Positions 1 to 64,000 of a DNA stretch of 64,000 nucleotides are shown piece after piece. Numbering within the stretch: the stretch's first letter is position 1; every line of letters starts with the position of its first letter. The notes beneath the pieces are model-generated. The model was not told the origin of the DNA, ran no database searches, and worked only from the letters and a program-made list of their open reading frames with translations. The stretch comes from Pyropia yezoensis (lineage: Eukaryota; Rhodophyta; Bangiophyceae; Bangiales; Bangiaceae), in contig CM020619.1 of assembly GCA_009829735.1 (NCBI GenBank), forward strand, positions 16,931,816 through 16,995,815, in the 5' to 3' direction. The translations under genes were made by a program, and so were the position numbers.

Positions 1-656
1 ATGGGAAGTGCAGGAAGGGGGAGGGGGGGCAGCGGGGGGGGGGGGGGGGGCGGAAGGGCAGAAGAAATAGAAGCGGCGACGGCGGGGGGGGGGGGGATCG
101 CGCCACCACTGGGTGGGGGCCAGCTGGGACCCACTCGCAGGAAGCGACACCCCCCCCCGCCCCTACTCCGCCGCCCTTCCTCCCCCCCCACGAGCGCCCC
201 CCCCCCCACAGCGTGACGTTGCGTTGGCCGCCGCCGACGCCCCGTTGCCGCCTTGATCGGTCGGTGGCCGCGGCCACCGCCGGCCGCCGCCGCGGGGGCG
301 GGGGGGGGGGTGTGCTTCGCATCCCCTGGCGGCCGCCACGAACGCGCTCCTTTTCTTCTTGAGAAACGGCCAATCGACACGGGCCTCTGGGCTGTGGGGG
401 GCCCGCTCCGCCTCTTTTTGCTCCCCCCCCCCACAAGGCTGACAGGGCCTAGGCACGACCCCCCCCACGTCCCCCCCCCGCCCATTTCCCCCCCGCACGC
501 TGTGGGGTGATAAGTGATCGCTGGATTTTTCCGCGCTGCGAAGGGGGGGGGGGGGCGGGCCCCCCCCACGCGGCCACCGCGGGTGTGGGTGTCGTGGGTG
601 GCGTGGGCGTGTGTGCTGGCGTCGGTCCCGCCGGCGTTGGCGTCGGCGTTGGCGCG

Positions 657-663
657 TTGGCGT

Positions 664-706
<43 letters not shown>

Positions 707-710
707 CGCG
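657..710. repeat. (GGC)n microsatellite
   Basis: About 17 consecutive GGC triplets, preceded by a GTTGGC/GTCGGC imperfect repeat. No gene frame is supported here. Confidence 0.85.
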
Positions 711-2673
711 TCGGCGGCGCCCCCCCGGCCGCCCCACCCCGCCAAGCCACGCTGCACACGGGGGCGCGACAGCGAATCGGGTCCCGTTGCCGGCGGCAGA
801 GGGGGGGGAGGGGAGCGACCGGGGGGCGACCGACCGCGCCGGGCGGGGCGGCTTGTTGCCGCCAGCCCTTGTCACCCGCGCCACCCCACAGGTGTCGGGT
901 GTCGACGGCCCGGCAGACGCGGGGGCGCGGGCCGCGCGGGCCCACGGGCGGCGACACCCCCGCCGGGGTGGACGCGCCCATAGACCGCCGACGGCGGGAC
1001 CCGCGGCGGGCGGGGGGGGGGAGGGCAAAGGCAGCACACGCCCCTTCCCTTTCCTCCCTGCCCCCCCCCCCCCCCACTCCCTCGTGCCCCTCTCGACCCC
1101 CCCCCCCCCCCCCCCCCCTCCTTGTTCCGCTTCCCCCTGCAACGCCCGCTTGCCGTGCGGGACACCTACCCCCCCCCCCCCCCCCCCCTTCCCCACACGC
1201 ACGCGCTCTCCCCCTCCGCAACACTTTCCCCCCCCCCCCCCCCGCGCGCCTTCCCGACGCTGCCCGCCGCCGTCGTGTGTGGACGGCGGTCGGGGTGGGT
1301 GGCGGTGTGCTGTGGGGTGTGTGGTGGCGGTCGCTGCTGCGCCACCCCTCCCCCTCCCCTCCCCCTCCCCCCCTGTCCCCTCCCTCTCGACTGTCACGCG
1401 CACACGTATCCGAGGGGTTACCGCTGGGGCGTGTGTGGGAGGGGGGGGCACTGGGGGGGAGGGGGGGGGGGAAGGGGGGCGGCTGGTGTGTGGGTACTGG
1501 TGTGCCCCGCGACAGCGGCGCCTAGTCACGCGCCCCCCCCCCCCCCCCCCTGCCCGCCCACCCCCCTCCCCTTCCCCCCCCCCCTTCCCTTCCCACACGC
1601 CCCTCTTTCCCGCTGTCGCGCGGCCCAGCTGGCGCGCCACCCCCTCTGACGCGCTTCCCCCCCCGCGGGCGCCGCCCCGCCCTCGTGCGGTCGGCAGCGG
1701 CGCGACCGCGACCGCGCGCGCGCGGGCGCCCCTGCGCGCGCGAGCAGGGCGGCCGCCCGCCGCCACCCACCACCACCCCCGTCTGTGCCGACCGGCGGGC
1801 CTCCCTCCCGGCCCTGTCCGTCGGTGGGGATCGCAACGCCACCTTGCCACCCGCACCCCCCCGCGGCCCCCTTTCCGCAACGGCCGCCACGGCCGGCAGC
1901 GTCCTGTTCCCCCCCCTGGCGGCCGTCTTCCCCGCTCTTGGCCGCGGCGGATCTGCGGTCCGGTCGGTGGTGCCCGCCGGTCGGCGGTTGCCCCCCCATC
2001 GCGCGGCCTCCCTCTGGGCGCGTGACGGCACCCCCACCGCTGGGCTCTTCCCCCTTGCACCCCCGCATCCTCCTCCTACCTTGACAAGGTGCTCGCCGTG
2101 TCCACGGGTAGCCGCCCGGTCGGCGGCCGGCCGGCGCCGTGCCGTGCCGTACCGGCCGCCCCATTGGGGCGGTAGATCTGCGGTGGGCTGGCGGCGGCGG
2201 CGGCGGGCAAGGGCGGCTCGTCAAAGCGCGGGTGCCCCCCACGGGCGCTTCGTAGCGCGCGCGGTGGGGCGGCGGCGACAGGCCGGGGCGGGCGGTCGGT
2301 GGCCGCGCGGCGCAGCGGTAGATCGCGGGTGGGACGACGACGCTGACGGCGGCGGCGGGCAGCGGCAGCGGCCCACCCCTCCCGCCTCTCCTTTATCCAT
2401 TCGCCCGCCGCCCGTGGCAGCCGGTGCGGCGGGGGAAGGCCAGCGCGCCGCGGCCGTCGACCGCGGAGCGGTGGATCGCGGGTGAGCCGGCGGTGTTTGG
2501 CGGCAGGGAGCGTCGGGCCCACTCGCCCGGCCCATCCCCTCCGTGGTCGTTTTTGCTCAGCTGCCCACACGGTGCGGCGGGGCCGTTCCGTCGCCGTCGC
2601 GGGGGTCACCGCGGGGGGCGTTCAAGTCTCAATTGTGTTGCCGGCGGCAGCAACGGCAACGGCACTGACAAGG

Positions 2674-2676
2674 GCA

Positions 2677-2729
<53 letters not shown>

Positions 2730-2750
2730 AACGGCAACGGCGACAGCGAC
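2674..2750. repeat. (GGCGAC)n hexanucleotide repeat
   Basis: A run of GGCGAC hexamers with flanking GGCAAC and GGCAGC variants. It lies just upstream of the GATA gene start. In the frame of that gene it would encode Gly-Asp repeats, so it could be a 5' leader or an N-terminal extension. Confidence 0.85.
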
Positions 2751-2834
2751 AGCGGCAGCGACGGCGACAGCGACGGCCAAGGCCGGCGGCGTTGTCCCCC
2801 CGCCGCCCCGCTGGCGGTCTGGCCGCGGATCGGC

Positions 2835-4193
2835 ATGGACAATGTCCTCGACGCGGTGCTGTGGGTGGAGGCGGGCGAAGACGCCCCCCGGCGGCTGCCG
2901 CCGCTGTCGCCCATGGCCACCGCCCGCCGCGGGCGCGGCGGGTCCCCCCCCCCGCCCCCCCTCCCCACGTCCACCTCTACCCACCGCCGGCGGGTGGCGA
3001 CGGGGGGGGGCGCCGACCGCGGGGGAGCCGCCGCCGCCGTCGCCGCCGCCGCCGCCTTGACGCCCGGGTGGCCCCGGCCGTCACCGTCGCCGCCGCGGCG
3101 GGACGCGCCGCCATCGCCACGGCCGGCGGAAGCGACGTCGGCGTTTCGCGCGCTGGCGGCCGCCGCCGCCGCCGCCGCGGCCGCCGCGTCGGCAGACGGG
3201 ACGGCGGTCGTCGACGCGGCGGCCGCGCCGCCACCGCAAACGACGCCGCCGGCCTCTGCTGCGGGGCCGTCCCCAGCGCCACCACGGGGGGTGGGGGCGG
3301 CGGCAAGCCCGCCGCGGTCGCCGCCGGCCGCCCCGCTCGCCGCGCGCGGGCGGGCGGCTGGGCACCCCCCCGCGCGGCGTCGGGGCGCCCACACGCTGCC
3401 GCCGGCAGACGGCCCCGCCGCCGCCGCCGCCGCCAGTGACGCCAGTGGCACGAGTGGCGCCGGTGGCGCCGGCGGGCCGCCCGTATCCCGGCGGGCCGAG
3501 GCGGCCCACCGGCGGCGGGCCGAGGACCTCCGCCGCTTCCGCGGGCAGGATGGGCGGTTTGTGCCCAAGCGGGCGGCCGGCCCCGGCGGGGGCGGCAGCG
3601 GCGGGGGGGAGGGTGCCGGCGGGCCCGGCGGGGGGGGCGCCGCCGCCGGCGGCGGGCCCGCGGCGGGCGGCGAACCGTCGGGGGGGATGCTCGACCGCCG
3701 GTGTGACTCGTGCGGCACCACGTCGACCGCGCAGTGGCGGTATGGGGGGAATGACGAGCAGATGCTGTGCAACGGTACGTTTTCCTTGCGGGGGGGGGGA
3801 GGGGGAGGAGGACGGAAGGTGGGGGGGCGGGGGGGGGGGGGGGGGGGAGGGAAGAGGAAAGGGAGGGGCGGCGGTGGGGAATAAGTGGACGGCAGCCTCG
3901 GCTGCGCCACGTCCCCGTCGCCAGAGGGGGTGGGTGAGAGGGCGCACGCGGGGGCGCCACCGGTGCACGTGGTCCTCCACCATGCGCGCGCCCTGCGCCA
4001 CCCGCGCGGCACGGTCGTCGGGGGCCGTGTGGCCCTTGTGTTTCCTGGCGCCGCTACTGACCAACGTGGCGGGGTACGGGCGCATCGCGGATGGCCTTGC
4101 GTGTCTTGACCCCTGCCTGTCCATGACCCTGGCCGCCCCCACCCCCCCCGTTGCGCAGCGTGTGGGATCCGCATCAAGCGGTGCGCGCGCCGT

Positions 4194-4225
<32 letters not shown>

Positions 4226-5081
4226 GGCGGCTGCGTCGGCAGCCGCCGCCGCTGCGGCGGCGGCCGCCCCCCCCGCCGGCACCTCCCCAGTGTCCCCCCC
4301 GCCGGGGGCGCCTCCGTCGGCAGAGGCGGCGGCGGCGGCTGCGGCGGCCGCCGCCACCAAGGCGGCGGCGACGGCCAAGGCGGCCGCCGCCGCCACCGGC
4401 GGCCGGGGCGTGCGGCCGCCCCCGACCCCGTCGGCCCGCCGCGCCGGCGGCAAGCCGCGGGGGGGCGCCAAGGGGCCATGGCGGCGTCCCGCTCCCGCTG
4501 CCGCCGCCGCCCCCACCGCCGCCGCCGCTGGCGGCACCACCACCGCCACCACGGCCGGCCGCGCCGGGCGCACCGGCGGCGCAGAGGGAGCGGGGCCCCG
4601 CGGCGGTGGCCGCGCCGGCGGCGGCGGCGGTGGTGGTGGTGGCGGCGGCGCCAGTGGCGGCGGTGGCAGCAGCGGCGGCGGCAGCAGCGGCAGACGGGGG
4701 AGTGGTGGTGGTGGTGGCGGTGGGGGTGGCGGTGGTGGCGGTAGCGGTGGCGGCCACCCGGTACGGGTGCGGGCGCCGCCGCGCCGTGGGGTTGCCCCGT
4801 CGGCGGGCGGCGCGGGCGTGGCCGCGGCGGGCAGCGGCAGCGGCAGCGGCCACGGCAGCGGCAGCGGCAGCGGCCACGGCAGCGGCAGCGGCAGCGGCCG
4901 CGGCAGCGGCAATGGCCACCGCAACGGCAGCAGCGGCGGCAGCGGCAGCGGCAGTGGCGGCGATGCTGCAGCGCCCGCCGCCACAGCAGCGGCGGCGGCG
5001 GCGGCGGCGGCTGCCGCCGCCGTCGACGGCGTGCCCGCCTTCCTCGAGTTTGTCCGCACCGTCCACGCGCGGGGCGCGTGA
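2835..5081 (+). CDS. GATA-type zinc-finger transcription factor (2 exons)
   Basis: Predicted exons are 2835-3774 and 4159-5081, giving 620 aa. The intron (384 bp) starts GTACGT and ends GCGCAG. Exon 1 ends inside the zinc finger: Cys290-X2-Cys293, 18 residues containing STAQWR, then Cys312-Asn. Exon 2 supplies Ala-Cys315-Gly-Ile-Arg, completing CX2CX18CNAC, the class IVb GATA spacing. Known GATA fingers bind (A/T)GATA(A/G) sites; a nuclear transcriptional role follows from the family. The rest is poly-Ala/Gly/Pro, with (GGCAGC)n-encoded Gly-Ser repeats near 4827-4975. A conserved-looking charged patch (3490-3575) lies before the finger and a non-repetitive tail follows the repeats. The start at 2835 is chosen because the protein turns non-repetitive there (MDNVLDAVLWVEAG); the frame is open upstream to 2424, so a longer N-terminus is possible. 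Confidence 0.85.
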
Positions 5082-5766
5082 CGGCGGCGCGGGGGGGCGG
5101 CCCCGGGGGGGTGGGGGGGTGGGTGGGCGTACGGACGATGGGGGGGGGGGGGGGCGGGGGGGAGCATAGGACCAATGGCAGCCCCCCCTGTGTACCCGAG
5201 GGTGGGGAGGGAGGCACAACAGCCGCCATGGGGGGGGGGTGTGGTGCCGGGGGGGACGGACACGGTCGACGGGGTGGCGGGGGCCGATACCGTGCGCTTC
5301 TGTCTGGGTATTTTTTCGCGTCCATCGTTTCGGTGCGTCCGCTGCCCGTCCTGGACGAATGTTTTTGGTGCCTTCTGGGTGCCCCCCCGCTGCCCCCTGC
5401 GCACCCACCCCCACCCGTCCACCCCGGGGCAGAGGCCCGCCCCGCCCCGCCCTGCCCCGCCCCGGCCCTCCCCTCGTGTGAGGGAAGGGGGGTTGGCCCA
5501 GCGGGGGACGCACCGACAGGCCCCAGACCCACTGCGGGCCGTTGCGGGCGGGCGGGGGAGCGGGCAACCCCGGTTCCGGCACGCCGTCTGCCGACAGGCC
5601 CAAGACCACCGGCGGCGGCCGCCTGCTGCCGCCGCCGCGGCCACCACCGGCGCCGCCACAACAACCAAGCACAAACACCACGTCACCAGCCGAGGACGCC
5701 GTTCCCTTACCCCCTTCCGCCCCCCCCCCCCCAATCCCCCCTACACCCACAGCCGCTCTCTCCTCC

Positions 5767-5801
<35 letters not shown>

Positions 5802-5816
5802 AATCGCCCGACGCTC
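5082..5816. other. Intergenic, convergent 3' regions
   Basis: Lies between the GATA gene stop and the EAF6-like gene stop, which are convergent. It contains long C and G runs and a less repetitive patch at 5285-5400. No gene or RNA is recognised. Confidence 0.5.
5768..5800. repeat. 33-base poly(C) tract
   Basis: An uninterrupted run of C, one of the longest homopolymers in the window. Length accuracy depends on the assembly. Confidence 0.85.
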
Positions 5817-7061
5817 TCACACGTCGTGCAGCCGCGGGCGCTTCTTCTTCCGCGCCCCCCCCCCTGGGCGGGCGGGGCGCCCCCCCCCCCCCCCCCCCCC
5901 CTCGGCGTCCCCCCCCCCCCACGTAAAGATGCGGTCACTCGGCCGCATCCGCCGCGCGCCGCGCCCACCCCCACCCCCACCGCCGCCACCGCCGCCCGGG
6001 GCGGGGGCGTCCCCCCCCCCCCCCCCCTCGGGGGCGCCACCACCCCCACCCCCCCCCGGGCGGGCGGGGTCCCCCCCCCCCCCACCCCAGCGGCACCCCC
6101 CCCCCCCCCCCCTCGGGCGTTCCCGTCCCCCCCCCCCCCCCCCGCCGGCGCCGCCGTCCAACGGGCGGCGGGCGTAGCCCGGCCACCCCCGCACCACGTT
6201 GCCCGTCGCCCAGGTGGCGGACAGGTAGTCGGCCTCGGCGGCGGCGAGCGCCCCCTCCACCGCCGCCAGCCGGGACGCCACCACCGCCCGCCGGCGGGTG
6301 AGGGCGCGGAGGGCGTCGCCGGTGGGGGGGGTGGGGGGGAGGGGGGGGGGCGGCAGGGCCGCCGCCGCCGTCGCTGCTGCCGCTGCCGCTGCTGCTGCTG
6401 CTGCTGCGGATGAGGATGCAGCTGCTGCTGCTGCTGTGGCTGCTGCCGAAGCTGCCGATGCGGAAGCGGCGGTCGGGGCCGCCGCCGCCGCCGACGCCGA
6501 CGCAGACGCAGACGCGGTGGCGTGCGGGGGGGGGGGGGGGGGAGGGGGAGGGGGGGGGCGCCGAGGAGGAGGAGGGGGGGGGATGGGGGGGGGAGGCGGG
6601 GGGGGCGCGTCCGCCTTGAGCGGCGCCAGGGGGGGGGGGGACGCGCCGGGTGGCCCCGCCACCGCGGCGGCGGCGGCGGCCGCCGCCGCGTCGCATGGGG
6701 GGGGGGGGGCGGCGGCGGCGGCAGCGGCGGCGGCGGTGGGGGTGGGGGTGGGAGGCCCCCGTGGCGTGGGGGGGGGGGGGGGGGGAGCTCGCCGGGGCGC
6801 GGCGGCCGCCGCCGCCGCCAGGTCGTAGGGGCATGGTGGGGGGTGGTGGAGGTGGGGGGTTGGGGGCACTGGCGCGGTCGCCGAAGAGGAAGACGGGCGC
6901 GGTCGCCGAAGAGGAAGACGGGCGCGCCGCTGTTGCTGTTTGAGCGCGCCGCAGTCGATACAGAAGAGCCGACGGGTGGTGGTCAGGTATTTTGGGACCT
7001 TTTGGGGTGCTGGCCAATATTTAGGCTTGAAAGTAGGACAGGACGAGGACACTGTTTTCAT
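5817..7061 (-). CDS. EAF6-like subunit of histone acetyltransferase complexes
   Basis: The diagnostic segment is encoded at about 6320-6165: a short coiled coil (ALRALTRRRAVVASRLAAVE), then AEADYLSAT and GNVVRGWPGY. This matches the EAF6/MEAF6 core (L-x2-R...LE-x2-I...E-x-x-YL-x2-T...GNI-x-RGW-x-x-Y). A second family motif, SDRIF, occurs near the C-terminus, which ends in basic KKKRPRLHDV. EAF6 is a small subunit of NuA4-type and related acetyltransferase complexes in the nucleus. The core is embedded in very long Pro/Ala/Gly tracts, giving about 414 aa against the usual 150-200. The start is uncertain: the only in-frame ATG below 7061 is absent before the core, so an upstream exon is possible. 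Homopolymer errors could also alter the frame. Confidence 0.75.
   Translation of the reverse strand: MKTVSSSCPTFKPKYWPAPQKVPKYLTTTRRLFCIDCGALKQQQRRARLPLRRPRPSSSSATAPVPPTPHLHHPPPCPYDLAAAAAAAPRRAPPPPPPTPRGPPTPTPTAAAAAAAAAPPPPCDAAAAAAAAAVAGPPGASPPPLAPLKADAPPPPPPPIPPPPPPRRPPPPPPPPPPPHATASASASASAAAAAPTAASASAASAAATAAAAAASSSAAAAAAAAAAAATAAAALPPPPLPPTPPTGDALRALTRRRAVVASRLAAVEGALAAAEADYLSATWATGNVVRGWPGYARRPLDGGAGGGGGGGRERPRGGGGGCRWGGGGGDPARPGGGGGGGAPEGGGGGDAPAPGGGGGGGGGGGRGARRMRPSDRIFTWGGGDAEGGGGGGGRPARPGGGARKKKRPRLHDV
6872..6921. repeat. 25-bp tandem duplication
   Basis: Two exact head-to-tail copies of a 25-bp unit beginning GCGCGGTCGCCGAAGAGGAA. It lies in the upstream part of the EAF6-like frame. 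Confidence 0.85.
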
Positions 7062-7549
7062 TGGCTCCGGCTCAACATGCCAGCACATGATTGGTTGAAG
7101 CTGAACCATGGGTCTCTGGATGCTGCTTGTCGGTCGAAAGATCTTCTGTCTCAAACGAGGTCGGCCCAGTTGTGCCCAATTGTCCCCATAGAACCTGAAA
7201 GCAAATACACATGTGGCGTAACGCTCTCCGCGACCACGTGGCACGAAGGCGGCCACCGCGGCGGCCTCTCTCCCCTATCGAGGATCGCCACCTCTGCCGA
7301 CGCGCCCACGGAGCGCTGCGCATCTGTCGCCTTCTCCGTGACGGTCCGCACCGTCTGTCCGTCTGGCCGCCCCACCCCCGGGTGCGCTCCCCCCCCTCGT
7401 CCGCTTCCCCCCCCCCGCTCTTTCACCTCCCTTGCCGTTCTGCCTTCCGATCCGCCTCCCCCCCCCCCCCCTCCCCTCCCGCCCGCCGCCCCCCCTTTCC
7501 CCCCCCCCCCCTTTCCCCTGCCCCTGTCATCCCCCCCCACCGGCCGGCC

Positions 7550-9790
7550 ATGACGTCCGACGACGCCCCCTCCACCCTGACCCGCGCAGCGTCGTGGACG
7601 GCCGCGTCGGGCGCCGCGGGCCTCACCGCCGGCGCCGCCCGCGCCTACATCCAGTCCCAGTCGGTGGCCGCGTCGGCCGCCGCCGCGGGCCGCGCCGCTG
7701 GCGCCGCCGCCACTGCCGCCGCCCCGGGCGCCGGCGCCGGCGCCGGCGCCGGCGGTGCCGCGCCGCCGCCGCTGCGGCCGTGGAAGGCGGGGTCGGTGGC
7801 GGGGGGCAGCCCGGCGGCGGCGGCGGCGGCGGCCTACCAGCGGGTTGCGTCGCAGGTATGTTGATGGAGGGGAGGGGGGGGGGCGGGTGTGGGAGATGGG
7901 GAAGGGCGGGTGTGGTCAGGCGGCTGAGGGGGTGGTCGGGGGTGTGGGGGGGAAGGTAGGGAGGACGAGAGGGGGTGGGGGAGATGAGTTGGGGGGGGGG
8001 GGGGGGGAGACTTGTGGTGGGAGATGGGTGGACGCAAGCGCGCTGCGCGAGGCGGCGGGCGGTGCAGGCAGTGCCGGTGCCCCGTGCAGTGGGTGAGCGG
8101 CGCGGGGTGGGGCGGGGGGGGAGGCGGAGAGAGGGAGGGGAGGGAGCAGGGGGGTTACGCCAGGCTGCGGGGGCCCCCCTGCGCCGGTAGAACGCGGCGT
8201 CGCACCCCCACCGTGCGTCGTGTGCTCCCCAGTCGTGGCGCCGTGTCACGCGGCTGTGAGGGGCGGCCGCGCCGCGGCAGGGGCGCGAGCGATCCTGCCT
8301 CCCCCGCCCCTCGCCGGTTGTGGGGGGCGGGGGGACGTAGCCGGCCGGCCTGGGCGGGCCAACACCCGTCCGCTTGTGGGGCGGGGCGGGCGGTGCGGGG
8401 TAGTGGATGGTAACGTCCCGCCCCCCACCCCTGCTGCGACAGGCGTAGGCGGCTTGCTGACCCGCACTGTGGATGCTGTGCATGCGTGTGGTTTTTGTGT
8501 GTGTGCGGCGTGCTGCGGGTGGACGATGGGGTCTCGACGGGCCGTGTCGCCGGGGGGTGGCCGTCGACGCCGTGTGTGTTGCTGTGGAAATGCTGGTCGC
8601 TATCCTCCCCCCTCCCTGGCTCCCTGGCTCTTCCTCTCCCATCGTCCCCCCTGCAGCCGCTGCGCATGGTTGGCCGCACCGGCCTCGTCTACGCCGCCAT
8701 GGGCGGCATCTTTGCGACCGTCGAGGACACGCTCGTGTCCCTGCGTGACGGGCGCAAGGATATTTGGAACGGTGCCACGGCGGGGTGTGCGGCGGGTATG
8801 GTGTTTGGCGTTAGCTGTACGTCGGGGTCGGCGGCCGTGGGGTGGGCGCTGGGTGGCGGGGGCGTGGTGGGAGGGGGGGGCGAGGTGGTGTTTGTGGAGA
8901 CGCGTGCGCGCGCCATGGCGAGCTGTGCTGGACGGGGCACCCGCGCATGGGCGACCGACGCGGTCTCGTGGGTGGGGGGGCTCTGCCTCGTTTGCTGTCG
9001 CTGGGGTGACGGTGGGAGGGCGGTGGTCGCCTCCTGCGCCAGCGATTGCCCCCTGTTGCTCTGGGCCGTACGTCCGGCGGGTGCGGCTTGTGGGCGCGTC
9101 GTGCTGACCGTGCTTGGAACCGCATTGCTTCCTCACCCTGCTTTGGTTTGGTTTGTCCTGGTCTCTGGCGTGCCTGCCCACCTCGCTGTGGGGTTTGTGT
9201 CCCATGTTGCCGCCCCTTGCCCTTGCCGGCACGCGGTTGCCACTCGCCCTCATTCCCTCCCCCCCTCCCCGCGCCCTTTTTCCTCCCACCGCACAGCGCA
9301 AAAGCTGTCTGTTGGTGCAGGCATGTGTGCGTCGCTGGCGGCCACGTCGGCCTTCCTCGAGGCTGTCAACCTGACGATGGGGCCCACCGTGCGGGTACCC
9401 CCCCACGAGAAGCGTACGTTTTTCGCGGGTGTCTCAGAGAGCTGGGGAACGGGGCGTGGGCAGCAGGTGGGGGCGGTTGGAGGGGGTCACGGCTGCGTGG
9501 TTTGGAGCAGCGCTGCTCTGGTGTGGTGACTGCGGCTATACCATGTGGACGCCTCGACGGGCGCGTGGGCGGGGGCGAAGGGGGGAAGGGCTGGGCTGTC
9601 CGTCCTTCTGGGCGGTCGTCCGTGTGTCGTGGCAGCGGGGTTGCTAACCCGGGCATGGCCGACGCTGTCGCGATATTGCTCTCCCCCTGCCCTGCTCTCT
9701 GCGTGTGGACCGACGATAGGGGCCAAGCAGTGGGGTATCCCCCCACCGGCGACGGCGACGGCGACGGCGGTGGCGGCCGACGAGGAGTGA
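7550..9790 (+). CDS. Tim17/Tim22/Tim23-family protein, NDUFA11-like (4 exons)
   Basis: Predicted exons are 7550-7855, 8657-8816, 9321-9413 and 9720-9790; phases match and give 209 aa. Donors are GTATGT, GTACGT and GTACGT; acceptors CTGCAG, GTGCAG and GATAG. Exon 1 encodes an Ala-rich N-terminus with ASGAAGLTAGAARAY, reminiscent of the first helix of NDUFA11. Exon 2 carries the Tim17-family signature: GGIF, ~10 residues, R, D, then NGATAGCAAG. Exon 3 continues the helical domain; the short last exon is Pro/Ala-Thr rich and ends DEE. Family members are four-helix inner-mitochondrial-membrane proteins, either protein translocase subunits or complex I subunit B14.7/NDUFA11. The charged loop followed by a Gly-rich helix favours NDUFA11, but TIM22-type cannot be excluded. 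The last exon is the least certain. Confidence 0.7.
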
Positions 9791-9960
9791 GCGTGCTTGC
9801 TGCGCGTGTCGCCCCCCCCCCCGCCGCCTGGCCGCCGCGGTGTTTTGTCTCTTCTCTTCTCCCTGTGCACGTCTGTCCATTTTTTTTTTCTCCACTTTTG
9901 TTCGCGCGTGCTTGCTGCGCGTGTCGCGCCCCCCCCCGCCGCCTGGCCGCCGCGGTGTTT
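9791..9960. repeat. ~55-bp direct repeat pair
   Basis: Copies at about 9791-9846 and 9906-9960 share GCGTGCTTGCTGCGCGTGTC, a C run, then GCCTGGCCGCCGCGGTGTTT. They are separated by ~60 bp containing a T9 tract and begin directly after the Tim17-family stop codon. Confidence 0.85.
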
Positions 9961-11278
9961 TTGGACAACCGCGACCCTCTCCGCCGCACCCTGCGCCCCC
10001 GGTCCCCTCAATGACTTGACCATTTCCATATTGCAAGAGACCTTTCCACCTCCCCGCACGATCTCTTCTCTCGCACCGTTCTTCCCCGCTCACATGAGAG
10101 ACCTGCGCAAGGACGCCTCGCCACGCAGCCACCCTCAAACCCCATTCCGTTCAAGGTGGTGCCTTCTCCTTACCCCCCCCGGCGGTCCCTCTCCCCCATA
10201 ATACGTCCCCATCAATAGTGCCATCAATAATGCAGTTCCTGGAGGTCCGACGACCGCAGTCATGCGAGAGGACGCCGTTCGCTCCACTGCCTCCTTCCTG
10301 GGCGAGCAAGAACATTCGAATACTTTTAACAATTTCATGTAGCCCGCAAAGCGCAAATCAATAATCAAAAGCATCCCTAATCAAAACAAAAAACTCGTGT
10401 GTGCATGGTATGTACCCGAGCCGTGCAACACGCCCCTTTTTGCCAGGCGGGTCGGCGTGACACGCTACAACACGGTACAACACGCCTTTTCGCGCCGACC
10501 ATGCCCAACACGCCCGAAGTGACCCCCCCACATTAGCCAAACAACCTCCATTTAATGTCACGTTTGCTGGTTCGGTGAATTAAATAGAGCCTCAGGCGAC
10601 CCAGAGTGACAACTCTCGCCAAGTCTGGCGCCTATCATCCCTAACACGCCCCGAACACGCCCTTCCTATTGGCGGGCGTGTCGGCGTGACAAGCCTAAAA
10701 CACGACTTAAACACGCCTGGGGCGTGTTCGTGTACACGCCCCAGGCGTGTTGCGCAACCCTATCCCCAACCCGCCGTGCAACTCGGATCAATTCCCATCT
10801 GTCAGCCGCCCGGGCCCCGGGACCCTCGACCGCCACCCCGTTTGAACACGGCGGGCGGCGACAGTTCAAACTGGCGGGCGGGGAGGGGTGAGCCGACACC
10901 GGCGCAGCGCGCGCCGCCCCCTCCGTCAACGCCCCCCGTGCGTGCATCACCTAACCCCCCCCCCACCCAACCCACACAGCCAAGACCGCGCCACGCTTCC
11001 CCTCCCCCACTCCCTCCCCTGTGGCGCTGTCCTGCCCACAACCCCGGCTCGCCTCTGACCCTCTCACCACGAGTCCCGCCCCTGGACACCCTGTTTCTTT
11101 CCCCACCAACACTCTTCGAGTCCCCACGGCCGCGACCGACGTCGCCGGGCGCTCGGGTGCTCGCCGGTGCGCGCGTGTCGCCTTCCCGTTCACCCACCTC
11201 TGCCACCCTCCCCCTCCCACTTCTCCACCCCGCCCCCCCCCTGCATTCCCGACCCGCCGCCTCGTCGACCCTTCCCCC

Positions 11279-11279
<1 letters not shown>
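9961..11279. other. Intergenic region with ACACGCC-type repeats
   Basis: AT-richer than its surroundings between 10200 and 10650. Dispersed AACACGCC and GGCGTG motifs occur from 10425 to 10760, including two related copies of a GGCGGG...TCGGCGTGACA segment (about 10448 and 10672). No gene is recognised. The 3' end is Pro-coding low-complexity DNA leading into the CLASP-like gene. Confidence 0.5.
10710..10751. repeat. Perfect 18-bp inverted repeat with 6-base loop
   Basis: Left arm 10710-10727 (AACACGCCTGGGGCGTGT) and right arm 10734-10751 are exact reverse complements around TCGTGT. It could form a strong stem-loop. It lacks a U tract and has no obvious gene ending into it. Confidence 0.9.

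Positions 11280-11311
<32 letters not shown>
11280..11311. repeat. 32-base poly(C) tract upstream of the CLASP-like gene
   Basis: An uninterrupted C run followed by a second, shorter one, ending about 30 bp before the ATG at 11341. Confidence 0.85.
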
Positions 11312-11340
11312 TTCCCTCCCCCCCCCCCCCGCCCCCTGCC

Positions 11341-14300
11341 ATGGAGACCCGCGCCGCCGCTCGGCGGCGCCTCGCCGCCGCCACCGCCGCCGCCGCCACC
11401 GCCGCCACCACCGCCGCCGCGGCGCGTGCCGCCGCGACAGCCGCCGCGTCGACCGCCCGCGGCCGCCGGGCGGCCGCCGCCGCCGCCGCCGCCGCCGCGC
11501 CAACGCCGGTGCGCGCCGAGGCAGAGGCGGCGGCCGCCGCCGCCGCCGCCGCCGCCGCCCCGCGCCGCGGCCGCGCCGCCCAGACGCTGCCGGCACTGTC
11601 GCTGTCGTCGCCGCCGCCTCGTCCGCGTCCGCGTCCGCGGCGCGCGGGGGGCGGCGCGCGGGCGGGGGTCCACGCCAAGGACGGCGGCGGGGACGCCAAC
11701 GACGGCGGCAGCGGCAGCGGCAACGGCAGCGGCGATGACGGGCCGCCAACGGCCGCTCCCGCTGCCGACAGCGACGGTGGCGACGGCGGGGGCACGGCTG
11801 GCGCCGGGTTCGTCGACGGCGGGGGCGGGGTGGCGCCGCCGCCCGCCGCTGCCGCCGGCCCGGCCTCTTCCTCCGCCCCCGCAGAGGCCACCGCCCTTGC
11901 CGCGGCGGCGGCGGCGCGCCTCGCCGCCGCCGTTGCTACGCACGGCGCGGCGGTGCGTGCCGAGGCGGGCGTGGAGGGGCGCCTCGCCGCCGAGGCCGCC
12001 GCGCCCGCCGCGTCTGCTGCCGCCGCCACCGCCGCCGCCGCTCCCCGCCGCGGCGGCCGCGGACGCCGTGGCGGCCGCCTGACAGCGGCGACGGAGCCTC
12101 CCGCCGCCGCTGCCGCCGCCACTGCTGCCGACGCCGACGCAGGCGCTGCCGCCGCAGACACGGACACGGCCGCAGACGGCGCCGCCGCCGCGCGTACCGG
12201 CCCGGCCGCCGATGGAGCGGCTGCCGCCGGTGGCGCCGGCGGCCGCGGGGGGGGAGGCGGGCGGCCGCGGCGGGGACGCACCGCGGGCACCCCCGCCGGC
12301 GGGAGCACGACGGCCACCGCGGCGGCGGCTGACGATGCCGCCGCCGCCTCGGCGGGTGACGGGGGCGGGTCGGCGCCGCCGGTGGCGCCGGGACGTCGCG
12401 GCGGCCGCCGCGGGGCGGCGGCGGCCCCCCGCGGGGAGAACGCGGCACCCGCCCCGGCCGCCACGGCGGGCGGCGGCCGCTCCACGCTCCCCCCCCCCGC
12501 TCCCGACGTCGGGCCTCCCGCCCGTTCCCCTCCCACTGCCGCCGTCGCCACGGCAGCGACGGGGGGGACCGACACGGGTGGCACCCCCCCGCCCCCCACC
12601 CCCCCGACCTCCCGCGCCGCGCGCAAGGCCGCGGCGTACGCGGCCATGATGGCGCTGGACCCGCTGACGGCCCCCCCCCCCGGCGGCGCTTCCCCCCCCC
12701 CCCCCCCGGCGCGCCCGACCCTGCGGTGTATGGGGACCCCGCCAGCCTCCCCCCCGTCACTGACGTGGCGGGCCTCCCCGCCGAGGCCGCCGCCATTGCC
12801 GCCGCCACCGCCGACCTGTCGGGCCCGTGGAAGGGGCGCGTGGCGGCCCTCCGCCGGGCAGCCACCCTCCTCTCCCGCCTCCCCGCCACCCCCGTCGCGG
12901 CCGCCGCGGGGCTGGCCGCCGTGGAGGTGATGGCGCCCGGGGTGGCGGCGCAGACGACGGACCTGCGGTCGATGGTGGTCAAGGCCGCGGCGGCAACGGT
13001 GACGGCGGCGCCCCGCCTGGGCACCCCCGCGGCAATGACGCTGTGGGCCGCCGCGGGGGGGCTCCTCGTCAAGACGTCGGCGCTATTTGAGTCGGCCGGC
13101 GATGGCATTGCGCGGGCGCTGCTGGCGCGGACCGTCGGGCCGCCGCCGCCGCCGCCGCCGCCGCCAGCCGTCGCGGCCGCCGACGGCGGCGGTGGCGGCG
13201 GCGCCGTCGACGGCGACGGTGGTGGCGGCGGCGGCGCCCCCCCCTGGCGGCCGCCGCTCGGGCCCGGCCGGGCGGCCCTGTGGGCGGCCTGCGCGGCGAC
13301 GGTGACCACCCCGGGGGCGCACCCCGCCCTCCGCGCCCGCGGGGTGGGCTACCTCGCCGCCGCGGGCTTTACGCCCGCCGACCCGACGGCGGCGATTCCC
13401 CCCGACGACGATGCCACCGCCGCCGCGGCGGCGGCGGCGGCCGCCGACGATGACACCGTCGACGATGCGACGGTGGCGGCGACGCTGCTCGCCGCCATCA
13501 TGGACCCGTCGGCGCCCGTGCGCGCAGCGGCACGGGCGCTCGCCGCCGCCTGGGCCGCCGCCCGCCCGGCCGCCGCCGCCGCTGCTGTGGACGCTGCCCC
13601 TGCCGCCGCGCGGTCCCGCCTGGCCGCCGCGGTGGCGGGTGGGCCGCCCGCCGACGGCGACGACGACGGCGACGCCGGCGGCGGCGGCGGCGGCGGCGGT
13701 GGCGGCGGAGGGGGGCCAGCGGGTTGGCCGCGTGGCGCCGCTGCGGCTGCCGCCGGCCGCGGCGGGCGTGGCGGGCGGGGCGGGCGGGGCGGCGGCGTCG
13801 GCCGCGGGGCGGGGGGCGCCCCCCGGCGGCCTGGAGGGCCCCCGGGGGGGGCCGCCCGGGCCGCCCGCCTGGCGTGGGCTTCTCGTGGGGGCGGCCGTGG
13901 GGGTGGCCCGGGGGGGAGGGGACTGGGCCCTCCCGACGACGGGGTGCTGGTGGTGGTCGCCCCGGCGGCTCCCGCGGCCGCGCCGGCAGCGGCCGAGGCG
14001 GCCTCGGCGGCGGCGGCGGCGGCGTCGCCGGCTGCGGCAGACGCGGCCGACGCGGCAGACGCGGCGGTTGGCAAGGCGACGGCCGCGGCGGCACCGACCC
14101 CGTCGGGCGCGGGGGCCCCGGCGGACGGCCCGGCAGCGCCTGTCGCGACCATCGCGTGTGGGGCAGCCGACGCCGCCGACGCGGCCGACGGCCCCGCAGC
14201 GGGGACAGCGGCGGCGACCGCAGCTGCGGCCGACCTCAACGCCAGCGGGGTCGACGCCGCCGCGCCAGCGGCGGCGGTCCCGGCGGCGGCTGCTACCCGT

Positions 14301-14618
14301 GGCCGCGGCGGCCGTGGCGGCCGTGGCGACCGTGGCGGCCGTGGCGGCCGTGGTGGTGGCGGTGGTGGTGGTGGGGGTGGCCGGGCGGCGGCGGCGTCGG
14401 CGCGCGCGGCGGCGCGCGCAGCGTTTGCGGCGCGCGCGGCGGTCGGAGTGGTGGGGGTGGTGGGGGTGGTGGACGAGGACGGGGGTGGGGGGGGTGCGGC
14501 GGAGGGGAGGGGGGGGGCGGCGGCAGGGGCAGAGGCTGCGGCAGAGGCGGAGGCGGGTGGCCACGGAGGGGCTGCGAGTGGGACAAGCAGGGGAGGAGGG
14601 GGGGACGCCAAGGACTGA
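11341..14618 (+). CDS. CLASP/TOG-domain-like, Ala-rich protein; frame changes near 12.7 kb
   Basis: Starts at ATG 11341 after a CCCCTGCC leader. The first ~430 residues are Ala/Arg/Gly-rich. From 12747 a HEAT/TOG-like segment is encoded: GPWKGRVAALRRAATLL, then TTDLRSMVVKAA, LG, and LLVKTSALFESAGDGIARALL. This follows the CLASP N-terminal pattern (W-x2-R-x-x-L...DLRS-x-VV-x-x-A...LL). A further helical block with VRAAARALAAAW follows, then an RG-rich box (14290-14390). CLASPs bind microtubule plus ends. The two halves lie in different frames. Either a 110-bp intron (12636-12745, GTACGC...GCCAG, length 2 mod 3, which restores the frame and gives ~1055 aa) or a one-base error in the C run at 12691-12707 would join them; I slightly prefer the intron. 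Confidence 0.6.
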
Positions 14619-16060
14619 CGCTGGACAGCGGCAGGGGGTCGCGCGGCTGCAAAGGACAGACTAAAAGAGGGCGGGGTGGACCGCCGCCACTGCGCTGCGA
14701 CACGCACTATGTAGCTTCCGCGCTCACCCGCTCCGCTGCGGCGGCGCTGTATGTGCTGTACAACGCACACCCCCACGCTCACACACGGTTGCCATGTCGG
14801 TTGACGGGTGGCGTCGGTCCCCGGCAGACGCCGGCGGCCGCCGTCCCAGGCGTGGATGCGGGGAACAAGACAGGGGGCGGCCCGCCACTCCTCCCAGCAG
14901 ACACCAGAGGGGGGCGGCCCAGCGCCTGACGACCTCGACAGCCCCCTACTGCGCCTTGACCTCCTCCATGTGTGTCTCCGTCGCCGCCCCGTTTGATGCC
15001 ATGGCAGGCGCTGTGGCAGCCACCCCGCTGTACCGCTGGGGGATACTCGACTCCGCCGTCGTGCTCCGAACGGTAAATGCGGCGCAGCCCCCCAGAGTGG
15101 GGACGACGCCTCAAGCCCACACCAAGCAGGAATTTGGTCCGAGTGAAACAAACGCCGCCCAGACGTCCTGCACGTCCCCTCTTACCGCTGGCAACAGTGA
15201 CACGGAAGGGGACGTTGCCGGTTTCTAGCTGGCGAGGATGGTGAAAGGCCCCTGTTACCTACTTGGGAGTCACCCCGCCTGTGCCCGAGACGGCTGCCGT
15301 TCGACCGCGCCCTCCGCTCCCCCGCTGCCGCTGCAGTGGGCATGCGCCCGTTGCGCGGTCGCCCAGGTAAAATGCTCCCGCGCCCCGCAACACGCTGCCG
15401 CTGATCATGCCATGCCTCCTTGAAGCCGCAAACTGCCAACCAGCCGCTCGTTGTCAGACAGGACGAGGGGGGAGGTGCGGAGGGAAGGGGAGGGAGAGGA
15501 GGGACGCTGCCGGGATCCCGTTCCCAGGACGAGGGCAAGGTGGAAAGAGCGAGCGGATTACAGTGCAGTGCCCATTCATGTCGAAAGGGTTTAGGGTGAC
15601 TGGGACGCAACGTGGATCAACGCTCGACGGCTCAATTCCTTTTTCCTCGGTGAGCGCTCCACCGACACTGTCAGTCTGACAGACCCAGCCAGTGTCGCGC
15701 GCAGAGCCGGCCTGCCCAGCCATGTCAGCCCGCAGACTGCTCGGAGGCTTGGTCGCCCGGCGGCGGCGCCGCGGATGGGCGGTGGAGAGGCTGGCCCAGG
15801 CGTCCCCTCTCCACCCGCACGCTGCCTTGGACCGGACATTTGACGGGGGCCACGCAGGCCGGCTTGACCTGCTGGGCAAGTCCGCCAGGAGCAGACGACG
15901 ACGGCGGAGACCAGACTCGTTGCGACTGGGCGGTGGACGCCAGCAAGAGACGAAGCGGGTGAGGCAGCCGGCGTACGTTTGAGGGCACGCGGCTTGCCTT
16001 TACCACACGAGTCTTCTCGTCACCAACGGCCTCGGCGGTGCCGCCTCGACCGTTGCGGTC
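14619..16060. other. Intergenic, no gene recognised
   Basis: Moderate-GC sequence between the CLASP-like stop and the methyltransferase start. Short frames on both strands lack domains or plausible splice partners. It presumably contains the 3' UTR of the former and the promoter of the latter. Confidence 0.45.
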
Positions 16061-17244
16061 ATGTCGACCCTGTCGCGGTCGTTGCTGAAGCGGGTGCCCG
16101 TTGCCACGGTGGTGCGCGTCGGGATGGAGGTGTGTCTGGTGACGGCGCTGGTGTGGGTCGTGTCGACGGTGTTTGGTCAGGGGGGCTGGTCGTCGATTGC
16201 CCGCCGCATGGCGTGTGCGCCGCCGGTGGTGAATGGCAAGCCGGCCTGCTGTGGGCCGGGCTGCCGCGGGGACCTGGGAAAGGCGGCCAGCCACTATGAC
16301 GAGAAGTATTTCCAATGGCAGGTTCGTACGAGTTTTGTTTTTTCTGTCTGCGGGGGGGCTGGCGTTGGAAGCGCCAACGTCGGTTCGGCACCGCCCCAGA
16401 CGTTGCGGGCACAGACGTTGCGGGCACAGGCGGGACCAGCTGGAATTGAGGACTGTGGCTGAGGGGGTGGGGTTCACGCGAGGGGGGGAGTGGGTGCGAC
16501 ATTGATGAAGATACTGCGGGCGCAGGTGGGAGCAGCTAGGCTTTGTGGACTGCACGTTCAGGCGGGCTGTGGAGGGAGAGAGGTGCCTTGGTGCGGAGCT
16601 TCTTGTTGACACACCTCAGCCCCGCTATGCGTGTGTCCTTCTGCTTGTGCGTGCAGACCTCCCAAGGCCTGACAAAGGCCCAGTCCACCAACTTTACCAA
16701 CGTCTTCCAAACGCGTCCCTCGGACGTGGTGGGTGACCTGGGCGCCGGCGGTGGCCACATCCTGGCCACCCTGAACGTTAGTGGTAGGGTGGCCATTGAG
16801 CTCAACCCCCACGCCCGGGCGTCGATGGCAGTCAACTACCCTGACGCGGCCATCCACGCAGTAAAGTACATTGAGGACGTTGAGGACAACTCACTGGACC
16901 TTCTGTACTCGACGAGCGTCATTGAGCATCTCGAATGCCCGCTGACGGAGCTCCGGGCGGCGGCGGCCAAGGTCAAGGTCGGCGGACGTATCATCATTGG
17001 CATTAAGAACGAGGGCGTGCAGGTCGGCCGCCAGTGGCGCAACCCGGCAGAGGACTTGGACATGCACCTCTACACCTGGGCGCCGCAGCTGCTGGCCAAC
17101 TTGCTCTATGCGGCTGGCTTCCGTGTGGACCGGGTGGACCCTCCGGCGGCGGTGGCTGAGAATGCCTCTGCTTTGTGGACGGCCAGCGACCGCGCCAGTT
17201 ACAAGGCGTTTGTGTACAACTGGGCGTATGCGACCAAGTTGTGA
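16061..17244 (+). CDS. Membrane-anchored class I SAM-dependent methyltransferase (2 exons)
   Basis: Exons 16061-16321 and 16657-17244 (intron GTTCGT...GTGCAG, phase 0) give 282 aa. Residues ~12-38 form a hydrophobic segment after a short basic N-terminus (signal anchor). A Cys-containing stem follows, then SHYDEKYFQWQ at the exon junction. Exon 2 carries SAM motif I, VVGDLGAGGGH (residues ~111-121), an acidic end of strand 2 (VAIELNPHA), the post-I region DNSLDLLYSTSVIEHLECPL and a motif III-like GGRIIIGIKN. The order fits the methyltransferase 11/12 fold. The substrate is not evident. The anchor suggests an endomembrane location, with carbohydrate, lipid or protein substrates all possible. 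The intron holds a 15-bp tandem duplication at 16397-16427. No frame defects are seen. Confidence 0.8.
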
Positions 17245-19175
17245 GTTGGTGTGGGTGCTGCAGTGGATGGAAAAGGATGAGGGCCGTGAGACCTGATGGT
17301 GGCTGCTGTGGTGGGGCAGTAGTAGGGGCGCCGTACGCTTGCAGGTGCGTGGAGGCGAGAGTGGCGAAATGGGGGGTGCGCTTCTTAGGGGGAACGTTTG
17401 CCGTTGGCGCAACGGGCACCCGTAGAACAGGGTTGCTATGTGCTTTCCCACCAGCAACGAGTGCAGCACGAATGAAGTCTGGGCAGGCGCGTCCATGGCG
17501 TGCTTAACGAGAAGAGGCCGCCACCCGGGTGCAAGCCGCTGCTTGCCGGGCTCCACTGTCAATGACAGTGGCGACCGCGGGCGGGTATGTGCGAGCACCA
17601 AACAACGAGTCGGACACGAGACAATCACCGCTCACCGGGAAGACAAGTATGCGTACACGCACACACGTGCCTTTCGCTCGAGCGGTACGATGTTTCCGTA
17701 CGCGCTCGCAACGGGCGTTTGGCGCTCCCGGCGACGCGGATCGCGGAGGACAGCAACAGAATGTGTGCCCACACGTCCGTGTCGTGGACGATGCACCTCA
17801 AACATCGCCACCCCCACACGCGGGGCTTTGCCGCTCTGACCGCTTGGCGCGTGCCGCGGCCCGAAACGAGGTTGGTCCACCGTGACGGCGTTGTCCGTCT
17901 TGGGTCTAGGAGAACGACTGGCCACCCGCTGCTGTCAGGTGACCAGAAGGCAATGAGCACGGCGCCCCCAGCGGGCACGTGGTACGTATTTAGTGTCATG
18001 GCAGCAGCGGCTGGGGGCGAGGGGGGGGGGGGGGGGGGGGGGACCGCCGCGGCAGCAGCAGCCGCGGCGGCGGCGGTGGCACCGCCGCCCTGCCGCCCTG
18101 CTGGTTGAGGGGGGCGTGCGACCGCGCTTCCCCGCCCCCCCCCCCCCCCCCCCCCTCTAACTTGCCCCGCCGCGGTGGTTCGTCGGGCCGACGGGCGGCC
18201 AGCGGTCGCCCACCACCGCCGCCGCCGCCGCCGCCGCCACCGCGCCTAGCGGGCGTTGGGCGCTCCGCAAGGACACACTCCCCCCCCCCGGGGCGGTGCC
18301 GTTTCTAGCCTCCTCCGTCTCCCCCGCCGGCGACGCCTTTCGCCCACCAGCCGCCGCCGCAGGTGCCACTGAGGCGGGAGGGGCGCCGGCACCGCCGCCC
18401 ACGAGCGGAACGCCCCCACAGCGCTCCCCGCGGTTCGCGACGCGGGGCCGGTGGCAGGAGCAGGAAGGGGGTTGCTGGGGGGGGGGGAGGAGGGGCGGTA
18501 ATGCGCTCGCCCCTGCATCGCTCGTGTGTGCACCCGCGTTTTGTTTCTCGCGACAGTGGGCAACGGGCGCGGGTCTGGGAGCGCCAGCCCCTCCTACCAA
18601 GGCGTGCTACCAAGAAGAGCCTCCCCCACACCCCCCCCCGCTCACACCACTTGCGACTAGTCTCCCCCCCGCCAGCCCTTTGCCAGGGGCGGGGGCATGG
18701 ACGGCCACCAGACAGGCCGAGTGCAGGCCCGAGCGTTGAGGGACCAGGACAGGTACCCCCGCTGCTTAGAGGGTGGACCTGAGTATTGAATCCTATACGC
18801 TTGTTCACAGAGAGCGTCGCACTGGCCGAGCTGCGTACGGGACGGACGTAGCGGGTGGGCGTGAGCAAACGAAAAAAAGTGAAGAAAAGATACGCTATTC
18901 CCACCCCACCGTTCCGCAAAAACCTCAGTCAGCCCATTGGCGACACGGATGGACACCGCCACCAAGGGCTGGTGGTCCCCCACTTCAAGGAACCCTTCCC
19001 CTATCCAGTCCGCTCCCCCTCCCCACGGCACATCACCATGAGACGGGGACGCAGGACCAGTTGGGGCTCGCGCGGCGGCCAAGCGGAGAAAACAAGAACA
19101 AAACACACACGACACAAACACACGATGCATCATTCACGCCCACCCGCACAACCCTATTCCGCAGCGCGAGGGCGC
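17245..19175. other. Intergenic with G22 and C21 tracts
   Basis: Contains a 22-base G run (18021-18042) and a 21-base C run (18135-18155) in inverted arrangement, plus a GCC/GCA repeat between them. Scattered Arg/Pro-rich frames occur without domains. The right end is the downstream flank of the FAS1-Hint gene. No gene is supported. Confidence 0.45.
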
Positions 19176-20396
19176 TCACAGCTCCACGACCGCCTCCCCC
19201 CGCGGGGCGAGCGCCGTCCACGCCCCGCCCCCGCTGGGCAGGCGCAGGGCGCTGGCAGCGCCCTCGCCCAGCCGGCCCACCACCGCCGCCACGGCGCGGA
19301 CGAGCGCCAGGGCGGGGCGGGCCACCGCCGGCGCGACGGCGGTGGTCATCTCCGACGCCCACACGCCATCGACGAGCACCCCCGCGGCCCCACCCGTCAG
19401 GTGCGGCGCGTACAGGCCGCGACGGTGGACGGTGGTGGTGGCAACGACGGCGGAGCGGGCGCCCGACGCAAGCGTCAGCTCATCCCCTACCGCCACCGAC
19501 GCGGCGGCGGCGAGGGCGGGCGCGCCGGCGCCGCGCACCACAACGGGCAGGTAGTGGCCGGGGGAGAGGGTGATCGTCGCCCCCGCCGCGGTGACGAGGC
19601 GCACAAACGGGTGCACGCCGGTGGCGTCGGCGTGGGACCAAAAGTAGACCCGGCCGGTGGTGGTGGGGGAGGTGCGGAGGGTGTCCCCCGTCTTGACCTC
19701 GTCCATCCGCAGGGTGCGCCCGTCGGCAGTCTGGACGGTCGCGTCTGCAGGGAAGCAGACGTCCTCATCATCGGCCGGGGGGGACGTCGCGGCGGGCTCG
19801 GGCGACATGGTGCTTGCAGGCGTAATCGGGACCGGCAGAAGCACCCCAGAGATGAGGTGGATCACACCGTTAGAGGCGTCAATGTCCGGCTGCGTGATCA
19901 TCGGGTCGTCCACCAACGGCGCCGCGTCGATCAGAGTCAAGTTGTCGTCTGCCAGCTCGACCCGAGTGCCGTTGAGGAGGGATTCGTAACCGCCCGCCGC
20001 GAGCAGCGCCCCTGACATAACCTCCTCAGCGGCCACGTGGTACAGCAGCACGTCTCGGAGCAGAGGCACGGCGTCGCCGTCTGGCGAAAGGTTCGCCAGG
20101 GCCGCGCCGATCGCGCCGTACGCCTCATCCGCGTCGTTACCAGAGTAGCCAAGCACCTGTGCCAACGACAGGAAAGCATCGTTGGTGGGCGCAAAGACGG
20201 TCAAGCTCGCGCTGGCGTTGGCCACCGCCGGCACCAAGCCCGTGTCGTTGAGGGCCTGCACGAGGAGCGTCAGGTTGGCGTTGCCGGTGGCGATCTCTGC
20301 AATCGTCTGCGCCGAGGAGGGGGTCGCCACAGACACAGCGGCGGCGGCGAGGCCAACCAGGCCCGCCAGCACGGCGGGCACGCGGACACGGCCCAT
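19176..20396 (-). CDS. Secreted FAS1 (fasciclin) - Hint (Hog-like) fusion protein
   Basis: 406 aa from ATG at 20396. Residues 1-30 are a signal peptide (basic n-region, Leu/Ala core, SSAQ). Residues ~31-190 form one FAS1 adhesion domain: SLTVFAPTNDAF (H1), VLLYHV, and NGVIHLISGVLLP (H2). A linker of Pro/Thr/Asp follows, then a Hint domain from Cys214 (CFPADATVQTADGR, MDEVKTGDTL) with LSPGHYLPV around His281, VAVGDELT, and a final GVLVDGVWASEM block like that of Hog/Hint domains. Hint domains self-cleave at the Cys: an N-S shift forms a thioester at Cys214, which would release the FAS1 part, in hedgehog with lipid attachment. Hog-type fusions to non-hedgehog N-termini are known in several protists and algae. 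An upstream ATG is disfavoured because the region before 20396 is Pro-only. Confidence 0.88.
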   Translation of the reverse strand: MGRVRVPAVLAGLVGLAAAAVSVATPSSAQTIAEIATGNANLTLLVQALNDTGLVPAVANASASLTVFAPTNDAFLSLAQVLGYSGNDADEAYGAIGAALANLSPDGDAVPLLRDVLLYHVAAEEVMSGALLAAGGYESLLNGTRVELADDNLTLIDAAPLVDDPMITQPDIDASNGVIHLISGVLLPVPITPASTMSPEPAATSPPADDEDVCFPADATVQTADGRTLRMDEVKTGDTLRTSPTTTGRVYFWSHADATGVHPFVRLVTAAGATITLSPGHYLPVVVRGAGAPALAAAASVAVGDELTLASGARSAVVATTTVHRRGLYAPHLTGGAAGVLVDGVWASEMTTAVAPAVARPALALVRAVAAVVGRLGEGAASALRLPSGGGAWTALAPRGEAVVEL

Positions 20397-20605
20397 GGCG
20401 AGGGAACTGGAGGAGGTGGGTGGGGGGGTGTGTGGGGGGGAGGAGAGGGGACACGACCGCCTACCGTCCGTCGCCGGGGGGGGGGGGGGGGGGGGGGCGC
20501 GATCAGGGGGAGGGAGAAGGGGCGACCGCAGTGGTGCGGCAACTACGTCAGCGCAGGACACCTGCGAGCGCGTGTGCGAAACTCGTACACGGTGGCCACA
20601 CCCCC

Positions 20606-20614
20606 TTTAAATAT
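20606..20614 (-). promoter_or_regulatory. Possible TATA-like element of the FAS1-Hint gene
   Basis: ATATTTAAA on the minus strand, about 210 bp upstream of the ATG at 20396, in an otherwise GC-rich context. Position and composition suggest a core promoter; there is no further evidence. Confidence 0.3.
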
Positions 20615-20619
20615 GCGTG

Positions 20620-21824
20620 GCCAAACGAAGGAGCTGAACGGGAAACAAGCATTCTGCAGTTCCGCAGCCACCTCTTCCCCAACAAACAGCGCGCGCCACA
20701 CCCCCATTCCACACGACCAGGGCGGTGTGGCGGTGCGACACACGCGCACGCCCCCCCCCGCGAGGGTATCCTGGTGCTGCGCCGCCACCCCGGCAGCGGT
20801 TGGTCGCAAAACACCGCGTCGGCCGGGGGGGGACGGGTTCGCGGGGGGGCGCGGCGGGGGCGGGTGATTGGGGGCCGAGAGGGGCGCGGAGCTCGACGCC
20901 AAGGTTGGCAGCCGCGGCGGCAGGTCGCGAGCCAATGCGATCCGCGGCACGAGGCGAACCCCCCTGCCCACTGGCCGCCCTGGCCGTGGCTACAGCGGAC
21001 GCACGGGGACGCTCGAAGACGGGCGGCTCGTCCGTCCCTCCTACGTAGCGGCGGTGGCGTGGACTGGCGCAGCGGGGCCTATCATGTATGCAGAAGCCCA
21101 CGAGGGGGCCCGGCTCTGGTTTCCTCCGGGAGGCTCTGGGGTGCGAGAGGGAGGGGACAGAGTTGGGAGGCGGCGTGGATCATCCGCCAAAGAGGGCAGT
21201 GCGGGGACGTCGCGGACAGCGTACAGTGCAATGGCGGCGGCCAATGTCACGGATGGCAATCGGGGGGAAACGGGCGGCCAGAAAGGATGATCCATTCCTT
21301 ATGCATCTGCAAGGCACTGAGAGACGAGGAAGCGGCAGCCGTCCGCTCCAAGCTCGAGGGTGGAAAAGAGAAACACTGTGTAGCGGTGCGGTTAAACTGG
21401 GTGTGAGTCACCATCATCACAGCAATGCCTGGGAGTCGTTTTGAACGAGCTGGCTGGGCGACCGCCCAGCGGAGGAACACGCCCAAGTTACCAGTTTCTC
21501 TCGTCGTCATGGACGGTTGACTCGGGACCAGTCCTGGGGACAGCAATCGGCCGAGACTGTACAGTACAGTAGCACGCGCGCGTGCCGTCCACGTGCGCGT
21601 GCCACCTCGATTGTCGATTGTGCAAGACCCACTTTGCACCTGGGAGAGAGCCCTGGCATCCACCTTGTTGGACTCACAAACCGCGGACAAACGTTCTACG
21701 TATTTAGTTCGGGGAGGAGAGAACACATGGGAGGTTCAAGAGCTTATCCACAATACTATCGACTTTAAAACCGATTGTTGCCAAATACAGAAACAACTGC
21801 CCGTAAGGCGATCACGGTAGCGGC
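20620..21824. other. Intergenic, no gene recognised
   Basis: Mixed-composition sequence with short frames on both strands. No domain, signal peptide or splice-linked frame could be supported. Confidence 0.4.
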
Positions 21825-22230
21825 ACAACGCCACACAGCGCAGTGCCTGCTAAACCGTCTCAAAAAAAACTTACTTTCTCGTTGCTTGGCAGACCCCGCA
21901 AGCCTTTGTCGGCCGTTGTTTTTGCAGTGTGGGCCCAGGCAAATCTCGATTATTTTGTTTTTCATTTACATAGCAGGGTTTAGGTCAGTATCCCCCGCTG
22001 GTTTTCAACGCCCAGACAGCCCTGCTCCTGACGCTTCTGTCCGTACGAAATGAAGACCGTCGCTGGACCTGAACCCCGCTATGTAAATGAAAAACAACAA
22101 AATCGAGATTCGCCTGGGCCCACACTTCCAAAACAACGGCCGACAAAGGCCTGTGGGGTCTGCCGAGCAAAGAGAAAGCAAGTTTTTTTTGAGACGGTTT
22201 AGCAGGCACTGCGCAGCTGTGTGGGACCAC
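21825..22230. mobile_element. Foldback (MITE-like) element with ~160-bp inverted arms
   Basis: Left arm about 21825-21990 and right arm about 22062-22230 are imperfect reverse complements around a ~70-bp spacer. Landmarks shared between the arms are the sequence CATTTACATAGC near the spacer, GTGGGCCCAGG, GGCAGACCCC/GGGGTCTGCC, and CAGTGCCTGCTAAACCGTCT near the outer ends. There is no coding capacity. Likely a non-autonomous DNA element or a recombined inverted duplication. Confidence 0.8.
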
Positions 22231-22553
22231 GCGGTGGTGCGCAGCCGCATGAGCTGCGGGGAGGACGCAGGCGAACCGCCGCATGTTTCTGCCCTGCGGC
22301 GGCCGCCGTCGCCGCGGCCGGCGACGCGGGCGACGGTGGGGCCAACGACGCGGCCAACGACGAGGCCGACGAAGCGGCCGATGACGCGGCGGCCGTGGCG
22401 GCAGGCAAGCTGCGCCGGGCAAGCGGCGCCGGGCAAGCAGCGGCGAAGATAGGGGGGCGACTGGCAGCAGCGACAGCGGAGAGGGCAATGACAGCGTCCT
22501 CAGCAGCGTTTGTCGCCGCCAAAGTCACCAAGTTAATAGAGGCACTTTCATGA
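22221..22553 (+). CDS. Small Ala/Asp-rich open frame, unrecognised
   Basis: A 110-codon frame overlapping the right arm of the foldback element. From about 22315 it encodes acidic Ala-rich sequence (GGANDAANDEADEAADDAAA), then an amphipathic basic helix and a stop at 22551. The first codons lie inside the repeat arm, so the true start, if any, is elsewhere. No domain is recognised. It may be an exon fragment or chance. Confidence 0.15.
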   Translation: MGPRGGAQPHELRGGRRRTAACFCPAAAAVAAAGDAGDGGANDAANDEADEAADDAAAVAAGKLRRASGAGQAAAKIGGRLAAATAERAMTASSAAFVAAKVTKLIEALS

Positions 22554-22686
22554 TATCACATCCTGTCACGCCAAGTCACGAAGTCTTTTTGCAGCCTGGC
22601 CCCTCTCTTCGACTCTTTGGCCTCCCACTACCAACTGATCGGTGCATGCCCACGTGACGGGCGACACACCATCGTGTTCACCAGAG

Positions 22687-24658
22687 TGTGCGCTTTACGT
22701 CCATGTGTGGTTTCTAAGAAAAACATTGAAAACTGGCCACGTGGTGGTCTCAAGAGTGCATCATCCAATATACCTGCTTGCTCGTCGCTTGCTCGATGTA
22801 CCCTCCACCACCAGGCACCTACGGACGGAGCTACGCCCCAAGGTTTCTCCCATAGACCACCCTGCGTCTACTGATGCAGAAAACGCGATGAGTTTCTATG
22901 GTGTGCAGCCCAAGAGAGCAGTCTTTTTCACAAACTTGGTGCCAAAAACAGCCACTTCTGCCTCCCCCCCCCCACATACTGGAGAAGGACAGCCGCCATG
23001 CACTGGCATAGCCCATAATATATCTGTGTGTCCCTGTGAGCCTCAGGCAGCACGAAAGTCCTACTGCCGACACCTCAACATGGACCCAGGGCCGGGTTTT
23101 TGCTCAACGTCGGACCATTGTCCTGAGGCCTGTCGCTACAAAAGTATAGTGTACCCACACAGGGATGAGCGGCTCTTTCTGTTCCAGTGTCTTCAGCAAG
23201 CACCCTGTACGGATCCTGGCCAAAAGATGGGAGCTCAAAGCGTGTCTGGAGCATCATGTGGCGAGCTCTGGGCCAGAAGCTATCTGAGCTTGTGGTTTGT
23301 TTGTATTATTAATGGGTTACATTGCCGCGCCGAGCGGGTGACTCGACTGCTACTGCATTGCTTGTATTTGGAGGGGGTGAGCGCGCCGTCGGAGTACCTG
23401 GTATCCGGCGCGCCCGGACACCTCTCCCCCGCAGGGGGACAAGAGCGGCGACGAGGGGCGACCCCGCCGGCCCTCACCGGCCGGCACGTTCGTTTGCCCT
23501 CGCGCGCCCGCCCGCCGTCCCTATCTTCCTCTCTTTCATATTTCTCTGACGTGCCTTCCTACGCGGGAGCACGCTGTTGACCCTCTGTTGGGGGCGTGGG
23601 CTTATTCCCTCGCCCTATGACCTTTGTGGACTCGCCGGTGCTCCACCAAGACAGGTGCGTGCCTGGCGGGTCCGGTCAGTATAAATGTATCACACTGGCT
23701 CAGCCGCGTCAAGGTAGGCGAGAGGTAACTATATGCTTCGCATGTTTGCCACCAGGTCGTGCTTGTCTTGGTCATGGCTGTCCCGTTAGGAGACTCGGTG
23801 GCAACTGTGAGTTGTCGCTTATCAGTTCAACGTCTGTCGTACGTTCATAGAGCTGGGTAGTGAGCTGTGTCATGTACTTTGTTCAAGCTGCTGGGCCATG
23901 CATCCACATGAAGCAGTGACAGGATGATCCATGCGTTTGTCGGCGAAAAAAAAAGCTATCAAAGATCCACAGACCTCTGACCGTTCTATAAAAAAGAACG
24001 GCGTCACAGACTCCTTACAGAGACGCAAACGTGCTGGACCCGCGTGAAAAAGGAGCTCAGATAGCCTCCGGCGCCAAGCTCGCCACATGATGCTCCAGAC
24101 ACGCTTTGAGCTCCCATCTTTTGGCCAGGATCCGTACAGGGTGCTGGCTGAAGACCATGGAACAGAAAGAGCCGCTCATCCCTGTGTGGGTACACTATAC
24201 TTTTGTAGCGACAGGCCTCAGGACAATGGTCCGACGTTGAGCAAAAACCCGGCCCTGGGTCCATGTTGAGATGTCGGCAGTAGGACTTTCGTGCTGCCTG
24301 AGGCTCACAGGGACACACAGATATATTATGGGCTATGCCAGTGCATGGCGGCTGTCCTTCTCCAGTATGTGGGGGGGGGGAGGCAGAAGTGGCTGTTTTT
24401 GGCACCAAGTTTGTGAAAAAGACTGCTCTCTTGGGCTGCACACCATAGAAACTCATCGCGTTTTCTGCATCAGTAGACGCAGGGTGGTCTATGGGAGAAA
24501 CCTTGGGGCGTAGCTCCGTCCGTAGGTGCCTGGTGGTGGAGGGTACATCGAGCAAGCGACGAGCAAGCAGGTATATTGGATGATGCACTCTTGAGACCAC
24601 CACGTGGCCAGTTTTCAATGTTTTTCTTAGAAACCACACATGGACGTAAAGCGCACAC
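22687..24658. mobile_element. ~2-kb element with ~600-bp near-identical inverted arms
   Basis: Arms at 22687-23290 and 24053-24658 are reverse complements with few differences; the spacer is 23291-24052. Landmarks are GTGTGCGCTTTACGTCCATG at the left edge and its complement at the right edge, and GCATCATGTGGCGAGC at the inner edges. Both arms carry the same open frame (up to 312 and 227 codons) with no recognised domain, so the frame is conserved through duplication, not independently. The spacer has TATAAA at 23680 and a hairpin (CCGTTCT/AGAACGG) near 23980. No transposase or target duplication could be identified. Confidence 0.75.
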
Positions 24659-25228
24659 ACCGTCATGGGAACTGGGAACATTTTCATACCTTCTGTCCCA
24701 TTGGCTGGGAACTAGCTAGTGCACAGGGTACGGACTCCAAATTGAACTCCCGAGAACTTGCGACCACATGCCCCGCAATCAAAACAATTGCATTCAAGCC
24801 ATTCAATAGTCGTATAATCAGACCTGTCTTCGGTCGTTTTCAGACACACCGGCCTCGTTTTTTTGCAACATAGTGGGGGTTCTCATGGGGTGGACTCTGT
24901 TCGCTCCGATCGTGCTACGACGGTTACAACTACGTGAGCATGCGTGCACTTGAAAGTATTTTAGGCTCATTGCTGTCCTAAGTGTGCCGTGCACCGCGCA
25001 CAGCTGTAAGGACATTCCTCGGCGTCCGGGGCTACGATACCTCAGTGCAAGGCACAAACCCTTTTGCCGAGGGCGCAGTCGCGAGTGACGACACAGCGGA
25101 CTAGGCAGTCTGGTCTTGCCACTTGCCTCCGGGCGTCACGCCCCTCCAGCCCTTCTTGCACCCTGACCGCCGTGCCGTGCGTCTGCGCCGCGGACTTGTG
25201 CGGGCGCGGTATCTAGCCGTCCTACGCC
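24659..25228. other. Flank upstream of the recombinase-like gene
   Basis: AT-balanced, non-repetitive sequence. No gene seen; it may contain the promoter of the gene starting at 25229. Confidence 0.4.
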
Positions 25229-26970
25229 ATGGCCGATGCCGCGTTCGTCGCCGCGGCCGGCGCCGCTGCCGAGGGCCTTGGCGATGGAGGGGCAGGGGAC
25301 AGCGACGATGAGCTGGATGAGGTGGAGGACTTTGGTGTGGGAGCGATCGCGGCCGACCGACTCACCGGGGCGTTCGTGCCAGTGGTTCGAGTGCTGGACT
25401 TTGAGACGGACTGCGCTGAGCGTGCCGCACGGCGAGCGTCTTCACAAAACGCTGCGTATTTTGCGATGTCCGAGAAGTCGTGGGCGAGTGTTGATGGAGC
25501 CGCTGCTCGGTTTATTCGGTTTCTCGCCCAGGCTTATGCCGTCGTGAATGTACCGGGGGGTGAGACGGTGGAGGAGCAGGGATTGCGTTTGGCCACCACT
25601 TTGGACTCGGCTCTCCTTCACAGGCTACGCCGTTTCTTTGCACTGTTACGGAAGGGGGGGCGTTCACACCTGGTTGGGGAGAAAAATGCCCCGCTCTCTA
25701 TGAAAACGGTGTGTAATGTTGCGTCCTGTCTCCACCGATTCTTTGCCCTGGCTTGCCAAGATTTTGCAGGGCAGGTGCCCTACGTCCCTGGGTGCAAGAG
25801 CGCGGATGACCCGTACACGGATATTCCAGAGGCGGACAGGACCCCCAGCCAGATTGCGACGGGTGAGACGCAACAGGGCTGCCCCCTATTGCACTCCATT
25901 GTGGTGGAGTGGCTTCAGGGATCGCACAAGCGCGCCACCAGCCTCGGGGAGGAGGCCGCCCAAACCCCACCCGTTACGGTAGAGACGATGACAGCGGCGT
26001 GCGACCTGGCGACGACGGGATTCGATGACCCAGACGCGGCGGACGACCTGACGGCGCTGCAGTACCGACGCCTCACCCTGTACACCATCATGGTGTTTCG
26101 TGGTGCACTATGCTTCGGCCTGTGAACCTGTTGGGCCTGAAGTGCGTCGATGTGGAGTTCGCGCCGATGGTGGGTCATGACCTCTCTTTTTTTCAGACTC
26201 ATGGGCGGCCAAGGTGGGCGAAGATTCGTTACTCAAGGCTCAAGACCAACGTCGCCGGGACGGCGCCTGCTCCCGCGTATTACTTTTGGTCGGCAGACAG
26301 CAGCCAGGAGGAGATGGAGGCGTCCGCCCTTGCCGCGGGTGCCAGCGCATGTGTGTGGTGCCCGTTCGCTTGGTGTGACCTCCCGGCGTTCGCCTACCTC
26401 CACGTGCAGCTGAGAGCTGCCGACCCGGGCTTCACCTTGAGATCAGAGCTCCCTTTCTTCGTGACACCGGTATCTGGGGACATGGGTGGTGGTGGTGCCA
26501 TGAGTGGGGTGCCGGTGACGTGGGAGCTTCACCTTCGCGCGTTCGTACTGTTTTTTGACCCAGCGTTGAGTGCGCGAGGGGTGGGGGGTCTGTATGGGTT
26601 TCAGCGCGGGGCGACGCAGTTTTGGTTGAACCTCACCGGAGACGTACAAATGGTGATGCGCATGGGGGTGTGGAAAGCGAACTCCTCTCGATTTTTGTTT
26701 TATGTGCTCAACTACCGGTGCCGTGGTACGCTTCGCGCTCGTATCCGCCATTATGACCGCGTGGACAGGGACGATTTTAAAGCGCGCTTGGGAGGGCTCG
26801 TTGATAGTTTTATGCTTTGGTTTGAGGCGCGCGTTGTTGCGCTGCATGCGGAGGACCACGGCAACTTTTTTGCGGCAGCTTTTGGGGCTGAGGTGGCGGG
26901 CAGGGTTTTGGAGATGGTGAGCTCGCTGTTGGATTTACACGGTGGCATTGAGGGCGAGAGAGCTTTGTAG
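25229..26970 (+). pseudogene. Tyrosine recombinase/integrase-like protein, frame-disrupted
   Basis: Two overlapping frames make one protein. Frame 1 (25229-26125, 298 aa) begins MADAAFVAAAG, has an acidic stretch, a helical SAM-like N-domain (SVDGAAARFIRFLAQAYAVV) and ends RLTLYTIMVFRGALCFGL. Frame 2 (26110-26970) continues with LRPVNLLGLKCVDVEF, so together they make a box-I Arg motif (R-x2-x-L-L-x-L-x2-x-D). Box II follows as GFQRGATQFWL...VMRMGVWKANSSRFLFYVL, with Trp replacing the His of GHxS and a candidate nucleophile Tyr in FLFYVL. This resembles the tyrosine recombinases of Crypton/DIRS-type mobile elements. The switch needs -1 or +2 at about 26105-26120: a mutation, an assembly error or, less likely, programmed frameshifting. 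The usual H-x-x-R is degenerate, so activity is doubtful. Confidence 0.6.
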
Positions 26971-27512
26971 CATTGCTCTTTCTTATCGTTCTGTCAAACC
27001 ACCACCGGCACCGCACTCTCTGCCTCTTTGGCTTCAAGAACAGCTACGATGAGGGGCACTCGCAATTGTGTGTGCACGCTTGACACAGAAGGTCTTTTCT
27101 TTTGACAGCAGCGAAAGGCTAATGACGGCGACAAACGTATGGCTTAAGGACAGGGCAACGACCCATACGAGACGCTGTGCACCCGATGGGGAAATTAATA
27201 GAAGATAGTGTGCGTGCTTTGCATGGGTATGCGGCAAGAGCACGCATGGCTCATGTATGAACTGTAGTGGGAAGGGTACGAAGAAACAATAAATGCTTTG
27301 GAGGTCACGCTGCCAAGGACGAGTGCACCCATGCGGTTGAGGTACACGGGGAACTTTTCCGGTCTGTCTCTAAATGTCATGTGCAGCGCACAGACCCACA
27401 CCCAGCGTACCCATTCAAAATGCGCAACAAAACGGACACACCGAGTGCACCCGACCGACACCTCTCCCGCAGTCACCACGTCCATGACCTGACAGAAAAA
27501 CGTGACAGCAGG
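26971..27512. other. Flank left of element A, no gene recognised
   Basis: Low-GC compared with the left half of the window. It contains the 3' region of the recombinase-like gene and unassigned sequence up to the CAGCA target site (27513-27517) of element A. Confidence 0.4.
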
Positions 27513-27517
27513 CAGCA

Positions 27518-28090
27518 TGTAGCATCCCTGGCCCCGCGTTGGCGCCGACCCGGGACTGCAACCAGAGGGCACCAGGTGCCAGAACACGCCCGCCGTGTGG
27601 TGATGGTTGGCGGCCGCGGCCCGTGCCCGGCACTGGGATGCGGTGGACTACGCTATCCACACGTGAGAGAGGGATTTCTGATGGGTTTTTGCATACTTGT
27701 GAGGGACTTGATTTGTGAGAATTTGAGTGTGAGATTAGTGAGTGGGAATAGAATTAGTAGTGATAGTGGCCCCCGACCTGACGAGGTTAGACTCGGGTCG
27801 GGGCCACTCGGGGGTATGGGGGGGGGTTACCTGGCCAACGTGCCGAGGCTCCCCCGGATGCACGTTAAGAGGGACAGCGAGGCGCCCTTGGCCCGCGCCC
27901 TCAGGAAAAAGACAACTGCGCGTTTGCTTTCCTCTTCCCCGTGTGCACTACCGTGCGTATCTGTTTGCTCTGCGAGCAGGCACGTGAGGCAACAGGCATA
28001 CCGCTCTCGTAGTTCCCCTTTCTGTGTTACCTGTCCCTTTCCCCCGAGGGATATTGACACTTGTCTGAGAGAATCGAGTTTTATACCACA
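27518..28090 (+). repeat. 5' LTR of element A
   Basis: 573 bp, TGTAGCATCC...TTATACCACA. An AT-rich block (27670-27760) is followed by a hairpin at 27765-27808 (AGTGGCCCCCGACC pairing with GGTCGGGGCCACT). Four other copies occur in the window (36572, 39245, 41918, 44613). Confidence 0.95.
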
Positions 28091-28094
28091 TATT

Positions 28095-28112
28095 TGGTGG
28101 AGCAGCAGGGGA
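28095..28112 (+). promoter_or_regulatory. Primer-binding site of element A
   Basis: TGGTGGAGCAGCAGGGGA starts four bases after the LTR. It would pair with a tRNA 3' end finishing ...GCTCCACCA. The identical 18-mer follows the LTRs of B1 and B2. The tRNA could not be identified from the window. Confidence 0.7.
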
Positions 28113-28299
28113 TTGGAGTGTTTGAGAAGAGACATTTAGGAGCAGCGGTTGGGTTGTTCCTGTTCTGTCTTTTTCTGTGGTTGGGGAATTATTTGCACCC
28201 GTTCACAGGAACCACATTCCTGGCCCTCCAACCCCTCTCTTGTGGTCTTGCAATCTTTGGACACGCAGGCAGCTGAACTGTGGCTGTCAAGAGACCAAC

Positions 28300-30060
28300 A
28301 TGGCTACCCTCCCTGGCACGACGGTGCCCAAAGGGGTAGACCCCGCGTCCCTTGACGCATCCCTGGTCACCGCGGGGGACGGTGCCCAACCCGGCGCTCT
28401 CCCTACGGGTGAAGCAGACCTGGGTGTGACATCAGGTAGCGGACTGGAGTCTACAGGCGGCCAAGTACCTCCTGCTCCCGTTCCTCCGGCTGTTCCTCCT
28501 GTGGGAGCCACCCCGGGGTCAACGGCGTTTGAGTCCGCTCGCAGCAGACGTCTCCCTCCTGTCGGTTCTACTCCTCAACCTCCAGGGATAGCCCCTGGTG
28601 TGTTGACTCCTGGACCCACACGTGGCAGCTGGGTGTATACACCTCTTCCTGTGGGCACTAGCAGTGCCAGAGGCACCGCTGTGACTGGTTCTACGGGTCA
28701 CCCTGAGACCTCGACTCCTGGGACCGGCCAAGCTTCTCCTCCCCTTGCATCCTATGGGGCGGGGAGCTCCAAGACCGGTAACCGGAGCAGCCGGAGGCGT
28801 CGGCGTCGTCGTCGTCGCTTTAGCACCAGCGAGACCAGTTCCTCCAGCTCTGAGGAGGGATATGACTGGGACGCATCTCCTGGTCCCACCCGGCGCAGGC
28901 TAGTCGAGTTTGACTTCCCTGCCCACCAAGTGGGAGATGCCACCCTGAACAAGGTCAAATATTGGGGTAACTACCGGCTGGAGAACCAAGACCAAGGTTA
29001 CACCCGGAAGATGGCCAAGAAGATGGCATCCCTGAACCGGCGAATGCAGCCGAGCTTCGGGGGACATCCTAAGTTTTCCGGGAAGAGATCGGCGCTTATC
29101 TTTGCCTTCCTGCGCCGGTCTGTCAAGGCATGCAACGTCAACGATGTGTCCGAGGGCAAGGCTCTCTACCTCCTGGTGAACTTCATGACAGGAGAAGCGG
29201 AACAGCGGTTCGCACAGGTTCTACCAGACTCTGCCGGACACATTGTCGGGCGTACCGTTGGGAGCTATCCGGAGGCGGTCAACTGGCTCCTGTCCAACTA
29301 CGGTGACGCGGACTCCCTGCGCAAGGCAGTCGGCAGGTTAAACCGGGCAACCATGGAGCGACAAGAGACTCCAGAGGCCTTCGCCCGCCGTGTCCGGGAG
29401 ATGAGCGAGGCTTGTGGCAACGTTTACCCTGAGGACAGGCTTAAGATGATCTTCTCGGAAAGGCTTCCTGAATATCTTCAGGTGGACGCGGAGAACTACA
29501 ACCAGGAACATCAAGAACATACCTTCCAGCAGTTGATGGCCTACACCCAGGGCAAGTACCGGCAAGCCAAGGCACTCCAGGCTCCCATGGTATCAACTTC
29601 CAAGCCGTTGTCGCGAGTTCGTCCCGGACCCGACAAGTATAAGGGAGGTGACAGCCCTGTACCGGTACTCGCAGTTGGCGAGGCCTCACCCGTGGGATCA
29701 GGGGACAGGTGGGGCGGCTTCATTGCTGAGGAGCAACCTTCCCTAGTCGCCCCCAAGGAGGTCAAGAACCAGCGGTTCAGGTCTTGTTGGCTGTGCCAGA
29801 AGGAGGACCACATGTCCTACCAGTGCCCGACCATTCCCAAGGATCTCCAGGAGAAACTCAAGCGTCAAGGACTGGTGTTTGCAAAGGCGGTCAACTGGGC
29901 TGACCGGCGAGCACCCTCCAGGATGGACAAGGCACAGGTTCACGCAATCCGGGTAGCAACCTTGCAGAGCATCACGGAGGCTCTAGCAAGGGAAGCTCCT
30001 ACGGACTTTGACCTGGAGACCAAAACCTCTAAGGACTCCTCGGACCTGGGAAACGAGTAG
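28300..30060 (+). CDS. gag: Gag polyprotein of element A
   Basis: 586 aa from ATG 28300 to TAG 30060; intact. An N-terminal Pro/Thr/Ser-rich region precedes an Arg-rich RRRRRRRRFS stretch. The retrotransposon gag capsid region is about residues 220-430 (AEQRFAQVL, EAVNWLLSNYGD, ETPEAFARRVREM, RLKMIFSERLPEYL). A CCHC zinc knuckle CWLCQKEDHMSYQC follows at about 29787-29828. It forms the particle shell and binds element RNA. It ends GNE-stop, as do the gag proteins of B1/B2. Protease follows in another frame, 128 or more bases downstream. The ATG is chosen because composition becomes gag-like there and the leader from LTR to ATG is a normal ~210 bp. Confidence 0.92.
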   Translation: MATLPGTTVPKGVDPASLDASLVTAGDGAQPGALPTGEADLGVTSGSGLESTGGQVPPAPVPPAVPPVGATPGSTAFESARSRRLPPVGSTPQPPGIAPGVLTPGPTRGSWVYTPLPVGTSSARGTAVTGSTGHPETSTPGTGQASPPLASYGAGSSKTGNRSSRRRRRRRRRFSTSETSSSSSEEGYDWDASPGPTRRRLVEFDFPAHQVGDATLNKVKYWGNYRLENQDQGYTRKMAKKMASLNRRMQPSFGGHPKFSGKRSALIFAFLRRSVKACNVNDVSEGKALYLLVNFMTGEAEQRFAQVLPDSAGHIVGRTVGSYPEAVNWLLSNYGDADSLRKAVGRLNRATMERQETPEAFARRVREMSEACGNVYPEDRLKMIFSERLPEYLQVDAENYNQEHQEHTFQQLMAYTQGKYRQAKALQAPMVSTSKPLSRVRPGPDKYKGGDSPVPVLAVGEASPVGSGDRWGGFIAEEQPSLVAPKEVKNQRFRSCWLCQKEDHMSYQCPTIPKDLQEKLKRQGLVFAKAVNWADRRAPSRMDKAQVHAIRVATLQSITEALAREAPTDFDLETKTSKDSSDLGNE

Positions 30061-30245
30061 GGCAGGCGCTCTCCCCAAGTGTCTTCCCGAATCTCCGACG
30101 GCAGGGTACTTCTACCCGCTCTCCCCTTGCGTGCTGGGAGAAGGGACGGCAGTTACCTGCTCAACTGGTAGCCACCTGGACACCCTGGTTGTTCAAGGGG
30201 ACCTTGCTTGTCCTGCGTAAGGAAAACCTCAAGATTAATGCTCGT

Positions 30246-31091
30246 ATGCGTGTGGGGGATAGCCTCCCCCAAGCTGTTACGCCGGTGGTTGACACGGGAG
30301 CCGGACCAAGCGTCATCACTGAGAACCTGTTACCTCCGGGCTGGCGTCGACATGCCTGGAGAGCGCCTACCAGAACCCACATTGTCGACGCTTCAGGTCA
30401 AACCCTACGACCGCTTGGCCGTCTTCCCGTCGCCATCTATGTCAACAATGAACCAATGCTCTTTCCCTTTCTAGTAGTCAAGACCCTATCAGTCCCCCTC
30501 ATGCTAGGCTGGGACTTCCAGAAGCAGCATGTCAAGAGCATCCTGCCCGGAGAAGGAAAGGTGCAGTTCAACCATGGGTTTGTGTCACCGGTGTTGGAGC
30601 ATCTGGACGCCAAGGTTCGTGTAGTCAAGAACAAGAAGGAACGCATCCCACCCTCTACCTTGATTCTCTTCAAACCGGTGCTCCTACCTCCTCGCTCGGA
30701 GACCAAGGTTCAAGTAACGACCCGGACTGCAGATCAATGCCTGATCTACGGACGTAAGGAATGTCTGGCGAAACACCGGTTATACTTGGCCCACGGACAT
30801 CACAAGAAGGTAGAATGGTACACCCCGTTCTCGGTGCTGATCGTCAACGTGAGCCGGAAGCCAATAACCCTCGCCAAGGGCACCCGAGTTGGTACAGCAG
30901 AGCCTTACCGGGGGACCGCCCGTGCTATGCGCAAGGAAGACCTCTTGAACCTGCAACAAGAGCTGGCATCCAACTTGAAGGCCTTAGACGTACCTCCGAA
31001 ACAAGAGCAGGCTAGCTTCGTCACTCCGAAGCCCGAGCAAGCACCACCCGGGATGCCGAAGGTCAAACAAGAAAATGTTCCTCCCGACTGA
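30246..31091 (+). pseudogene. Aspartic protease segment of element A pol
   Basis: The frame is open from about 30189; the first ATG is 30246. The retropepsin motif VVDTGAGPSVI lies near its start and VPLMLGWDF forms the second conserved block. The C-terminal part runs into a linker with repeated KPEQAPP/KQEQA sequence. The frame stops at 31091 one codon before sequence that clearly continues as RT in another frame. In the B family protease and RT share one frame, so here a single-base indel at about 31088 is likely. The protein would be cleaved from Gag-Pol and process it. Confidence 0.8.
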
Positions 31092-34000
31092 AGGAGGCAC
31101 TGGAGAAGCTTCTCCAGGAATATCGGCACCTGTGGTCTGGAGAGCTGGGGAAGATGGACGCCACTCTACACCGGATTCAACTCAAGCCGGATGCCAAGCC
31201 AGTATACCTGCAACCATACCGGGCTGGACCTCATCGCCGGGATGAGATTGAGAAGCAGGTTAACAAGATGCTCAAGATGGATGTTATCGAGCCGTCTGAT
31301 GGCGAGTGGGCCTTCCCGGTGGTAGTCGTCCCGAAACTTGGCGGTCACTTCCGTTTCTGCGTTGACTACGGGCGCCAGAACGAGATGACAGTCAAGGATG
31401 TATACCCGATACCCCGGATGGATGATTGCATCGACTTCCTTGGTGATGCCACCCTCTTCTCAACGCTGGAGTGTAATGCCGGTTACTGGCAGATCCCTCT
31501 GACTGACGAGGACAAGGACAAGACTACCTTCACGTGCCACCTGGGACTATCCCGATGCAAGCGTCTTCCTTTCGGTCTCACCAATGCTCCGGCGACCTTC
31601 CAGAGAGCCATCGACATCATCCTGTCGGGGCTAAGGTGGAGAACATGTTTGGTCTACCTGGACGATATTATCGTTTTCTCCAAGACCCCGGCGGAACACC
31701 TGGAGCACCTTCGAGAGGTCCTGGCCCTCCTGTCCAAGGCTGGAGTTACCCTGAAGGCTGAGAAGTGCCACCTGTTTGAGACTGAGGTGGAGTACCTGGG
31801 GCGCGTGCTGAGTCCGGGGGAGCTCCGAGTCAATGAGAAGAACATCAAGGCCCTCCGGCATGCACGGCAACCTAGGACCCAGACGGAACTCAAGAGCTTC
31901 CTGGGTATGTGCAACGTCTACCGCCGGTTCGTACGGGACTATGCTCTGATTCCCCGGCCATTGACCAAGCTCACCAGCAAGAAGCTTCCCGCACAACTCC
32001 CGGTGTTCGACGAGAAGCAGACCGCGGCCTTCGAAGAGCTCAAGAAGCGCCTGACCACCACTCCAGTACTGGCGTTACCCAAGCGGGAGGGCCAGTTTGT
32101 CCTAGAGACTGATGCCTGTGGCGTCCAGGTGGGGTGTTCTCTACTCCAGCAGCAACCTGATGGGCAGTTCCTCCCGATAGGCTACTACAGCCGCGTCCTG
32201 ACTCCAGCCGAGAAGAATTATTCCACGACGGAACGCGAGTGCTTGGCGGTCGTGTGGGCTTGCTTCCTGTTACGCCCATATTTTGAAGGACAAGAGTTCC
32301 TCATCCGGACGGACCACGCCAGCCTAAGGTGGCTGCTGTGCATGGACAGCAGCCAAGGAAGGGTCGCCCGGTGGCGCTTACGCCTTTCGGAATTCAAGTA
32401 CAAGGTGCGCACCAGAGCAGGGAGGGAGCACCACTGCGCCGACACCATGTCCCGGCTGGAGACTCCTGCAGCCGACACCGGTCCTATCCCGGAGGAAATA
32501 CCTTGTTTCATCCTCCCGAATGTCGGACGCGGTTGGCATGCTCCCCTGTACGAGACACCTGAAGCTCATCAACCGTTAACCATTCACCAGATGCTGGAGG
32601 CACAACTGACAGATCCTCAATGCTTGGAGCTTCGCCACCAAATGGACCTGAACCGGAACAGTCGTTTCTCCGAGTCTACAGATGGACTCCTGGTGCGGGT
32701 GCCACTCTTCGATGGGGCAACTCAAGTCTACGTACCCGGGAGTCGACGAGCTGACATCCTACGCCTGGAGCACTCGTCTCCCCAGGCCGGACATCCGGGT
32801 ATCAATCGGATGAATGCTTCAATGCGACAACACTACTACTGGGAAACCATGGCCAGTGACGTCCATAAGCACCTGGAGGCTTGTGTTTCTTGTGGAAGGA
32901 ACCGGTTGTCCCAGAGGAAGAAGACTTCTAAGCTACGCCTATTCCCTGCGGCGGAGCCCTTTGCAAGCTTAAGCATGGACATCCTGGGGCCCCTACCTGA
33001 AACATCCAGTGGCAACATATACCTGCTCATCATTTGTGACCGGTTCTCCAAGTTCACTCGAGCGATCCCGCTCAGGACCATTACGGCTCTGGATGTTACG
33101 TCAGCCTTCTGCGAGTACTGGATAGCTGCCTACGGCCCTCCAGACTCCGTCTTAACAGACAATGGCCCCCAGTTTGCATCCCTGTTCTTCCAAGGAGTCT
33201 GTGACCTGATGGGCATCAAGAACTTGTTCCCCACGACGTACCACCCGCAAACGCACGGCCAGGTGGAACGATTCAACCGGACCCTAGTGGACATTCTACG
33301 GCACTACGTGGAGGAGCACCAAGAAAACTAGGACGAGCTCCTGGCTGTCCTCACTCTAGCCTACAATTCCCGAGTTCACCGGACAACGGGGGTCGCTCCA
33401 CTCGACTTTGTCACCCCAAGGCGGCTGACCAACTTCTCCCTAGAAAGAATACCAGGCGGTCTCCAACCTGCATTGAATTCACGTCCCAAGGCCAAGGATG
33501 AATTCCTGGAACAACTGAAGCTCCTGCTCCCAAGAGTCAAGGAGTCAATCTCAAAGACCCAGGAGCGATACAAGCGGGACTATGACAAGGGAGTCCGGGA
33601 AAAGAACAAGGAACTGGGTGGTGGCGACTGGGTTTTTGTGGACAACCACAGCGAGACCCGGGGGAAGCTGAACTCTAAGACGGATGGACCTTATGAGGTC
33701 CCGAATACGGATGGCTGGACCTTACTTCTAGACATGGATGGCTCCCCGTACCGGGTGAGCAGCGACCATGTCACCCGAGCTCCACCGCCAAGCAAACGGG
33801 ACCTGACCCGGCGCAAGCAGGCCGCAGTACCCTGGCTATCCCAAGAAGAAGGCCGGGAATATGTCTACGTCAAGTTTGTCGATCATGCTTGGCGGGACGG
33901 GCGCTTGTACCTGCGAGTACGCTGGTTCGGTTTTAACCCGGCAAATGATACCTGGGAACCCTTAAACCGGTTACCCGTCGCGGACTTCTGCGCCTACACA

Positions 34001-34147
34001 CGACGGAACGGGATTGAGGGCACTCCAGTGGCCAGAGTCGGCAAGATCCTGGAATCGGACTCGGAGGAGGACCAGGAGCACGGGGCTCATCAACACCCTC
34101 GGGACGAGCCGAGCTCACCCGCAACGGACGCGGAACAAGAGGAGTGA
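31088..34147 (+). pseudogene. pol: RT-RNaseH-integrase-chromodomain of element A
   Basis: One frame of 1020 codons, interrupted by TAG at 33329-33331 where family members have Trp (start of WDELL). RT has FCVDYGRQNEMT, FSTLECNAGYWQI, LPFGLTNAPATFQR and the catalytic CLVYLDDIIVF. RNase H has LETDACGVQVG, TTERECLAVVWA and TDHASLRWLL. Integrase has an HHCC finger (32770-32910) and the D, D, E residues in SMDILGPL, LTDNGPQF and HGQVERFNRT. A C-terminal chromodomain (YVYVKFVDHAWRDG, LRVRWFGFNPANDTWEP) marks it as a chromovirus; such domains direct integration to particular chromatin. An acidic tail of ~55 residues ends the ORF. A copy with the TAG and the upstream frameshift could move only in trans. 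Confidence 0.93.
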
Positions 34148-34292
34148 GAAGAAGGGAACGGGTGTATCAAGGAAAACACGCAATGCAAGGATGGAACTAT
34201 CAAGAAAAACAAGCACCCGCTCGAGCAACCCTTCTCTCCGCCTCTTCCCTCCTCGCTTCTCCCAAGACTCTCACTCTCCCAGCCTCCAAGTA

Positions 34293-35996
34293 CTACTCCC
34301 AGCGCGGACGCTGCGCCGCGGGAGCGTCCTCCAGCGCTGCCTCCGCGGCACGACGGGAACCGGAGGAAGGCGGGATGACGTAGTGCGGTGGGCGCGGCGC
34401 TTCCAGGTATGACGCCATTGGAGTAGTACCGGTAGTTGCCGGGCGCTCCCGCTCATCCAGATATGCCTGTCGGCGCCCCAGGAAACCAGTGAAGGTCTCT
34501 GACCACTGCTGGGCCAAGCCATGCCGCGTCAAAGTCTCCAGAAGTTCGCCAACCACCGGGCTGTCCGACATCTGGCCGCTGTCCGCGCAAGCAAACACCC
34601 GGTCGACCACATTGTTCAAGACGCTAGCGTAAGTGCCCAGCACCAGGGAATACCCGACGCCTTCGACTTGCACCGGAAGACGACCCAGCTTGTCTTCAAT
34701 CATGCCAACGTCATACTGGTCGCACGTCGGACCACCTTGGTTCAGGTACCAGTCAGGCACCCGGAAGCGGGTAAGGCGTAGAGTCGGCGCCGGGATCTCG
34801 AACCGCCCCGAGGATGCCACTATCAGACGATCCAAAACAGCCCCGGAAGCCGGAGTCCCCAACTCAAGAGGAGGCACAGGGCCGCCGACGTTTGAAGAAG
34901 GCGCCCGAGGCAGAACGGCCGGAGTAGTCGGCGACCGCACGGCCACGCCAAGACTCGCTGCAGACAAGCGCGGTGCCGGAGGAGCTTGAAGCACCGGCAC
35001 AGACGGAGCAGAACGCAAACGCGCCGGCGACGGTCCAGACGAAGCCACCGGGGCGACAGGTGCAACAGGAGCAAGCGGAGCCGCCGCAGACGCCCGACCG
35101 ACCGCCGCGGCCCATCCCGACTCTTGTACCGGCGGCCCAGTTGGCAGAAGATCGAGAGCGACCGGAGCAGGACAGCTGCCTAGCTGCGGCCACGCCGGAA
35201 GCGGTGTCGCCAGCTGCACATTGGCCGGAGAAGACTGGTAGACCACCTGCACCCAACCGGAGCCATCCCGACGCGGGCTGTTCTGGTCGGCGATCGCGTT
35301 CAAGAAGCTCCGGTCCTGCACCGGCAGCCGACGCCGGAAGTCGATCATCGCCTGGAAGAGCTCCTTGTACTCCTCGTCCTGGCTGCACAGGAAGTCGACC
35401 GTCAACTTGTCAACGATCCAGACCATCAGGAGGTCGGGGAGGAACCAAAGCCGGTTGGACACTAAGACCTCGTGGAGCCAGTGGTTGGCCGCCAAGACCG
35501 TCCTCTCGGAGGTGTACATCATGTACGGGATCGAGTGGAAGAAGCCCTTGATCGACGCCTGGGTCAAGGCATCCAGAAAGTACCATGTGAAGGGGATGCT
35601 GGATGGAGCAAACCCGACCGGGATCTCGATTTCCTGCTGCTGCGGGATGACCTTGGGGTAGTGCGCCGCCCGGTTGGCCTTGTCCAGCTTCCAGAACTCT
35701 TGATGGTTGCAGCTCACGATGAAGTCACGCTGACGCCCGCGCCGCTCGCCCTGCTCCCGCGCCGGCGACAACTTGGAATACTTCCGGGTCAGGAAAGGCG
35801 GCTCCAGAGCGACCATGCTCGGACGGAGATCACAGTTCAAGCTCCCCGACCCCTTGAGCGCCTCGTCCCAGACCTTGAGCGCCTGGTAGACGTACCCTTC
35901 CTCCTCTGGCCACCGGAGAACGGACGCAGACACGCGACGCTCGGTCAAGGGTAGATCCAGCACCAGCGCGAAGGGGAGATCTTCCAGGCGGGCAAC
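34293..35996 (-). pseudogene. Antisense accessory ORF of element A, first copy (N-truncated)
   Basis: Minus-strand frame converging on pol; its stop lies 145 bp from the pol stop. 568 codons are open up to a TAG (35999-35997) that replaces a Trp codon present in the 42.5-44.4 kb copy. No catalytic domain is recognised. It has a helical central region (HYPKVIPQQQEIEIPVGF, LAANHWLHEVLV, SNRLWFLPDLLMVWIVDKL), a Pro/Ala/Ser-rich linker, then a structured segment (VPDWYLNQGGPTCDQYDVGM) and a Ser/Arg-rich C-terminus. This is the only copy in element A with an intact 3' end, since the solo LTR is absent here. Central blocks resemble the antisense ORF of B1/B2. Confidence 0.75.
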
Positions 35997-36017
35997 CTAA
36001 GAGAAACCCGAAAAGCT

Positions 36018-38690
36018 CTGGTTCGGTTTTAACCCGGCAGATGATACCTGGGAACCCTTAAACCGGTTACCCGTCGCGGACTTCTGCGCCTACACACGAC
36101 GGAACGGGATTGAGGGCACTCCAGTGGCCAGAGTCGGCAAGATCCTGGAATCGGACTCGGAGGAGGACCAGGAGGACGGGGCTCATCAACACCCTCGGGA
36201 CGAGCCGAGCTCACCCGCAACGGACGCGGAACAAGAGGAGTGAGAAGAAGGGAACGGGTGTATCAAGGAAAACACGCAATGCAAGGATGGAACTATCAAG
36301 AAAAACAAGCACCCGCTCGAGCAACCCTTCTCTCCGCCTCTTCCCTCCTCGCTTCTCCAAGACTCTCACTCTCCCAGCCTCCAAGTACTACTCCCAGCGC
36401 GGACGCTGCGCCGCGGGAGCGTCCTCCAGCGCTGCCTCCGCGGCACGACGGGAACCGGAGGAAGGCGGGATGACGTAGTGCGGTGCGCGAGGCGCTTACA
36501 GGTATGACGCCATCGGAGTAGTACCGGTAGTTGCCGGGCGCTCCCGCTCATGCAGATATGCGTGTCGGCGCTGTAGCATCCCTGGCCCCGACTTGGCGCC
36601 GACCCGGGACTACAACCAGAGGGCACCAGGTGCCATAACACGCCCGCCGTGTGGTGATGGTTGGCGGCCGTGGCCCGTGCCCGGCACTGGGATGCGGTGG
36701 ACTACGCTATCCACACGTGAGAGAGGGATTTCTGATGGGTTTTTGCATACTTGTGAGGGACTTGATTTGTGAGAATTTGAGTGTGAGATTAGTGAGTGGG
36801 AATAGAATTAGTAGTGATAGTGGCCCCCGACCTGACGAGGTTAGACTCGGGTCGGGGCCACTCGGGGGTATGGGGGGGGGTTACCTGGCCAACGTGCCGA
36901 GGCTCTCCCAGATGCACGTTAAGAGGGACAGCGAGGCGCCCTTGGCCCGCGCCCTCAGGAAAAAGACAACTGCGCGTTTGCTTTCCTCTTCCCCGCGTGC
37001 ACTACCGTGCGTATCTGTCTGCTCTGCGAGCAGGCACGTGAGGCAACAGGCATACCGCTCTCGTAGTTCCCCTTTCTGTGTTACCTGTCCCTTTCCCCCG
37101 AAGGATATTGACACGTGTCTGAGAGGATCGAGTTTTATACCACAGGCGCCCCTGGAAACCAGTGAAGGTCTCTGACCACTGCTGGGCCAAGCCATGCCGC
37201 GTCAAAGTCTCCAGAAGTTCGCCAACCACCGGGCTGTCCGACATCTGGCCGCTGTCCGCGCAAGCAAACACCCGGTCGACCACATTGTTCAAGACGCTAG
37301 CGTAAGTGCCCAGCACCAGGGAATACCCGACGCCTTCGACTTGCACCGGAAGACGACCCAGCTTGTCTTCAATCATGCCAACGTCATACTGGTCGCACGT
37401 CGGACCACCTTGGTTCAGGTACCAGTCAGGCACCCGGAAGCGGGTAAGGCGTAGAGTCGGCGCCGGGATCTCGAACCGCCCCGAGGATGCCACTATCAGA
37501 CGATCCAAAACAGCCCCGGAAGCCGGAGTCCCCAACTCAAGAGGAGGCACAGGGCCGCCGACGTTTGAAGAAGGCGCCCGAGGCAGAACGGCCGGAGTAG
37601 TCGGCGACCGCACGGCCACGCCAAGACTCGCTGCAGACAAGCGCGGTGCCGGAGGAGCTTGAAGCACCGGCACAGACGGAGCAGAACGCAAACGCGCCGG
37701 CGACGGTCCAGACGAAGCCACCGGGGCGACAGGTGCAACAGGAGCAAGCGGAGCCGCCGCAGACGCCCGACCGACCGCCGCGGCCCATCCCGACTCTTGT
37801 ACCGGCGGCCCAGTTGGCAGAAGATCGAGAGCGACCGGAGCAGGACAGCTGCCTAGCTGCGGCCACGCCGGAAGCGGTGTCGCCAGCTGCACATTGGCCG
37901 GAGAAGACTGGTAGACCACCTGCACCCAACCGGAGCCATCCCGACGCGGGCTGTTCTGGTCGGCGATCGCGTTCAAGAAGCTCCGGTCCTGCACCGGCAG
38001 CCGACGCCGGAAGTCGATCATCGCCTGGAAGAGCTCCTTGTACTCCTCGTCCTGGCTGCACAGGAAGTCGACCGTCAACTTGTCAACGATCCAGACCATC
38101 AGGAGGTCGGGGAGGAACCAAAGCCGGTTGGACACTAAGACCTCGTGGAGCCAGTGGTTGGCCGCCAAGACCGTCCTCTCGGAGGTGTACATCATGTACG
38201 GGATCGAGTGGAAGAAGCCCTTGATCGACGCCTGGGTCAAGGCATCCAGAAAGTACCATGTGAAGGGGATGCTGGATGGAGCAAACCCGACCGGGATCTC
38301 GATTTCCTGCTGCTGCGGGATGACCTTGGGGTAGTGCGCCGCCCGGTTGGCCTTGTCCAGCTTCCAGAACTCTTGATGGTTGCAGCTCACGATGAAGTCA
38401 CGCTGACGCCCGCGCCGCTCGCCCTGCTCCCGCGCCGGCGACAACTTGGAATACTTCCGGGTCAGGAAAGGCGGCTCCAGAGCGACCATGCTCGGACGGA
38501 GATCACAGTTCAAGCTCCCCGACCCCTTGAGCGCCTCGTCCCAGACCTTGAGCGCCTGGTAGACGTACCCTTCCTCCTCTGGCCACCGGAGAACGGACGC
38601 AGACACGCGACGCTCGGTCCAAGATAGATCCAGCACCAGCGCGAAGGGGAGATCTTCCAGGCGGGCAACCTAAGAGAAACCCGAAAAGCT
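36018..38690. repeat. Tandem unit 1 (2673 bp) of element A
   Basis: Begins inside the pol chromodomain (CTGGTTCGGTTTTAACCCGG) and ends inside the antisense ORF. Contents: chromodomain remnant to the pol stop (to 36243), inter-ORF spacer, C-terminal antisense-ORF fragment (36388-36566), solo LTR (36572-37144), and the rest of the antisense ORF (37145-38669, minus). The junction to the preceding copy at 36018 shows CTGG microhomology between the two original sites. Its TAG near the unit end and its GTCCAAGATAG variant are shared with unit 2. Confidence 0.93.
36572..37144 (+). repeat. Solo LTR 1 nested in the antisense ORF
   Basis: 573 bp, same family as the terminal LTRs, flanked by GGCGC at 36567-36571 and 37145-37149. 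The uninterrupted site in the first copy reads GTCGGCGCCCCAGG. It breaks the antisense ORF 60-70 codons before its stop. Confidence 0.93.
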
Positions 38691-41363
38691 CTGGTTCGGT
38701 TTTAACCCGGCAGATGATACCTGGGAACCCTTAAACCGGTTACCCGTCGCGGACTTCTGCGCCTACACACGACGGAACGGGATTGAGGGCACTCCAGTGG
38801 CCAGAGTCGGCAAGATCCTGGAATCGGACTCGGAGGAGGACCAGGAGGACGGGGCTCATCAACACCCTCGGGACGAGCCGAGCTCACCCGCAACGGACGC
38901 GGAACAAGAGGAGTGAGAAGAAGGGAACGGGTGTATCAAGGAAAACACGCAATGCAAGGATGGAACTATCAAGAAAAACAAGCACCCGCTCGAGCAACCC
39001 TTCTCTCCGCCTCTTCCCTCCTCGCTTCTCCAAGACTCTCACTCTCCCAGCCTCCAAGTACTACTCCCAGCGCGGACGCTGCGCCGCGGGAGCGTCCTCC
39101 AGCGCTGCCTCCGCGGCACGACGGGAACCGGAGGAAGGCGGGATGACGTAGTGCGGTGCGCGAGGCGCTTACAGGTATGACGCCATCGGAGTAGTACCGG
39201 TAGTTGCCGGGCGCTCCCGCTCATGCAGATATGCGTGTCGGCGCTGTAGCATCCCTGGCCCCGACTTGGCGCCGACCCGGGACTACAACCAGAGGGCACC
39301 AGGTGCCATAACACGCCCGCCGTGTGGTGATGGTTGGCGGCCGTGGCCCGTGCCCGGCACTGGGATGCGGTGGACTACGCTATCCACACGTGAGAGAGGG
39401 ATTTCTGATGGGTTTTTGCATACTTGTGAGGGACTTGATTTGTGAGAATTTGAGTGTGAGATTAGTGAGTGGGAATAGAATTAGTAGTGATAGTGGCCCC
39501 CGACCTGACGAGGTTAGACTCGGGTCGGGGCCACTCGGGGGTATGGGGGGGGGTTACCTGGCCAACGTGCCGAGGCTCTCCCAGATGCACGTTAAGAGGG
39601 ACAGCGAGGCGCCCTTGGCCCGCGCCCTCAGGAAAAAGACAACTGCGCGTTTGCTTTCCTCTTCCCCGCGTGCACTACCGTGCGTATCTGTCTGCTCTGC
39701 GAGCAGGCACGTGAGGCAACAGGCATACCGCTCTCGTAGTTCCCCTTTCTGTGTTACCTGTCCCTTTCCCCCGAAGGATATTGACACGTGTCTGAGAGGA
39801 TCGAGTTTTATACCACAGGCGCCCCTGGAAACCAGTGAAGGTCTCTGACCACTGCTGGGCCAAGCCATGCCGCGTCAAAGTCTCCAGAAGTTCGCCAACC
39901 ACCGGGCTGTCCGACATCTGGCCGCTGTCCGCGCAAGCAAACACCCGGTCGACCACATTGTTCAAGACGCTAGCGTAAGTGCCCAGCACCAGGGAATACC
40001 CGACGCCTTCGACTTGCACCGGAAGACGACCCAGCTTGTCTTCAATCATGCCAACGTCATACTGGTCGCACGTCGGACCACCTTGGTTCAGGTACCAGTC
40101 AGGCACCCGGAAGCGGGTAAGGCGTAGAGTCGGCGCCGGGATCTCGAACCGCCCCGAGGATGCCACTATCAGACGATCCAAAACAGCCCCGGAAGCCGGA
40201 GTCCCCAACTCAAGAGGAGGCACAGGGCCGCCGACGTTTGAAGAAGGCGCCCGAGGCAGAACGGCCGGAGTAGTCGGCGACCGCACGGCCACGCCAAGAC
40301 TCGCTGCAGACAAGCGCGGTGCCGGAGGAGCTTGAAGCACCGGCACAGACGGAGCAGAACGCAAACGCGCCGGCGACGGTCCAGACGAAGCCACCGGGGC
40401 GACAGGTGCAACAGGAGCAAGCGGAGCCGCCGCAGACGCCCGACCGACCGCCGCGGCCCATCCCGACTCTTGTACCGGCGGCCCAGTTGGCAGAAGATCG
40501 AGAGCGACCGGAGCAGGACAGCTGCCTAGCTGCGGCCACGCCGGAAGCGGTGTCGCCAGCTGCACATTGGCCGGAGAAGACTGGTAGACCACCTGCACCC
40601 AACCGGAGCCATCCCGACGCGGGCTGTTCTGGTCGGCGATCGCGTTCAAGAAGCTCCGGTCCTGCACCGGCAGCCGACGCCGGAAGTCGATCATCGCCTG
40701 GAAGAGCTCCTTGTACTCCTCGTCCTGGCTGCACAGGAAGTCGACCGTCAACTTGTCAACGATCCAGACCATCAGGAGGTCGGGGAGGAACCAAAGCCGG
40801 TTGGACACTAAGACCTCGTGGAGCCAGTGGTTGGCCGCCAAGACCGTCCTCTCGGAGGTGTACATCATGTACGGGATCGAGTGGAAGAAGCCCTTGATCG
40901 ACGCCTGGGTCAAGGCATCCAGAAAGTACCATGTGAAGGGGATGCTGGATGGAGCAAACCCGACCGGGATCTCGATTTCCTGCTGCTGCGGGATGACCTT
41001 GGGGTAGTGCGCCGCCCGGTTGGCCTTGTCCAGCTTCCAGAACTCTTGATGGTTGCAGCTCACGATGAAGTCACGCTGACGCCCGCGCCGCTCGCCCTGC
41101 TCCCGCGCCGGCGACAACTTGGAATACTTCCGGGTCAGGAAAGGCGGCTCCAGAGCGACCATGCTCGGACGGAGATCACAGTTCAAGCTCCCCGACCCCT
41201 TGAGCGCCTCGTCCCAGACCTTGAGCGCCTGGTAGACGTACCCTTCCTCCTCTGGCCACCGGAGAACGGACGCAGACACGCGACGCTCGGTCCAAGATAG
41301 ATCCAGCACCAGCGCGAAGGGGAGATCTTCCAGGCGGGCAACCTAAGAGAAACCCGAAAAGCT
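38691..41363. repeat. Tandem unit 2 (2673 bp) of element A
   Basis: Same contents as unit 1 and apparently identical to it by eye: pol remnant, antisense-ORF C-terminal fragment (39061-39239), solo LTR 39245-39817, and antisense-ORF body (39818-41342, minus). Confidence 0.93.
39245..39817 (+). repeat. Solo LTR 2 (copy of solo LTR 1)
   Basis: Identical to the LTR at 36572 by eye and with the same GGCGC flanks. It therefore arose by duplication of the unit, not by a new insertion. Confidence 0.93.
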
Positions 41364-44035
41364 CTGGTTCGGTTTTAACCCGGCAGATGATACCTGGGAA
41401 CCCTTAAACCGGTTACCCGTCGCGGACTTCTGCGCCTACACACGACGGAACGGGATTGAGGGCACTCCAGTGGCCAGAGTCGGCAAGATCCTGGAATCGG
41501 ACTCGGAGGAGGACCAGGAGCACGGGGCTCATCAACACCCTCGGGACGAGCCGAGCTCACCCGCAACGGACGCGGAACAAGAGGAGTGAGAAGAAGGGAA
41601 CGGGTGTATCAAGGAAAACACGCAATGCAAGGATGGAACTATCAAGAAAAACAAGCACCCGCTCGAGCAACCCTTCTCTCCGCCTCTTCCCTCCTCGCTT
41701 CTCCAAGACTCTCACTCTCCCAGCCTCCAAGTACTACTCCCAGCGCGGACGCTGCGCCGCGGGAGCGTCCTCCAGCGCTGCCTCCGCGGCACGACGGGAA
41801 CCGGAGGAAGGCGGGATGACGTAGTGCGGTGCGCGAGGCGCTTACAGGTATGACGCCATCGGAGTAGTACCGGTAGTTGCCGGGCGCTCCCGCTCATGCA
41901 GATATGCGTGTCGGCGCTGTAGCATCCCTGGCCCCGACTTGGCGCCGACCCGGGACTACAACCAGAGGGCACCAGGTGCCATAACACGCCCGCCGTGTGG
42001 TGATGGTTGGCGGCCGTGGCCCGTGCCCGGCACTGGGATGCGGTGGACTACGCTATCCACACGTGAGAGAGGGATTTCTGATGGGTTTTTGCATACTTGT
42101 GAGGGACTTGATTTGTGAGAATTTGAGTGTGAGATTAGTGAGTGGGAATAGAATTAGTAGTGATAGTGGCCCCCGACCTGACGAGGTTAGACTCGGGTCG
42201 GGGCCACTCGGGGGTATGGGGGGGGGTTACCTGGCCAACGTGCCGAGGCTCTCCCAGATGCACGTTAAGAGGGACAGCGAGGCGCCCTTGGCCCGCGCCC
42301 TCAGGAAAAAGACAACTGCGCGTTTGCTTTCCTCTTCCCCGCGTGCACTACCGTGCGTATCTGTCTGCTCTGCGAGCAGGCACGTGAGGCAACAGGCATA
42401 CCGCTCTCGTAGTTCCCCTTTCTGTGTTACCTGTCCCTTTCCCCCGAAGGATATTGACACGTGTCTGAGAGGATCGAGTTTTATACCACAGGCGCCCCTG
42501 GAAACCAGTGAAGGTCTCTGACCACTGCTGGGCCAAGCCATGCCGCGTCAAAGTCTCCAGAAGTTCGCCAACCACCGGGCTGTCCGACATCTGGCCGCTG
42601 TCCGCGCAAGCAAACACCCGGTCGACCACATTGTTCAAGACGCTAGCGTAAGTGCCCAGCACCAGGGAATACCCGACGCCTTCGACTTGCACCGGAAGAC
42701 GACCCAGCTTGTCTTCAATCATGCCAACGTCATACTGGTCGCACGTCGGACCACCTTGGTTCAGGTACCAGTCAGGCACCCGGAAGCGGGTAAGGCGTAG
42801 AGTCGGCGCCGGGATCTCGAACCGCCCCGAGGATGCCACTATCAGACGATCCAAAACAGCCCCGGAAGCCGGAGTCCCCAACTCAAGAGGAGGCACAGGG
42901 CCGCCGACGTTTGAAGAAGGCGCCCGAGGCAGAACGGCCGGAGTAGTCGGCGACCGCACGGCCACGCCAAGACTCGCTGCAGACAAGCGCGGTGCCGGAG
43001 GAGCTTGAAGCACCGGCACAGACGGAGCAGAACGCAAACGCGCCGGCGACGGTCCAGACGAAGCCACCGGGGCGACAGGTGCAACAGGAGCAAGCGGAGC
43101 CGCCGCAGACGCCCGACCGACCGCCGCGGCCCATCCCGACTCTTGTACCGGCGGCCCAGTTGGCAGAAGATCGAGAGCGACCGGAGCAGGACAGCTGCCT
43201 AGCTGCGGCCACGCCGGAAGCGGTGTCGCCAGCTGCACATTGGCCGGAGAAGACTGGTAGACCACCTGCACCCAACCGGAGCCATCCCGACGCGGGCTGT
43301 TCTGGTCGGCGATCGCGTTCAAGAAGCTCCGGTCCTGCACCGGCAGCCGACGCCGGAAGTCGATCATCGCCTGGAAGAGCTCCTTGTACTCCTCGTCCTG
43401 GCTGCACAGGAAGTCGACCGTCAACTTGTCAACGATCCAGACCATCAGGAGGTCGGGGAGGAACCAAAGCCGGTTGGACACTAAGACCTCGTGGAGCCAG
43501 TGGTTGGCCGCCAAGACCGTCCTCTCGGAGGTGTACATCATGTACGGGATCGAGTGGAAGAAGCCCTTGATCGACGCCTGGGTCAAGGCATCCAGAAAGT
43601 ACCATGTGAAGGGGATGCTGGATGGAGCAAACCCGACCGGGATCTCGATTTCCTGCTGCTGCGGGATGACCTTGGGGTAGTGCGCCGCCCGGTTGGCCTT
43701 GTCCAGCTTCCAGAACTCTTGATGGTTGCAGCTCACGATGAAGTCACGCTGACGCCCGCGCCGCTCGCCCTGCTCCCGCGCCGGCGACAACTTGGAATAC
43801 TTCCGGGTCAGGAAAGGCGGCTCCAGAGCGACCATGCTCGGACGGAGATCACAGTTCAAGCTCCCCGACCCCTTGAGCGCCTCGTCCCAGACCTTGAGCG
43901 CCTGGTAGACGTACCCTTCCTCCTCTGGCCACCGGAGAACGGACGCAGACACGCGACGCTCGGTCAAGGGTAGATCCAGCACCAGCGCGAAGGGGAGATC
44001 TTCCAGGCGGGCAACCCAAGAGGAACCTGAAAAGC
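41364..44035. repeat. Tandem unit 3 of element A, continuing into unique 3' sequence
   Basis: Starts like units 1-2 but carries some variants of the first copy (GAGCACGGG at 41517; GTCAAGGGTAG near 43965). At its right end it runs without a break into the N-terminal part of the antisense ORF. It contains solo LTR 41918-42490. The mixed variants suggest recombination or conversion between units. Confidence 0.9.
41918..42490 (+). repeat. Solo LTR 3 (copy of solo LTR 1)
   Basis: 573 bp with GGCGC flanks, identical by eye to the two preceding solo LTRs. Confidence 0.93.
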
Positions 44036-44429
44036 TCTGGGAGCGGTCTTGTGCCAGGCGCATCTGGTCCGCCGCATGAAGACGAGTCTTGTCCATCTCA
44101 GTAAAGACTCCGCGCTGGAGTTCCTTGCGCCAGATGGCCAGGCAATCCTGCTGGCACTGGGCCGGACTGGCGTTGCCGACCACCGTAGTGTTACGCCGGC
44201 CCGCCAGAGGGTTCTGCCCAAGAAGCATCTCCGGGAGTCCCACCGGGGGGGTCTCGACCGGGTGCAACGCAGAAGCCGGGGGATCCCGATCCGTCCCCGC
44301 CGTGGCGACCGACACCGGCACCGACACCCGAGGAACCGGAGGCAGGAGAGGGGCGCGACCACCCGAGTTCTCCTCCGCAACACTCGCCGCCGGAACCACG
44401 GGCCCAGCTTGGATCTCGGAACTGGACAT
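42491..44429 (-). pseudogene. Antisense accessory ORF of element A, copy with intact N-terminus
   Basis: Minus-strand ATG at 44429 (MSSSEIQAGPVVPAAS). The frame is open for ~646 codons until the solo LTR at 42490, and reads on into LTR sequence to a stop at 42348. The ~125 N-terminal residues not present in units 0-2 are Pro/Val-rich, then helical (AQCQQDCLAIWRKELQRGVF). Here the Trp codon that is TAG in the other copies is intact (SSWVARLEDL). The start lies 183 bp from the 3' LTR, so an antisense promoter in or near that LTR would be needed. Family comparison suggests an original protein of about 700 residues. No function is recognised. Confidence 0.75.
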
Positions 44430-44598
44430 GACGTCCAGAATCCGGGGGAACGAGAGGGCCAAGGTGAAGGAGAAGGGGGGGGACAGAATCGGAGCAGGTG
44501 ACCGTGACCGGGGTGAAGACGCTCGACCTCGGCACCGGTGTGGACGCGCTCGAGGCTGTGCACGGTGGCACCTGGATCGGCCCGAGGACGTGCCGGAC

Positions 44599-44612
44599 TA
44601 GGGAGGGAGCTA
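44599..44612 (+). promoter_or_regulatory. Polypurine tract of element A
   Basis: Purine-rich GGGAGGGAGC followed by TA immediately before the 3' LTR at 44613; the expected primer site for plus-strand DNA synthesis. Confidence 0.6.
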
Positions 44613-45185
44613 TGTAGCATCCCTGGCCCCGACTTGGCACCGACCCGGGACTGCAACCAGAGGGCACCAGGTGCCAGAACACGCCCGCCGTGAGGTGATG
44701 GTTGGCGGCCGCGGCCCGTGCCCGGCACTGGGATGCGGTGGACTACGCTATCCACACGTGAGAGAGGGATTTCTGATGGGGTTTTGCATACTTGTGAGGG
44801 ACTTGATTTGTGAGAATTTGAGTGTGAGATTAGTGAGTGGGAATAGAATTAGTAGTGATAGTGGCCCCCGACCTGACGAGGTTAGACTCGGGTCGGGGCC
44901 ACTCGGGGGTATGGGGGGGGGTTACCTGGCCAACGTGCCGAGGCTCTCCCAGATGCACGTTAAGAGGGACAGCGAGGCGCCCTTGGCCCGCGCCCTCAGG
45001 AAAAAGACAACTGCGCGTTTGCTTTCCTCTTCCCCGCGTGCACTACCGTGCGTATCTGTCTGCTCTGCGAGCAGGCACGTGAGGCAACAGGCATACCGCT
45101 CTCGTAGTTCCCCTTTCTGTGTTACCTGTTCCTTTCCCCCGAAGGATATTGACACTTGTCTGAGAGGATCGAGTTTTATACCACA
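44613..45185 (+). repeat. 3' LTR of element A
   Basis: 573 bp, followed by the CAGCA target duplication. Differs from the 5' LTR at about a dozen positions by eye. Confidence 0.95.
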
Positions 45186-45190
45186 CAGCA

Positions 45191-45898
45191 GAGAAAAAGA
45201 CGCTGCTCAGCGCCAAGAGCAAATAGAAAACAAGAAAAGAATCGCGCCGCCGCCAACCGCCGCCAATGTCCACCACCGCCCCCACTCGCAGCCGAAGCAG
45301 GCCCCTGCCTCACCGCTCGTGCCACCCCCCCCTCGGGAGTCCTCACCCCCCCGCAGGGGCGGCTGCTCAATACCATCCATCCACAAGAGGGCTCTCACCG
45401 GCTCCACCGACGTCGTCGCGCCGACCGTACCGTCGCCCGCTCCCCCCCAAAGCCCCACCCCCCACAAACGTGTCCACCGCCTCCTCCGGAAGCCCCTCCA
45501 AGTCTTGCGCACACCGTATTTACCGCCGCCCCCGCGGGGCCCGCTAATCTCGCTCGCCGCGACGGCTCACGGTGCCCGACTCCCATGAGGGCCCCCACCA
45601 TCACCCAGCACCCGGCATCTCCGCACAACCCTTCCCGCCGCAGCCAGCGGCAGCCGCCGCATCGGTCGACGCACTCCCGAGCGCGCCGGCTTTCACGACA
45701 GCTAGTCCCCACCACCGCCCCCATCAGCACCCGCCACAAGCGCCGCCTCGCCGGCCTTGCATCTGCCACCGTGGGAGTTCTTACCGCCTCACCGGGCGTG
45801 ACGCCAACCGCCCCCGCAGGAGCCCTGCTAGCGCGCCAGCACGCCGTCGCGTCATCTTTGGGCCAGCAAAGAGAGGTCGTCGTCCCCTTACTTTGTTT
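45191..45898. other. Host-like sequence between elements A and B1
   Basis: GC-rich, Pro/Arg/Ala-coding sequence of the type seen in the left half of the window, continuous with 27512 before element A inserted. No gene is recognised. Its right edge is the abrupt start of the truncated B1 LTR. Confidence 0.45.
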
Positions 45899-46210
45899 CC
45901 TGCATTTATCGTCTTGAATTTTCGTGTGGCCCGGTGGGCAGGTGCTGGGGTGGGGGATTCTGAGTGGCGAGATTCTGAGTGGACCCTGGGGGGATAAGAA
46001 GAGGGACAGCGAGGCTTGGCCTTGCTTCCCCGTCCCGACCAAGAAACTGTTGGCCCACACACCATCTTCTTGTTTGTCAGTGGGGGGATTGCCCCACAAC
46101 AGGGACAGAGTGTGTGCGACTTGCACTTCTTCCGGTTCCCGCGACACGGGAGGCAGCCCTTGCGCACCGCCCCAACTTGGGTGTCGCGTGTGCGAGTGGT
46201 TTTTGCCACA
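45899..46210 (+). repeat. 5'-truncated LTR of B1
   Basis: Matches in reverse complement the first ~312 bp of the B2 LTRs as written at 49596 and 58504, ending GTTTTTGCCACA. It includes the CTCAGAATCTCGCC-type 15-bp duplication seen in all B LTRs. Confidence 0.88.
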
Positions 46211-46212
46211 TT

Positions 46213-46230
46213 TGGTGGAGCAGCAGGGGA
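46213..46230 (+). promoter_or_regulatory. Primer-binding site of B1
   Basis: TGGTGGAGCAGCAGGGGA two bases after the LTR; the same 18-mer as in element A. Confidence 0.7.
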
Positions 46231-46329
46231 CAGAGGTAAACTTTACCTCCGCGTGCACCCGGGTGTAGGGGGCCCTCTGTCTCAGAGGAACGGTGGACTT
46301 GGACCGTGTCTTACGAAAAGTTAGCCAAC

Positions 46330-48276
46330 ATGGCTGGTTCGGACCCCCCGTCGTCTGGGGAGTACACGGGTGACGCACGTACTTCAGTGCCTTTGAATAC
46401 TGGTGAGACAAAAGTAGGTGTACCTGGGGTCGCAGAGGGACTGGAGGTCCCTGAAGCCAGCAGGACTGGGAGTACGGGCGGGCAACAGGCCACCCCGACC
46501 CAGTCGGGAGTTCATTCGGGTGACACTTCTGATGTGGGTGGGCCGAGGTCTGGCCACCGTGTAGTACACTCGACGGGAACGTCCCAAGGTGAGAGGACTG
46601 TCCCCGCGGGTTCCACTCGGGTTGGAGCCAACTTTGGCTTGGAGCCGTCGCCAACTAGGCTTTCGGAGGACGGCGGACCTCCGTTGGTCGGCGATGGGCT
46701 CGCGCCCATGCCCCCGGTTGAGACCCCTGAGGATCGTGGTTACCTCTCAGGTGGACTCCCGGAGGCGGACCGAGACTCAACTAGAGTCGATAATCCACTC
46801 CTCGCGGAAACTGTCCGTCGGGAGGCGACCAATGTGTTGCGGCAGACTTTGCCGGACCTGGTGGTCACGATGACGAATACTATTTTGAATCAGATTGTGG
46901 CGAGCTTGCCAGATGGCCTTATTGTCCAAGCCGGATTGGGGCTTTCGAGCCCGCAGGCGCAGGGGGAATCCCCCCTTACGCCTGTCTCGGGTCGCCCCGA
47001 ACCGGGGGCGACCCCTGTGACTCCCAACGAGGGAGCCACACCATTCTCGGTGGGGCACACGCCCTTCACGCAGGAGTTCCCCTCGGAGCCGCCGGCGGCT
47101 ACACCAAGCTCGCCGCGGCAGACGACAGGCACTGCAGGTCAACTCACCCCATTGCCTCAGCGGCTATTCCCTCAACGTGAGGTGCCGCCCAAGATCTAGG
47201 TAGCGAACCCGGTCTACCAGAGGATCTTTGACTGTGAGACCTACGCCCTCCACAACAAGTCGGTGGCGTACGGTCCTATTCAGGCCCGAGCTACGGGCCG
47301 AGCCAAGAAGAATGCACTTCACTCTTTTGGGTACGAAGCGGAGTGGGACGGAACTCCCCCCCTCCGTGTCTTTGAGTTCCTACGTCGTTTCACAAAAGCC
47401 TGTGACGACAATGCCATAAGTGAAGGCATGGCTTTTTACTTGCTACAGGAGTTTACGAAGGGCGACCTACGGACAGAACTTATGTCCGTCATGCCCAGTT
47501 CCTCAAGTGGAGGCGCTGGTGAGGTGACGTCCTACTTGGAGCTGGTCAACTGGTTGTTGAGAGCCATGGTGGATGAAGCAGCTTTGGCTTCTCAAGTCGA
47601 GGTGTTTACGCAAGCTCATCAGGAAGATACTGAGGACGAGTTGTCCTTTGCGGAGCGGGTTCGTAAGCTCAACAATCTTTGTGGGTTTCTTCATCCACAA
47701 GCTGTGGTGAAGAGTCGGTTTGTGGAGGGACTCCTCTGGTCAGTCTGTATGGAGACCCGGGAGCATAATACTGCCCGGGCGACACTGGCCAAGTTGGCTA
47801 GGTTCGCCTACCGCAGAGGTGAGGCCTACCGCAAGTTGCGGGAGGAACAACGCCAGGAGCGTCAGGCCGAGTTGGCCAAAGAACGAGAAGAGGCGCGCCA
47901 GGCCAGAGAGCTACGAGAGGCACGCCGACTCCGCAGGGATAATGTAGTAGGTGCCGTGGGAACTTCCCAGGGTACCTCGTCGTCTTCCCCAGTCGTGAAG
48001 ACCCCTGCGGGAACTGACCATCTGTGTTGGAACTGCAACTCCGATGGACACTGGGCATATGATTGCCCTATGTTGAGTAAACGCATTCAACAACTCGTTA
48101 AGAATGCGAGTAAGAAGTCAGCTACGAACGAAGTACGTTCACGCCGCGAGGGTGGACCTCGACCGGGAGTGGCGGTCACCAAACCCTTGGCGGAAGGGGC
48201 GGACACGTCGTCCTCGGACTTGTCGTTTTCCCCTTCGCCCGCGGATTCCGACGCCAAGTCGGCGGGAAACGAATGA
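46330..48276 (+). pseudogene. gag: Gag of B1, with one nonsense codon
   Basis: 648 codons from ATG 46330. TAG at 47197-47199 replaces the Gln codon found in B2. The N-terminal half is Pro/Thr/Gly-rich. The capsid-like region follows the stop (LRVFEFLRRFTKACDD, AFYLLQEFTKGDLRTEL, LVNWLLRAMVDEA, ELSFAERVRKLNN, KSRFVEGLLWSV), then a charged coiled-coil stretch (EEQRQERQAELAKEREEARQ) and a CCHC knuckle CWNCNSDGHWAYDC. It ends SAGNE. The stop codon overlaps the pol start as ATGA at 48273-48276, an arrangement also kept in B2, suggesting coupled termination-reinitiation for pol. Confidence 0.88.
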
Positions 48277-49595
48277 CCGCTGGAGCTGGCCGTCCTAAGC
48301 TCACAACGGCAGCCTCGGCCAAGTGGGTAAAGAGGAAGAACCAATCCTGCCGGATACTGCTCCGACCTACGGGAGTCCGCCCACCTCGGGTAGGACTCCC
48401 CAAGAACGTAAACCCACGTCGGGTCATCGTGGTACTGACGGGTGAGAACTTCCAGGTAGCTGGCCGGGTGCAACTAGCCCCCGGCCGTGCTTGTTGTGTT
48501 CGTATCGTACTTGATACCGGTTCAGGAGCCTGTTTGATACGCAAGTCGCTATTACCCAAGGAGATGAAGCTCCAACGCTGGAGGTCTAAGGCCAACCATA
48601 TGATTGACATCAATGGTGGGGTACTTCCCATTGTTCTTGCCGTGACCCTACCAACTAGGTTGGGAGCACATGAGGTCGACGTGACCTATGGAGTAGTCGA
48701 GAATGTATCGGTACCCCTGCTTCTGGGTACCCCTTATGTTGTAACACAAGTGCCTTTGATTTGTGGCCCGGAGTATTGGGTCAAGTTGATGAATGGGGAG
48801 ACTATCCCCATCCTTGGTAAGGGAAAGTCTGTGGCTCCTGTGACAGTCTCACAGTCGAAGCCTGTTTGTTCGGTGAGGAAAGGGTGTACTGCTACCCTGC
48901 GTTTAGCCCGCAAAGTCACGTTGCCCCCCAACTCGGTGGCGCACGTTGACGTTGTAACTGATTTTACGGGGAACGGGTTGGTGCACCCTAGCCCCCGTCC
49001 TGCTCGTAAGCACCAAGTGCATGTTGCCCTTGGCACGATGGACTCCAAAGCCGTAGTCCCGTGGAGGGTTCAGGTGATGAACCTGGGCTCTTCGCCCAAG
49101 TACTTCAAGTCGAGAGCCAAGTTCGGCTATATCGACCAACATGAGGGACCAGTAGTAGCGGGCAACCTCAACGCGGGCGCGAGTAGTGACCCGAAGTCCG
49201 GAAAGGAGAAGCACCATGCCAAGCCGGCCGCCTCGCCTCGACCCCACGTGAACATGGAGAATTTTCCCCCCAGGTTGAGGGTTCAAGTTGAACGCCTCTT
49301 GAACCAATATCACAAGTTGTGGGATGGTCAATTAGAACTCATGAGAGCTACCGAACACCGGATCGAGTTGAAGCCCGGTGCACCCCGTATACGCCAACAA
49401 CCGTACAGGGGAGAGCCCCGTTCAAGGGCCCTCGTCAAGGAGCAAGTCGCTCGCATGGAGGCCCTGGATGTCATTGCGCCCAGCAACGCCGAGTGGGCGA
49501 GTCCGGTGGTCATTGTCCCCAAAGTTGATGGGACCCCACGGTTCTGTATCGACTACCGTAAGCTCAACGAGAGCACGGTGAAGGACAGTTATCCC
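48273..49595 (+). pseudogene. pol: Protease and N-terminal RT of B1 (5' part of split pol)
   Basis: 441 codons from the ATG that overlaps the gag stop. A short basic leader precedes the retropepsin region: VLDTGSGACLIRKSLLP and the VPLLLGTPYV block. A beta-rich linker follows, then the RT N-terminus (EHRIELKPGAP, ALDVIAPSNAEWASPVVIVPK, RFCIDYRKLNESTVKDSYP). The frame is interrupted exactly after SYP by B2 and resumes at 58977 with LPRIDNCL. No other defect is seen in this part. Protease and RT being in one frame here shows that the break between them in element A is secondary. Confidence 0.9.
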
Positions 49596-50063
49596 TGTGG
49601 AAAAAACCACTAGCACACACGCACCCAAGTTGGGGCGGTGTGCAAGGGCTGCCTCCCGTGTCGGGGGAACCGGAAGAAGTGCAAGTCGCACACACTCTGT
49701 CCCTGTTGTGGGGCAAACCCCCCACGGACAAACAAGAGGATGGTGTGTGGTCCAACAGTTTCTTGGTCGGGACGGGGACGCAGGGCCAAGCCCCGCTGTC
49801 CCTCCCCTTATCCCCCCAGGGTCCACTCAGAATCTCGCCACTCAGAATCTCCCACCCCAGCACCTGCCCACCGGGCCACACGAAAATTCAAGACGATAAA
49901 TGCAGAAAACCCTCAAATCCAAGTTGGATTTACTACTAAGCTAACTATCCCAAACTTAGGGAATATGGACCCAAATGCAGGGGGAGGAACGGATCAGGCT
50001 AGTGGCCTGCCGCCCCTTGCATGGCACGTGTTGCCCCCCTACCTGGGGGTCAATACTGCCACA
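49596..50063 (-). repeat. 3' LTR of B2
   Basis: 468 bp with TGTGG...CCACA termini. It contains a 15-bp tandem duplication (CCACTCAGAATCTCG-type) near 49822-49852 and an AT-richer segment 49890-49970. Confidence 0.95.
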
Positions 50064-50075
50064 CTCCCCTCTCCT
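50064..50075 (-). promoter_or_regulatory. Polypurine tract of B2
   Basis: AGGAGAGGGGAG on the minus strand, immediately before the 3' LTR; a typical plus-strand primer site. Confidence 0.7.
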
Positions 50076-50401
50076 CAGTTCCGACCGACCCGGTCGGCCC
50101 TGTGGGGGGGTGCGTAAACGCACCTCTCGGCGTTGGGGGCGCGACTTGCTGTCCCCCATCGATTACGTATCACGGATGTGGAGGCGGTTACGTTGACCGC
50201 CCCTCTCCTCAAGCTTGCCCACTCGGCAGCTTGCTCTCCTCAGTTCACACTTCACCATCACCACCACCTCCCCTTCACCTTCCATTGGGCCGCCCCACGC
50301 TGGGGAGGCCACCCGTATACCCACGATCCGAGTCCCCCTCAACTCGAGGCGGGTCTCGTGCTGCGATAGCCAGAGCGTCTCTCCCCAACTTGGGGAGAGC
50401 C

Positions 50402-52345
50402 ATGGCGACTCCGGGAGTGGAGACGGACTCTCTTGACGAGCGCATGGAGGACACCTCCTACGGGGCAGCACCCGCCGGGACTTCCGGCGAGGGCTCCGCG
50501 ATCGCTCCGGGGGACGGGACTCCCGCGTCACCCGGCTTTGGGTTGACGGCGGGGTCTTCCCCGGAGGCGGGACAAGTTGTCCCGCGTGAGGCCTTGGGGC
50601 GGTGGTTTTACCCCGCTTGGCCTCTCTATGAGGAGGGGCTGACTGTTCTTCGCTGTGGCCGACTTGGCGCAGCGATGGGCCGGGTATGGGACCGCCTACG
50701 GGAGAAGTATCCCCGTAGGGTCGGGTTCCCTGCCGGCTTCAGGACGGACCAGTTTGCCTTCCTGGACGATGCGGAGGTTGAGGACGCTCAGCGGGCCAAG
50801 GTCATGGTGGACCGCGGGGGAACTATCCCGGGTCCCGGCGACTTGCCGACCTTCACGTGGGACGCTGTGGCAACTCGCCCACCGTACCTCCACGAAGCCG
50901 ATCCGCACACTCATCACTTTGATGTGCGGATGGAGAATGACTTCCGGCGAGGTCCCTACTTGGTGACCTCGGCTCAACTTGAGTTTCCTCAACAGTCTGC
51001 TGCCAGTAAGGAGCAGTACTATCCGAAGAAGCCCGAGTGGTGGCCTCAAGTTGAGGTCCCCTACGGGTTCCCGGCGTTGTTGCCACGGTTGCTTGACCAC
51101 TTCGGCTCCGTCATGTTGACGGCTGCCCCTGATCACCTGGTGTGGGCCATGTTGGCCACCCAGTGGCTCCTCGAGGTCATGTCGACCTGGGTGTCCTGTG
51201 TTCAGCGGCGGGGGATGCTCTGGCATCTCCCCCTCCGGCTCATCCAAGGTTTGGAACAGCTCACCCCTCAGCTAGTTGCTGAGGGGTACTCATCAGGACA
51301 ACTCACTTTACTTGAGGAGGTGCTCCGGCTACATAAGTTTATCGAGTGGGAGAGCATTGAGCACAAGTTGCGCCGCCCCACTCGTGGGCCCCAGGACGAT
51401 GGCGCACTTCGCCAGTTCGTGTGGGTCGCTCGTGAACTTCACGACGGCCGTGTGGTCCTACGAGAGGGGTTGGGCATCGGGGACTACCCGTATGCCCCGG
51501 GGGTGGATCGCCACACTGCGCCACCCCCGGACAAGCCCATAGTTATGGCCGTGCCGTCCTATGATGACCATATGACTCAACCCACTGCGGGGGCCCCAAG
51601 TCGGGGTCGCAGTTACACCCGGGTACCGCCACCTCGGCGGGCCCCTCCGATTCCTCCTGTTTCTTTCCAACCTCACGGGAACATCCCGATCAGCGTGGCC
51701 GTGGAGTCTTCCACCCCGGTGTCCCCCAACTTGGGGGCCACCCTCCTGACGGTATACCCCAAGTTGGTGTTGCCGCCCACGCCTCTAACCTCAGAGATGA
51801 TGATCACCACGTTGGTGCGCACCATTTCCTGGTTGGCCGCGTCGACCGCAACCCTACAGAGTTCCGAGACTCCTCAACTTGAGGAGCGCGTTCGTACTGC
51901 AGTGGCGACCGCGAGTTGCGAGTAGGTGGCGGAGTTCATGACAACCGAGTTGGCTCGCATTGGGGCTATTATGCCCCAGCCAGCCCCACTTGGGCGTGAC
52001 AAACGTCGCGCGAGCCGGGCATACTCGCCTCCTCGCCGTCGTCGCCGACACTCGCGGCGCTCTCCTTCCGTATCGGAAGACGAGTTGTCTTACTCCGTTT
52101 CGGAGTCCTCTACCCCGTCGGAGACGGAGTCTGCCCAGCGTCTGCGTCGCAAACTTGCGCGCAAGGCCAGGCAGAAGAGTGGCCACGGTCGGCGCCACTT
52201 GCGCGACCGTGAGGGGCGCGACGGTTCCGACTTGGAGCCGCCGCCCCCTCCAACAAGTGGAGACCGTTATCGGCGTGGGTCTCGCCGCTCGCCTCCACGT
52301 GAGGGCGAGGGCCGTGGAGTGGGAGAGTCTAGCATGCGTGCCTAG
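50402..52345 (+). pseudogene. Antisense accessory ORF of B2
   Basis: 648 codons from ATG 50402, opposite to B2 pol and stopping 111 bp from the pol stop. One TAG (51923-51925) replaces a Ser codon present in B1. The N-terminal part is low complexity. The central region reads REALGRWFYPAWPLYEEG, FRTDQFAFLDDAEVED, YLVTSAQLEFPQQ, YYPKKPEWWPQVEVPYGF, MLATQWLLEVMS and LRLHKFIEWESIEHKL. A Pro-rich linker follows (APSRGRSYTRVPPPRR), then helices and a C-terminal Arg/Ser domain (RRRRRHSRRSPSVSEDELSYS). No known enzyme motif is seen. The basic RS-like tail suggests nucleic-acid binding or nuclear localisation. The YPK...(E)VP-GF...WLLEVM pattern recurs in the element A antisense ORF. Confidence 0.8.
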
Positions 52346-52456
52346 TTGGCAGCTGCCTTTGTTGTGAGAGTGTGAGGGTTAGGGCTGTAGTTAAAAGCCA
52401 CTCTGCGTACCACTTCGACTTGAAGCACTCTCTTGGCACTGTTGTTCGGCCTTCCC

Positions 52457-55400
52457 TCACGTTGAGGGAGGGCTGTTAGGGTCTATCTCATTCCGGGCAC
52501 AGTACGCCCGGACCTTCTCAGCGGGAAGGTCCTCCACATACTCCCACGTATCATCCTTAGCTTTGTAGCCAAACCAACGCACCCTCAACATGAGGCGGTC
52601 AGTGTCTTCATCCCATCCGTGGTCGATGAACTTATCGAATACGTACTCCTGCGGGCCCTGTTTGGCCGCAGGCAGTGAGGGGAGGCGCCACGATTCCAAC
52701 GCACGCGCCCAAGCTGGGTCGCCTGCAGGCGGTGGTGCAACTTTGACCACGTCCTGTCCGTTCACTGTGCGGACCCCATCGTCACTTTCGATGGTGAAGC
52801 GCCGCCCATCAGTACGAAGGACCTGGTACGGTCCCTTCGTCTGGAATACCAGCTTACCCCCAGTTGGGGTGTGCGAGTGTACCAGCACCCAGTCACCCTG
52901 CTCGGGGACATGTTTAGCATTGCGCACCTTTTTGTCACAGGTACGCTTGTAGCGCTTTTGTGCTTTGTCCATCTCAGCCCTGACTTTAGGGATGAGGTTT
53001 TCAAGCTTAGCGGCGAACTCCGCCTTACTCTCAGTAGGAGTAGGCGTACTGCCACCATCCTCCCTAGTTGAGAGCGACCGCCGCACGGCAATAGACCGCA
53101 CGCGACGGGGGGTCACAAAAGCGAGGGGTACTTCCCCTGTAGATGAGTGAACCTGCGAATTGTAGGCAGTAGTAAGGATAGAAATGTATTGGTCCCACGT
53201 CTTCACGTGCTCACTCACATCGTGGCGCAGCTGCTTAACAATAGTTTTGTTGAAGCGCTCCACCTGCCCATTAGTTTGTGGGTGGTAGGGGGTGGCATAG
53301 TTTGCCTTAACCCCCAACATATCCAGCACTCCCTGAAACAGTACAGACGCAAATTGCGGTCCATTGTCCGATAGTGTACTATCTGGGATGCCATACGCGG
53401 CAACCCAGTGATCTAGGAAGGCTGACACGACCGACATGGCCGTGATCTCTGCCACAGGGATCGCTCGCGTAAGTTTCGTGAAGCGGTCACAGATGACCAG
53501 GAGGTACTGGTTGCCCTTTTCGGTCACGGGCAGTGGCCCAAGGATGTCCATCGCCAACGCGGCGAAGGGCTCCTTGGCCGGGAACAATAGCATAGCCGTA
53601 GTAGGCCGCCGTTCCATCAGACGATTCTGTGCACAACTTGTGCAGGCAGCCACCAAACTGTAGATGTCCACCACCATGGACGGCCAGTAGTACCTGGTCC
53701 TCAGGGTCTGGTACAGTTTACTAGACCCCAGGTGTCCACCCGTGGGAGCGTTGTGCTCCCTCTCAAGGATACTGTCCTTGAGGGATGCGGGAAGGACAAG
53801 TTGTTCGGTCCCCTGGAATACCCCCCTCCTTATGAGGAGGCCATCGTCTCCCAGAAAGAACCGTGTCTCTACCACTGTATCCGCTATATCCCTCTGCGAC
53901 TTGCAGAAGGGATCCTCGGCCTGGGCCTTCACCACCTCGTCCAGGGACAGGGGCAAGTACTTCTTGTTCCCTGGCGCCTCGGGGTTTAACGCCTGACCCG
54001 AGCGCGTGACTACCCCCACGATGGGGATGTCCTCATCGACTGGGTAAGTGTCCAGCCCCTCGGTAGGTACCCGAGAGAGGCCGTCGGCAAGGGCATGTTG
54101 CCTGCCAGGTCGGTATTCAATGTCAAAGTTGAAGGGTGCCAGTCGCACCCTCCACCTGTTGAGACGAGTGTTCGTACAGTCCGTCTTAAAGATGAACTGC
54201 AACGCGCGGTGGTCACAGCGGATGAGTAACTTCTCACCCTCTAGGTAGTGACGAAGAGACGTCACCGCGCACACCACTGCGAGTCCTTCCAGCTCGGTGA
54301 CTCCATAGTTCTTCTCCGCCGAGTTCAGCCCCTTGCTGAAGTATCCTTCCAGCAAGTACTCCTTGTCCGGCTGCTGCTGAAGCAACACACAACCAAGTTG
54401 GTTGTAGCTAGCGTCTACATCCAAGATGTAGTGGCCTCCCAACCTGGGAATAGCCAGGATAGGGGGCTTCAGCAGAAGATCCCTAAGAGTCTCAAAGGAT
54501 TCCTGCTCCACCCGACTTGGGGGAGGCAGGTTCTTCGGTAGCGTTGAGCTCACTAGCTCATTCAACGGCTTCGCCACCTTGGCGAAGCCCTTGGTGAAAC
54601 GTCGGTACACGTTACGCATCCCGAGGAAGCTCCTCATCTGGGTCTGGGTCCGGGGCTACTGAGCCTTACCGATGGCCCTCAAGTTCTTCTCGTTAACACT
54701 GAGACGCCCCGGATGGACAACATGTCCCAAGTACTCCACCTCTTGAGTAAAGAGGTGGCACTTACTCGCCTTCAGTGACACACCGGCGTCAGCAAGTAGC
54801 TTGGACACCAGGCCAAGATGGCCAATGTGCTCCTCCGGACTCCGGGAGAACACAATGATATCGTCTAGGTACACAAGACAGATCTGCCACCGTACTCCGG
54901 CCAGAATCATGTCCATAGCGCGCTGGAAAGTTGCCGGCGCGTTACACAGACCAAACGGTAGGCGCTTGCACTGGTAGGTACCACAGTGACAGGTAAAGGT
55001 AGTTTTATGCCTGTCCTCCGGGGCAATGGGAATTTACCAGTACCCCGCGTTACAGTCCAGGGTAGAGAACACGTTTGCCTCCCCCAGTGAGACCAGACAG
55101 TTGTCCATCCTAGGTAGGGGATAACTGTCCTTCACCGTGCTCTCGTTGAGCTTACGGTAGTCGATACAAAACCGGGGGGTCCCATCAACTTTGGGGACGA
55201 TAACCACCGGACTCGCCCACTCGGCGTTGCTGGCCTCGATCACATCGAGGGCCTCCATGCGAGCAACTTGCTCCTTAACGAGGGCCCTTGAACGAGGTCC
55301 TCCCCTCTACGGTTGTTGGCGTATAGGGGGTGCACCGGGCTTCAACTCGATCCGGTGTTGGGTGGCTCTCATGAGTTCTAATTGACCATCCCACAACTTG

Positions 55401-56440
55401 TGATATTGGTCCAAGAGGCGTTCAACTTGAACCCTCAACCTGGGGGGGACACCCTCCATGTTCACGTGGGGCCGAGGAGAGGCGGCCGACTTGGCTTGGT
55501 GCTTCTCCTTTCCGGACTTCGGGTCGCTACTTGCGCCCGCGTTGAGGGTGACCGCTACTACCGGTCCCTCGTGTTGGTCGATATAGCCGAACTTGGCTCC
55601 CGACTTGAAGTACTTGGGCGTCGGGCTCAGGTTCATCACCTGGATCCTCCACGGGACTACGGCTTTGGAGTCCATCGTGCCAAGGGCAACATGCACTTGG
55701 TGCTTACGAGCAGGACGGGGGCTAGGGTGCACCAACCCGTTCCCCGTAAAATCAGTTACAACGTCAACGTGCGCCACCGAGTTGGGGGGCAACGTGACTT
55801 TACGGGCTAAACGCAGGGTAGCAGTACACCCTTTCCTCACCGAACAAACAGGCTTCGACTGTGAGACTGTCACAGGAGCCACAGACTTTCCCTTACCAAG
55901 GATGGGGATAGTCTCCCCATTCATCAACTTGACCCAATACTCCGGGCCACAAATCAAAGGCACTTGTGTTACAACATAAGGGGTACCCAGAAGCAGGGGT
56001 ACCGATATATTCTCAACTACGCCATAGGTCACGTCGACCTCATGTGCTCCCAACCTAGTTGGTAGGGTCACGGCAAGAACAATGGGAAGTACCCCACCAT
56101 TGATGTCAATCATATGGTCAGCTTTGGACCTCCAGCGTTGGAGCTTCACCTCCTTTGGTAATAGGGACTTGCGTATCAAGGAGGCTCCTGAACCGGTATC
56201 GAGTACGATACGGGTACAGCATGCACGGCCGGGGGCAAGTTGCACCCGTCCAGCCACCTGGAAGTTCTCACCCGTCAGCACCGCGAGGACCCGACGTGGG
56301 TTTACGTTCTTGGGGAGTCCTACCCGAGGTGGGCGGACTCCCTTAGGTCACCGCAGCATCCGGCACGGTTGGTTCGTCCTCCTGGCCCACTTGGCCGAGG
56401 CTGCTGTTGTGAGCTTCGGACGACCAGCCCCAACGGTCAT
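52457..56440 (-). pseudogene. pol: Protease-RT-RNaseH-integrase-chromodomain of B2
   Basis: A single frame from the ATG at 56440 (ATGA overlap with gag) to 52457, with stops at 56350-56348 (TGA), 55309-55307 (TAG), 55036-55034 (TAA) and 54658-54656 (TAG). The B1 counterpart has sense codons at all four. Domains: VLDTGSGASLIRKS (protease); FCIDYRKLNES, LPFGLCNAPATFQRAMD and CLVYLDDIIVF (RT); LDVDASYNQLGCVL, GVTELEGLAVV and RCDHRALQFI (RNase H); HHCC finger, AMDILGPL, LSDNGPQF and NGQVERFNKT (integrase); and a chromodomain near the C-terminus (EYVFDKFIDHGWDEDTD, LRVRWFGYKAKDDTWEY). Every catalytic motif is visible, so decay is by nonsense codons rather than loss of domains. Confidence 0.93.
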
Positions 56441-58384
56441 TCGTTTCCCGCCGACTTGGCGTCCGAATCTGAGGGCGGGGAGGAAGACGACGAGTCCGAG
56501 GACGACGTGTCCGCCCCCTCCGCCGAGGGTGTGGCGACCGCAACGACCGGTCGAGACCCACCCTCGCGGCGTGAACGTACTTCGTTCGTAGCCGACTTTT
56601 TACTCGCATTCCTAACAAGTTGTTCGATGCGTTTACTCAACTTGGGGCAATCGTATGCCCAGTGACCATCGGAGTTGCAGCTCCAACACCGATGGTCCGT
56701 TCCGGGAGGGGTCTTCGCCAACTGGGGAAGACGAAGGGATACCCTGGGAAGTTCCCACGGCAGCTACCACCCTCTCCTTGCCGATTCGGCGTGCCTCTCT
56801 CAACTCTCTGGCCTGGCGCGCCTCCTCCCGTTCCTTGGCCAGCTCGGCCTGACGCTCCTGGCGTTGTTCCTCCCGCAACTTGCGGTAGGCCTCACCTCTG
56901 CGGTAGGCGAGCCTGGCCAACTCGGCTAGGGTCGCCCGGGCAGTATTATGCTTCCGGGTTTCCATACAGACTGACCAGAGGAGTCCCTCCACAAACCGAC
57001 TCTTCACCACAGCTTGTGGATGAAGAAACCCACAAAGATTGTTGAGCTTACGAACCCGCTCCGCAAAGGACAACTCGTCCTCAGTATCTTCCTGATGAGC
57101 TTGCGTAAACACCTCGACTTGAGAAGCCAAAGCTGCTTCATCCACCATGGCTCTCAACAACCAGTTGACCAGCTCCAAGTAGGACGTCACCTCACCAGCG
57201 CCTCCACTTGAGGAACTGGGCATGACGGACATAAGTTCTGTCCGTAGGTCGCCCTTCGTAAACTCCTGTAGCAAGTAAAAAGCCATGCCTTCACTTATGG
57301 CATTGTCGTCACAGGCTTTTGTGAAACGACGTAGGAACTCAAAGACACGGAGGGGGGGAGTTCCGTCCCACTCCGCTTTGTGCCCAAAAGAATGAAGGGC
57401 ATTCTTCTTGGCACGGCCCATGGCTCGGGCCTGGTCAGGACCATACGCCACCGACTTGTTGTGGAGGGCGTAGGTCTCACAGTCAAAGATCCTCTGGTAG
57501 ACCGGGTTGGCTACCTGGATCTTGGGCGGCACCTCACGTTGAGGGAACAGCCGCTGTGGCACTGGGGTGAGTTGACCTGCAGTGCCTGTCGTCTGCCGCG
57601 GCGAGCTTGGTGTAGCCGCCGGCGTTTCCGGGGGGAACTCCCCCGTGAAGGGCGTACGCCCCACCGAGTATGGTGTGGCTCCCTCGTTGGGAGTCACAGG
57701 TGTCGCCCCCAGTTCGGGGCGACCAGAGACAGGCGTAAGGGGGGATTCCCCCTGCGCCTGCGGGCTCGAAAGCCCCAATCCGGCTTGGACAATAAGGCCA
57801 TCTGGCAAGCTCGCCACAATCTGATTCAAAATAGTATTCGTCATCGTGACCACCAGGTCCGGCAAAGTCTGCCGCAACACATTGGTCGCCTCCCGACGGA
57901 CAGTTTCCGCGAGGAGTGAATTGACGACTCCAGTTGAGTCTCGGTCCGCCTCCGGGAGTCCACCTGAGGGGTAACCACGTTCCTCAGGGGTCTCAACCGG
58001 GGGCATGGGCGCGAGCCCATCGCCGACCAACGGAGGTCCGCCGTCCTCCGAAAGCCTAGTTGGCGACGGCTCCAAGCCAAAGTTGGCTCCAACCCGAGTG
58101 GAACCCGCGGGGACAGTCCTCTCACCTTGGGACGTTCCCGTTGAGTATACCACACGGTGGCCAGACTTCGGCCCACCCACATCAGAAGTGTCACCCGAGT
58201 GAACTCCCGACTGAGTCGGGGTGGCCTGTTGCCCGGCCGTACTTCCAGTCCTGCTGGCTTCAGGGACCTCCAGTCCCTCTGCGACCCCAGGTAAACCCAC
58301 CTGTGTCTCACCAGTATTCAAAGGCACTGAAGTACGTGCGTCACCCGTGTACTCCCCGGACGACGGGGGTTCCGAGCTAGCCAT
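56437..58384 (-). pseudogene. gag: Gag of B2, frameshifted before the zinc knuckle
   Basis: ATG 58384 (MASSEPPSSGEYTG). The frame runs through the Pro/Thr-rich region, capsid-like domain and charged coiled coil. A one-base insertion relative to B1 at about 56717-56724 then moves the CCHC knuckle (CWSCNSDGHWAYDC) and SAGNE C-terminus to another frame, ending at 56437. The B1 nonsense codon is absent here (Gln in KIQVANPVYQ). The two copies thus carry different lesions. Confidence 0.9.
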
Positions 58385-58483
58385 GTTGGCTGACGATCCG
58401 TATGACACGGTCCAAGTCCACCGTTCCTCTGAGACAGAGGGCCCCCTACACCCGGGTGCACGCGGAGGTAAAGTTTACCTCTG

Positions 58484-58501
58484 TCCCCTGCTGCTCCACC
58501 A
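58484..58501 (-). promoter_or_regulatory. Primer-binding site of B2
   Basis: The same TGGTGGAGCAGCAGGGGA 18-mer, minus strand, two bases from the 5' LTR. Confidence 0.7.
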
Positions 58502-58503
58502 AA

Positions 58504-58971
58504 TGTGGCAAAAACCACTAGCACACACGCACCCAAGTTGGGGCGGTGTGCTAGGGCTGCCTCCCGTGTCGGGGGAACCGGAAGAAGTGCAAGTCGCACA
58601 CACTCTGTCCCTGTTGTGGGGCAAACCCCGCACGGACAAACAAGAGGATGGTGTGTGGTCCAACAGTTTCTTGGTCGGGACGGGGACGCAGGGCCAAGCC
58701 CCGCTGTCCCTCCCCTTATCCCCCCAGGGTCCACTCAGAATCTCGCCACTCAGAATCTCCCACCCCAGCACCTGCCCACCGGGCCACACGAAAATTCAAG
58801 ACGATAAATGCAGAAAACCCTCAAATCCAAGTTGGATTTACTACTAAGCTAACTATCCCAAACTTAGGGAATATGGACCCAAATGCAGGGGGAGGAACGG
58901 ATCAGGCTAGTGGCCTGCCGCCCCTTGCATGGCACGTGTTGCCCCCCTACCTGGGGGTCAATACTGCCACA
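58504..58971 (-). repeat. 5' LTR of B2
   Basis: 468 bp; about three differences by eye from the copy at 49596-50063. Followed by the ATCCC target duplication and the resumed B1 pol. Confidence 0.95.
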
Positions 58972-58976
58972 ATCCC

Positions 58977-61638
58977 CTACCTAGGATTGACAACTGTCTG
59001 GTCTCACTGGGGGAGGCAAACGTGTTCTCTACCCTAGACTGTAAAGCGGGGTATTGGCACGTTCCCATTTCCCCGGACGACAGGCATAAAACTACCTTTA
59101 CCTTTCACTGTGGTACCTTCCAGTGCAAACGACTACCGTTTGGACTGTGCAACGCGCGGGCAACTTTCCAGCGCGCCATGGACATGATTCTGGCCGGAGT
59201 ACGGTGGCAGATCTGTCTTGTGTACCTAGACGATATCATTGTGTTCTCCCGGAGTCCGGAGGAGCACATTGGCCATCTTGGCCAGGTGTTCAAGCTACAT
59301 GCCGACGCCGGGGTGTCACTGAAGGCGAGTAAGTGCCACCTCTTTACTCAAGAGGTGGAATACTTGGGACATGTTGTCCGTCCGGGGCGCCTCAGTGTCA
59401 ACGAGAGAAACTTGAGAGCCATCGGTCAGGCTCGGTACCCCCGGACGCAGACCCAGATGAGGGGCTTCCTCGGGATGTGTAACGTGTACCGACGTTTCAC
59501 CAAGGGCTTCGCCAAGGTGGCGAAGCCGTTGAATGAGCTAGTGAGCTCAACGCTACCGAAGAACCTGCCTCCCCCAAGTCGGGTGGAGCAGGAATCCTTT
59601 GAGACTCTTAGGGATCTTCTGCTGAAGCCCCCTATCCTGGCTATTCCCAGGTTGGGAGGCCACTACATCTTGGATGTAGACGCTAGCTACGACCAACTTG
59701 GTTGTGTGTTGCTTCAGCAGCAGCCGGACAAGGAGTACTTGCTGGAAGGATACTTCAGCAAGGGGCTGAACTCGGCGGAGAAGAACTATGGAGTCACCGA
59801 GCTGGAAGGACTCGCAGTGGTGTGCGCGGTGACGTCTCTTCGTCACTACCTAGAAGGTGAGAAGTTACTCATCCGCTGTGACCACCGCGCGTTGCAGTTC
59901 ATCGTTAAGACGGATTGCACGAACACACGCCTCAACAGGTGGAGGGTGCGACTAGCACCCTTCAACTTTGATATTGAGTACCGTCCCGGCAGGCAACATG
60001 CCCTAGCCGACGGCCTTTCTTGGGTATCTACCGAGGGGCTGGAAACTAACTCAGTCGATGATGACATCCCCATCGTGGGGGTAGTCACGCGCTCGTGTCA
60101 GGCGTTGGACCCTGAGGCGCCAGGGAACAAGAAGTACTTGCCCCTGTCCCTGGACGAGGTGGTGAAGGCCCAGGCCGAGGATCCCTTCTGCAAGTCGCAG
60201 AGGGGTCCGCTAGATACGGTGGCGGAGACACGGTTCTTCATCGGAGACGATGGCCTCCTCTTGAGGAGGGGGGCAATTCAGGGGACTGAACAACATGTCG
60301 TTTCCGCATCCCTCAAGGACAGCATCCTTGAGAGGGAGCATAGCACCCCCACAGGTGGACACCTGGGGTCTAGTGAAACTATACCAGACCCTGAGGACCA
60401 GGTACTACTGGCCGTCCATGGTGGTGGACATCTTCAGCTGGGTGGCTGCCTGCACAAGTTGCGCGCAGAACCGTTTGATGGAACGGAGGCCTACTACGGC
60501 TATGTTGCTGTTCCCGGCCAAGGGGCCCTTTGCCGCGTTGGCAATGGACATCCTTGGGCCCCTGCCATTGATCGAGGAGGGCAACCAGTACCTCCTGGTC
60601 ATCTGCGATCGCTTCACGAAACTTACGCGAGCGATCCCTCTGGCAGAGATCACGGCCATGTCGGTCGTTTCAGCCTTCCTAGATCACTGGGTTGCCGCGT
60701 ATGGCATCCCGGACAGTACACTGCCGGACAGTGGACCGCAATTTGCGTCCGTTCTGTTTCAGGGAGTGCTGGATATGTTGGGGGTTCAAGCAAACTATGC
60801 CACCCCCTACCACCCACAAACTAATGGGCAGGTGGAGCACTTCAAGAAAGCTTTTGTTCGACAGCTGCGGCACAATGTGAGTGAGCACGTGAAAACGTGA
60901 CACCAATACATTTCTATTCTTACGACCGCATACAGCTCGCAGGTTCACTCATCTACCGGGGAAGTACCCCCCGCTTTTGTGACCCCCCGTCGTGTGCGGT
61001 CTATTGCCGTACGGCGGCCGCTCCCAACTAGGGAGGCCATTGGCAGTACCCCTTCTCCCACTGATAGTAAGGCGGAGTTCGCTGCTAGGCTCGAAAAACT
61101 CATCCCTCAAGTCAGGGCTGAGATGGACAAAGCGCAGAAGCGCTATAAGCGTACCTTTGACAAGAAGGTGCGCAACGCCAAGCACGTCCCCGAGCAGGGT
61201 GACTGGGTGCTGGCTCACTCACATACCCCAACTGGGGGTAAGTTGGTGTTCCAGACGAAGGGGCCATACCGGTTCCTTCGTAGCGATGGGAGACGGTTTA
61301 CCATCGAAAGTGACGATGGGGTCCGCCCAGTACGCGGACAGGACGTGGTAAAACTTGCACCACCTCCTGCAGGCGACCCGGCTTGGGCGCGTGCGCTGAA
61401 ATCGTGGCGCCGGCATTCGCTACCTGCGGCCAAACAGGGCCCGCAGGAGTACGTGTTCGATACGTTCATCGACCACGGGTGGGATGAGGACACTAACCGC
61501 CTCATGTTGAGGGTGCGTTGGTTCGGCTACAAGGCTAAGGATGATACATGGGAATACGTGGAGGACCTTCCCGCTGAGAAGGTCCGGGCATACAGCGCCC
61601 GAAATGATATCGACCCTAACTGCCCTCCCTCAATGTGA
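58977..61638 (+). pseudogene. pol: RT to chromodomain of B1 (3' part of split pol)
   Basis: Continues the frame of 48273-49595 (LPRIDNCLVSLGEANVFSTLDC). RT catalytic CLVYLDDIIVF, RNase H (LDVDASYDQLGC, RCDHRALQFI) and a Cys-containing linker are in frame 1. At about 60370-60382 an extra base relative to B2 shifts the frame before the HHCC finger. Integrase motifs (AMDILGPL, LPDSGPQF, NGQVEHF) follow in the new frame. TGA at 60898-60900 replaces the Trp codon of WDQY. The frame then stays open through the basic domain and chromodomain (YVFDTFIDHGWDEDTN, LRVRWFGYKAKDDTWEY) to 61638. The integrase second-Asp region reads DSG instead of DNG. Confidence 0.9.
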
Positions 61639-61751
61639 AGGAAGGCCAAGTGACGGTGCCAAGAGAGTGCTTCAAGTCGAAGTGGTACGCAGAGTGGCTT
61701 TTAACTACAGCCCTAACCCTCACACTCTCACAACAAAGGGTCAGCTGCCAA

Positions 61752-63640
61752 CTAGGAACGCATGCTAGACTCCCCAACACCATGGCCGTCGCCCTCACTT
61801 GGAGGCGAGCGGCGAGACCCACGCCGATAACGTTCCCCACCCGTCAGCGGGGGTGGCAGCTCCAAGTCGGAAGCGTCGCGCCCCTTACGGTCGCGCAAGT
61901 GGCGCCGACCGCGGCTACTATTCGGCTTGGTCTTGCGCGCAAGTTGACGACGCAGACGCCGGACCGACTCCGTCTCAGACGGGGTAGAGGACTCCGAGAC
62001 GGAATAAGACAACTCGTCTTCCGACACGGAGGGAGAGCGCCGCGAGTGACGGCGACGACGGCGAGGAGGCGAGCATGCCCGGCTTGCCCGACGCTTGCCG
62101 CGCCCATGTGGGGCCGGCTGGGGCACAATCGACCCAATACGAGCCCACTCGGTCGTCATGAGCCCCGCTACCGACTCGCAACTTGCGGTTCCCACAACAG
62201 TACGAACGCGCTCCTCAAGTTGAGGAGTCTCGGAAACTTGAAGGGTTGCAGCGGACGAGGCCAACCAAGAAATGGTGCGCACCAACGTGGTGATCATCAT
62301 CTCGGAGGTCAAGGGCGTGGCCGGCAATACCAACTTGGGATAGACCGTAAGGAGGGTGGCCCCCAAGTTGGGGGACACCGGAGTAGACGACTCAACGGCA
62401 AGGCCTATCGGGATGTCCCCGTGCGGCTGGAATGGTACAGGAGGAAGCGGAGGGGCTCGCCGAGTAGGCGGAGCCCGAGAGAAACTGCGACCCCTACTCG
62501 GGGCCCCCGCAGTTGGTTGAGTCAAGTAGCCATCGTGGGAGGTCACGGCCACCACGATTGTCTTGTCCGGGGGAGGCGCAGTGTGGCGTTTCACCCCGGG
62601 CCAGACGGGTAGTCCCCGATGCCCAGCCCCTCCTGGAGTACCACACGGCCGTCGTGAAGTTTACGACTGACTCAGACGAACTGGCGAAGTGTGCCACCGT
62701 CCTTGGGCCCGCGGGAGGATCGGCGCAACTTGTGATCGATGCTCTCCCACTCGATGAGCTTGTGGAGGCGCAGCATCTCCTCACGTAGAGTGAGCTGTCC
62801 CGAGCAGCACCACTCAGCAATTAGCTGAGGGGTGAGCTGCTCGAAAGCTTGGATAAGCCGGGGGGATAGATGCCAAAACATCCCCCGCCGCTGAACACAA
62901 GACACGCAGGTCGACATGACCTCGAGGAGCCACTGGGTTGCCAACATGGCGAACACCAGGAGGTCCGGGCTAGCCGTGAGCATGAGGGAGCCGACGTGGT
63001 CGAACAACCGTGGTAGTACCGTCGGAAACCCGTGGGGGACCTCAACTTGAGGCCACCACTCGGGCTTCTTCGGATAGTACTGCTCCGTACTGGCAGCAGA
63101 CTGTTGAGGAAACTCAAGTTGAGCCGAGGTCACCAAGTAGGGACCTCGCCGGTAGTCCTTCACCATCGGCACATCAAAGTGATGAGTGTGCGGATCGACG
63201 TCGCGAAGGTACGGGGGGCGAGTTCCCACAGCGTCCCAAGTGAAGGTTGGCACGTCGTCAGCGCCCAAGATAGTACCCCCACGGTCCACCATGGCCTTAG
63301 CCCGCTGGACGTCCTCGACCTCGTCCTCATCCAGGAAGGCAAACTGGTCCGTCCTGAAGTCGGGAGGAAACCCGACCCCACGGGGGAACTTCTCCCGTAG
63401 GCGGTCCCATACGCGACTCATCGCTGTGCCGAGTCGGCCACAGCGGAGAACCGTCAACCCCTCCTCATACAGAGGCCAAGCGGGGTAAAACCACCGCCCC
63501 AAGGCCTCCCGTGGTGCAACGCGGCCCCCCTCCGGGGGAGATCCCGCCGCCAACCCAAAGCCGGGCGACGCGGGCGTCCCATCCCCCGAAACGACCGCGG
63601 AGCCCCCGCCGGAAGTCCCGGCGGGCGCTGTGTGAGGAAC
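61752..63640 (-). pseudogene. Antisense accessory ORF of B1
   Basis: The minus-strand counterpart of the 50402-52345 ORF, ending 113 bp from the pol stop. Similarity begins at about 63640 (APAGTSGGGSA) and continues through REALGRWFYPAWPLYEEG, YLVTSAQLEFPQQ, YYPKKPEWWPQVEVPHGF, and ATQWLLEVMS. TGA at 62674-62672 replaces Trp, and a one-base loss near 62600 shifts the frame. The linker and RS-like tail (RRRRRHSRRSPSVSEDELSYS) then follow to the stop at 61752. Upstream of 63640 the frame stays open to 63865 but the sequence no longer resembles B2, so the N-terminus is replaced or highly diverged. Confidence 0.75.
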
Positions 63641-64000
63641 CACCCACACTTGGGCAGCCCTCAACGTACTCGTGATGGTGTCAGCGACCCGTGCCAGCCA
63701 AAAGGGCGACAGGGTGCGGGGAAGAGGATGGAGGTGGTGACGGTGGTGGGTCTGGGGAAGAGGACGGCGCGACGTCGGTGGTGATCGAGAGGGTTCAAAG
63801 GGTGAAGGTCGTCTTTGGTCTGTGTCTGTGGTTGCCCTTCCGGTCTCCCCCGGTGGCGCCGACACTCACGCACTATATACTCGCGTCGGGGCACCCGAGG
63901 TGCCCCAAAGCATGCGTTTCCCCGTCGCTCCACCGGTAGGCACAAAACGGCCCAAAAACAAAGCATGGCTCTCAGAACAAAGCATGGGCGGGCGTGCGCA
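63641..64000. other. Right edge: unassigned sequence with TATA-like box and hairpin
   Basis: No similarity to the 338 bp between the B2 antisense ORF and its LTR was recognised. It contains TATATA at 63874-63879 (GTATATAGTG on the minus strand), a perfect 8-bp stem GGGGCACC-CGA-GGTGCCCC at 63888-63906, and two AACAAAGCATGG motifs near the end. It is unclear whether this is B1 3' sequence or host DNA. Confidence 0.4.

What the first reader, a model, noticed from the sequence alone, without database searches (positions are those of the whole stretch)
34293..63865. A conserved antisense accessory ORF family shared by two distinct chromodomain retrotransposon families
Element A (34293-35996 and 42491-44429, minus), B2 (50402-52345, plus) and B1 (61752-63640, minus) all carry a ~650-700-codon ORF between pol and the 3' LTR, on the strand opposite to pol and converging on it with only 111-145 bp between stop codons. 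A and B families have different LTRs and diverged pol. Even so, the antisense products share a pattern: an (I/L)V-S-x-Q-x-EF-like block, then YPK, a gap, EVP-GF / EIPVGF, a gap, A-x-x-WL-x-EV(M/L), then a long helical segment and a Pro-rich linker. B copies add an RS-rich tail. Additional ORFs, some antisense, are known in certain plant Tat-lineage gypsy elements. A homologous one kept across two chromovirus families here has no function I recognise. Convergent dsRNA, a trans-acting packaging/nuclear factor or a silencing suppressor are possible roles.
Basis: partly seen in the sequence, partly recalled or inferred. Interest (0 to 1): 0.88.

Follow-up and report, generated by a model that had tools for sequence, protein, structure and literature searches.

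The report
Backward gene shared by nori retrotransposons
Several related families of jumping genes in the edible red seaweed nori carry, on the strand opposite to their copying machinery, the same fast-changing but selectively kept protein gene, which matches no known protein family and probably helps or regulates the jumping genes.

Summary
The window lies in Pyropia yezoensis (contig sizes match PMC7423979). Elements A, B1 and B2 carry an ORF between pol and the 3' LTR, antisense to pol, stop codons 111-145 bp apart. A-B similarity is real: BLASTP 4e-7, 0 of 500 shuffles, HHalign 1e-4. Three more Gypsy families of this genome (C, D, E) carry relatives, antisense wherever I could pair them with pol. 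Five of ten family pairs stand directly; B is the hub and C-D the strongest (2e-18). The gene is coding and selected: dN/dS 0.25 (A), 0.16-0.22 (B), 0.19 (C). Public relatives bear one organism name, Pyropia vietnamensis. No Pfam, NCBIfam or PDB-sequence family matches; not TRP28. No copy in this window is whole: A is a tandem array with the ORF split between copies, B2 has a premature stop, B1 a frameshift. Antisense accessory ORFs are known in plant Tat/Retand elements and fungal Boty, so this is a new variant of a known kind: a new protein family, in red algal Gypsy elements with chromodomain-like pol ends. Likeliest role, inferred only: a nuclear accessory regulator of the element. Transcripts and fold were not tested.

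The parts
27518..45185 (+). Element A, whole insertion, flanked by TSD CAGCA (27513-27517 and 45186-45190)
27518..28090 (+). A 5' LTR; primer-binding site from 28093
28126..30060 (+). A gag frame (zinc knuckle below cut-off)
30033..31091 (+). A protease frame (RVP 20.6 bits, cut-off 20.7)
31016..33331 (+). A pol, first frame: RT, RNase H, integrase; ends at an in-frame stop
33332..34147 (+). A pol, remaining frame with a weak chromodomain match
34293..35996 (-). Antisense ORF copy 1: C-terminus present, N-terminus cut
34472..44040 (+). Array with a 2,673-bp unit (ORF part 1550 bp, pol end 554 bp, LTR 573 bp); units 99.7-99.8% alike
37002..38669 (-). Antisense ORF copy 2, cut at both ends
39675..41342 (-). 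Antisense ORF copy 3, cut at both ends
42348..44429 (-). Antisense ORF copy 4: N-terminus present (ATG at 44429), C-terminus replaced by LTR sequence
44613..45185 (+). A 3' LTR
49596..58971 (-). Element B2, nested in B1, TSD ATCCC (49591-49595 and 58972-58976)
50402..52345 (+). B2 antisense ORF; in-frame stop at 51923-51925, RS-rich tail beyond it
52457..54655 (-). B2 pol frame (RNase H, integrase, weak chromodomain) converging on the ORF
45895..49595 (+). B1, 5' half: partial LTR, gag, start of RT
58977..61638 (+). B1, pol part after the nested B2
61752..63640 (-). B1 antisense ORF in two frames (61752-62660 and 62672 onward)

Best explanation
A protein-coding accessory gene of a red algal Gypsy lineage, present in at least five families and kept by purifying selection. 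It lies between pol and the 3' LTR, is read from the opposite strand and converges on pol. The product has a conserved N-terminal domain of about 150-370 residues and a Pro/Arg-rich linker, with arginine-serine-rich stretches in B, C and D. Shown: homology, antisense placement, coding constraint, many open copies. Inferred: an antisense transcript begins in or beside the 3' LTR; the protein enters the nucleus and regulates its own element (transcription, RNA processing or export, or nuclear entry), in trans for broken copies; overlapping 3' ends may in addition pair with the genomic RNA. The confidence given is for the nuclear-regulator role; that it is a selected coding gene I put above 0.95.
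For: Homology. Coding constraint: A 0.254 in frame for 15 intact copies, other frames 1.1-1.5 except the mirror frame 0.32; pol end of the same loci 0.139; B 0.155 and 0.215, C 0.194. Placement: 29 of 29 fetched A loci; C/D 19 of 27 RT places, 0 on the same strand; E 18 of 50, the rest untested. RS-rich stretches: up to 52% (B), 78% (C), 42% (D) R+S in 50 residues. Precedent for a nuclear antisense product with its own promoter: Grande (PMC7264820).
Against: No RNA, localisation or binding data. A and E have no RS-rich stretch (at most 26-28%), so that feature cannot carry a role common to all. Four of ten family pairs are not above shuffles (A-C, A-D, A-E, C-E). Eight of 27 C/D RT places have no listed ORF. 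One D pair gave dN/dS 0.78 on very few changes, one B pair 0.36. No known domain supports a nuclear role.
Confidence: 0.4

Rival explanations
1. Silencing suppressor or other counter-defence factor: the fast-changing protein blocks a host pathway triggered by convergent transcription.
For: The ORF changes faster than pol (C-D 27% against 54% identity); convergent stop codons lie close together, so overlapping transcripts are likely.
Against: Overall dN/dS is low; no site-wise test for positive selection was run; no domain match.
Confidence: 0.15
2. Self-limiting copy-number control: the antisense product represses its own family in trans.
For: Antisense products that restrict retroelements exist (Ty1 antisense RNA, PMC12786077 passages).
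Against: Conservation in the open copies of abundant families does not suggest strong repression; not tested.
Confidence: 0.15
3. Structural or particle-associated protein, acting with gag or integrase.
For: Long conserved domain plus basic stretches; extra genes between pol and the 3' LTR in sense orientation are often env-like (PMC7264820).
Against: No profile similarity to A or B gag or to A protease, whereas gag A-gag B gives 4e-19; an antisense gene would need its own mRNA.
Confidence: 0.15
4. The antisense RNA, not the protein, is what matters; the ORF is incidental.
For: Convergent layout with 41-480 bp between stop codons in the families measured.
Against: In-frame dN/dS 0.16-0.25 against 1.1-1.5 in most other frames; protein similarity persists between families whose DNA has diverged.
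Confidence: 0.08
5. Chance long ORF in GC-rich DNA with biased composition.
For: The window holds many long spurious frames where GC is 70-85%; linkers are Pro/Ala-rich.
Against: GC is about 60-65% here; other frames of the same DNA hold 7-19 stops per copy; shuffles keep composition; masked BLASTP still links the families.
Confidence: 0.02

Closest known systems
Antisense aORF-3R of plant Tat-lineage Gypsy elements (Retand, Grande, RIRE2)
   Same: Long ORF between pol and 3' LTR, antisense to gag-pol, in most copies, function unknown; tandem repeats in the same interval are common in Retand (PMC7264820 two of three parts, PMC11963269 passages and discussion)
   Different: No TRP28 (PF04195) or other Pfam match; host is a red alga; pol ends in a chromodomain-like stretch, while Retand is described as a non-chromovirus lineage
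Boty of Botrytis cinerea
   Different: Protein not compared; sequence not at hand
REM1 of Chlamydomonas
   Same: Algal Ty3/Gypsy chromovirus with a part in reverse frame (PMC2774666 passage); that an inverse ORF is regulatory is recalled, the paper is not held
   Different: In REM1 the passage describes a truncated integrase in reverse frame; here integrase is in the sense pol frame
HBZ of HTLV-1
   Same: Antisense nuclear regulatory gene near the 3' LTR; a model for how it may work (PMC11963269 passages)
   Different: No sequence relation claimed or tested

Membership tests
Antisense aORF (aORF-3R) of LTR retrotransposons | ORF between pol and 3' LTR on the opposite strand | tested here: met
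   E partly
Antisense aORF (aORF-3R) of LTR retrotransposons | present in most copies with conservation like other element genes | tested here: met
   A, B, C: low dN/dS; presence in 29 of 29 fetched A loci, which were brought in by the ORF itself, and in 19 of 27 C/D RT places
Retand / TRP28 antisense family | Transposase 28 domain (PF04195) | tested here: not met
   no Pfam match of that name at E up to 3 among 19 members or at E up to 1 among 6
Grande gene23 / RIRE2 / Boty antisense proteins | homology of the protein | not tested
   their sequences were not at hand
Chromovirus (Gypsy with chromodomain) | chromodomain at the pol C-terminus | tested here: inconclusive
   over cut-off in D only; sub-threshold in A, B, C, E
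Chromovirus (Gypsy with chromodomain) | RT placed among known chromoviruses | not tested
   no reference RT set was used; only in-genome trees
One homologous protein family A-E | significant similarity linking all members | tested here: met
   A-B, B-C, B-D, B-E, C-D linked; A-C, A-D, A-E, C-E only through B
One homologous protein family A-E | common fold | not tested
   structure prediction not available

The most novel reading that the evidence does not exclude
The antisense gene is an ancestral, obligate third gene of a red algal Gypsy lineage: an ambisense retroelement whose antisense-encoded protein, of no known family, is needed for replication and works in trans. It would be a retrotransposon counterpart of antisense retroviral regulators such as HBZ, and its conservation across five families with diverged pol would make the open question of what antisense aORFs do testable on one alignment.
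Probability: 0.3. Interest if true: 0.78.

Novelty: new variant of a known kind. Interest (0 to 1): 0.56.

Why it matters
Antisense ORFs of retrotransposons have been described family by family, with origin and function open (PMC7264820, PMC11963269). Here one such protein can be followed across at least five families of one genome and into other Pyropia, with constraint measured in three families. That points to a kept function of the protein, not of antisense RNA alone, gives conserved residues to test, and extends such genes to red algae. In nori nearly half of the genome is repeats, with LTR elements predominant (PMC7423979 passage), and the relatives in P. vietnamensis stand in the database as hypothetical proteins, so annotation may take this gene for a host gene.

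Tried and rejected
Rejected: chance ORFs in GC-rich DNA; a captured gag or protease; TRP28 or another Pfam, NCBIfam or PDB-sequence relative (best PDB match E 0.67, best Pfam match E 0.026 in one member, taken as chance). One scan of IMG/VR with P0004 found nothing. A C-terminal helical domain common to all five families looked plausible by eye and was not supported (D-P0004 only; A-E 0.014). An early HHalign run was wrong because I passed a bad option (global mode); the local run replaces it. E first looked like a sense ORF of its neighbour; the neighbour is a cut-off D copy, and E's own pol end lies on the other strand. The first protein search gave 1 hit; profiles gave 5 and 15, each scoring only about 8000 candidates.

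Full report
Host and setting. The window is G000:C2:16931816-16995815 of a 107.5-Mb assembly. Its three large contigs, 43.59, 34.33 and 29.39 Mb, match scaffolds S3, S2 and S1 (43.6, 34.3, 29.4 Mbp) of the Pyropia yezoensis genome (PMC7423979, passages seen). Relatives named Pyropia vietnamensis agree. The host is therefore a red alga of the Bangiales.

Anatomy of element A. A runs from 27518 to 45185 with TSD CAGCA on both sides. Order: LTR, primer site, gag, protease, pol, then an array. The array repeats 2,673 bp: 1,550 bp of the antisense ORF, 554 bp of the pol end and a 573-bp LTR; units are 99.7-99.8% alike, the outer LTRs 97.6%. One TSD pair flanks the whole, so the array arose within one insertion or was inserted as such. 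The ORF is cut at its N-terminus in the first three copies and at its C-terminus in the last three. In 29 of 29 other A loci fetched (L010-L038, the best-scoring of 60 listed, brought in by the ORF itself) the order is plain pol, ORF, LTR.

Anatomy of B. B2 (49596-58971, minus strand, TSD ATCCC) runs from LTR to LTR inside the RT of B1, whose parts are 45895-49595 and 58977 to beyond the ORF. The B2 ORF starts at 50402 and has a premature stop at 51923-51925; B1's is in two frames. A and B share the primer-binding site.

Are the A and B products homologous? BLASTP 4e-7; 9e-4 for the B1 piece; about 1.3e-4 with low-complexity masking; 0 of 500 shuffles; HHalign 1.1e-4. Yes, weakly but consistently, over about 130-170 residues.

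Other families. I took seven RT places from the list and read 7 kb downstream, then six more stretches. Family C (L056, L063, L064; 942-952 codons) and D (L061, L062; 628 codons) carry a long antisense ORF whose stop lies about 155 bp (C) or 41 bp (D) from the pol stop (coordinates). L058 holds a cut-off D copy (98% identical pol) followed by another element, E, whose ORF (909-codon open frame) faces, about 480 bp away on the other strand, a pol end with a sub-threshold chromodomain match. C-D: 27% over 366 aa, 1.3e-18; B-E 3.7e-9; B-D 9.6e-8; B-C 5.7e-4 (better direction of each). Shuffles reaching the score, of 500: A-B, B-C, B-D, B-E, C-D 0; D-E 2; A-D 91; C-E 134; A-E 275; A-C 331. HHalign: C-D 2e-18, B-D 1.2e-5, B-E 1.8e-5, A-B 1.1e-4, B-C 4e-4, the other five not significant. 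B is the hub.

Placement. For E, 18 of 50 ORF places have the E pol end 460-490 bp away on the opposite strand; only 150 of 1,085 pol-end candidates were scored, so the other 32 are untested (compared by eye). Loci of another chromodomain lineage give no profile hit in 12 of 12, but only L053, L054, L055 and L059 reach past pol and L054 is disturbed by a B insertion, so this control is modest. That lineage's pol is about 28-32% identical to A-D.

Selection. Fifteen intact A copies: dN/dS 0.254 in frame; 100-codon windows 0.09 to 0.50, lowest at codons 200-300. Other frames: 1.34 and 1.47 on the same strand, 1.11, 0.32 and 1.53 on the opposite; the 0.32 frame is the mirror frame. Pol end of the same loci: 0.139. 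B: 0.155 among 8 main copies, 0.356 for one pair of the other subfamily, 0.215 between; 4 of the 14 fetched B loci gave no whole ORF and were left out. C 0.194. D 0.782 for two near-identical copies, uninformative. The 15 A copies were chosen for being intact; by my reading, 18 of 29 loci are open to the usual stop. On the capped lists, 48 of 60 A places and 46 of 50 E places show no stop in the match.

Relatives elsewhere. Profile searches found 5 and 15 proteins. By best BLASTP match to the five families, P0001 and P0020 are A-like, the other public ones D-like. One P. vietnamensis protein stands for 74 member sequences. In the own genome, a P. vietnamensis query lists 71 places. No accepted match in Pfam, NCBIfam or PDB sequences.

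Trees. C and D are sisters in the ORF tree and in the pol tree. A, B and E group in the ORF tree, with a warning about long branches; in the pol tree B joins C-D at 86/89 and A lies outside. Common descent with pol is the simplest reading; exchange between families is not excluded. The ORF changes faster than pol.

How it may work. Shown: a coding gene under selection in antisense position. Inferred: an antisense promoter in the 3' LTR or the leader (start codon 183 bp from the LTR in A, 338 bp in B2, from coordinates); a nuclear protein in the families with RS-rich stretches (B, C, D); regulation of the element. Precedents: Grande's nuclear antisense product with its own promoter and Retand's TRP28, predicted to bind DNA (PMC7264820, parts 1 and 2 of 3; PMC11963269, passages and discussion). 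Overlap of the convergent 3' ends would make dsRNA, which may be tolerated, used or countered.

Novelty. Antisense aORFs are known in plants and in a fungus. Ten full-text searches, covering open-licence papers only, listed no report of one in red algae; I opened only some of the papers listed. PMC3350952 (passage) reported no retrotransposon chromodomains in the Porphyra yezoensis data of 2012; here they occur. The REM1 paper is not held, so the nearest algal precedent rests on a passage in PMC2774666 and on recall.

Noticed in passing
L056:1-3420 (family C pol): Pfam Dam (PF05869, N6-adenine methyltransferase) at residues 991-1060, E 5.4e-7, 29.9 bits against a cut-off of 28.1, behind the chromodomain-like stretch. 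DAM-encoding Gypsy elements in Rhodophyta are on record (PMC6338049 passage).
   Followed up: partly
window 34472-44040: A 2,673-bp array inside one retrotransposon insertion, with internal LTRs joined to ORF and pol-end pieces, units 99.7-99.8% alike: a recent tandem amplification.
   Followed up: yes
C1:30710417, C1:8629408, C2:6117750, C1:15159124 of G000: Places 27-30% like the C product, E 3e-7 to 3e-6, not on the capped lists of A, B, D or E places: perhaps a sixth family.
   Followed up: no
window 22686-24658: Inverted repeat of about 606 bp, 98.7% alike, upstream of element A.
   Followed up: no
window 1-15000: GC of 70-85% over much of this stretch, with many overlapping long frames on both strands.
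   Followed up: no
L058:6315-6794: Between the E ORF and the pol end lie short, AT-richer repeated motifs (by eye).
   Followed up: no
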